Shown here one piece after another: positions 1 to 38,439 of a stretch of 38,439 nucleotides of DNA (positions are counted from its first letter, which is position 1; the number at the start of each line of letters is the position of its first letter). The notes below the pieces were generated by a model that saw only the letters and a list, made by a program, of their open reading frames with translations, was not told where the DNA came from and ran no database searches. The position numbers and the translations under genes are program-made. Source of the stretch: Clostridiales bacterium (GTDB lineage: Bacteria > Bacillota > Clostridia > Caldicoprobacterales > DTU083); contig DUOA01000158.1 in NCBI GenBank assembly GCA_012839095.1, positions 1 to 38,439 of the forward strand. The letters are read 5' to 3'.

Positions 1-16
1 CCACCTTTCCGATATT

Positions 17-45
17 ATCATATCATTTGCCTTTCCAACTGTCCA
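17..45 (-). promoter_or_regulatory. sigma-A-type promoter reading out of the window
   Basis: On the minus strand a -35 TGGACA (40-45) is separated by 17 nt from a -10 TATGAT (17-22), each 5/6 to consensus. It points left, towards a gene beyond the window edge. In many Firmicutes smpB follows rnr, so that gene may be smpB, but this cannot be seen. The rest of 1-160 holds no gene that I recognise and no clear terminator for rnr. Confidence 0.5.
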
Positions 46-160
46 GCGTTATTTTAAGAAAAAATATATTTTGTCTACGGATCAAAGGCTTATTTGGCGC
101 ACTTTACATTTTCATGCTTCATCTATGAAACTGTGTCGCTGCTTTATCTGACAATACTCC

Positions 161-2293
161 TTAGGCTAATATGAAATCTATATTCCTTGATGGGATATCA
201 ACGCTGGCCACTTTGACCCTGATTGTGTCTCCCAGACGATACACCTTTCTGGTACGTTCACCAATCAGACAGTAGTGTTTTTCGTTATACACATAATAAT
301 CGTCATCAAGAGCAGTCATACGAACCAAGCCTTCCACTGTGTTAGCCAAGGCTACAAAGATGCCGAAATAAGTTACTCCGGAAATAATGCCCTCGAATTC
401 CATTCCAATTTTGTCCAGCATATATTCTGCTTTCTTGAGATTATCCGTCTCCCGCTCTACTTCATCGGCCAGTTTTTCTCTTTGAGAGCAGTGTTCCGAC
501 AAGCCCGGCAGCACCTTCTCCAGATACTTTATTCTACCCTTGCTCATAGCACCGTTTAAAAAATCCTTTATTATACGATGGATAACCAGATCGGGATAGC
601 GCCGGATAGGTGCAGTAAAATGAGTATAGTATTTGGCCGCCAGCCCAAAATGCCCTGAGTTTTCATTGCTGTATCTGGCTTTCTGCAAGGAACGAAGCAT
701 GACAGTACTGATTATGCTCTCTTCTCTGCTGCCTTTTATTTTTTCCAGCAGATTCTGCAGGGATTTGGGATGTATTTCACCGCCGATTCCCTTCAGATGA
801 TAGCCGAAATTGTGTATGAACTCGTTAAATTCAAGAAGCTTTTCTACGGCAGGTTTCTCGTGAATCCGATATACAAAAGGCATTTCATTCCAGGACATAA
901 ACTCAGCTACCGTTTCATTGCACACCAGCATGAACTCCTCAATAATCCGATTTGAAATTCCGCGTTCATAAGGCTTCACATCAATCGGCTTACCCTTGAG
1001 ATCCAGAATTATATTGGTTTCATCCAAATCAAAGTCAAGACTTCCTCTGCGCATTCTTTTCTCTCTGAGTATACCGGCCAGTGTCTCCATATTGCGCAGG
1101 TCCTCAATATAACTGCTGTAACGCTCTGTCAGTTCCGGATCATCTTCCTCCAAAATTTTAGTTACATCCTCGTAAATCATACGCTGGCTGGAACGAATCA
1201 CACTTTCCAGAATTTCATGGCTGACCACTTTCCCAGCTTTGTCAATTTCCATACAGACGGAGAAAGCCAGCCTGTCCTCATTTGGATTCAAACTGCAAAT
1301 ACCATTGGATATTTCTTTCGGCAGCATGGGAATAACCCTGTCTACCAGATATACGCTTGTGCCCCTTGTATAAGCTTCCTTGTCTATTATTCCGTTTTCT
1401 TTTACATAATGGCTGACATCTGCTATATGAACCCCTAACAGGAAATTGCCGTTTTCCTTCCTTGTAATTGAAATAGCATCGTCCAGATCCTTTGCGTCCG
1501 CGCCATCCATGGTTATGATCCTGAGATGGCGAAGATCCTTCCGCCTCTTGATTTCCTCTTCAGCTATGGTTTGTGGAATACTTCTTGCAGCCTGTTCTAC
1601 TTCTTCCGGAAATTCTTCGGGTAGATCATATTGACGTATGATGGACAGAATATCTGTACCCACGTCATCCTTATGACCCAGCACTTCAACGATCCTCCCC
1701 TCGGGATTCCGGCGTTTTTGCGGCCAGCTTACCATCTCTACCACAACTTTATAGCCATTTTTTACGTCTTTGATTTCATCCCTGGGGATGAAAATATCCT
1801 GGTAAATTCTTTTATCATCGGGAACCACAAAACCGAAGCTTTTCTCCTTCTCAAAGGTACCCACCACTATTTTGTTAGCCCGTTCCAGAATCCGAACAAC
1901 TTCCCCTTCCCTGGATGGTCCTTTACTTCCCAGCAGACGAATCATTATCCTGTCATTGTGCATGGCACCGTTAAGGTTTTCAGCTGAAATAAAAACATCA
2001 TCCTCATCCTTGTCTGAGATAAAGAAACCAAAACCTCTGGCATTGCCTTGCAGCCTTCCGGTAAGAAAGCCAAGATCCTCAGGCAGAGCATATTTCTTTT
2101 TCTTGGTCTGTACCAGTTTACCCGTCCGAACCATTTGGTTCAGGATTTCCTGCAGGGAATTCTCTTCATCTTCGGACATCTCCAGTACATCTATTATCTG
2201 TTCCGCAAATAATGGTATTACATCCTTATGCGACAGTAAATCAGTTATCTTTTGCTGCAACAGCTGATTAGTCTGGTTTTCACTTTTAATCAT
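161..2293 (-). CDS. rnr: Ribonuclease R (RNB-family 3'-5' exoribonuclease)
   Basis: This is a processive, hydrolytic 3'-5' exoribonuclease that degrades structured RNA and works in RNA quality control. At 710 residues it has the normal family length. The order of domains fits RNase R: N-terminal helix-turn-helix-like region (about 1-65), cold-shock RNA-binding domains (about 70-200), the RNB catalytic domain (about 255-580) with the metal-binding Asp cluster in DGADAKDLDDAIS, and a C-terminal S1 domain (about 625-705). The start ATG follows a GGAGG ribosome binding site. It lies downstream of secG on the same strand, but an intrinsic terminator sits between them, so expression probably depends on read-through or on a promoter inside secG. 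Identification is firm. Confidence 0.96.
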   Translation of the reverse strand: MIKSENQTNQLLQQKITDLLSHKDVIPLFAEQIIDVLEMSEDEENSLQEILNQMVRTGKLVQTKKKKYALPEDLGFLTGRLQGNARGFGFFISDKDEDDVFISAENLNGAMHNDRIMIRLLGSKGPSREGEVVRILERANKIVVGTFEKEKSFGFVVPDDKRIYQDIFIPRDEIKDVKNGYKVVVEMVSWPQKRRNPEGRIVEVLGHKDDVGTDILSIIRQYDLPEEFPEEVEQAARSIPQTIAEEEIKRRKDLRHLRIITMDGADAKDLDDAISITRKENGNFLLGVHIADVSHYVKENGIIDKEAYTRGTSVYLVDRVIPMLPKEISNGICSLNPNEDRLAFSVCMEIDKAGKVVSHEILESVIRSSQRMIYEDVTKILEEDDPELTERYSSYIEDLRNMETLAGILREKRMRRGSLDFDLDETNIILDLKGKPIDVKPYERGISNRIIEEFMLVCNETVAEFMSWNEMPFVYRIHEKPAVEKLLEFNEFIHNFGYHLKGIGGEIHPKSLQNLLEKIKGSREESIISTVMLRSLQKARYSNENSGHFGLAAKYYTHFTAPIRRYPDLVIHRIIKDFLNGAMSKGRIKYLEKVLPGLSEHCSQREKLADEVERETDNLKKAEYMLDKIGMEFEGIISGVTYFGIFVALANTVEGLVRMTALDDDYYVYNEKHYCLIGERTRKVYRLGDTIRVKVASVDIPSRNIDFILA

Positions 2294-2325
2294 ATTCTTT
2301 CCTCCAATTTATCTGTATTGCGGTA

Positions 2326-2361
2326 TAAAAAAAATACGGCAGTAGGAAACCCCACTGCCGC
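2326..2361 (-). terminator. Intrinsic terminator after secG
   Basis: On the minus strand a GC-rich hairpin (CGGCAGT pairing with ACTGCCG, extended by GG/CC towards the loop) is followed by eight consecutive T. It lies just after the secG stop and about 30 nt before the rnr start. That leaves too little room for a separate rnr promoter, so it may act as an attenuator rather than a full stop. Confidence 0.85.
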
Positions 2362-2373
2362 ATTATATTTCTA

Positions 2374-2613
2374 CTATTGTAACAAGGCCAGCAAAACAGC
2401 AATGATGATGAATGCAAGAGCAGCAACTTTTGTAAGGAACTGCAGCTTACCCTCATAACTCTTTGCCTTATGCTTACCGAAAAATGTTTCAGCCCCGCCT
2501 GCTATACTGCCGGATAAGCCTGCGCTCTTACCTGATTGTAACAGTACAACAGCTATTAAAAACAATTCCGCAATCACAAGGACAATCGTCATAATTACCC
2601 TGAGCGGTCCCAT
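2374..2613 (-). CDS. secG: Preprotein translocase subunit SecG
   Basis: SecG is the small auxiliary subunit of the SecYEG protein-export channel in the cytoplasmic membrane. The 79-residue product has the expected two hydrophobic segments (about residues 6-24 and 57-78) joined by a polar loop containing LLQSGKSAGLSGSIAGGAE, close to the conserved SecG LQ.GKG..L.G...GG.E pattern. The ATG is preceded by AAGGAGGG. A SecG gene between eno and rnr is the common arrangement in Firmicutes, which supports the call. It appears to be the last gene before the terminator of the glycolytic operon. Confidence 0.94.
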   Translation of the reverse strand: MGPLRVIMTIVLVIAELFLIAVVLLQSGKSAGLSGSIAGGAETFFGKHKAKSYEGKLQFLTKVAALAFIIIAVLLALLQ

Positions 2614-2682
2614 CCCTATCCCTCCTTATGTACTCAACACATGTATTTTAACATGCAGGACAAGGGAAAGCAAGAAGAAAGA

Positions 2683-3990
<1,308 letters not shown>

Positions 3991-4010
3991 TCAATTGTCA
4001 AGTCAGGGAT

Positions 4011-5558
4011 TTACCTGCTTAATATCAGACTTTCGCCTGTCATTTCCTCTGGTTTGTCAAGTTCCATCAGATCCAGTAAAGTGGGTGCAATATCAGCCAG
4101 ACGGCCTCCCTCTCTCAGCTGTGCATGCTTCAAACTGTTATTCACCAGTATAAAGGGTACAATGTTTGAAGTATGTGCGGTATGGGGCTCTCCTGTATCA
4201 TAATCCAACATTTGCTCGGCATTGCCGTGATCCGCCGTAATAAGCGCAGTTCCGCCTGCTTTTAGAATGGCATCCACTACCTTATCCAGGCAGGAATCCA
4301 CCGTCTCAACCGCTTTTACTGCTGCATCCAGATTACCGGTATGCCCCACCATGTCGCAATTGGCAAAGTTCAGAATCATTACATCGTATTTGCCGGATTC
4401 TATACGTCTTACTGCCTCATCCGCCACCTCAGGTGCGCTCATTTCCGGCTGCTGATCATAGGTGGGAACCTTTGGTGAGGGAATCAGTATCCTTTCCTCC
4501 CCGGGGTTGGGTACCTCCACACCACCGTTGAAGAAAAAGGTGACATGGGCATATTTCTCCGTTTCAGCAATTCGAAGCTGAGTTTTTCCCTTGCTGCTTA
4601 TATACTCCCCGAATGTATTATTCAGGCTCAGAGGTTCATAGGCCATAACCAGATTCTCAAATGTTTCATCATATTGAGTCATGGAAACAAACTTTACCGG
4701 AAACCAGCCCTTCTTCCGCTCAAACTCGGCAAAGGAAGGCTCGATAAAGCTTCTTGTCAGCTCACGGGCCCGATCAGGCCGGAAGTTGAAAAAGATTATT
4801 CCGTCATTACTGCCGATGGTCGCTACAGGTTTTCCATCCTCCATAATTACCGTAGGTCTTACAAACTCATCAGTAACGCTTAAGTTATAAGATTGCTCCA
4901 TTGCCTCAACTGAGCTGCCGGCTGTTTCTCCTTCACCCAGCACAAGAGCATTGTATGCCTTCTCTACCCTGTCCCAGCGTTTATCACGATCCATGGCATA
5001 GTAGCGACCTGATACAGTTGCTACCCTGCCGAATCCAGTCTGCTTAAGTCTGGCGTCCAATGCTTCCAGGGTGGCTTTCCCGCTGGCGGGAGGCACATCT
5101 CTGCCGTCCATAAAGGCATGAATATATACCTGGGACAGGCCTTGCTGCCTGGCCAAATCGACCAGTGCATACAAGTGTTCCATATGGCTGTGTACACCGC
5201 CTTCAGATACCAAACCCATTAAATGAAGCTTAGTATTATGCAGTTTCACATGTTCAATCACATCCAGAAATGCCTTGTTTTCAAAAAAGCTGCCTTCCTG
5301 TATTGCCTTGCTGATTCTGGTGTAGTCCTGGTAGACAATGCGCCCTGCGCCTATATTCAAATGGCCTACCTCGGAGTTTCCCATCTGACCTTCCGGCAAT
5401 CCGACATCAAGGCCGCTGGCATTGATAGCCACATGGGGATAGGATGCCCAAAGCCGGTTAAAATTAGGTGTTTCTGCTATCTCTACAGCATTGGCATCCT
5501 TCTTGTTACTTAGCCCGAAACCATCCATGATGATCAGGGCTGTTAATTGTTTTGTCAT
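4011..5558 (-). CDS. gpmI: 2,3-bisphosphoglycerate-independent phosphoglycerate mutase
   Basis: This enzyme interconverts 3- and 2-phosphoglycerate without the bisphosphoglycerate cofactor, using two Mn2+ ions and a phosphoserine intermediate. The 515-residue length is typical. Asp12 in MDGFGL and Ser62 in MGNSEVGHLNIG match the metal ligand and the nucleophilic serine of the alkaline-phosphatase superfamily, and the later segments NFANCDMVGHTG and TADHGNAEQM supply the second metal site. The ATG follows AAGGAGG. It is 28 nt downstream of tpiA and 35 nt upstream of eno, so the genes are almost certainly cotranscribed. Confidence 0.98.
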   Translation of the reverse strand: MTKQLTALIIMDGFGLSNKKDANAVEIAETPNFNRLWASYPHVAINASGLDVGLPEGQMGNSEVGHLNIGAGRIVYQDYTRISKAIQEGSFFENKAFLDVIEHVKLHNTKLHLMGLVSEGGVHSHMEHLYALVDLARQQGLSQVYIHAFMDGRDVPPASGKATLEALDARLKQTGFGRVATVSGRYYAMDRDKRWDRVEKAYNALVLGEGETAGSSVEAMEQSYNLSVTDEFVRPTVIMEDGKPVATIGSNDGIIFFNFRPDRARELTRSFIEPSFAEFERKKGWFPVKFVSMTQYDETFENLVMAYEPLSLNNTFGEYISSKGKTQLRIAETEKYAHVTFFFNGGVEVPNPGEERILIPSPKVPTYDQQPEMSAPEVADEAVRRIESGKYDVMILNFANCDMVGHTGNLDAAVKAVETVDSCLDKVVDAILKAGGTALITADHGNAEQMLDYDTGEPHTAHTSNIVPFILVNNSLKHAQLREGGRLADIAPTLLDLMELDKPEEMTGESLILSR

Positions 5559-5586
5559 AAGTCCTCCTTGATATGCATAAAGCCGG

Positions 5587-6339
5587 TTATGCCTTGTAGT
5601 TTACAATTCCGGAAAAATCCTGTGCTGTCAGGCTGGCACCGCCTACCAGACCACCGTCAATTTCCGGCATGGACATCAGCTCTGCTGCATTCCCCGGTTT
5701 CATGCTGCCGCCGTATTGTATACGGATTGCATCTGCTGTTTCCTGGCCAAACATGTCGGCAACTGTGCCGCGAATATACCCTATTACTTCATTGGCATCT
5801 TCACTGGTTGCGGTTTTTCCGGTACCAATGGCCCATATAGGTTCATAAGCAATAACACAGATTTTTGCGTTTTCAGCCGTTAAGCCCCTGAAAGCTGCTT
5901 TTGTCTGGCCTTCTACCAATGTGCGGGTGATTCCCTGTTCCCTCTGCTCCAGGGTCTCCCCTACGCATATTATAGGAATAAGGCCGTGGGCAATAGCTGA
6001 ATGAACCTTCTTGTTAACGGTTTCATCGCTTTCAGCAAAATATTCCCTGCGCTCAGAGTGGCCGATAATGACATATTCAACACCAAGTGCATTAAGCATG
6101 ACAGGGGAAATTTCGCCGGTATAAGCGCCTTTTTCCTCCCAGTGCATGTTTTGGGCTCCCAGCCTGATATTGGTCCCGGCTGCGGCTTCCTTTACCGCCA
6201 GTAAAGAGGTAAAGGGAGCACAGATTACAACTTCAACATCTGTATCCCTGACCAAAGGAGCCAGTTCTCTTACCATAACAGCGGCTTCCTCGGGCGTTTT
6301 ATTCATTTTCCAGTTTCCAGCTATAATTGGTCTTCTCAT
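5587..6339 (-). CDS. tpiA: Triosephosphate isomerase
   Basis: Triosephosphate isomerase interconverts dihydroxyacetone phosphate and glyceraldehyde 3-phosphate. The 250-residue TIM barrel has all catalytic residues in their usual places: Lys11 in the GNWKMN segment, His94 in IIGHSERR and the base Glu166 in [14 protein letters not shown], which also contains the mobile loop. The phosphate-binding YGGS and GGLVGGASL segments lie near the C-terminus. The start ATG has AAAGGAGA upstream. It sits between pgk and gpmI with short gaps, inside the glycolytic operon. Confidence 0.98.
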
Positions 6340-6372
6340 TTTCCATCTCCTTTATCTGCAGTCTGCTTCTGT

Positions 6373-7560
6373 TTACTTGTCGTTCAGTGCTTTAACACCA
6401 GGCAGTTCGATTCCCTCAAGAAATTCCAGAGAGGCACCGCCTCCGGTGGAAATATGGGTCATCTTGTCTGCATACCCCAGCTGTTCCACTGCAGCTGCAG
6501 AATCGCCGCCGCCTATTATAGTTATACCACTGCACCTGCTCATATAATCAGCAATTGCCTTAGTTCCTTCTGCAAAAGCGGGCATTTCAAATACACCCAT
6601 GGGCCCGTTCCATACGACCAGTCTTGCATTTACAATTGTCTCACCAAAATGTTTCCTGGCTTCCGGTCCGATATCCAGGCCTTGCCAATCGGCAGGTATC
6701 TGGTTGCTGGGTACGGTTTTATGCTCTGCATCTGCACTGAATTCTTTTGCCACAACAGTGTCCACCGGCAGAAGCAGCTTAACGCCTTTTTCTTCAGCCT
6801 GTTTCATTAACTCGGCAGCCAGCTCAACCTTATCTTCTTCCAGCAGAGAATTTCCTATTTCATAGCCCTTTGCCTTGAAGAAGGTGTAAGCCATGCCTCC
6901 TCCGATAATCAAAGTATCCACTTTATTGATAAGATTGCGGATAACCCCAATTTTATCAGAAACCTTAGCGCCGCCCAGAATAGCGACAAAGGGGCGATCC
7001 GGATTATCCAATGCCTTGCCCAGTATTTCCAGTTCCTTCTTTAACAAATAACCGGCTGCAGCAGGCAGATAATGGGCTACTCCCTCTGTGGAAGCATGAG
7101 CACGATGAGCTGTGCCAAATGCATCATTTATGTAAACTTCTCCAAACTCAGCCAGAGCCTTGGCAAACTCCGGATCATTTTTGGTCTCAGCCTTATGGAA
7201 TCGAAGATTTTCCAGGAGTACAACTTCTCCCTCTCTAATATTCTCTACCAGTGCTTTGGCGCTGTCTCCAATGACATCTTCCGCTGCTTTAATATCCATG
7301 TTCAGCAATTCCCCCAGGCGTTTTGCAACCGGTGCCATGCTGAAGTCTGCTTCAAAGCCGGTTCCCTTGGGACGGCCCAGATGGGACATGAGTATAACTT
7401 TGGCATTCTGATCCAGCAGGTAACGAATGGTGGGCAATGCAGCCCTGATTCGGGTATCATCGGTAATATTGCGTTCTTTGTCCAAAGGCACATTGAAGTC
7501 AACCCTTACCAGCACTTTCTTGCCGGACAACTGAAGGTCTTCCAATGTTTTTTTGTTCAT
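6373..7560 (-). CDS. pgk: Phosphoglycerate kinase
   Basis: Phosphoglycerate kinase makes ATP from 1,3-bisphosphoglycerate and ADP. Family motifs are present in order: [17 protein letters not shown], the [15 protein letters not shown] segment, NGPMGVFE and [13 protein letters not shown] of the nucleotide domain. I place the start at the ATG at 7560 (395 residues) because AAGGAG lies 8 nt upstream; an in-frame GTG three codons earlier is too close to that site. It is the first gene of the operon pgk-tpiA-gpmI-eno-secG. The glyceraldehyde-3-phosphate dehydrogenase gene that usually precedes it is not here. Confidence 0.97.
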
Positions 7561-7592
7561 CTTTCCCACTCCTTATCAAAAATGTTTACATA

Positions 7593-7617
7593 ACGCGGCC
7601 TTTATATTTTTGGCCGC
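7593..7617 (-). other. Hairpin in the pgk leader
   Basis: CGCGGCC and GGCCGCG form a perfect 7-bp GC-rich stem around an 11-nt A/T loop, about 35 nt upstream of the pgk start. On the minus strand no T-tract follows, so it is not a standard terminator. It could be an mRNA 5' stabiliser or processing site; the function is not known. Confidence 0.5.
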
Positions 7618-7718
7618 GATGAATATCATTATGTCTCGTCATTAGCATATCGAATATGGGTTTTTATACCATTTTTCGAGTTTTCCCCAACCAATTTTAC
7701 TATATCGGGGCTGAAATT

Positions 7719-7747
7719 ACAATAGCGCTTAAGGAAGTTGCTGTCAA
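7719..7747 (-). promoter_or_regulatory. Candidate promoter of the pgk operon
   Basis: A perfect -35 TTGACA (7742-7747, complement) is 17 nt from a -10 TATTGT (7719-7724), 4/6 to consensus. It would give a leader of about 150 nt that includes the hairpin at 7593-7617. A second possible -10, TATAAA, lies nearer the gene but has a poor -35. Confidence 0.5.
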
Positions 7748-7785
7748 AGACTGCCATGAAATCAAGCATCATCCAGTTTATATCC

Positions 7786-8250
7786 TCATTTCAGCTGGGG
7801 AAAACCCAATTGCCTTAAGGCTTCATACAAAACTATGGCTGCTGAATTGGACAGGTTCAGTGAGCGCACACCCGGCTTCATGGGAATACGGATAGTTCGA
7901 TGGCGGTATTGCTTCAGCAGCCATTCAGGCAGGCCCGCTGTTTCCCTGCCGAAGAAAAGAAAGCTGTTTTCCGAGAAGCTGACCTCCGTATAGGTCAGCA
8001 TGCCTTTAGTGGAGCAAAAATAAAAATCTCCTGAAGGATTATTTCTGAAAAAATCATCCAATGACTCATGGTATTGAACGTTCAGAAGATGCCAGTAATC
8101 CAAACCTGCCCGCTTCAGGCTGCGATCGTCAACGGAGAAGCCTAAAGGCTTAATCAGATGAAGAACTGAACCGGTTACGGCACAAGTCCTTGAAATATTT
8201 CCGGTATTCTGGGGGATTTCCGGCTCAACCAAAACTACATTCAATGGCAT
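7786..8250 (-). CDS. trmL: tRNA (cytidine/uridine-34-2'-O)-methyltransferase, TrmL/CspR type
   Basis: This SPOUT-family methyltransferase uses S-adenosylmethionine to 2'-O-methylate the wobble base 34 of leucine tRNAs. The start is set at the ATG that opens MPLNVVLVEPEIPQNTGNIS, the usual N-terminus (154 residues); a reading frame back to 8289 begins with an unsupported TTG. The trefoil-knot motifs are visible: EPEIPQNTGN, FFGRETAGLP and the C-terminal IPMKPGVRSLNLSNSAAI, with conserved Asn and Ser residues. It lies 75 nt after the DegV gene and may share its transcript. The gene occupies the position upstream of pgk where gap would be expected. Confidence 0.9.
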   Translation of the reverse strand: MPLNVVLVEPEIPQNTGNISRTCAVTGSVLHLIKPLGFSVDDRSLKRAGLDYWHLLNVQYHESLDDFFRNNPSGDFYFCSTKGMLTYTEVSFSENSFLFFGRETAGLPEWLLKQYRHRTIRIPMKPGVRSLNLSNSAAIVLYEALRQLGFPQLK

Positions 8251-8325
8251 ATAATCTGTTCCTGCTTTCTTCTGGTTCTGTTGTTTCAACTAAAGGACTA
8301 TAAAGGGCATAAGATAGTCAGGCGG

Positions 8326-9174
8326 CTAATCCTCAATATAAATAATACCAATAGTGCCCGGCCCGCAATGGCTGGATATAACCGTTCCGGCCTGCGATGT
8401 CAGCACCTCTGAAACACCAATGCCCTTCAGGCGATTCGTATAATCCAGCAATTCTGCTTCTGAACAGCCGGAATGGGTAACAAATGCCCTTTCCCGATTG
8501 ATTTTTGAACCATCGCCTACTACTTCCTTATAAAACTGCTCCAGGCAGCTTGCCCTTTTCCCGCGGAACTTTGCACCGGTTATCATCCCTCCATCTTTGA
8601 CTATGATCTGAGGACGTATTTTAAGCACATTACTTGCCAGCAGCTGTATGGATGTGCATCTGCCGCCCATATGCAGGTACTGCAAAGTATCGATAACAAA
8701 ACTTACTCTGACCCTGGGAATCAATTCAGAAATACTGCTGCTTATCTCTGCTGCACTCTTCCCCTGCCGTGCCAATTCTGCTGCCTTTAGTACCAGCAAG
8801 CCGATTCCGGTAGAGAGATTCAGAGAATCCAATACCCATACCCTGCCTTCCGCGAACTCCTCCGCTGCCAGCCTGGCTGCCTGGAAGGTGCCGGAAAGAT
8901 GAGATGACAAGCCTACATATACAACATCATATCCAGCCTGCACCCATGGAGCGAATTTTTCATAAAAATCGCCGGTGGAAGGTGCTGCAGTCTTAGGCAT
9001 AATCTGGCGTTCATTTATCTGGCGGTAAAGCTCTTCTGTTGTCATTTCTATTCCGTCCAGATAGCTGTTTTCCCCTATAAGAACATACAAGGGGACTACT
9101 TCAATATCATACTTCTCAACTAATTCAGAGCTTAGATCTGCTGTACTGTCAGTAAAAATTTTCACGCGATTCAT
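8326..9174 (-). CDS. DegV family fatty-acid-binding protein
   Basis: DegV/FakB proteins bind a fatty acid between two domains and, where studied, present it to the FakA kinase for phosphorylation. The 282-residue product begins with the typical FTDSTADLSSELVEKYDI stretch and has the fatty-acid-binding signatures in TAAPSTGDFYEKF and the serine-containing GLSSHLSGTFQAA segment. The C-terminal end IVISSHCGPGTIGIIYI is also typical of the family. The start ATG has a strong AGGAGG site. No FakA gene is in the window, so which lipid it binds and whether it serves phospholipid synthesis here cannot be told. Confidence 0.92.
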   Translation of the reverse strand: MNRVKIFTDSTADLSSELVEKYDIEVVPLYVLIGENSYLDGIEMTTEELYRQINERQIMPKTAAPSTGDFYEKFAPWVQAGYDVVYVGLSSHLSGTFQAARLAAEEFAEGRVWVLDSLNLSTGIGLLVLKAAELARQGKSAAEISSSISELIPRVRVSFVIDTLQYLHMGGRCTSIQLLASNVLKIRPQIIVKDGGMITGAKFRGKRASCLEQFYKEVVGDGSKINRERAFVTHSGCSEAELLDYTNRLKGIGVSEVLTSQAGTVISSHCGPGTIGIIYIED

Positions 9175-9271
9175 GACGTTCCTCCTGACTTATAAATTTC
9201 AGGGTCATGCTGTTACTTAAAAAATAAAATAAATCAAATAATAGCAATGTAATAGCACTGACCTGTTATAC

Positions 9272-9277
9272 ATTATA
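9272..9277 (-). promoter_or_regulatory. Possible -10 box upstream of the DegV gene
   Basis: A perfect TATAAT (complement of 9272-9277) lies about 100 nt upstream of the DegV start, but no good -35 stands 16-18 nt before it. The surrounding 9175-9356 gap is A/T-rich, with no gene and no clear terminator after ldh. Confidence 0.3.
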
Positions 9278-9356
9278 GTATATTTCCGTAAAATCAGGTA
9301 TAAATAAATGTGAATTCATTAATAATAGCAAACTAAAAAATGCATACCGGAGTGGA

Positions 9357-10322
9357 TTAAAATCCAATTTCCCGCAGAGCTTTTTTCAAGGTATTTGCAG
9401 AGTGCCTGAAACCGTTGATTTCTTGCTCATTCAGGGGCAGCTGCAGAACCCGGTCTAATCCCTGATCATTGACAATGGACGGCAGACTGAGACATACATC
9501 TTCGACACCATAGTATCCTTTCATTAACGAGGATACAGGCAGCACAGCATTTTCCTTACGCAGAATAGCTTCCACAATCCTTCTGACAGCCAGAGCTACT
9601 GCATAATAAGTAGCACCCTTTCCGTCTATTATTTGGTAGGCAGAGTTTTTTACTTCTTCAAAAATCCTGTTTTTTTCAGCCTGATCACATTCCCTGCCGC
9701 ACTGGAAACAGAATCGTTCCACCTGCATGCCTGCAATATTGGTTATGCTCCAGGCAGGGACTTCGGTATCGCCATGCTCTCCAATAATATAAGCGTTGAC
9801 ATTGTGAGGAGCGACTCGGCAGTGACGGCTGAGCAGATATTTGAAACGGGCGCTGTCCAGAACCGTCCCCGAACCGATAACCTGATTATCGGGCAGTCCT
9901 GAAATTTTCAAAGCGGCATAAGTAAGAATATCCACTGGATTGGTTACCACAAGGATAACACAATTGCGATTTCTTTCCACCACACGGGGTATGATATGCC
10001 GAAATACTTCAATATTGCGCTTCAACAGATCAATACGGCTTTCACCCGGCTTCTGCCCTACTCCGGCAGTTATTATTACTATATTGGAATCCTCACAATC
10101 GTCATAGGTTCCCTCGTGGATGTAAACCTGTGGTACAAAGGAAATTCCATGATTCAGATCCAGCACTTCCCCTGAAAGCTTTTTTTCGTTCAAGTCTATG
10201 ATGGCTATCTCTGAGGTCACTCCTCCGTTCATCAGGGCAAAAGCGGTGGTAGCCCCGACATACCCTGCCCCTATTATGGTAACCTTATCGGATATAAAAT
10301 GTTTTTCATCCAAATGTGTCAT
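9357..10322 (-). CDS. ldh: L-lactate dehydrogenase
   Basis: This NAD-dependent enzyme reduces pyruvate to L-lactate and regenerates NAD+ in fermentation. The 321-residue protein opens with a Rossmann segment, VTIIGAGYVGATTAFALM, and has the active-site histidine His183 in GEHGDTEVPAWS plus the substrate-binding TNPVDILTYAALKISGLP stretch. An LDH rather than malate dehydrogenase is indicated by the overall resemblance to Bacillus/Clostridium LDHs; a single substitution could change specificity, so some doubt remains. AGGAGG precedes the ATG. It lies about 120 nt after galK. No Rex-type operator (TTGTTAA...TTAACAA) was seen in front of it, although rex is 7 kb away. Confidence 0.93.
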   Translation of the reverse strand: MTHLDEKHFISDKVTIIGAGYVGATTAFALMNGGVTSEIAIIDLNEKKLSGEVLDLNHGISFVPQVYIHEGTYDDCEDSNIVIITAGVGQKPGESRIDLLKRNIEVFRHIIPRVVERNRNCVILVVTNPVDILTYAALKISGLPDNQVIGSGTVLDSARFKYLLSRHCRVAPHNVNAYIIGEHGDTEVPAWSITNIAGMQVERFCFQCGRECDQAEKNRIFEEVKNSAYQIIDGKGATYYAVALAVRRIVEAILRKENAVLPVSSLMKGYYGVEDVCLSLPSIVNDQGLDRVLQLPLNEQEINGFRHSANTLKKALREIGF

Positions 10323-10340
10323 ACGGGTTCCTCCTAAAAT

Positions 10341-10362
10341 TCAGCTTCTGCTCATAAGCTGA
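10341..10362 (-). other. Small inverted repeat upstream of ldh
   Basis: TCAGCTT and AAGCTGA form a 7-bp stem with an 8-nt loop, about 20-40 nt upstream of the ldh start codon and just before its ribosome binding site. It could be an operator or leader hairpin; no T-tract follows. Confidence 0.3.
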
Positions 10363-10444
10363 TATTATCATCTTCTCTTTGCCCGCTCTCCTCCGCTTCC
10401 AAATTCAAACCGACTGACTCCCTATTTTAAATAATGCAGCCTGT

Positions 10445-11749
10445 TCAGCCTAACAAATTATTCAAATGCAGCGTACCATCCGGCCTGATGTTTAATATGG
10501 TAACCGAATTCCTGCCAAATACACTCTCCATCAATGTGACATACTGCTGCAGACGGTCATCAGGCAGATAGACCTGTATAGTGCCGGCAAAGCCTCCGCC
10601 ATGAACCCGGCAGGCACCTTCTCCTGTATTCCTGATAAAATCTTCGGTAAGAGCCAGGGCAAGTGTAACACCCTGCTCCTGGGGGTTCTGATTGGAATAG
10701 CAGTTTTGAAGAAGCCGCCATGAGCTGTTACCTGATTCCTGTACCAGCTTCAGAAAATCATAAAAACGGTTTTCTTCCAATGCCCCGGCCTGTTCAACCA
10801 CTCTCAGATCATCCATAAAGAAATGCATAGCTCTCAATATAGCGCGGTCTCCTGCCTTTTCCCTGAGCAAGGGTATGTTTTCCATCACTTCATCCATTGA
10901 CAATTCCCTTAATATATCTTTTCCCAAGGCCTGCGCCACTGATTTCATTTCGCGGGGTACATCAGCATAGTCCTGTGTCAGATCTGCATGATTTCCGCCG
11001 GTGTCCACCACAAGCATATGATATCCATGAGCTGCCAGGTCAAAATCAACCTTGCGATACTCTGCCCTCTCGCTGTCCTTGAAATCGATTGTAATGAATC
11101 CTCCTATGGCACAGGCCATTTGATCCATCAAACCGCAAGGTTTACCAAAATAAACATTTTCGGCATATTGGCCAATCCTTGCCAGGAGTGCAGGCTCCAG
11201 TGCATTATTGTTGTATAAGGCATTCAGAATAGTAGCCAGCAGCACTTCTATGGAGGCAGAGGAACTCAAGCCGGATCCCTTTGCAACTGAACTGGATACA
11301 TAGGCATTAAAACCGCCTATGGAGTATCCCAGCTGCTGAAAGCGCGCAGCTATTCCTCGTATCAGAGCAGTTGTCGACTCCCTTTCTTCAGGCAGCGGTT
11401 CCAGTTGATTGAGATCCACCCGGAACTCGCCTTCATATCCATCCGAGTATAAAACAATCTGATTATCATCAGCTGCTGTGACAGCCGCGATGGTATCAAA
11501 ATGTACAGCGGCTGCCAGAACCCGGCCTGCATTGTGATCGGTATGATTGCCTCCAACTTCAGTACGGCCGGGTGTACTGAAAAGCTGGATTTCTCTCCTG
11601 TCACCGGGGAAATGTTTTTCGAATGCCCTTATTAATTTTCCGTAACGTTTAATCTGGCTGAGAATCGCCTCCTCATTACCGCCATAAAGCCGTTTAAACA
11701 AATCCCTGGTTTTGTGTCCCTCCAGCTGCAAGACCAAGTCCTTACTCAT
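10445..11749 (-). CDS. galK: Galactokinase
   Basis: Galactokinase phosphorylates alpha-D-galactose to galactose 1-phosphate, the first committed Leloir step; its product is the substrate of the divergent galT. The 434-residue GHMP-superfamily kinase has the sugar-binding galactokinase signature as GRTEVGGNHTDHN, the ATP-binding GHMP motif in KGSGLSSSASIEVLLA, and a C-terminal GGGFAGTIQVYL motif. The signature differs from the textbook GEHTDYN form and is typical of a subgroup of Firmicutes galactokinases, as is the longer length. GGAGG precedes the ATG. It is transcribed away from galT from a shared 168-nt control region. Confidence 0.93.
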   Translation of the reverse strand: MSKDLVLQLEGHKTRDLFKRLYGGNEEAILSQIKRYGKLIRAFEKHFPGDRREIQLFSTPGRTEVGGNHTDHNAGRVLAAAVHFDTIAAVTAADDNQIVLYSDGYEGEFRVDLNQLEPLPEERESTTALIRGIAARFQQLGYSIGGFNAYVSSSVAKGSGLSSSASIEVLLATILNALYNNNALEPALLARIGQYAENVYFGKPCGLMDQMACAIGGFITIDFKDSERAEYRKVDFDLAAHGYHMLVVDTGGNHADLTQDYADVPREMKSVAQALGKDILRELSMDEVMENIPLLREKAGDRAILRAMHFFMDDLRVVEQAGALEENRFYDFLKLVQESGNSSWRLLQNCYSNQNPQEQGVTLALALTEDFIRNTGEGACRVHGGGFAGTIQVYLPDDRLQQYVTLMESVFGRNSVTILNIRPDGTLHLNNLLG

Positions 11750-11789
11750 ATCTGTTACCTCCAGTAAAAAATTGCATAAATTAATTACA

Positions 11790-11818
11790 ATTATACCTTT
11801 TGCCTACCCAGATTACAA
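11790..11818 (-). promoter_or_regulatory. galK promoter
   Basis: On the minus strand -35 TTGTAA (11813-11818) and a perfect -10 TATAAT (11790-11795) are separated by 17 nt, about 40 nt before the galK start. No LacI-type (GalR) operator could be recognised between galK and galT. Confidence 0.65.
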
Positions 11819-11871
11819 TAATTGCATTTTTCTACAGGGGATCAGGATAAGCTGAAAGCATGAATTTCACA

Positions 11872-11900
11872 TTGCATTGTTTTTTCATCGCTTATATAAT
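11872..11900 (+). promoter_or_regulatory. galT promoter
   Basis: A -35 TTGCAT (11872-11877) and a perfect -10 TATAAT (11895-11900) with 17-nt spacing lie directly upstream of galT. The leader would be about 20 nt. The promoter is back to back with that of galK. Confidence 0.75.
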
Positions 11901-11926
11901 GGATATTTGAAGGGAAGGTGCAGACA

Positions 11927-13528
11927 GTGAAGGATGCTGATTATGAAGGGGCAGTTCTCATAGAAGAATTGCTTCAATACGCATATTACCATAAGCTTAT
12001 TGAAAAAGATGATATCATATGGTCTCGCAATCAATTAATGGCAATTCTCCAAGTGGAGGAACCTCTGGAAAGTTTTAATGAACCGGAACAGACGGAACAT
12101 GAATACCATGAAAACAGAATTCCGGATTATGTTACGCCTATAATGGAAAGAATACTTGATTACTGCCACGAGAAGGGGATTCTGGAAGAGAACACCTTAA
12201 CCCATCGTGACCTGCTGGATACAAAGATCATGGGAGTTTTCCTTCCCAGGCCTTCAGATATACGGAAGCGCTTTTATGGTATCTGGAAGGAAAAAGGCAT
12301 CAGAGCAGCGACTGATGATTTCTATCATCTCTGTCAGAAATCCGATTACATAAGAATGGAACGCATAGCTAAAAACCTTAGCTGGAGCGTGGAAAGCCCA
12401 TATGGAGAGTTGGAGGTTACCATTAATCTGACCAAGCCGGAAAAGGATCCAAAGGAGATTGCCGCCTTAAGGAATGCTACTCAGTCCGGATATCCCAAAT
12501 GCCTTCTTTGTCCGGAAAACGTAGGCTATGCAGGGAGGGTCAACCACCCTGCCCGTCAGACCCACCGGACCATACCTCTGACTCTGCATGGAGAAACCTG
12601 GCATTTCCAATACTCCCCATATGTTTATTATAATGAGCATTGCATTGTGCTGAAGGAAGAGCATGTTCCCATGAAGCTGACAAGGGATACTTTTTACCGT
12701 TTGTTCGCATTTCTGGAGCAGTTTCCTCATTACTTCATAGGGTCCAATGCAGATCTTCCCATTGTAGGCGGTTCTATCTTAAGTCATGACCACTTTCAGG
12801 GAGGACGATATGTGTTTCCAATGGAAAGGGCTGAAACGGAGTATCCTCTGTCTTACAGCTTTGATCCCAGTATAGAGGCCTCAGTGGTTCACTGGCCTAT
12901 GACGGTTCTCAGGCTGAAAGCAGAAGAGCCCAACCGACTGGGGGATCTGGCCTTCAGTATCCTTTCCCGATGGAGGGAGTACAGCGATCCGGAACATGAC
13001 ATATCAGCTGAAACAATAGACAAAGCAGGCAACCGGACTGCCCACAATACCATCACGCCTATTGCGCGCAAAAAGCCGGACGGTTGTTTTGAGCTGGATC
13101 TGGTGCTGCGCAACAACCGCACCAGCAAGGAACACCCATTGGGCATTTTTCATCCCCATCAGGATTTGCATCATATAAAAAAAGAAAATATAGGGCTTAT
13201 TGAGGTAATGGGGCTGTTTATCCTGCCCGGAAGGCTGCAGAATGAACTGAACAGCCTGAAAGGGTATTTGACAGGACAAGCTTTGGAAAACCCGGATTCA
13301 TTAAGCAATCCAAATCATCCATTGCACCATCACAGTACATGGCTGAATGAACTGACGGAAAAATACGGAACAAGCCTGACTGACAAACAGGCAGAATCCG
13401 TGCTGAAAAATGAAGTAGGTGCCAAGTGCCTCCGCGTTCTGACTGATGCGGGTGTATTCAAAGCAACACCAAAAGGCAGAAAGGGCTTTAACCGTTTCCT
13501 ATCCGAAGCAGGGTTTACTCGGAAGTGA
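11927..13528 (+). CDS. galT: UDP-glucose--hexose-1-phosphate uridylyltransferase (class II GalT)
   Basis: GalT exchanges the hexose phosphates of galactose 1-phosphate and UDP-glucose, giving UDP-galactose and glucose 1-phosphate. The protein (533 residues from this start) belongs to the long Firmicutes class II type, recognised by GGSILSHDHFQGGRY, HNTITPIARKK and LGIFHPHQDLHHIKKENIGLIEVMG. The GTG at 11927 is preferred because the AAGGGAAGG site ends 8 nt before it; the in-frame GTG at 11918 overlaps that site. It stands alone on the plus strand, divergent from galK, and ends in a hairpin that includes the stop codon. galE and galM are not in the window. Confidence 0.95.
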   Translation: MKDADYEGAVLIEELLQYAYYHKLIEKDDIIWSRNQLMAILQVEEPLESFNEPEQTEHEYHENRIPDYVTPIMERILDYCHEKGILEENTLTHRDLLDTKIMGVFLPRPSDIRKRFYGIWKEKGIRAATDDFYHLCQKSDYIRMERIAKNLSWSVESPYGELEVTINLTKPEKDPKEIAALRNATQSGYPKCLLCPENVGYAGRVNHPARQTHRTIPLTLHGETWHFQYSPYVYYNEHCIVLKEEHVPMKLTRDTFYRLFAFLEQFPHYFIGSNADLPIVGGSILSHDHFQGGRYVFPMERAETEYPLSYSFDPSIEASVVHWPMTVLRLKAEEPNRLGDLAFSILSRWREYSDPEHDISAETIDKAGNRTAHNTITPIARKKPDGCFELDLVLRNNRTSKEHPLGIFHPHQDLHHIKKENIGLIEVMGLFILPGRLQNELNSLKGYLTGQALENPDSLSNPNHPLHHHSTWLNELTEKYGTSLTDKQAESVLKNEVGAKCLRVLTDAGVFKATPKGRKGFNRFLSEAGFTRK

Positions 13529-13537
13529 ACCCTGCTT
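13506..13537 (+). other. Hairpin spanning the galT stop codon
   Basis: A 13-bp stem (with one G-U pair) and a 6-nt loop carries the galT TGA stop in its right arm. There is no T-tract on either side, so it is at best an atypical terminator; it could protect the 3' end of the galT mRNA or serve as a transcription end for the convergent gene pair. Confidence 0.5.
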
Positions 13538-13602
13538 AAGCTGTGTAAAAGTATATATTTAATACTAATGCATTTTTGCTTGAGTACAGAGGACGGCTTA
13601 TG

Positions 13603-14748
13603 TCAGCGGAAGGTCCTAAAGAGCCAGCTGCGCTTTATATGAACAGCTTTTTTCGGACACAGTTCCTGGCAGCAATAGCATCGGATACATTCATTCAAGT
13701 CTGCAACCGGCTTTCCATCTACCATGGTAATAGCCCTGGGAGGACAGTTTTTCTCACAGTCCCGGCAGCCGATGCATCCATCATAATCAAACACCGGCCG
13801 GGGTCCGAATTTGGCGTTTATGAATCTGGCAACAGGACTGTCCCCGCTGAAGTATTGTTCTATGAATCCCACATGTTTGTGGGATGGAATTTTAAAATCG
13901 TGAATCTTAAGATCCTCCAGGGAGTCCCCTAACAGAGCTATATCCTTCAGGTCACTGCACAAGCCTCTTTCTTTGGCCCTTTGTATTGTGCAGACCTTCC
14001 CCGGTGGAATACCTACCAGAGAAACCGATGCAACATCCAATGCGAAAGGACTTCCGCTGGCCAATACTGCCCCAATCTTTCTGGGATCGCCGGCAGAGGG
14101 TCCCTGCCCCTCCATTCCGACAACTGCGTCCATGATTGACAGGACAGGCTTAACATAGGTACAGATGTCCACCAGCACATCGGAAAAATCCTTCAGTTTT
14201 TTCATGCGCAGATGGTATTCCGCTTTTGTGGTGCCGGGAATTACACCAAACAGATTTTTTACTGCACCGGTGTAAAGAGTCATGCCATGGGTTTTGAGCT
14301 TGGCAATGTTGATGACGGCATCCGCCTCTTCAATTGCACGGATTACAGCCAGGCTCTTTATTATTTTTCCCTGGGGATGCGGTCTTACCGCCTCTTCCAC
14401 ATTGTAATTGAGTTGTATCTGATCCCGCGCTGCTATTTCCTCAATACCACAGGCACGATATACCCCTCTGAGAGCCCGCTCGGTGAAAAGCCCGCCCGGG
14501 CTGTCTGCGATAGTGGGAACCGCACCTGCCTCCCTGACCAGTCTGGCTGCTGCCGCAACTATCTCCGGATGGGTTGTTGTTGCTTCCTCAGGCTTTTTGC
14601 GCATCAGCAGATTGCATTTTAACAAAACCTTCATACCCGGTTTTATGAACTGACTCATTCCGCCCAGAAGATTAATACTGCGGGTAACAGCCTCATAAAC
14701 CCTCGAAGGCTGGTAATCACCGCATTTTACAATTGATACTCTTTCCAT
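13603..14748 (-). CDS. DUF362 domain protein with C-terminal 2x[4Fe-4S] ferredoxin domain
   Basis: The 381-residue product combines a DUF362 domain (about 1-310, containing the typical INIAKLKTHGMTLYTGAVKN segment) with a two-cluster ferredoxin domain. Its cysteines, in CIGCRDCEKNCP and CIRCYCCQELCP, fit two [4Fe-4S] clusters. The family is widespread in anaerobes; the reaction is not known, and a redox or electron-transfer role is only inferred from the clusters. The ATG at 14748 has an AGGGG site 8 nt upstream; an in-frame TTG two codons earlier is less likely. It overlaps the end of the upstream rhomboid gene by 22 nt, so the two are probably translationally coupled. Confidence 0.88.
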   Translation of the reverse strand: MERVSIVKCGDYQPSRVYEAVTRSINLLGGMSQFIKPGMKVLLKCNLLMRKKPEEATTTHPEIVAAAARLVREAGAVPTIADSPGGLFTERALRGVYRACGIEEIAARDQIQLNYNVEEAVRPHPQGKIIKSLAVIRAIEEADAVINIAKLKTHGMTLYTGAVKNLFGVIPGTTKAEYHLRMKKLKDFSDVLVDICTYVKPVLSIMDAVVGMEGQGPSAGDPRKIGAVLASGSPFALDVASVSLVGIPPGKVCTIQRAKERGLCSDLKDIALLGDSLEDLKIHDFKIPSHKHVGFIEQYFSGDSPVARFINAKFGPRPVFDYDGCIGCRDCEKNCPPRAITMVDGKPVADLNECIRCYCCQELCPKKAVHIKRSWLFRTFR

Positions 14749-15632
14749 ACCCAAAACCCCTGTCTCTCCAGATGTTCAAATTGATTATGAATATGATGGT
14801 AGTGCCGGTATTCCTGTATGGAATCTCTTCTGCCCGGCAGATAAGGCCTGAATTCAATGGTGTATTTTTTCTCTCCATACTGCATTCCTAAGACGAACAT
14901 GAGTATAATAAGTACCCATACCAACAGTTTGCCCGGCTCCATGACTCTTTCACGATACAGTCCTACCGCGTATCCTACCAGACAGCCGCCAATCAGTCCG
15001 CCGATATGCCCCCAATTATCGATGCCGCTGCTGGAAAGCCCATATAAGAGGTTGAATGCTATTATAATAAACAGTCTGGGACCAAATATCCTGCGAAAAA
15101 TCTCCCTTCTCCTCTGCCTGAAATAAAGAAGCGAACCCATTAGGCCGAATATGGCACCGGAAGCTCCTGCAGCCGGATTGGGACTTAAGAGATAGCTGAG
15201 CAGACTGCCGGTCAGGCCTGAAACCAAATATACAAGGGCGAATTTCACCTTGCCAAAAAGGCTTTCGACTATAGGGCCATAGATAAATAAGGCGTAGGAG
15301 TTGAAAAACAGATGTGCCAGTCCGACGTGCAGAAACATGGCTGTAAGCAGCCTCCACCGCTGCCCATATGCAATCAGTTCATTTACTTTGGCACCAAACA
15401 GCCATAATTGCTGACTCAGGTTTAAGCGAAACAGAAATCCTACAATGCTCATCAAAAGAAAAGCAGCAATATTCAGGCCCAAAAAAACATAAGTGACGAA
15501 AGGAGGGCGGGTATCCACACCAAAACCAGATTTTGGCGGAGGCCTTTGGGCTGGTTCTTCGTACCAGTCCCTTTCCTCCAAAACCTCATATTCGCCTTCA
15601 ATATATTCGTTTCTGCGCCTGTAATCAGTCAT
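14727..15632 (-). CDS. Rhomboid family intramembrane serine protease
   Basis: Rhomboid proteases cut transmembrane segments inside the membrane. The 301-residue product has a polar, acidic N-terminal tail (about 45 residues), then about six hydrophobic segments. The catalytic pair is present: Ser158 in GASGAIFGL and His209 in NWGHIGGLIGG, together with the conserved HLFFNSYALFIYGP segment of the second membrane helix. The start is the ATG with GGAGGG upstream; a frame reaching back to 15689 has no such site. It precedes, and overlaps, the DUF362 gene. Substrates cannot be predicted. Confidence 0.92.
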   Translation of the reverse strand: MTDYRRRNEYIEGEYEVLEERDWYEEPAQRPPPKSGFGVDTRPPFVTYVFLGLNIAAFLLMSIVGFLFRLNLSQQLWLFGAKVNELIAYGQRWRLLTAMFLHVGLAHLFFNSYALFIYGPIVESLFGKVKFALVYLVSGLTGSLLSYLLSPNPAAGASGAIFGLMGSLLYFRQRRREIFRRIFGPRLFIIIAFNLLYGLSSSGIDNWGHIGGLIGGCLVGYAVGLYRERVMEPGKLLVWVLIILMFVLGMQYGEKKYTIEFRPYLPGRRDSIQEYRHYHHIHNQFEHLERQGFWVWKEYQL

Positions 15633-15701
15633 TTTTCCCTCCGAAAACAAGTCCGATAAAACTACTATACAACGATAGAATCGATGCAAAACAGATTTTT
15701 C

Positions 15702-16763
15702 TCAGCTCTCCAACAATCCGGCAATAAGTGACAGGTCTTCTTCAGTATATCCCATCTTCAACAAAGGTCTAATAATATTATCTTCCTTATCGGGTACAAA
15801 TGAACGGATTACTTTGCAGCTTCCCCTTATTTCCACCCTTGCCAGAGATGCAGGTATCAGACAGGAACTGCCTGCAGAAATCTCCTCCTGCCCGCCGTCA
15901 TATTGAATCAAACCATCTCCCTCAATACAGGTCAAGGTCTGGAATCGCTTCCCGTCCATAATCAGTTCCATTTTGTCTGTTATTCTCAGCTCTTCCATAG
16001 CAAAATAATCACATGCAACATAAATAATACGCTGCCCCCCGGCCTCTTCTATCTTAAGGCCGGGCAGACTGCTGCCATGCTTTGCATTAAAGTCGATCAC
16101 ATCCATAGCCTTATCAATATGAAGTTCTCTATGCCGACCCTTATCGTCAGTCCGGTTCCAGTCATACACCCGGTAAGTGGTGTCAGAATTCTGTTGGATT
16201 TCACAGATCAATATACCTTCCCCTATGGCATGAACCAGGCCTGCGGGAATATAAAGTACATCCCCTGCCCTTACCTCCAACTCATTCAGATGCTCCTCCG
16301 GATGTCCTTGATTTATACTATGACGAAATGAATCCCTGTCGGTCCCTTCTTTCACCCCGTATATCAGCCTGGCACCCGGCTTTGCATCGATAACATACCA
16401 CATCTCCGTTTTCCCCAGTTCTCCGTTCTCATGCAGATTGGCATATTCATCAGCCGGATGTACCTGAACTGAGAGAGTGTCCTCTGCATCCAGCAGTTTA
16501 ATTAACAAGGGAAATTTTCGGTAACTATCATTATACACCGCTGATCCCAGCAGTTCATTGCCATATCTGCTTATGGCCTCATCAAGCCTCAGTCCTCTTA
16601 ATTCACCGTTACGGATGATGCTCATTCCGTTTTCATGGCAGCTAATCTCCCAGCTCTCTCCAACTTTATCGCTTTCAGGCTTTCTATTGTATTTTTCGGC
16701 CAGTTTTCTGCCTCCCCAAATTCTTTCCATATAAACCGGATAAAAAAACACAGGATATCTCAT
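15702..16763 (-). CDS. manA: Mannose-6-phosphate isomerase, short class I (ManA)
   Basis: This zinc enzyme interconverts mannose 6-phosphate and fructose 6-phosphate. The 353-residue Firmicutes-type protein is a cupin with the zinc ligands in their usual order: Gln100 and His102 in LSVQVHPADEY, Glu120 in GKTEMWYVID and His178 in YIPAGLVHAIGEG. The following EIQQNSDTTYRVYDWNR segment is also characteristic. The ATG has GAGGTGG upstream. It is a single gene between the rhomboid gene and rex. A second, longer isomerase-like gene lies at 23889 in the catabolic locus; this one is more likely to serve general metabolism, such as supplying GDP-mannose precursors. Confidence 0.95.
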   Translation of the reverse strand: MRYPVFFYPVYMERIWGGRKLAEKYNRKPESDKVGESWEISCHENGMSIIRNGELRGLRLDEAISRYGNELLGSAVYNDSYRKFPLLIKLLDAEDTLSVQVHPADEYANLHENGELGKTEMWYVIDAKPGARLIYGVKEGTDRDSFRHSINQGHPEEHLNELEVRAGDVLYIPAGLVHAIGEGILICEIQQNSDTTYRVYDWNRTDDKGRHRELHIDKAMDVIDFNAKHGSSLPGLKIEEAGGQRIIYVACDYFAMEELRITDKMELIMDGKRFQTLTCIEGDGLIQYDGGQEEISAGSSCLIPASLARVEIRGSCKVIRSFVPDKEDNIIRPLLKMGYTEEDLSLIAGLLES

Positions 16764-16928
16764 CCTACCACCTCATTATCATTTGTACATTCTTATTATT
16801 AGTTCTGCTTAAGTAACAAAGCACGGAAGTTCTATTATTGCTCAGCTTCCTGCTGCGGATTCTTCAGTCCTATATGTTATTCCCCTTGCATTCCTTTTTA
16901 TTATAATATGCTTTATCCGGATTGAAAA

Positions 16929-16958
16929 GTAAAAACCCCCTATATGTATTAGGGAGTT
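16929..16958 (-). terminator. Intrinsic terminator of rex
   Basis: On the minus strand AACTCCCTA pairs with TAGGGGGTT (one G-U) around a 7-nt loop, and the 3' side runs into a T-rich stretch. It lies about 65 nt after the rex stop. The plus-strand flank is also T-rich, so it might work in both directions. The rest of the 16764-17025 gap holds only an A/T-rich leader of manA. Confidence 0.75.
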
Positions 16959-17025
16959 TGTTTTAACTTCATTCAGTTATACTTCTGTTATATTTATCAT
17001 CAATAATATACAGGAGTGGTTTTCC

Positions 17026-17658
17026 CTATTCATCGCTCATGCGGAAGGAAAGAGTATATAAACTGTCACTCAGGTGTACATTTTCCACAATAACATGGTG
17101 AGGTGCTGCAATATCAACGGCAGCAAAGTTCCATATGCCCCTCACACCACTTTTTATTACACGCTCGGCTGCTTCCCGTGCTTTCTCTTTTGGTGTGCAG
17201 ATGGCCGCTATATCTACTTTGTTATTGCTTATGTAGTCTTCCATCTCGTCAATGTCATATATTGGAATACCTCTGATGGACATCCCGATCAACCTTGGGT
17301 TAATATCGAACAGACACTTTACATGAAAACCGTCTTTTTCAAATCCGGTATAATTGGCCAGTGCCTGCCCCAGATTTCCTGCACCTGCTATTATAACGTT
17401 ATATGTATTAGTAAGGCCCAGTATCTTTTGTATTTCCAGTCTGAGCTCACTCACATTATAGCCATATCCCTGCTGACCGAATCCTCCGAAGCAATTGAAG
17501 TCCTGCCTGATTTGTGAAGCTGTCAGACCCATGCGCTGGCTCAATTCCCTGGAGGAAATTCTTTCGATTCCGCTTTTCTCCATATCCGTTAAATAGCGGT
17601 AGTATTTTGGCATACGTCTCATAACAGCCTCAGAAACATAATTCTTTTCCTTTGCCAA
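17026..17658 (-). CDS. rex: Redox-sensing transcriptional repressor Rex
   Basis: Rex is a dimeric repressor that senses the NADH/NAD+ ratio and controls fermentation and respiration genes. The protein (211 residues) has an N-terminal winged helix with GLTASQIRQDFNCFGGFGQQG, followed by a Rossmann NADH-binding domain with VIIAGAGNLGQALANYTGF and a C-terminal domain-swapped helix. The TTG at 17658 is chosen as start because AGGAGGG lies about 7 nt upstream; this also gives the normal N-terminus, whereas the frame back to 17691 has no such site. A strong promoter precedes it. Typical Rex operators were not found in the window by eye. Confidence 0.95.
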   Translation of the reverse strand: MAKEKNYVSEAVMRRMPKYYRYLTDMEKSGIERISSRELSQRMGLTASQIRQDFNCFGGFGQQGYGYNVSELRLEIQKILGLTNTYNVIIAGAGNLGQALANYTGFEKDGFHVKCLFDINPRLIGMSIRGIPIYDIDEMEDYISNNKVDIAAICTPKEKAREAAERVIKSGVRGIWNFAAVDIAAPHHVIVENVHLSDSLYTLSFRMSDE

Positions 17659-17703
17659 GCGAAACCCTCCTGTTTTACAGAATTTCAACATTACACCAGT
17701 TTC

Positions 17704-17733
17704 ATTGTATCATTTACTTTGATTCCATGTCAA
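17704..17733 (-). promoter_or_regulatory. rex promoter
   Basis: A perfect -35 TTGACA (17728-17733, complement) and a -10 TACAAT (17704-17709) with 18-nt spacing lie about 50 nt upstream of the rex start. Confidence 0.75.
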
Positions 17734-17789
17734 TGGACCAAAATCCCTGCATTGCACAGCTATAAAAAGTTGTACATAAAGCACTTTCC

Positions 17790-17818
17790 TTTTCAATGCA
17801 CGACATTTCTGATAAAAT
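17790..17818 (+). promoter_or_regulatory. Promoter of the ABC-F gene
   Basis: A -35 TTTTCA (17790-17795) and -10 TAAAAT (17813-17818) with 17-nt spacing precede the ABC-F start by about 30 nt. No antibiotic-responsive leader peptide or attenuator is visible. Confidence 0.55.
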
Positions 17819-17847
17819 AGCATGGAAAGCAATTAAAGGAGAGCCCT

Positions 17848-19779
17848 ATGATAGTATTATCTTGCGATAAACTTACGAAATCATTCGGAATAAACACAAT
17901 TTTAGATCAGATAACCTTTTCTGTCAGCGAAAAAAGCCGTATGGGAATTGTCGGACCCAACGGAGCAGGTAAAACTACTCTGTTCAGGCTGATTACAGGT
18001 GAGCTGACCATTGATGAAGGTTCAATATATAAGGCAAAGGATTTGACAATAGGATATCTAAAGCAAAATGAAACTGTTGATTCCTCAATTTCAATATGGG
18101 AAGAACTGTTGACAGTATTTGCTCATGTCATGGAAATAGAAAAGCGAATTCGTTCGTTGGAAAAGCGCATTTCTACCCATACCGACATGGAAAATGCAGA
18201 ATACAAGCAGCTGATGGAAGAATACGGCACGCTTCTGGAGCAGTTTGCCGAGCAGGACGGATACAGCTACGAGAGCCATATGCGGGGTGTTCTGACAGGG
18301 TTGGGTTTTTCCGCCAATGAATTCCATCAGCCTATCTGGCAGCTGAGCGGCGGTCAGAAAACCAGGGTTGCCCTGGCCAGGCTGCTACTTAAAAAACCGG
18401 ATCTGTTGCTGCTGGATGAGCCTACCAATCATCTGGATCTGGACGCTGTCCAATGGCTGGAAGGTTTTCTAAAAGACTATTCCGGCACCATTATGATGAT
18501 ATCCCACGACCGCTACTTTTTGGACAACCTGTGTGACTGCATTCTTGAGGTAGAAAATCACAAAGGAGAATTATATCAGGGAAATTACAGCCAGTACCGA
18601 AAAAAAAAGAAGCATCACAGAGAAAGTCTGCTGAAGAAATTTGAATTGCAGCAAAAGGAAATCCGCCGACAGCAGGAGATTATTCAGCGCTACCGCTCAT
18701 ATAACCGTGAGAAAAGCATCAGGGCAGCGGAAAGCAGGGAAAAAGCACTTGAGAGAATGGTATTGGCAGAAAAGCCATCCGATATAAAGGAAGTGCGGAT
18801 GTCCTTTCATGTTAAGAAGCCTTCCGGTCATGATGTACTGAAGGTTGAAGGACTGACCATGGCATTTGACAATAGAAAGCTGTTCGAAAATACCTCATTC
18901 TCCCTGAAAAAAGGAGACCGGGTGGGAATAATCGGTCCAAACGGAGTTGGAAAAACAACCTTATTCCGTTTGCTTTTGGGGCATATACAGCCTGATTCCG
19001 GCACCTTCCAATGGGGAACAGGTGTCGATATTGGTTATTATGACCAGGAGCAGTCAAGCCTCTCCTTGGACAAGAGCGCTTTGGAGGAGTTGTGGGATGC
19101 CTTCCCCCTGCTGACAGAAACTCAGATTCGAAATACCCTGGCCTTGTTCCTCTTCCGCGGGGATGATGTTTATAAATCCATCCGTCAATTAAGCGGCGGG
19201 GAACGAGGACGTGTCATGCTTTCAAAGCTCATGCTGGCCGGCAATAACTTTCTGCTCCTGGATGAACCCACCAACCACCTGGACATGCATTCCAGGGAGG
19301 TGCTTGAGGCTTCCCTGGAGGAGTATACAGGAACCCTGCTGATGATTTCCCATGATCGATATTTCCTGAATAAAATTGCTAATCGTATACTGGTTATGGA
19401 GGAAAACGGTATAACTCAATATCTTGGGAATTTTGATGATTACCTGGAAAAAAAGAAAAGCCAGGAATTGCTGGACTCACTTGAGAAGGAGGAACCGGCA
19501 GAGAAAACCAAAACTGCCCAAAAAGAAGAACGAAAAAAGGAGCGTGAAGAAAGGCAAAAAAGGAGAGCCTTTCAACAGCTCCTAAAGGACCTGGAAAATA
19601 AAATACACAAACTGGAAGAAGAACTTTCAATCCTGGAAGCTTTGCTGTACGATCCGGATTTATACAGTAGTCCTGATAAAATGCTGGAGGTACAGCAGCA
19701 ATATAATCATAAGAAAACCACCCTGGATGCCGCCTATGAAGAATGGCTGGAGCTTAATGACTCATCCGATGGGGAATAG
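17848..19779 (+). CDS. ABC-F family ATPase
   Basis: ABC-F proteins are soluble twin-ATPase proteins that bind the ribosomal E site and act in translation or ribosome protection; they are not transporters. The 643-residue protein has two nucleotide-binding domains, with Walker A GPNGAGKTT (about 36-44) and GPNGVGKTT (about 363-371), signatures LSGGQKTRVALA and LSGGERGRVMLS, and LLLDEPTNHLD in both halves. Between them is the charged P-site linker, and a lysine/glutamate-rich coiled coil forms the C-terminus. There are no membrane segments. The architecture resembles the housekeeping YdiF/Uup-like members more than the known resistance proteins, but subgroup assignment needs a tree. AAAGGAGA precedes the ATG. 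Confidence 0.92.
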   Translation: MIVLSCDKLTKSFGINTILDQITFSVSEKSRMGIVGPNGAGKTTLFRLITGELTIDEGSIYKAKDLTIGYLKQNETVDSSISIWEELLTVFAHVMEIEKRIRSLEKRISTHTDMENAEYKQLMEEYGTLLEQFAEQDGYSYESHMRGVLTGLGFSANEFHQPIWQLSGGQKTRVALARLLLKKPDLLLLDEPTNHLDLDAVQWLEGFLKDYSGTIMMISHDRYFLDNLCDCILEVENHKGELYQGNYSQYRKKKKHHRESLLKKFELQQKEIRRQQEIIQRYRSYNREKSIRAAESREKALERMVLAEKPSDIKEVRMSFHVKKPSGHDVLKVEGLTMAFDNRKLFENTSFSLKKGDRVGIIGPNGVGKTTLFRLLLGHIQPDSGTFQWGTGVDIGYYDQEQSSLSLDKSALEELWDAFPLLTETQIRNTLALFLFRGDDVYKSIRQLSGGERGRVMLSKLMLAGNNFLLLDEPTNHLDMHSREVLEASLEEYTGTLLMISHDRYFLNKIANRILVMEENGITQYLGNFDDYLEKKKSQELLDSLEKEEPAEKTKTAQKEERKKEREERQKRRAFQQLLKDLENKIHKLEEELSILEALLYDPDLYSSPDKMLEVQQQYNHKKTTLDAAYEEWLELNDSSDGE

Positions 19780-19835
19780 GTACCCGGTTACATCTTTACT
19801 CTTCACCCAGCTATAGCACCTGTTGGATATTTTGT

Positions 19836-21767
19836 TCAGACCTTTTCCCTTTTGCCGGTATAATTGAGCAAGCCTCCGGCCAGAATAACCTCTTTCAGCC
19901 TCTGAGAAAGGTCCATTTCCGTAATTATATCGCTTCCTTTGGTTTGATTGCGGACCACAATCCTGTTCCCTGCCTTAATTTGTCCAATTGCATTTTCAAT
20001 AATCAGGATATCTTCAGGATCAATTTTGCTATAATCCTCTTCATTCAAAAATGTCAGAGGCATTATCCCGGAGTTGATCAGATTGGAGCGATGGATACGG
20101 GCAAAGGACTTTGCAATCACGCCTTTGATTCCAAGATACAAAGGAACCAAGGCAGCATGTTCCCTGCTGGAACCCTGCCCGTAATTATGCCCTGCAACAA
20201 GGAAACCGCCCCCGCTCTCCCCGGCCCGCTGCGGGAATGTCTCATCTACAGGAGTTAGACAATAGTTTGCCAGGTGAGGAATATTGGACCTGAAGGGCAG
20301 CAGTTTGGCGTTGGAAGGCATAATATGATCTGTTGTTATATTGTCGTTCATCTTCAACAGGACTTTTCCCTCAACCATATCCGTCAATTCACTGTTCACG
20401 GGGAAAGGCTTTATGTTTGGCCCCCTGACCACCTCTACCGATTCAGGGTTATTTGCCGGTGGTATGATGCCATTATCGTTAACGGTAAAGAATTCAGGCA
20501 TCTCCACTCTCGGAGGCTCTCCATATTCCCGCGGATCGGTGAGTCTGCCTGTCAGTGCGGATACAGCTGCGATTTCAGGGCTGACCAGATATACCTGAGC
20601 ACTGGCAGTTCCGCTTCTGCCATAGAAGTTGCGGTTGAAGGTACGAAGAGAAACGGCATCGGATGCCGGTGCCTGCCCCATACCAATGCAGGGACCGCAT
20701 GCAGATTCCAGTATACGGGCTCCGGCATCAATCAAATCGGCCATTGCACCGTTTCTGGACAGCATGGTGTAAACCTGTTTCGAACCGGGAGCAATAACCA
20801 GACTAACATCCGGATGCACGGTTTTTCCCTTCAATATCCTGGCCGCCTTAATCAGGTCCAGGTAGGAAGAATTGGTACAGCTTCCGATGGCTACCTGATC
20901 CACCCTTACATTTTTTGTTTCCCTGACGCTTTCTACATTATCAGGACTATGAGGCTTTGCCACCATTGGCTCAATTTCGCTCAGATCCAGCAGCAGTTCT
21001 TCTTCGTAAGAAGCATCAGGATCCGCTTCCAGAGGAATCCACATGTCTTCCCTGCCTTGTGCTCTAAGGAAAGCCCTGGTGTTTTCATCGCTGGGAAAGA
21101 TGGAAGTGGTTGCTCCCAGTTCAGCACCCATATTGGTAATGGTTGCCCTTTCAGGAACAGTAAGGGATGCCAATCCAGGACCGGCATACTCGATAACCTT
21201 CCCTACTCCCCCTTTAACACTGAGGATGCTTAAAATCTTGAGTATGACATCCTTGGCAGATACCCAGGGCTGAAGCTTTCCTTCAAGCCATATCCTGCAC
21301 ACTTTGGGCATGGTGAGATAATAGGGGCCCCCTGCCATGGCAACTGCCACATCCAGGCCTCCTGCTCCTATTGCCAGCATGCCTATGCCCCCTGCGGTTG
21401 GTGTATGGCTGTCTGAGCCAAGCAGGGTCCAGCCCGGGCGGCCAAATCGCTCCAGATGAACCTGATGACAAATGCCGTTACCCGGTCTGGAGAAGTAGAT
21501 TCCGTACCTTGATGCAACAGTCTGGATATATTTGTGATCGTCAGCATTTTCAAAGCCCTGCTGCAGGGTGTTATGGTCGATATAAGCAACCGACAGCTTG
21601 GTCTTCACCCGATCGATGTTCATGGCCTCCAGCTGAAGGTATGCCATTGTACCCGTTGAATCCTGGGTTAATGTCTGGTCGATGCGAATGGAAATTTCCT
21701 CGCCCGGTATCATTCTCCCGGATACCAGGTGTCTTTCAATAATTTTCTGCGTTATATTTTTACTCAT
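19836..21767 (-). CDS. Aconitate hydratase (fused LeuC/LeuD-like type)
   Basis: Aconitase isomerises citrate to isocitrate through cis-aconitate with a [4Fe-4S] cluster. The 643-residue protein is shorter than AcnA (about 890) and belongs to the compact type found in Clostridia and Thermotogae. Cluster ligands are Cys297 in SCTNSS and Cys357 and Cys360 in ACGPCIGMG. The C-terminal swivel domain contains GQGSSREHAALVPLYLG and the ARIHRSNLINSGIMPL segment. It might alternatively act on homoaconitate, but no leucine or lysine genes are nearby. GAGGGGG precedes the ATG. It is convergent to the ABC-F gene with 56 nt between the stops and no clear terminator. No citrate synthase or isocitrate dehydrogenase gene is adjacent. 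Confidence 0.9.
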   Translation of the reverse strand: MSKNITQKIIERHLVSGRMIPGEEISIRIDQTLTQDSTGTMAYLQLEAMNIDRVKTKLSVAYIDHNTLQQGFENADDHKYIQTVASRYGIYFSRPGNGICHQVHLERFGRPGWTLLGSDSHTPTAGGIGMLAIGAGGLDVAVAMAGGPYYLTMPKVCRIWLEGKLQPWVSAKDVILKILSILSVKGGVGKVIEYAGPGLASLTVPERATITNMGAELGATTSIFPSDENTRAFLRAQGREDMWIPLEADPDASYEEELLLDLSEIEPMVAKPHSPDNVESVRETKNVRVDQVAIGSCTNSSYLDLIKAARILKGKTVHPDVSLVIAPGSKQVYTMLSRNGAMADLIDAGARILESACGPCIGMGQAPASDAVSLRTFNRNFYGRSGTASAQVYLVSPEIAAVSALTGRLTDPREYGEPPRVEMPEFFTVNDNGIIPPANNPESVEVVRGPNIKPFPVNSELTDMVEGKVLLKMNDNITTDHIMPSNAKLLPFRSNIPHLANYCLTPVDETFPQRAGESGGGFLVAGHNYGQGSSREHAALVPLYLGIKGVIAKSFARIHRSNLINSGIMPLTFLNEEDYSKIDPEDILIIENAIGQIKAGNRIVVRNQTKGSDIITEMDLSQRLKEVILAGGLLNYTGKREKV

Positions 21768-21834
21768 CTTCTGCCCCCTCTTGTCTTCTATACATATACT
21801 CTTAATAGCTCACATTTATTTGGACATTTGTATC

Positions 21835-21864
21835 ATTGTATACAATGGTATGTTTTGTTGTCAA
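21835..21864 (-). promoter_or_regulatory. Aconitase promoter with palindromic operator
   Basis: On the minus strand a perfect -35 TTGACA (21859-21864) is followed by TACAAT at 18 nt (21835-21840) or TATACA at 16 nt. The -10 is covered by a perfect 12-bp palindrome, ATTGTATACAAT (21835-21846), which extends as an imperfect palindrome over 21830-21851. The shape is that of a dimeric repressor site, for example of a GntR or related winged-helix regulator; the protein is not identified. Confidence 0.65.
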
Positions 21865-21882
21865 GGAAGCAGGCAATGAATG

Positions 21883-21905
21883 AAAAAAAGCTGAGGTGCT
21901 CAGCT
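21883..21905 (-). terminator. Intrinsic terminator of the ROK-GntR operon
   Basis: On the minus strand AGCTGA and TCAGCT form a 6-bp stem with a 5-nt loop, followed by a run of T. The TGA stop codon of the GntR gene lies inside the left arm, so termination begins within the last codons. Confidence 0.8.
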
Positions 21906-22616
21906 ATTAATTCTGATTATAAATTTGTTTCTGTCAGCAGGGTAATAACTTTCAGAATACTCTATCGGAGTATTGTCTTCAGTGTAACCTATTGAAGAAA
22001 TAAAATGCGCCGGTGAATTCTCCTTCACTTCCAATAACTTGGCTTGTTTACCATACAGCAGCTTTATTTCCAGTACCCGCTCTACTCTGTTTATAATAAT
22101 ATCGTTTTCTTTCAGCACATCATATAAGGATTGCTTTTCCAGATCATAAGCCATTATGCCGGAAGCATACTTTTCAGGCAGGTACACAGTCGTCAGCAGA
22201 ACCGGACGTTCTTCATAATTGGGGGCTGCATACCGCAGCCGCTTCAATTTGATCACATTGGTACCCGTCTGTATAGCCAGTTTGGATGCTACTGTTTCAT
22301 TACATGGTACTGCTCGAAACTCCAAAACCAGAGTTTTGGGCACAAGTCCTTTGCTCTTCATCTCCTGGTTATAGCTTTCTATAAACTGGGTGGATTCCTG
22401 CAGCAATTTCGGCTTGGCAACATAGGTGCCGCTTCCTTTGATACGATTCAGGTATCCCATACTGTCCAGTTTGGCCAATGCAGCACGTACAGTGGGACGA
22501 CTTACATTGAATTTCCTGCTTAGCTCCACTTCAGTAGGCAGTTTATCTCCTTCTCTTAACACCTGGTTTTCAATATCTTTCATGATATGATTAAAAATTT
22601 GTTCGTATAGGGGCAT
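21900..22616 (-). CDS. GntR-family regulator, HutC/UTRA type
   Basis: The 238-residue product has an N-terminal GntR winged helix (about 1-70; MPLYEQIFNHIMKDIENQV, then PTEVELSRKFNVSRPTVRAAL as recognition region and GSGTYVAKP as the wing) and a C-terminal UTRA ligand-binding domain (about 90-235), which in this subfamily binds small molecules, often phosphosugars. The start at 22616 is chosen because GGAGGT, located in the last codons of the ROK gene, is about 8 nt upstream; the gap to that gene is only 4 nt. By position it is likely to repress its own operon and the divergent isomerase/mannosidase operon through the TGTATTTACA repeats, with a sugar phosphate such as mannose 6-phosphate as a plausible inducer (inference). 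Confidence 0.93.
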   Translation of the reverse strand: MPLYEQIFNHIMKDIENQVLREGDKLPTEVELSRKFNVSRPTVRAALAKLDSMGYLNRIKGSGTYVAKPKLLQESTQFIESYNQEMKSKGLVPKTLVLEFRAVPCNETVASKLAIQTGTNVIKLKRLRYAAPNYEERPVLLTTVYLPEKYASGIMAYDLEKQSLYDVLKENDIIINRVERVLEIKLLYGKQAKLLEVKENSPAHFISSIGYTEDNTPIEYSESYYPADRNKFIIRINS

Positions 22617-22620
22617 ACTG

Positions 22621-23532
22621 TCAACCTCCATCAACTTCTGTGCCATTTCCATTTTCAAACAGCATTGCGCATGCCAGCAGTGCGTTATCGGAAAATCTGA
22701 TTGAGGGCACAACTTCTATATTATTTTGCTTCAGAGATTCCTTAATTCGTCTTTCAAAAAGGCTGTGACTTCTGCTCACATCCCCGCCTAAAATAACAGC
22801 CTCAGGCTTGAATTTTATGGCAAAGGGCCAGATGACTTCATACAGCATATCTCCAAATTCTTTGAACAACCGTTCTGCTTCCCCTAATCCGTCAAAAGCC
22901 GCCTGCGCCAGTTCCTTAACATCCCTAAACTGCGACAGGGTAGGTGACTTCTCCATCATCTTTCTGATGCCTGCAGCAGATACATAGTCGGTAACAATGC
23001 CGTCGCGATAGGGCAGATCGTAGATCCAGCCATCCTCAGGTATGCCTTCTCCGGATTTTACCAGCTTACCGTCAGCAAAAAAGCCAGTATTAATACCTGT
23101 CCCTATGCTAATGCACAAACAGCGATTGAACAGCCTGCCAACACCGAATTTACATTCCCCCATGCAATACAGGTCAACATCATTCTTGAAACGCAGTTCC
23201 AGATTACCTTTTAATCGGGACTTTATCTCATTCAGAATATTTACACCGTAAATTGCATCAAATTTCTGCAGTCCCATCATCAGGCTGATTCCATTTTCGT
23301 AGTCGAATGGACCGGGAAAACCCATTCCTATTCCGTGTAATAATATCTTTTCAGTATCAGCTGCTTCTATAAGCTTGTTAATAATGTTGACCAGATTACT
23401 TACAATGGTTTCCTTGCTTCCATTTGAAAGAGCCGGATATTTCTGTACAGGCAAAAGAAGCCTGCCGTCAGGGGAAACAACCGAAGCCGCGATACTGGTA
23501 CCACCTACATCCAATGCAATGTAGCTTTTCAT
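22621..23532 (-). CDS. ROK-family sugar kinase (probable hexokinase, possibly for mannose)
   Basis: The 303-residue protein has the actin-fold kinase layout: the N-terminal phosphate motif ALDVGGTSIAASVV, the Asn-Asp of FKNDVDLYCMGECKFGVGR with the probable catalytic base, the SIGTGINTGFFADGKLV motif and a C-terminal adenosine motif at AVILGGDVSR. The zinc-binding CxCGxxGCxE motif of many ROK kinases and repressors is missing, and there is no DNA-binding domain, so it is an enzyme and not a repressor. The neighbours (mannose-6-phosphate isomerase, alpha-mannosidase) suggest it phosphorylates mannose released in the cytoplasm; glucose, fructose or N-acetylhexosamines remain possible. AGGAGA precedes the ATG, and it is the first gene of the operon with the GntR regulator. 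Confidence 0.88.
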   Translation of the reverse strand: MKSYIALDVGGTSIAASVVSPDGRLLLPVQKYPALSNGSKETIVSNLVNIINKLIEAADTEKILLHGIGMGFPGPFDYENGISLMMGLQKFDAIYGVNILNEIKSRLKGNLELRFKNDVDLYCMGECKFGVGRLFNRCLCISIGTGINTGFFADGKLVKSGEGIPEDGWIYDLPYRDGIVTDYVSAAGIRKMMEKSPTLSQFRDVKELAQAAFDGLGEAERLFKEFGDMLYEVIWPFAIKFKPEAVILGGDVSRSHSLFERRIKESLKQNNIEVVPSIRFSDNALLACAMLFENGNGTEVDGG

Positions 23533-23567
23533 TTTTATTCTCCTGTCACTGGAAGTTCAGTAAATCA

Positions 23568-23597
23568 ATTATACTATGATTATCCAATAGTTGTAAA
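23568..23597 (-). promoter_or_regulatory. Promoter of the ROK-GntR operon
   Basis: On the minus strand -35 TTTACA (23592-23597) and a perfect -10 TATAAT (23568-23573) with 18-nt spacing. The -35 lies wholly inside the first operator copy (23592-23601), which predicts direct autorepression. Confidence 0.7.
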
Positions 23598-23643
23598 TAC
23601 ATTTTCGTATAAAGCTGTCTTTTATTTATCTTATGTATTTACA
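23592..23643. promoter_or_regulatory. Operator pair 1 (TGTA-NN-TACA sites), ROK side
   Basis: TGTAAATACA at 23592-23601 and TGTATTTACA at 23634-23643 are the two orientations of one near-palindromic decamer, 42 bp apart start to start. TGTA-NN-TACA fits sites bound by HutC/UTRA-type GntR proteins. The first copy covers the -35 of the ROK promoter. Confidence 0.75.
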
Positions 23644-23799
23644 ATTAATTTTCCTTGGGAATAGTTGAAATGTCAGGCCAGGAGTCAGACAGAATCTTGT
23701 ATTTCGGAATTTTGTATAATTATTTCGGGATAAATTATGTATCTTCAGATTTATCGACTTGTATGTTTATAGCTTATTATATTTGTTTAAGTATAAATA

Positions 23800-23851
23800 T
23801 GTATTTACATTTTTAGAATTTCACATCCTTATATTGTAATATGTATTTACA
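23800..23851. promoter_or_regulatory. Operator pair 2 (TGTA-NN-TACA sites), isomerase side
   Basis: TGTATTTACA occurs at 23800-23809 and again at 23842-23851, again 42 bp apart. The pair lies 37-88 nt upstream of the isomerase start at 23889, so it should cover or flank its promoter. I could not assign a confident -35/-10 here: TATATT at 23830-23835 is a possible -10. Between the two operator pairs (23644-23799) only A/T-rich DNA is seen. Confidence 0.75.
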
Positions 23852-23888
23852 TATGATATCATTTACACAGATTGCCAGGAGGTGCGAC

Positions 23889-25634
23889 ATGAGAAAAATA
23901 CCCCGTAACTATGATAAGTATCCCGAAACAATAGTTTATGGATATGATAATCATGCTTTTTCAGGCTATTCATCCATAGTTTCTGAAATAAAAAGACAAT
24001 TGGCGGACAGGAAGCGAGCAGTTATTGTACTGGATTTTTATCCCGGTGTATCGGAATATGAAATACTGAACGGGTTTGCCGGATTGAATTATACCAAAGC
24101 ATTTTGCGTTGATTCCTGTACCTATGACAATAAAACATATGAAGCCATGATACAGGATAACCTTACAGATGACTTGGTTTTTGGTGTTCTTACCACAAAA
24201 AAACTCTCTGACTACTTTGTCCGGGAAAAGACAGCCGAGTTACGCAGTGCAATTGAAAAAATCCAAAGCGGAATAATTCTGGTATATGGTGTAGGTGCTT
24301 CCCTGATTACAAAAGGAGACCTGCTTATCTACTGTGATTTAACCCGTTGGGAAATCCAAAAAAGATATAAGAAAGGTATGCCTAATTATAAGGGCAGCAA
24401 TACAGATGACCCCCACTATTCAAAGTACAAGCGTGGTTATTTTGTTGACTGGCGGCTGGCAGACCGTCACAAAAAGAAATTGTTTGATGAATTTGATTAT
24501 GTATTGGATACCAATGTGCCGGACGATCCTAAAATGATTACCGGAAAGGCATTTACTCACGCATTGAAGCTTGCTGCCAATCAGCCCTTCCGCCTGGTTC
24601 CCTTTTTTGATCCGGGTGTATGGGGCGGGCAGTGGATGAAGGATGTCTGCGGACTGGATCCTGACATGCCGAACTATGCATGGAGTTTTGACGGTGTGCC
24701 CGAAGAAAACAGCCTTTATTTCCGATTTGGAGATATTCGTATAGAACTGCCTGCTGTCGATGTAGTGTTCTATCAGCCCAGGGCATTACTTGGGGAACGG
24801 GTACATGGACGTTTTGGAGATGAATTCCCTATTCGGTTTAACTTACTCGATACCATGGGCGGACAAAATCTTTCTCTTCAGGTGCATCCCTTAACTGAAT
24901 ATATTCAGCAGACCTTTGGCATGCACTATACTCAGGATGAAAGCTATTATGTGATGGACTGCGAAGAGGAAGCTCATGTGTATCTTGGACTCAAAGAAAA
25001 TGTGGAAGCCGATGAAATGATAAATGAATTGAAAGCGGCTTCCCGAGGCGAGATTTTCTTTGATGATGAAAAGTATATCAATAAAGTACCTGTGAAAAAA
25101 CATGACCATCTTCTGATTCCTGCAGGTACAATTCACAGCTCCGGCAAGAATACAATGGTACTTGAAATCAGTGCCACACCGAACCTTTTTACATTCAAGC
25201 TATGGGATTGGGGACGTGTGGATTTAAATGGCCTGCCCCGTCCGCTCCATATTGAACATGGCGAACAGGTTATCTGCTGGGACAGAACAACAAAGTGGGT
25301 ATACGAGAATCTGGTAAACCAGATTGAGACCATTTCATCTGAACCAGGTATCGTAGAAGAAAAAACCGGCTTGCATGAACGTGAGTTTATTGAAACCAGA
25401 CGTCATATATTTACAAAGCCCGTAACACATTATTCCAACGGCAGTGTTTGTGTCATTAAACTCGTTGACGGAGATGAGGCAGAGATAGTTAGCCCGGATG
25501 GGAATTTTAAGCCAATGCTAATGCATTATGCAGAAACCTTTATTATACCTGCTTCTGTTGAGAGTTATATAATAAAACCTACAGCCAGATCCAAGGATCA
25601 GGAATTAATAACAATAAAAGCATATGTCAGGTAA
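23889..25634 (+). CDS. Mannose-6-phosphate isomerase-like protein with extra N-terminal domain
   Basis: The 581-residue product has a C-terminal part (about 240-580) with the zinc ligands of class I mannose-6-phosphate isomerase: Gln331 and His333 in LSLQVHPLTEY, Glu351 in QDESYYVMD and His416 in LIPAGTIHSSG, followed by FTFKLWDWGRVDLNG. About 230 residues precede this. They look like an alternating alpha/beta domain somewhat reminiscent of nucleoside or phosphoribulokinase-like kinases, but no P-loop is present, so it may be a degenerate kinase fold; this resemblance is uncertain. The ATG at 23889 follows AGGAGGTG; an ATG at 23841 overlaps the fourth operator and lacks such a site. It is the first gene of a two-gene operon with the GH38 gene, 55 nt apart. 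Confidence 0.87.
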   Translation: MRKIPRNYDKYPETIVYGYDNHAFSGYSSIVSEIKRQLADRKRAVIVLDFYPGVSEYEILNGFAGLNYTKAFCVDSCTYDNKTYEAMIQDNLTDDLVFGVLTTKKLSDYFVREKTAELRSAIEKIQSGIILVYGVGASLITKGDLLIYCDLTRWEIQKRYKKGMPNYKGSNTDDPHYSKYKRGYFVDWRLADRHKKKLFDEFDYVLDTNVPDDPKMITGKAFTHALKLAANQPFRLVPFFDPGVWGGQWMKDVCGLDPDMPNYAWSFDGVPEENSLYFRFGDIRIELPAVDVVFYQPRALLGERVHGRFGDEFPIRFNLLDTMGGQNLSLQVHPLTEYIQQTFGMHYTQDESYYVMDCEEEAHVYLGLKENVEADEMINELKAASRGEIFFDDEKYINKVPVKKHDHLLIPAGTIHSSGKNTMVLEISATPNLFTFKLWDWGRVDLNGLPRPLHIEHGEQVICWDRTTKWVYENLVNQIETISSEPGIVEEKTGLHEREFIETRRHIFTKPVTHYSNGSVCVIKLVDGDEAEIVSPDGNFKPMLMHYAETFIIPASVESYIIKPTARSKDQELITIKAYVR

Positions 25635-25689
25635 GAATCCAAACAAAAGGTATTAATTATATAAAGAAGATACTAGGGAGAGTGAAAGT

Positions 25690-28329
25690 ATGTCAAAGAT
25701 AAAAGAAATCCTATGTATGCATCACAGCCACCTCGATATCGGATATACACATCCGCAGCCCATGCTTCTGGCGTTACAGCAGGATTATCTTAACCAGGCT
25801 ATTGATTTATGTGTTAAGACATCAGATTACCCTGAGGAATCACGCTTTCGCTGGACTTTGGAGGCGACATATCCACTTTTGACATGGCTGGAGAATGCGT
25901 CTGATAAGGATATCCGCCTTGTTGCCGACTTAATCGAACGCGGACAAATCAGTATTACAGCCTCTATGATGCACACCACACCGCTTTCTGATCTTGAAGA
26001 AATCATACGTTTATTTGAGCCGGTAAAGAAATTAAGAGAAATATTCGGCTGCCCAATCACTTCAGCTATTAACCACGATGTAAACGGTCAGCCCTGGCCT
26101 TTCAGCCAGGTGTTGCTGGATGCCGGGATTGATTTTTATCTGACAGGTATTAATATACACTTTGGAGGTATACCGTTTCAGCGACCTGCAGCTTTCTATT
26201 GGGAGACACCGGACAAACAAAAACTGCTATCCTATTTGGGTGAGCACTACTCCCTCTTCAGCCAGTATCTCCATACACACCAGGAAGATACAGGCCTGAT
26301 GGAAAAGGGCATCAATGAATATATTGAGAGATTGGAGAAAAGCAATTATCCTTATGACTTCCTGTTCCTGACAGCAACCAATCCTCCATTATATGACAAC
26401 AATTGTCCGGACCATGCGCTGGCGTCCCTGATCCGAAAATACAACAGCGAGGATCACGGCCATATCATCCGCTTTGTAACGCCTGAAATGCTAAAGGAGA
26501 AAGTTCTCAGCCAGAACCTCGAAATTCCCGTTCATGCAGGGGACTGGACTGACTACTGGAATTTTGGATCAGGCAGCTCTGCCCGGGAAACATCCCTTAC
26601 GCGAAGGGCAAAGGACAACTTGAAAAAAACCGAATTGATAGAAGCTGTGCTTGATACTCCAAACAGCCCAATTTACACTATGAGCAAAAAAGAAGCTTTC
26701 ATGCAAATAGCTCTTTATGATGAGCATACATGGGGTGCAGCCCAATCAATAAATGAACCCGACAGTATGGAAACCTATTCCCAGAGAACCCATAAATCAA
26801 AATATGCCTATGAAGCGGCGGATTTATCCGGATACCTTTTGGGCAGTCAGATGGAAAAACTGGCAGGAAATCCGGTTCAATCAAGTGAACCCGAAGGAGT
26901 TATGCTGGTAAATACATCTCCCTTTCCTCAGGAACTGCCCTTAAGGATACCCAGCTGGTATTTCTATAAAGGCCGACATTTATCTGCCTTGCGCACTAAA
27001 CAGTTCCTGCCCTACTCCAAAAACGGTGAATACAAGGAATTCGGCACTATAAAACTGGAGCCATTTGGCTGGAAAAAGATACCCTTCTCTTCCCTGCAGA
27101 ATTTTGAAAGTGTTGAAGGTTTGGTTTCAAAACATGCAGAGCCCGATAGCGGCAAAAAAGAAAAATTATATGATGTTACGGATCAGTCAATTGATACGCC
27201 CTATTATCACATGTCCTTTAATCCTGAAACAGGACGAATCACGAGACTTAGGGATAAAGGTTCTAATTGGGACATGCTGGACGATAGCAGTGAGTGGACC
27301 TTCTTCGAGTATGTTAATGAAACCATAGATCCAAGGCACCACAAGGAGAACCGCGAGACCCTTTTCCCCAGGGATATTGATCTGGGCAACAGAAGCATCA
27401 GTGTATGGAACCATGACTGGAAGGCCGTACGAAGGGGCATTGATACCATAGAATCATGGCATATTGAAGAAAATGAAAACGATGTATCCTTTGTCTTCAA
27501 ATCAAAAGGCTTTGGAGTCAGGAGTATGGAGCAAAGGATAACCTTTTCTGTGCTTCACCCCCGGATTGGTCTCAGTGTGAAGATGGATAAGGAAGACATT
27601 CGGGTACCGGAATCAATATACTTTGCATTTCCTTTGAATCTGGAAGAGGGATATAAATGTCATTTTGATACAGCCGGTTTGTTTGTTGAGCTGGACGAAG
27701 AACAGCTGGGCAATGTATGCAGGGATTATATTACAATTGATAAAACCGTTTCCCTGTATGACGGAAAAAAGGGTGTGACACTGGCTTGCCCCGATGCTCC
27801 GCTCGTACAGGTGGGCGACTTTAATTTTGCAAAAGAGCACAGAAGAATAAAGCGCACAAAGAACCCCCTGCTGCTTGCCTGGCCGATAAACAACTATTGG
27901 GATACAAACTTTTGGATCTCTCAGCCCGGTTATATAGAACTGGAGTATGAATTCACAGCCATAAGGGATTTTGATCCGGTTGAAACCTATCGGCTGGGGA
28001 TCAATGCAACAAGTCCGGTAGTAATGCTGGCAGCTGTAGATTGCAAAAAGGAGAAAAGCGGCACCCTTATTAAGAGCACCGCTGACGGAGTAATTCCCCA
28101 TTATATCAAACCCTCAGAAAATCCGGGCTGCTTTGTTATTACTTTAGTCAATACAGAGAACAAGGAGAATGAATTTATCTATTCCTCACCAAACAAAAAC
28201 ATTAGCAATGCCTTTTTAGTCAGTGTCCTGGATGAGGTAATTGATACTGTCCCTGTTATTAACAACGAGGTTAAAATTCTTCTCCCAGCCAGAGCCATTA
28301 GAAAACTACGCATAGAGTTGCAGCAATAA
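25690..28329 (+). CDS. Glycoside hydrolase family 38, probable alpha-mannosidase
   Basis: GH38 enzymes are zinc-dependent retaining alpha-mannosidases. The 879-residue protein has the zinc pair His14 and Asp16 in HHSHLDIGYTH, a probable nucleophile Asp130 in INHDVNGQPWPF, and a further probable zinc His346 in YDEHTWGAA. After the catalytic barrel (about 1-280) and helical middle part come the beta-sandwich domains, with FNPETGRITRL near residue 515 as the usual start of the C-terminal domain. There is no signal peptide, so it acts in the cytoplasm on imported oligosaccharides. The linkage cannot be predicted. The neighbouring kinase and isomerase genes support mannose as product. A ribosome binding site (GGGAG) is 9 nt upstream. 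Confidence 0.88.
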   Translation: MSKIKEILCMHHSHLDIGYTHPQPMLLALQQDYLNQAIDLCVKTSDYPEESRFRWTLEATYPLLTWLENASDKDIRLVADLIERGQISITASMMHTTPLSDLEEIIRLFEPVKKLREIFGCPITSAINHDVNGQPWPFSQVLLDAGIDFYLTGINIHFGGIPFQRPAAFYWETPDKQKLLSYLGEHYSLFSQYLHTHQEDTGLMEKGINEYIERLEKSNYPYDFLFLTATNPPLYDNNCPDHALASLIRKYNSEDHGHIIRFVTPEMLKEKVLSQNLEIPVHAGDWTDYWNFGSGSSARETSLTRRAKDNLKKTELIEAVLDTPNSPIYTMSKKEAFMQIALYDEHTWGAAQSINEPDSMETYSQRTHKSKYAYEAADLSGYLLGSQMEKLAGNPVQSSEPEGVMLVNTSPFPQELPLRIPSWYFYKGRHLSALRTKQFLPYSKNGEYKEFGTIKLEPFGWKKIPFSSLQNFESVEGLVSKHAEPDSGKKEKLYDVTDQSIDTPYYHMSFNPETGRITRLRDKGSNWDMLDDSSEWTFFEYVNETIDPRHHKENRETLFPRDIDLGNRSISVWNHDWKAVRRGIDTIESWHIEENENDVSFVFKSKGFGVRSMEQRITFSVLHPRIGLSVKMDKEDIRVPESIYFAFPLNLEEGYKCHFDTAGLFVELDEEQLGNVCRDYITIDKTVSLYDGKKGVTLACPDAPLVQVGDFNFAKEHRRIKRTKNPLLLAWPINNYWDTNFWISQPGYIELEYEFTAIRDFDPVETYRLGINATSPVVMLAAVDCKKEKSGTLIKSTADGVIPHYIKPSENPGCFVITLVNTENKENEFIYSSPNKNISNAFLVSVLDEVIDTVPVINNEVKILLPARAIRKLRIELQQ

Positions 28330-28395
28330 TAGCAGAACTCTTAAAATCAGCGCTATAATCAAACCACAGTCTTAACAATAATACCTAATTGATAT

Positions 28396-28482
28396 GGATT
28401 CCTGTACTGCCTGTATCTTATAAGCATTTGAAATTTAACGACATCAAGGCAAAAGCAGGAATCCTATTTTTTGGGCATTTTT
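28396..28482 (+). terminator. Long-armed terminator of the isomerase-mannosidase operon
   Basis: GGATTCCTG (28396-28404) pairs with CAGGAATCC (28456-28464), enclosing a 51-nt interior in which GCCT and AGGC can pair further. On the plus strand it is followed by two T-tracts of six. This suits termination after the mannosidase, just before the convergent permease gene ends at 28482. Confidence 0.65.
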
Positions 28483-29315
28483 TAACCTTTTACTCCGCCT
28501 TCAGCGATACCTTTCAATATCTCCGATGAGAAGATAATAAAGAGGATTAGTATAGGAACAGTAGCCAGTATTGACACAGCAAATGCAGAATCTATAGTCA
28601 TTAACAGCTTTTTAGTATATTTCATCACAAGCAGTGGCAAGGTCTTCTTTGAATCCGACTGTAAGAATATTAATGGGACAAAAAATTGATTCCAGATATT
28701 AACAGCCGTCAGGATGCTCATGGAGAAAACCACAGGAGAAGCCAGTGGAAACATTATCTGTGCAAAGGTACGGAACTCCCCGGCACCGTCTATTACAGCG
28801 GCTTCATATATTTCATGCGGCAGATTGGCAAAAAAGTTAGTTAACAAAAATACAGCCATTGAAATTGACGAGCCAAATATTAGAATAACCGAAGTAAAGG
28901 TATTAATAAGATTCAACTGTTTGGTTATCAGAAATACAGGTACAATACTCAATTGTATGGGAAACATCAGACCAACCAGAAAGTAAGTTTTCCAAAAACG
29001 CTTGAACCTGAATTTATAGTGTCCAAGTCCATAGGCCACGGTTGACGAAAGCAAAATTGACAGAATAAGCGCACCGGCCAGAATCAGAAAACTATTTAAG
29101 AAATATCTAAAGAAACCATCCTTTACAACAATTTTAATAAAGTTGTCGATAGTCAGGTTTACAGACAATCCAAAAGTATTAGTCAGGAAGTCAGTTCGTG
29201 GACGCAGTGAATTATAGAACATATAAATCAATATGGCTATATTAAAACCCGTGAAAAGCAGCATAATACAGCGAATAATCCGCGCTGAAGGCGATCTTAA
29301 ATCCTTGTGCATCAT
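28482..29315 (-). CDS. Sugar ABC transporter permease, MalG type
   Basis: One of the two membrane subunits of a carbohydrate ABC importer. The 277-residue product has about six membrane helices and the cytoplasmic EAA loop that docks on the ATPase, here EAAVIDGAGEFRTFAQIMFPLASP, together with an N-terminal tail ending in a first helix (about 14-32). The start overlaps the stop of the upstream permease gene by 4 nt (ATGA), so the two are translationally coupled; a second ATG directly after the first has the better spacing from GAGGAGG. Sequence type points to oligosaccharide uptake, but the substrate is unknown. The operon has no ATPase gene; a shared MsmX/MsmK-like ATPase encoded elsewhere is probably used. 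Confidence 0.93.
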   Translation of the reverse strand: MMHKDLRSPSARIIRCIMLLFTGFNIAILIYMFYNSLRPRTDFLTNTFGLSVNLTIDNFIKIVVKDGFFRYFLNSFLILAGALILSILLSSTVAYGLGHYKFRFKRFWKTYFLVGLMFPIQLSIVPVFLITKQLNLINTFTSVILIFGSSISMAVFLLTNFFANLPHEIYEAAVIDGAGEFRTFAQIMFPLASPVVFSMSILTAVNIWNQFFVPLIFLQSDSKKTLPLLVMKYTKKLLMTIDSAFAVSILATVPILILFIIFSSEILKGIAEGGVKG

Positions 29316-30238
29316 CTATCCTCCTCGCCCTTGCTCATGTAAAGTATTTGTGTCAAAGATATAGCAAATATAAGAACAAACAAAACGCAGGCAATAGTGG
29401 TGCCCATGCCTATTGAATTGGAAGATATTTTTCCGCCTACAGGGTTTGAGTCACCAAATGCGATACGGTAAAAGAACAGTGCCATAACATCTATGCTGCC
29501 TCCTACGCCTCCGGTATTGCCGCCCAAAACATAGCTGAAATCGAACATGGTCATGGCATAAATGTATGCTATCAAAATAAGGTTAATAATAGTCGCCCTG
29601 ATTTGCGGCAAAATTACCTTCATCAAACGAGTCCAAAAACCGGCACCTTCAATATATGCTGCTTCAAGGCCGTCGACGCTTACCATATTCATAGCACCTA
29701 TCAGGAAGGTCATGCCAACACCGATTCCGCCCCAGGTAATCATTAAATACATAAAGAAGATTCCCAGTTCAGGCACTCCCAGCCAAGGCTTTGCAAAAGC
29801 ATCAAGGCCGATCATTCTAAAAAGGTTGTTTACAACACCTACATTATCATCCAAAAGCAATCGGAAAATAAATACAATAATCGGTGTGGAAATAAACTGT
29901 GGTGCAAAGATGGTAACCTGAGCCAGCCGGTGGTTTTTCATCTTTGAATAAACCATGTAAGCAAGAATTATCTGCAAAGGCGTTTGGATAAATACCGTCA
30001 AAGCAAACAGCTTCAAACTGTTGCCTAATGCATTGGTAAACTGGCTCATTAAAAAATCATCTGTGAAAAGCTCCACATAATTACGTATCCATACAAATGT
30101 TTTTGGTCCGATTCCATTCCATTCATACAAGCTAAGCTGCATAGCAGAAAAAATGGGATAAATAATCAGAGCAGTATATAAGATTATACCCGGTACTAAA
30201 AAGAGTACATATGGTCTTCGTTTTATAAATGTTATCAC
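29312..30238 (-). CDS. Sugar ABC transporter permease, MalF type
   Basis: The partner permease of the importer, 308 residues with about six membrane helices. The EAA loop is EAAYIEGAGFWTRLMKVILPQ. The start is set at the GTG at 30238, which has GGGGGAT a few nt upstream and opens as (M)ITFIKRRPYVLFLVPG, the usual N-terminus; the ATG at 30253 has no ribosome binding site. It lies between the solute-binding-protein gene, from which it is separated by a strong stem-loop, and the MalG-type gene. Confidence 0.92.
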   Translation of the reverse strand: MITFIKRRPYVLFLVPGIILYTALIIYPIFSAMQLSLYEWNGIGPKTFVWIRNYVELFTDDFLMSQFTNALGNSLKLFALTVFIQTPLQIILAYMVYSKMKNHRLAQVTIFAPQFISTPIIVFIFRLLLDDNVGVVNNLFRMIGLDAFAKPWLGVPELGIFFMYLMITWGGIGVGMTFLIGAMNMVSVDGLEAAYIEGAGFWTRLMKVILPQIRATIINLILIAYIYAMTMFDFSYVLGGNTGGVGGSIDVMALFFYRIAFGDSNPVGGKISSNSIGMGTTIACVLFVLIFAISLTQILYMSKGEEDR

Positions 30239-30259
30239 GGCTATCCCCCACATTGTTGA

Positions 30260-30292
30260 TATACCTGTGCGGGCTCATCCCGCACAGGTATA
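30260..30292 (-). other. Stem-loop between binding-protein and permease genes
   Basis: A perfect 14-bp stem (TATACCTGTGCGGG with its complement) and a 5-nt loop sit between the binding-protein stop and the permease start. No T-tract follows in the direction of transcription. As in the maltose operon, it may stabilise the binding-protein mRNA and lower permease expression. Confidence 0.75.
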
Positions 30293-30316
30293 AGAACCCA
30301 CTGTAATATAGCTTGC

Positions 30317-31555
30317 TTACTTATTCATTTCCTCAACAATTTTATCCACAGCTTCCTTAGCGGTAATAGAATTAGTCATAAGATCAGCTACTACACTGGA
30401 AATAAATACATCCTGAGGTCTGCCTGAATCAGTAGGCACGTTGGATAATACATGGTATATATTGTTATTTACTGCCTGAAAATCTGAAACTTCCACCAAA
30501 GCCGGATCATCTACCGTAATTCCTTCCACGGCAGGAATTGACTTCATATAGTCAGCAACAATTTGCTGAGCTTCCTTGCTGTTAAGGAAATCTATATACT
30601 TAAATGCCTGTTCAGGATGCTCACATTTGCTGGATATTGCATAGGTATTGAAGTTTGAGTAACCTGTTTGCGCAGCCCTTACGCCGTTATTGTCAGGTAA
30701 AGCAAAGCGGCCAACCTCAAAATCCAGATCTCTAAAAAGTGAGTTGTTCCAGGTACCTTCAAAGATCATGGCAACAGTGCCGTTTGTGAATGCCATTTGA
30801 GCGCTGCTCTCATCCATGGCACCGGCAGGGGTACCAAAATAACCTTTTTCACACATATCACGGAATTGCTCAAAAACATACTCTATTTCGGGGAATTCGC
30901 CTGTTGTTTCACCGGCTTTGATTCGCTCCAGATCATTGTTTGCCAAGGTAGCTGCCATTACCTGAATAGGCCAGTATCTGGACCATTCAAAATCGCCTCC
31001 CAGGGAGAAAGGTGTAACACCTGCATCCAGAAGGGTATTAGCAGCATTAACAAACTCATCATATGTTTTTGGTTTCTCTAAGCCATGCTCTGCAAAGATA
31101 TCCTTATTGTAATATACCAATGCATAGTCTATAAAGCTTGGGAATGAGCAATAAATTTTGCCGTTTACTGTAGCATACTCGATAGCTGCATCCGGGAAGC
31201 GGGATTTATCCGGATTAAACTGGTCCAAAGGCAGCAGGAATCCATTTTCTGCCATTTCAGCCATCGCTGAGCTCTTGTTTCCCTGCACCCAGAACATGTC
31301 AGGAAGTGAGTCTGATTGCATAGCAACATTCAGACCATCAAAGGAACCTGACCATTGATAATCAATCTCTATATCGGGATGCTGGTCGGCAAAAGCTTTA
31401 TTCAGTGCTTCAAAGCAGTCTTCCAGAATTGCCTGGTTATCCGGGTCTCCCCATACAACCAATTTCACTTTCTTACCGTCGCCGGCAGAGCCGCATCCGG
31501 CCAGAAGTCCAATTAACAGAAGCAAAGTGGTGACTAGAGCAATACCTTTTTTCAT
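30317..31555 (-). CDS. Sugar ABC transporter solute-binding lipoprotein (family 1)
   Basis: This is the extracellular ligand-binding part of the importer. The 412-residue product starts with a lipoprotein signal (MKKGIALVTTLLLLIG) whose lipobox LLAGC gives a lipidated Cys21. The mature part begins VKLVVWGDPDN and has the two-lobe layout of family-1 proteins, with the signature-like stretch GVRAAQTGYSNFNTYAISSKCEHPEQAFKY shortened here to its recognisable end, in which a stretch of uncharged residues precedes HPEQAFKYIDFL. The ATG at 31555 has a GGAGAG site; an in-frame start nine codons earlier does not. It is the first gene of the importer operon and has about 300 nt of upstream DNA with repeats of possible regulatory use. 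Confidence 0.93.
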   Translation of the reverse strand: MKKGIALVTTLLLLIGLLAGCGSAGDGKKVKLVVWGDPDNQAILEDCFEALNKAFADQHPDIEIDYQWSGSFDGLNVAMQSDSLPDMFWVQGNKSSAMAEMAENGFLLPLDQFNPDKSRFPDAAIEYATVNGKIYCSFPSFIDYALVYYNKDIFAEHGLEKPKTYDEFVNAANTLLDAGVTPFSLGGDFEWSRYWPIQVMAATLANNDLERIKAGETTGEFPEIEYVFEQFRDMCEKGYFGTPAGAMDESSAQMAFTNGTVAMIFEGTWNNSLFRDLDFEVGRFALPDNNGVRAAQTGYSNFNTYAISSKCEHPEQAFKYIDFLNSKEAQQIVADYMKSIPAVEGITVDDPALVEVSDFQAVNNNIYHVLSNVPTDSGRPQDVFISSVVADLMTNSITAKEAVDKIVEEMNK

Positions 31556-31574
31556 TTCTCTCTCTCCTTCTCTT

Positions 31575-31590
31575 ATTGACAAATTTTTGT
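31575..31590. promoter_or_regulatory. Dyad in the leader of the binding-protein gene
   Basis: TGACAAA and TTTGTCA are 7-bp arms with a 2-nt spacer, 20 nt upstream of the start codon. It is a typical size for a repressor site, and on RNA it would lie next to the ribosome binding site. No factor is identified. Confidence 0.4.
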
Positions 31591-31602
31591 CATTCTTTCC
31601 TA

Positions 31603-31630
31603 TATGTCTTGTATATAATTAGATGCAAGA
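31603..31630. promoter_or_regulatory. TGTCTTG inverted repeat upstream of the importer operon
   Basis: TGTCTTG (31603-31609) and CAAGACA (31624-31630) are 7-bp arms with a 14-nt spacer, placing the half-sites 21 bp apart. A third CAAGACA is at 31801-31807. The A/T-rich centre contains possible -10 sequences for the minus strand, but no clear promoter. The remaining part of the gap up to 31854 shows no gene. Confidence 0.4.
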
Positions 31631-31854
31631 CACATTACACACACATTTGGATAGTCAATTTTTATTAATGCTGTTTAAATGCAGGCTGTCTTTATTTACA
31701 CCATCACTACAGAACTGTACCCCCCTTTCATATTAACATTGCCCACTTATAATTGTCTACAGCATATTAATGACAATAAATCCAAATGAATGTGTATAAG
31801 CAAGACATTTTTACTACCTATTATTCACATATTTACTTTCTAACAATTTAATTA

Positions 31855-32880
31855 TTACCGCCGCTTCCGCGGATTCGGATTCCTATACCAGAAAAAAGGG
31901 TTCAGCAGAGGACTCTTTTCAAAACTTTTCGGCTTCATAAATACGTACTTCCCTTCCTGATACCGGGGACCGATACAATCATCGTAGCTTTCTCCGAAAA
32001 GCTCCTTGTAGAATACACCCTTTATCCCCTTATCATCCAGTATAATCCCGCCCCAGCCGGTACAGGTTCCGATGCTGTAAGCAACAGCCGGAAATGTACC
32101 ATATAGTTTATTGCGGTATTTCCAAAGTGAAGGTTTGTGTGTATGGCCGGAGAATACACCCATTACATTCGGGCATTCATCAATTAACCGGATCATGTCT
32201 TTGTCCAGATACAGAGCTCCATCCGTCCAGTTACCTGACGGCATAATATGAGCATGTTGATATATCAATACCGGAAGGTTGTCTTCCTTAAGCTCTGCAG
32301 ACAGGAATTCCTTTTGCCTGTCTGACATAACAATATCGGGTAATTTGACAGTATCCAATACAATGTGCTTTATTCCACCGCGTATGACGGAGTAGAAAAA
32401 TTCATCCGGGTTATCAAGGTCAGGCCATCCGGGGCATCTTATTTCAGACCACAACTCCTTCATCCTTTCCTTTTCAGGAAGCTGCAGATGCTCATGATTT
32501 CCCATAACCGGAAGAGTAGGAATTTCGCAAATACCGGTATTCATGATACTGGAAAACTCCCCCCACTCTTCCTCACGGCCCATTTCTGTTATATCTCCTC
32601 CCAGTACAATAAGCTCCGGCTTTTTCGTCAATGCACTGATCTCGTGCAGGCATAGCATATACTGCCTGCTGCAGTCAATGTGCTCGTAAATCCCCCCAAA
32701 ACCTGAAAAGGGAAAGGGATATCCTTCTGGAGGATGCAGGTGAAGATCGCCGGCCCAGGCTATAATTTGGATTCCGGACAAATCAGTACAGCGTTTTACA
32801 ATTTCCTGATTGAGTGAGGCAACTGAATCCCTGCCCATTTCCGCTTCCTTTTCTGTCAGCGGTTTATTAAGAATTGACAA
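31855..32880 (-). CDS. Calcineurin-like metallophosphoesterase
   Basis: The 341-residue protein has all blocks of a dimetal phosphoesterase: Asp45 and His47 in AGDLHLH, Asp96 in LGGDITE, Asn128 and His129 in MGNHEH, His209 in YQHAH, and His246/His248 in FSGHTHKPS. No signal peptide or membrane segment is seen, so it acts in the cytoplasm. The family cleaves phosphomonoesters or diesters of very different substrates, so the substrate is open. The start is a TTG preceded by GGGGGT about 8 nt upstream, overlapping nothing; it begins 18 nt after the UroD-like gene and belongs to that operon. The context suggests a phosphate-containing sugar or a phosphodiester-linked glycan piece (inference). Confidence 0.88.
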   Translation of the reverse strand: MSILNKPLTEKEAEMGRDSVASLNQEIVKRCTDLSGIQIIAWAGDLHLHPPEGYPFPFSGFGGIYEHIDCSRQYMLCLHEISALTKKPELIVLGGDITEMGREEEWGEFSSIMNTGICEIPTLPVMGNHEHLQLPEKERMKELWSEIRCPGWPDLDNPDEFFYSVIRGGIKHIVLDTVKLPDIVMSDRQKEFLSAELKEDNLPVLIYQHAHIMPSGNWTDGALYLDKDMIRLIDECPNVMGVFSGHTHKPSLWKYRNKLYGTFPAVAYSIGTCTGWGGIILDDKGIKGVFYKELFGESYDDCIGPRYQEGKYVFMKPKSFEKSPLLNPFFWYRNPNPRKRR

Positions 32881-32898
32881 GATGTTTTACCCCCGTTA

Positions 32899-33912
32899 TT
32901 ATTCTCTGGCAGCTTCAGCCATGGCCAGTATGTTCTCTGCTGGTATATTGGGCAGGATTTCCTCATGGCTGGGCGAAATGACGATATTCGGACCTAAAAC
33001 ATCACGAACTCGTCTTACCTCATCCTTGATCTGCTGCGGTGTTGCATTGACAAAAAAGGTCTGGGCATCAATTCCCCCTACAAAGGCCAGATCACCTTTG
33101 TATTGAGAAAGACTCTCTGCATCCATCCCAGCTGCTTGTGCCTGTATTGGGTGCAGTATTTCAACTCCGGCTTCTATCAGATCTGGTATAATACCGGCAA
33201 TAGAGCCGCAGGAATGCAACATTATCTTCTTATTGTACTTTTTACCGACAGCTATGATGCGTTTAAAGGAAGGCAGCACAAATTTTCGGAAAGCAGGAGG
33301 TGAGATAAACAGCTCCCGCTGGGTGCCAAAGTCATTTCCAAAGAACATAACATCTGCCCTTGAACCCAGTCCTTTAAAAAAGATGTCGTTTGCTGCAACG
33401 TAGTAGTCCACTACCTTTTCTGTAACAGCTTCCACTATTTTTGGATTATCGTACATTTTCATGAAATAATTTTCCAGACCAAAAAAATCGCAAAGGTCAT
33501 GGAAAAAAGGGCACCACATTCCGGTGAATATCATTTTATCCTGATGCTGATCTATTTTGCTGTAGATATTATCAAAATTGCAGTACTTTACATCGGGCCA
33601 GGGGTAAGCCTCAACCTCTGCTATAGTTTCGGTTTCAGCAAAACATCCTGCTGAACTCAGGCTGCGGCTTTTATTAATTCCATATCCCGGGTCAAAAGCC
33701 CGTTTGCCTTCCGGATGCTGGTATCCTGAGTCTGCCATAAACCAACGGCAATCGTCCTGCAGATAATTAAATATCGCTTCATCACTTTCCTCGATTCCCC
33801 AGGCCCTTGCATAAATCGGTATCGTATCGGGATTGGGATGTCCTGTCCACATCGCCCCTTCTCCATTTGAGCGGCGCTTAAAAATACTGTTTACTTTTTC
33901 TCTTGAAGTCAT
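32899..33912 (-). CDS. UroD/MtaA-fold protein, methyltransferase-like (first copy)
   Basis: The 338-residue product belongs to the uroporphyrinogen-decarboxylase superfamily, which also holds the cobamide-dependent methyltransferases MtaA and CmuA. The HemE N-terminal substrate motif (RQAGRY) is absent, so a haem role is unlikely. Instead it has the zinc-type His233-x-Cys235 in LHSCGSIAG, as in MtaA. Where MtaA has its third ligand, a cysteine near the C-terminus, this protein has PSHEEILPN with His316. The start at 33912 has AAGGAG 8 nt upstream; the frame extends to 33993 without a site. No corrinoid protein is nearby. Such proteins are frequent in sugar clusters of Firmicutes and their reaction is not known. 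Confidence 0.85.
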   Translation of the reverse strand: MTSREKVNSIFKRRSNGEGAMWTGHPNPDTIPIYARAWGIEESDEAIFNYLQDDCRWFMADSGYQHPEGKRAFDPGYGINKSRSLSSAGCFAETETIAEVEAYPWPDVKYCNFDNIYSKIDQHQDKMIFTGMWCPFFHDLCDFFGLENYFMKMYDNPKIVEAVTEKVVDYYVAANDIFFKGLGSRADVMFFGNDFGTQRELFISPPAFRKFVLPSFKRIIAVGKKYNKKIMLHSCGSIAGIIPDLIEAGVEILHPIQAQAAGMDAESLSQYKGDLAFVGGIDAQTFFVNATPQQIKDEVRRVRDVLGPNIVISPSHEEILPNIPAENILAMAEAARE

Positions 33913-33952
33913 GCCAATTGCTCCTTCATCTTTCGGTTTTTGGGTTAACTGT

Positions 33953-34042
33953 TTATAATCCTGTATTGGAGCGCAGTTCTTCCAGTTTATCATAGAAGTT
34001 TACCATAGGCTGACTGCACATTCTTTCATCATCATTATCCAT
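33953..34042 (-). CDS. Possible small protein of 29 residues between the UroD-like genes
   Basis: An ATG overlaps the TAA stop of the upstream UroD-like gene (ATGGATAA) and opens a 29-codon frame that ends 40 nt before the next gene. The product starts MDNDDERMCSQP and has a likely helical end (FYDKLEELR). Stop-start overlap is typical of coupled genes, but the ribosome binding site is weak (AGAAAGA) and no family is recognised. It may be only a spacer. Confidence 0.25.
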   Translation of the reverse strand: MDNDDERMCSQPMVNFYDKLEELRSNTGL

Positions 34043-35252
34043 TCTTTCTGAAAGAAAGAGCTGTCTTATATATGGCCATTATTTTTTCCGGTGTGATGTT
34101 GGATTGAATATTATGAACCTGATTAAATACATATCCGCCTCCGGGGGAGAATATCTCAATCAGTTCCCGGGTATGCTGCTTAATTTGATCTATGGAACCA
34201 AAATTAACCAACCCCTGCATGTCTGCACCTCCGCCCCAAAAAACAAGGTCATTGCCATATTCTTTCTTCAATTGCAGCGGATCCATTCCCTTTGCAGAGA
34301 TCTGGACTGGATTCAAAATTTCCACGCCCGCATCTATCAAATCCGGGATCAAATCATAGATGGCTCCACAGGAATGCAGAAACACCTTGATATGAGGATA
34401 ATTATTTCTGACAAACTCATATTGCCTTTGATGATAAGGCTTAATCATTTCCCTGTACATATCAGTTGATATCTGAGGGGCCTGCTGGGTACCCAGATCA
34501 TCTCCAAATTGGATGACATTGATATACTTGCCCACGGCTTTCAGATATTTGTCCAAATCCCTTAAATATGCATCAGTCAACTTGTTAAGCCAATAATGGA
34601 CAAGATCCTTATTAATAGCCAGATCAACATAGAACTTCTCATATCCCCAATTTATTTGACCTGCTTCAAAAATATTGCCGCCAAAGGCAGCCAAAATTGC
34701 CTTATCTGTTTGTTCGTACAATTTCCTGGCTTCTTTCTCCAGAAAGGCCAGTTCCTCATCGGTAATTTCCGGAATAGCTATATTATCTATGTCCTGATAG
34801 GTCTCCACCTTCTCATACGGATGAATAACCTGATCAAAGTAGAAACCGCCTTTAGGCATGCGGGCTATTACGGTTCCCTTGTCTCTGATTTCCAGATCAC
34901 CATTTTCATTTGGAAGTGGTGAATAATCCTCGGGCACTGTAGCAACAAACTCGTCATACAATCGGACCTGCTTCCACCTGTCAATCTTTATGTCAAAAGC
35001 AGGAGCCAGCCTGTGAAGTTGTACCACATCACCACCCAGCAGATTCAGAACCTCCATTTCCGGCTCAGCCAATTGCTGAAAAACATCATACAATTTTACG
35101 GTACCTTCTTTAATTCCCAGGTAATCCTTCAGATTCTTATAAGCTCTGGCACTGATACCGGTAGAACGCATTCCGCCGAAATCAACCGGCAGTACATCCG
35201 GCTCTCTATGGCTTATTGCTTCAATTATTCTTTCTCTTGATGTCATATGCAC
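34035..35252 (-). CDS. UroD/MtaA-fold protein, methyltransferase-like (second copy)
   Basis: A 405-residue relative of the protein encoded at 32899-33912, sharing the opening MTSRER and the sections around His293-x-Cys295 (FLHSCGAIYDLIPDLIDAGVE in both, with small changes) and FNQVHNIQSNITPEK with His380 at the place of the third metal ligand. It is about 65 residues longer. The HemE substrate motif is missing, so it is not a haem enzyme. The start is GTG at 35252 or ATG at 35246; an in-frame TAA just upstream rules out earlier starts. The only good ribosome binding site (GGGAGGT, 35278-35284) is 25-31 nt away, with a hairpin in between. Confidence 0.85.
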   Translation of the reverse strand: MHMTSRERIIEAISHREPDVLPVDFGGMRSTGISARAYKNLKDYLGIKEGTVKLYDVFQQLAEPEMEVLNLLGGDVVQLHRLAPAFDIKIDRWKQVRLYDEFVATVPEDYSPLPNENGDLEIRDKGTVIARMPKGGFYFDQVIHPYEKVETYQDIDNIAIPEITDEELAFLEKEARKLYEQTDKAILAAFGGNIFEAGQINWGYEKFYVDLAINKDLVHYWLNKLTDAYLRDLDKYLKAVGKYINVIQFGDDLGTQQAPQISTDMYREMIKPYHQRQYEFVRNNYPHIKVFLHSCGAIYDLIPDLIDAGVEILNPVQISAKGMDPLQLKKEYGNDLVFWGGGADMQGLVNFGSIDQIKQHTRELIEIFSPGGGYVFNQVHNIQSNITPEKIMAIYKTALSFRKNG

Positions 35253-35253
35253 A

Positions 35254-35284
35254 ATCCGGATTTATATCCGGATGTTTACCTCCC
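35254..35284 (-). promoter_or_regulatory. Ribosome binding site separated from the start by a hairpin
   Basis: GGGAGGT (35278-35284) is followed after 4 nt by two copies of the self-complementary ATCCGGAT (35266-35273 and 35254-35261) with a 4-nt loop, then the GTG start. If the 20-nt hairpin forms, the effective spacing falls from 25 to 5 nt (GTG) or from 31 to 11 nt (ATG). Confidence 0.55.
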
Positions 35285-35349
35285 TTCCTTACTCAGAACA
35301 TACCACAACAAATCAGGCTTTCACCATAATGTTATACCTTAAAATAATA

Positions 35350-36540
35350 TTAGTAAAGTTCATTATCTACTTCTTTTGTCTTATATTTTTCTTCCCAAAG
35401 CTTTTTCATTTCCTTCATTTCCTCATTAAGCTCTACCGGTATGGGATCGGTTTTGCTGCCCTCAGGAAATACAAAGGTTCTTACAAGAGGAACACGCTGC
35501 CTGACAGGAATGATTCCAAATTTTTTGTGGGGCTCCTTCTGATACCAATATGCAACGGATGAGTATTCATTGGACAAATGATTTCCATGTCCATGCTCAA
35601 TAGATGCCCGTACGCTTTTCGTAAATCTAACCGGATTAGTTACATAAAACACATACGAGGTCTGATAGCCCTCAGTCTCATGTTCATAGATTGAGCTCCC
35701 GTTATATAAGTAGGCATTAGGCTGCATACCGAAGGCCTGATTAAGAAAATCCTCGCTGCCGGTTCCATGAATGCTTGGCGGCCACTCTTCACCGTCTATG
35801 AAGATCATCTCATCTCCTTCTCCCCACCAGGTCCTTTCATGAGGCCTCTTAACAAAATGCTGCAGATTGGTCACTGAGAGGTTGAATCCTACCAGATGGC
35901 CTTCTCCCTCTGCTTCCATCAGTAGATAATTATCCTTGTCGGTATCGTTGATAATATTGGCAGGTTTCGCATTGGCTGTTATCTCGTGTGCCCATCCATT
36001 GGTCGGGTTTTCTCTTCTGAAGCACGCATGCAGGTAGGCGACATCATCTTCCAAAGGTGAATCATATGTCTCATAATCTATATAAAAATATTGGTAATGG
36101 TCAAACTCGGTTTCATTTACCAGCTCTACCCGGGCAGACTTGTTAAACGGCATGGGCAAATAGCAGTTCAATGCAACAAAGTGACCGAATTTATTCCTGG
36201 ACTGCTGACCGGTGGATGCAGTGAAAAACAGGCTCTGAAAGGAGTTAACCATACCATGGCCCAGGCAGAAGAAATCTCCTAAAGGCACCAGTATGCTCGG
36301 GTTTTCTTCTCCATCCCAATAGAACCTTAACAGAATTTTACGTAGAAACTCCGTGTCGTCATTTCCCTGTGTCATCCAAATATGGGTGATCTTGCCCGGA
36401 CCTTTGATATCAGCAAGCACCCTGGTTCCCCTTTTGGGAATTATCCAGGCATCCATATTTCTGCCTGTTACATCCCAGCTGGAACATCTCGTGGTTCTTG
36501 CCTGCTTAACACGAGTCAGGTTGTCAAAAATGTCATTCAT
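35350..36540 (-). CDS. Glycoside hydrolase family 172 (DUF2961) protein
   Basis: The 396-residue protein shows the DUF2961 pattern now classified as GH172: the N-terminal GPGKITHIWMT segment, WWGEGDEMIFIDGE (about 238-251) and the GTGSEDF segment (259-265), which carry the acidic residues expected in the active site (Glu244 and Glu263 are candidates), and SSVAYWYQ near the C-terminus. Characterised GH172 enzymes act on alpha-D-fructofuranosides or D-arabinofuranosides, including D-arabinan. No signal peptide, so it is cytoplasmic and acts on imported sugars. It lies between the binding-protein gene, with a stem-loop in the gap, and the UroD-like gene. The substrate is not known. Confidence 0.88.
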   Translation of the reverse strand: MNDIFDNLTRVKQARTTRCSSWDVTGRNMDAWIIPKRGTRVLADIKGPGKITHIWMTQGNDDTEFLRKILLRFYWDGEENPSILVPLGDFFCLGHGMVNSFQSLFFTASTGQQSRNKFGHFVALNCYLPMPFNKSARVELVNETEFDHYQYFYIDYETYDSPLEDDVAYLHACFRRENPTNGWAHEITANAKPANIINDTDKDNYLLMEAEGEGHLVGFNLSVTNLQHFVKRPHERTWWGEGDEMIFIDGEEWPPSIHGTGSEDFLNQAFGMQPNAYLYNGSSIYEHETEGYQTSYVFYVTNPVRFTKSVRASIEHGHGNHLSNEYSSVAYWYQKEPHKKFGIIPVRQRVPLVRTFVFPEGSKTDPIPVELNEEMKEMKKLWEEKYKTKEVDNELY

Positions 36541-36575
36541 AGGCTAACCCCTTTCCTATGACAGTGATTAAATAA

Positions 36576-36614
36576 TGTTTCAGGCTGTAAGCGAACAGCC
36601 AACAGCCTGAAACA
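36576..36614 (-). other. Stem-loop between binding-protein and GH172 genes
   Basis: A perfect 13-bp stem (TGTTTCAGGCTGT and its complement) with a 13-nt loop stands 45 nt after the binding-protein stop. The sequence following on the minus strand is only moderately T-rich, so it is either a weak terminator or an mRNA-stabilising element. The remainder of the 36541-36658 gap shows no gene. Confidence 0.7.
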
Positions 36615-36658
36615 AACTATAAATAACGCTTTAACCAGTCTCTGTAAAGCAGAGTGAA

Positions 36659-38332
36659 CTAATTGTTAAAGTATCTGTCTGCAGCTGCATTGTATATATC
36701 AAGAACACGTTGCAGATCATAGGAGTTCTTAAAAGTATCCATAAAGCTGTCCCATTCATCCATGCTTACGTCTCCACTGATAAAGTCAGCCTGCATCTGA
36801 GATGTATAGGTAACCAGTTGGGTAAGAATGGAGGAAGCTTCTTCATTTTCCTCGGCTGTAAGCTTAATGGCAGGTGAATCATATGTTGGCGGGATATATT
36901 CGTTGGGCCAGCTCAGGTTTCTGAAGAACTCGGTATCTAATACCGGTACTTCTTCATACTTGCCGCCGAAGTATGTGTAATCGGGAATCGGGAAGGAGAT
37001 TGCCCTTGCCTTATTGTCCTGAATTACACGGATTCCGGGGTTTGCTCTGCCGCTTCGGTCATTCCATAGGCCATATTTGTCTGCAACCTTGGAAGGATCA
37101 TCTGTCTCATAAAACTCATCTATGAATTTCTTTTCTCCGTCAACTATGTTATAGGTTACGCCTTCGATTCCCCAGGAGGTAATTTCATATACCTCAGGTA
37201 AAAACTGAAGATCAATGAGCTTAACCAGCAGTTCAGGATGCTCTGTTTCCGCATTAACACTATGGATGGTCCAACCCATAAGCTCAACTGTGTTTGCTCT
37301 GGTAAATCCCTGCCATGCTTTTCCATATCCTTCAGCATTGGGAACCAAGGCAGATACAAAGGTTCTGTCTCTCGCATCCCTGGTATACTCAGAAGCGTGC
37401 GTTCTCCAGGCATTCATTAACATAAAGTTTTCTTCATTAAGCATCTTGGTCTTTATAGTGTCTACTGTGTCGATTATATATTCCGGATCGAGTAAGCCTT
37501 CTGCATACAACTTGTGCAGGTACTCCACACCCATTTTATACTCATCATGCAAGCCGGCAAAGGTATATTCATCACCGTCCCAGTATAAGGTGCCTGCTCC
37601 ATCAAGGTTGGCATAAATTTGGTAGGCATAAAATACCGGGAAAATTCCTGCATAATTGGTATTTATGGGGAAGGAGTTAGGATATTTCTCCTTGAACTGC
37701 TTTGCCGCCTGATACCATCCATCCAGTGTGTCAGGTATTTCAATGCCTTCTCTCTGGAATGCAGTATAGTTAAACATAGCATTATTCTGGAGATCAGGAG
37801 CTCTGTCGGGATCTGTAATAGGCAATATTATCTGGTAAATACCGGGTATCATACCATTGTCCATGGTTATAGTTGCTCTGCCGTCCTTAGCCTGATCCAC
37901 AAGAGCCATATAGTTGGGCATGTCATATTTGGCAAAATCCAAGAAGTAACCTTCATTTGCCATATCCGTATAGTTATACAGGAAGGGAAGCAGGAAGTAA
38001 TCAGGTAAATCACCGCTGGTCAGCAGAATGCTCATTTTGTCATCATACTCAGCATTGGGCACATAGTTAAATTTTATATCAATTTTCATACCCATAAGCT
38101 CTTCCATCTTGTCCAGCCAGGCCAAGTGCGCAGGTGTTGTTGAATCATCTACGCCTCTGCCGTTTACCATAGCAGTAAAACTAAAGGTATCCAAATCAGG
38201 GCCTTCTTCAGTTGGTACCGGTTCACCGGTTTCAGATGGTTTGTCTGTCGGACTATCTGCAGGGCTGCCGGTACATCCTGCGACAGACAGCATCATTACC
38301 AGTACGAGCAGCAATATAATGCTCTTTTTCAT
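36659..38332 (-). CDS. Large solute-binding lipoprotein, LplA type
   Basis: The 557-residue product begins with a lipoprotein signal whose lipobox SVAGC places the lipidated Cys at residue 20, followed by a Ser/Pro/Thr/Glu-rich linker (about 21-47). The mature part has features of the large sugar-binding proteins of the LplA/YtcQ group: an early PAHLAWLDKMEELMGMKID stretch, DLPDYFLLP and a C-terminal ELLVKLIDLQF segment. These usually work with LplB and LplC permeases, which would lie to the right of the window if present. Ligands in this group include complex oligosaccharides such as uronides and xylan or mannan fragments. AGGAGG precedes the ATG. The GH172, UroD-like and phosphoesterase genes follow it in the same direction. 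Confidence 0.92.
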   Translation of the reverse strand: MKKSIILLLVLVMMLSVAGCTGSPADSPTDKPSETGEPVPTEEGPDLDTFSFTAMVNGRGVDDSTTPAHLAWLDKMEELMGMKIDIKFNYVPNAEYDDKMSILLTSGDLPDYFLLPFLYNYTDMANEGYFLDFAKYDMPNYMALVDQAKDGRATITMDNGMIPGIYQIILPITDPDRAPDLQNNAMFNYTAFQREGIEIPDTLDGWYQAAKQFKEKYPNSFPINTNYAGIFPVFYAYQIYANLDGAGTLYWDGDEYTFAGLHDEYKMGVEYLHKLYAEGLLDPEYIIDTVDTIKTKMLNEENFMLMNAWRTHASEYTRDARDRTFVSALVPNAEGYGKAWQGFTRANTVELMGWTIHSVNAETEHPELLVKLIDLQFLPEVYEITSWGIEGVTYNIVDGEKKFIDEFYETDDPSKVADKYGLWNDRSGRANPGIRVIQDNKARAISFPIPDYTYFGGKYEEVPVLDTEFFRNLSWPNEYIPPTYDSPAIKLTAEENEEASSILTQLVTYTSQMQADFISGDVSMDEWDSFMDTFKNSYDLQRVLDIYNAAADRYFNN

Positions 38333-38364
38333 TAATAGAACCTCCTAAAAATATTTGCTTATAA

Positions 38365-38384
38365 AACAATGTTAATACATTGTT
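38365..38384. promoter_or_regulatory. Palindrome upstream of the LplA-type gene
   Basis: AACAATGT and ACATTGTT are 8-bp arms with a 4-nt spacer, 33-52 nt before the start codon. On the minus strand the sequence TATAAC lies against it and may be a -10. It could be an operator or a leader hairpin; the factor is unknown. The remaining DNA up to 38439 is A/T-rich, with no gene seen. Confidence 0.45.
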
Positions 38385-38439
38385 ATAGCTGTACTTAAAA
38401 TCCTGGCAGGTAACCAGAAAATATATCCAAGAATATTAA

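Follow-up and report, generated by a model that had tools for sequence, protein, structure and literature searches.

Results

Gene content of the locus

The window, by which we mean the whole stretch of DNA that was analysed (38,439 nucleotides from a Clostridiales bacterium), carries at positions 21883 to 38332 a dense set of sugar-related genes. Using profile searches, we confirmed at their positions all of the families that the first-pass annotation had named within these 16 kb, the caveats being that the isomerase is a remote match and that GH38 is recognized by its N-terminal domain only. The features are as follows.

21900 to 22712, minus strand: UTRA/GntR regulator (UTRA 114 bits, Pfam); GH38 island
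22621 to 23532, minus strand: ROK sugar kinase (ROK 84 bits, Pfam); GH38 island
23841 to 25634, plus strand: class I mannose-6-phosphate-isomerase-like protein (partial manA match); GH38 island
25690 to 28329, plus strand: GH38 alpha-mannosidase-like glycosidase (Glyco_hydro_38N); GH38 island
28482 to 29315, minus strand: CUT1 permease 2 (89% ortholog in sister genome G004)
29312 to 30253, minus strand: CUT1 permease 1 (95% ortholog in G004)
30255 to 30297, minus strand: hairpin between the binding-protein and permease genes (71-base stretch, -29.5 kcal/mol, z -4.9)
30317 to 31582, minus strand: MalE-type sugar-binding lipoprotein of the CUT1 importer (SBP_bac_1 123 bits; 92% ortholog in G004)
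31855 to 32880, minus strand: calcineurin-like, GpdQ-like metallophosphoesterase (Metallophos 43.6 bits)
32899 to 33993, minus strand: UroD1, URO-D superfamily (Pfam 70 bits)
34035 to 35252, minus strand: UroD2, URO-D superfamily (Pfam 75 bits)
35350 to 36540, minus strand: GH172 (DUF2961) glycosidase (Pfam 240 bits; PDB 7v1v, E 8e-105)
36659 to 38332, minus strand: LplA-type lipoprotein, an extracellular sugar-binding protein (weak SBP_bac_1; 82% ortholog in G004)

The frame of the UTRA regulator overlaps the end of the ROK gene because an early TTG was taken as its start; judging from the sequence, the true start is probably the in-frame ATG at 22616. The isomerase had no Pfam match and scored 30 bits against TIGR00218 (manA), below the cut-off of 116, so it appears to be only a remote relative of class I mannose-6-phosphate isomerases. 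The GH38 protein passed the curated Glyco_hydro_38N cut-off of 25 with 54.1 bits, this N-terminal domain being its sole support. In the phosphoesterase, the DxH, GD, GNHE, H, and GHxH metal motifs are all present, and GpdQ (2zo9) was matched with an E value of 6e-11. The GH172 protein carries the motifs WGEGDE and GTGSED, in which Glu241 and Glu263 match the acid/base Glu270 and the nucleophile Glu291 of alphaFFase1 (PMC8605356). It thus retains the catalytic glutamates and DUF2961 fold of Bifidobacterium dentium alphaFFase1 and the GH172 D-arabinofuranosidases; unlike the GH32 operon of B. dentium, the present locus has UroD and phosphoesterase genes.

The stem of the hairpin is identical in G004. 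No structured RNA of a known family was found in the window, and a comparison with plasmid records returned two distant matches and nothing closer. As the window is the whole contig (C116), the region upstream of the LplA gene is cut off, and the permeases of the LplA-type protein are placed past the contig end; in G004, the LplA ortholog is preceded by two permeases, and two further UroD genes lie upstream as well.

Two modules rather than one system

The locus consists of two modules: a minus-strand run (28482 to 38332) in the order LplA, GH172, UroD2, UroD1, phosphoesterase, binding protein, and two permeases, and a separate GH38/isomerase/ROK/UTRA island (21900 to 28329). The run has the same gene order in one sister genus (G004), with 82 to 95% identity, and there the island is missing between permease 2 and aconitase. 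Conversely, two family members (G009 and G010) have the isomerase, UTRA, and ROK genes without the UroD cluster, the isomerase orthologs being 75% identical in both and adjoined by UTRA orthologs (66–67%). On the synteny of G004 and this stand-alone module, we rejected the single 16-kb system proposed in the first-pass annotation. As to its fallback, a chance adjacency of two operons, the island and the run are separate units, but the run itself is more than chance in that its order is kept in a second genus.

The expectation that GH172, UroD, phosphoesterase, and LplA would co-occur across Clostridia held for two genera and failed elsewhere: just two of the 391 genomes of the class carry the phosphoesterase or a close GH172, both of which are absent from the other 389. 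Wide conservation of GH172 with phosphoesterase and UroD was found neither in these 391 genomes nor in 80 loci surveyed around UroD2 relatives. The set that does travel widely is UroD2 with a sugar importer and a kinase (sometimes with GH38), without GH172 or the phosphoesterase.

Sequence and predicted fold of the UroD proteins

A single-sequence search of the PDB gave no direct match for the UroD proteins or for GH38. The predicted model of UroD2 (pLDDT 95.5) matched HemE (Z 26.6) and the methyltransferase MtaA (4ay7, Z 25.5), in both cases over the length of the model, and points to the UroD fold that a methyltransferase I of this type requires. The fold fits HemE as well as MtaA. CdmB, a proven UroD-fold corrinoid methyltransferase I, also resembles UroD (PMC13222342), and we counted this parallel in favor of a methyltransferase I.

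In an alignment of UroD2 relatives, H293, C295, H380, and D252 were invariant. The third position was His380 in 44 of 44 sequences, so that the MtaA-type HxC...C set of zinc ligands is not present; MtaA-like paralogs lack the aspartate corresponding to D252. UroD1, 30% identical to UroD2, bears an HSC motif with Ser-His in place of the third Cys, and its best NCBIfam match was mtaA_cmuA (61 bits, below cut-off). The genome carries about 20 UroD-like proteins, whose metal-type motifs differ (HxC/H, HxC/N, HxD/N, and DxD/H), and a separate MtaA-like paralog with HxC/C is encoded on contig C107.

UroD2 relatives lie among sugar genes and, in two clades, beside corrinoid genes

The 80 surveyed loci come from many phyla; cultured carriers of UroD2 include Robinsoniella peoriensis and Christensenella hongkongensis. 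Frequent same-strand neighbors were sugar importers, ROK, PfkB, and FGGY kinases, GlcNAc 2-epimerase, D-lyxose isomerase, and B12-binding proteins, all of which became rarer at greater distance. A corrinoid gene lies directly next to a UroD2 relative in four loci (L095, L096, L111, and L138), about 5% of some 76 UroD2 loci; four of the five corrinoid genes in the survey were immediate same-strand neighbors of UroD2 (hypergeometric p 0.0012). As three of the four loci belong to one clade, we count two independent events. In Desulfosporosinus (L138), the order is RbsC, RbsA, binding protein, UroD2, corrinoid protein, and FGGY kinase. In Izemoplasma (L095), it is aldolase, flavin reductase, UroD, corrinoid protein, UroD2, PfkB, D-lyxose isomerase, and a second PfkB-type kinase, followed by GH38.

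These corrinoid neighbors support the earlier suggestion that the UroD-like proteins remove methyl groups, and the GH38 genes in 10 of the 80 loci, together with D-lyxose isomerase and sugar kinases, favor its link to a mannose-type glycan. The survey was built on UroD2 relatives, and for UroD1 itself no corrinoid linkage was seen.

Corrinoid and one-carbon genes elsewhere in the genome

The cluster in the window encodes no corrinoid protein, so it differs from O-demethylase systems that carry one in the same cluster; at the level of the genome, a corrinoid protein, a reductive activase, and a methyltransferase II are all present. The single, stand-alone corrinoid protein is encoded on contig C90 with a RACo-type activase, and a pterin-binding methyltransferase II on contig C93. 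The corrinoid protein, RACo, MTHFR, the methyltransferase II, and a formate channel were confirmed by Pfam; Fhs was read from the sequence. Acetyl-CoA synthase was not found: the CdhC family is absent in five genomes, in a search whose control was positive in two archaea and included no acetogen. On this basis, we rejected an acetogenic outlet for the methyl group.

Across 30 genomes, the corrinoid protein did not covary with the number of UroD proteins, and the corrinoid protein also occurs in relatives without UroD matches. Given its presence in those relatives and the B12-less MetH-type protein encoded on contig C24, methionine synthesis may be the main job of the corrinoid protein. The C93 run could operate reductively, for methionine.

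Discussion

We tentatively propose that the UroD2 run is a glycan-utilization operon in which UroD2 acts as a corrinoid-dependent methyltransferase I, demethylating an O-methylated, probably manno-configured sugar, with the methyl group ending as formate; we regard this as quite possible, if short of probable. GH172, together with GH38 encoded next door or elsewhere, would free sugars from a modified glycan, and the binding-protein importers would take them into the cell. UroD2 would then move the methyl group to the C90 corrinoid protein, and the C93 methyltransferase II would hand it to tetrahydrofolate. MTHFR and formate-THF ligase would oxidize it to formate, which would exit through the formate channel of the C93 run, and the demethylated sugar would pass to the isomerase and kinase. 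From family and position, we guess that the phosphoesterase strips a phosphodiester substituent and that UroD1, whose function is less certain than that of UroD2, is a second methyltransferase of different specificity. Specificity for O-methyl sugars cannot be read from sequence.

The closest parallels are the corrinoid O-demethylase systems with OdmB, VdmB, and CdmB of Acetobacterium dehalogenans (PMC13222342), which combine a UroD-fold methyltransferase I with a separate corrinoid protein, a reductive activase, and a pterin-binding methyltransferase II, parts that this genome has as well. Unlike in those systems, the methyltransferase I-like genes here lie dispersed over sugar loci and are more numerous than the one corrinoid protein, the proposed substrate is a sugar in place of an aryl ether or haloalkane, and acetyl-CoA synthase was not found.

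This imbalance bears on the strongest alternative, that the UroD proteins in sugar loci do not depend on corrinoid and catalyze another reaction on sugars, such as a metal-assisted lyase reaction, decarboxylation, or ether cleavage, the few corrinoid neighbors being incidental or lineage-specific. Twenty-odd UroD-like genes per genome against one corrinoid protein, the absence of tracking in 30 genomes, the rarity of corrinoid neighbors, and the variable metal motifs of the paralogs, unlike the HxC/C of thiol methyltransferases, all fit this alternative. We nevertheless consider it rather unlikely, as corrinoid genes adjoin UroD2 in two independent clades, the Desulfosporosinus pair being part of a sugar importer-kinase operon, and one corrinoid protein for several methyltransferases has precedent. 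In Eubacterium limosum, several methyltransferases share a corrinoid protein.

The UroD pair might instead resemble Mlp proteins, that is, thiol/selenol methyltransferases acting on methylthio compounds such as a methylthio-sugar; one of the two would take off a methyl group and its partner would methylate a thiol again. The pair shares with MtaA, and with the Mlp proteins that type 1 mlp clusters encode, the URO-D superfamily, the HxC motif, and the grouping of at least two UroD genes (PMC10418091), and mtaA_cmuA is the best match of UroD1. We judge this improbable: His380 in UroD2 and Ser-His in UroD1 stand where the third Cys ligand would be, and the additional conserved D252 appears, the genome has its own HxC/C paralog, the neighbors are sugar rather than sulfur genes, and no corrinoid or Ram gene lies within 2 kb, unlike in type 1 mlp clusters as defined (PMC10418091). 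A further reading is an ordinary glycan locus that relies on GH172, GH38, and the importers, with the UroD and phosphoesterase genes lying beside them but sharing no role. This reading would suit the two-genus range of the full set and the separateness of the GH38 island, and is quite improbable given the short gaps and gene order kept across genera and the ties of UroD2 to sugar import genes in many phyla.

Glycans of algae, molluscs, mycobacteria, and plants contain O-methylated sugars, and these may impede glycosidases. Methylated mannose is found in nature, for instance in Chlorella N-glycans (PMC6344472). The sole characterized removal of a sugar methyl group that we found in the literature needs oxygen: in marine bacteria, a P450 oxidatively demethylates 6-O-methyl-D-galactose and yields formaldehyde (PMC10033563). 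Our proposed route would likewise take a methyl group off a sugar as a polysaccharide is used, but would be anaerobic and give methyl-THF. In the open literature, which lacks most subscription journals, we found no biochemical report of sugar demethylation for any anaerobe and nothing on UroD proteins in sugar loci.

If UroD2 is indeed a corrinoid-dependent sugar demethylase, this would explain how anaerobes finish O-methylated glycans and would provide a sugar-derived source of one-carbon units. It would also assign a function to a family that can reach 20 to 30 copies in a genome of this order and whose members usually carry just the annotation "uroporphyrinogen decarboxylase." A broader and more doubtful idea is that the expansion of UroD proteins in the sugar loci of anaerobes represents a toolbox of sugar-specific methyltransferases that pass methyl taken from O-methylated glycans to one shared corrinoid protein and, through it, to formate, allowing oxygen-independent use of methylated polysaccharides. 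The Desulfosporosinus and Izemoplasma operons would be direct test cases for corrinoid-dependent sugar demethylation.

Gene organization and comparison with relatives

The window is an entire contig (C116) of a 2.7 Mb draft genome (G000), and each gene named in the first-pass annotation was confirmed by Pfam and NCBIfam. From the contig end inwards, the minus strand carries genes for an LplA-type binding protein, GH172, UroD2, UroD1, a metallophosphoesterase, a MalE-type binding protein, and two permeases. Successive genes in this order are separated by 118, 97, 41, 18, 272, and 63 bases, and the two permease genes overlap. Past the permeases lies a convergent island, followed by an aconitase gene.

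34035-35252, minus strand, UroD2, URO-D superfamily protein
32899-33993, minus strand, UroD1, URO-D superfamily protein
21900-28329, island with GH38 and mannose-6-phosphate-isomerase-like genes on the plus strand, ROK and UTRA genes on the minus strand

The closest relative carrying the cluster is the sister-genus genome G004 (DUSN01000065, Clostridiales isolate AS04akNAM_22), in which the whole run, from the LplA gene to the permeases, has an identical order and products that are 82-95% identical. Aldo-keto reductase, cupin, second GH38, and sulfatase genes are interspersed in the G004 run, which is preceded by genes for GH38, a further two UroD proteins, GDSL/DUF4185, and two permeases. There, aconitase directly follows the second permease and the island is absent. 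In two relatives without the cluster (G009 and G010), the isomerase (75%) and UTRA (66-67%) genes adjoin, with a ROK gene nearby. The mannoside locus is therefore a unit separate from the UroD operon, and the earlier reading of the whole 16 kb as one system does not hold; the importer genes belong to the UroD operon. The set proposed for a co-occurrence check, GH172, UroD, phosphoesterase, and LplA protein, was retained in G004, but among 391 genomes of the class only G000 and G004 had the phosphoesterase (E < 1e-25) or a close GH172 (E < 1e-100).

Both catalytic glutamates are present in GH172; the substrates cleaved by characterised GH172 enzymes are alpha-D-fructofuranosides or alpha-D-arabinofuranosides. 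In the phosphoesterase the metal motifs are complete, and its closest match is the phosphodiesterase GpdQ. Neither determines which glycan is used. Speculatively, D-arabinofuranose with mannose would match mycobacterial or corynebacterial arabinomannan, and methyl-mannose an algal or mollusc N-glycan.

A strong hairpin with a 14-bp stem (30255-30297), identical in the sister genome, separates the binding-protein and permease genes and had no Rfam match. Outside the locus, the contig holds a second mannose-6-phosphate isomerase-type gene (15702-16763), whose G004 ortholog is ~31% identical to the 23841-25634 protein over 163 residues, and an ordinary block (161-7569) of rnr and the glycolytic genes eno, gpmI, tpi, and pgk.

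The putative metal site of UroD2

Over its full length, the predicted UroD2 model, a confident one (pLDDT 95.5), resembles both HemE (Z 26.6) and MtaA (Z 25.5; 19% identity). H293-x-C295, H380, and D252 are kept in 44 of 44 aligned UroD2 sequences. The HxC motif is shared with MtaA, whereas His380, which aligns with the HemE-type histidine, stands where MtaA has its third cysteine, and D252 is absent from MtaA-like paralogs of the same family. Judged by these residues, UroD2 is not a thiol methyltransferase of the MtaA type; a remodelled metal site is plausible. Among proven UroD-fold O-demethylases, some bind zinc and CdmB does not (PMC13222342).

Corrinoid and sugar genes beside relatives of UroD2

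UroD2 relatives (35-65% identity) occur in Clostridia, Izemoplasma, Spirochaetes, Planctomycetes, Anaerolineae, Actinomycetota, and others. We compared 109 same-strand genes within two genes of these relatives with 109 genes at distances above 6 kb. The near set held 12 permeases, 8 Peripla_BP_4, and 7 ABC ATPases (5, 4, and 3 in the distant set), sugar kinases (5 ROK, 4 PfkB, 3 FGGY), 6 further URO-D proteins, 4 GlcNAc 2-epimerases, 4 B12-binding proteins, and 2 D-lyxose isomerases; kinases, epimerases, and URO-D were not within the top 25 families of the distant set. Across 80 UroD2 loci, GH38 was present in 10, PfkB in 13, GH172 in 2, and the phosphoesterase in 1.

G000 encodes ~20 URO-D proteins (19 at E < 1e-8; 22 at 1e-3) alongside a single B12-binding_2 protein. 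At four loci, L095 and L096 (Izemoplasma), L111 (Bacilli), and L138 (Desulfosporosinus), a corrinoid gene directly adjoins UroD2 on the same strand, its product 47-60% identical to the single G000 protein. Four of the five corrinoid genes found in UroD2 loci are thus immediate neighbors (p 0.0012 under random gene placement), and, since these cases fall in two clades in different parts of the tree, they represent two independent events. The Desulfosporosinus operon combines a sugar importer, UroD2, the corrinoid protein, and an FGGY kinase. That of Izemoplasma comprises a class II aldolase, a UroD4-like protein, the corrinoid protein, UroD2, PfkB, D-lyxose isomerase, and a second PfkB-type kinase, with GH38 three genes beyond. 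In two members of the window's family (G001 and G002), UroD2 is likewise paired with D-lyxose isomerase, together with PfkB and a mannitol-type dehydrogenase. Because D-lyxose and D-mannose share their C2-C4 configuration, the pairing with D-lyxose isomerase points to a manno-configured sugar as the UroD2 substrate.

Elsewhere (G012:C47:1100-2867), the gene immediately upstream of the conserved corrinoid gene encodes a high-scoring URO-D protein, and in four further genomes (G013-G015 and G017) the members of such a pair lie within ~2.5 kb of each other. The URO-D superfamily genes of G000 (~20) and G004 (~30) are spread over many contigs (loci L031-L070) as deep branches conserved pairwise, with varying metal-type motifs, and many adjoin sugar genes; one (L048) lies beside an MTTB-family gene and a sugar importer.

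Possible fate of the methyl group

On contig C90 of G000, genes for a PocR-AraC regulator and a RACo-type activase accompany the corrinoid gene. MTHFR is encoded on contig C93 (L171:7808-13903), which also carries a single run of genes for an Etf-like protein, a pterin-binding methyltransferase, a formate/nitrite transporter, and formate-THF ligase (Etf-like and ligase assigned by eye); the methyltransferase-channel-ligase run is also found in G004. These genes apparently form a methyl-to-formate module, or one working in reverse. Methyl groups would exit the cell as formate, which fits this run and the lack of an acetyl-CoA synthase match in the five genomes searched. Methionine synthesis is probably a further role of the corrinoid protein, since, of 30 genomes from the order, 29 have it, some without any UroD match, and G000 has a MetH-type protein lacking B12 domains.

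Of the earlier proposal, methyl removal from a mannose-type sugar stands as the best reading of UroD2, given the corrinoid and sugar genes beside its relatives, though we hold it only tentatively; the claim of a joint system proved narrow. If true, this role would extend the corrinoid methyltransferase systems already known by a variant.
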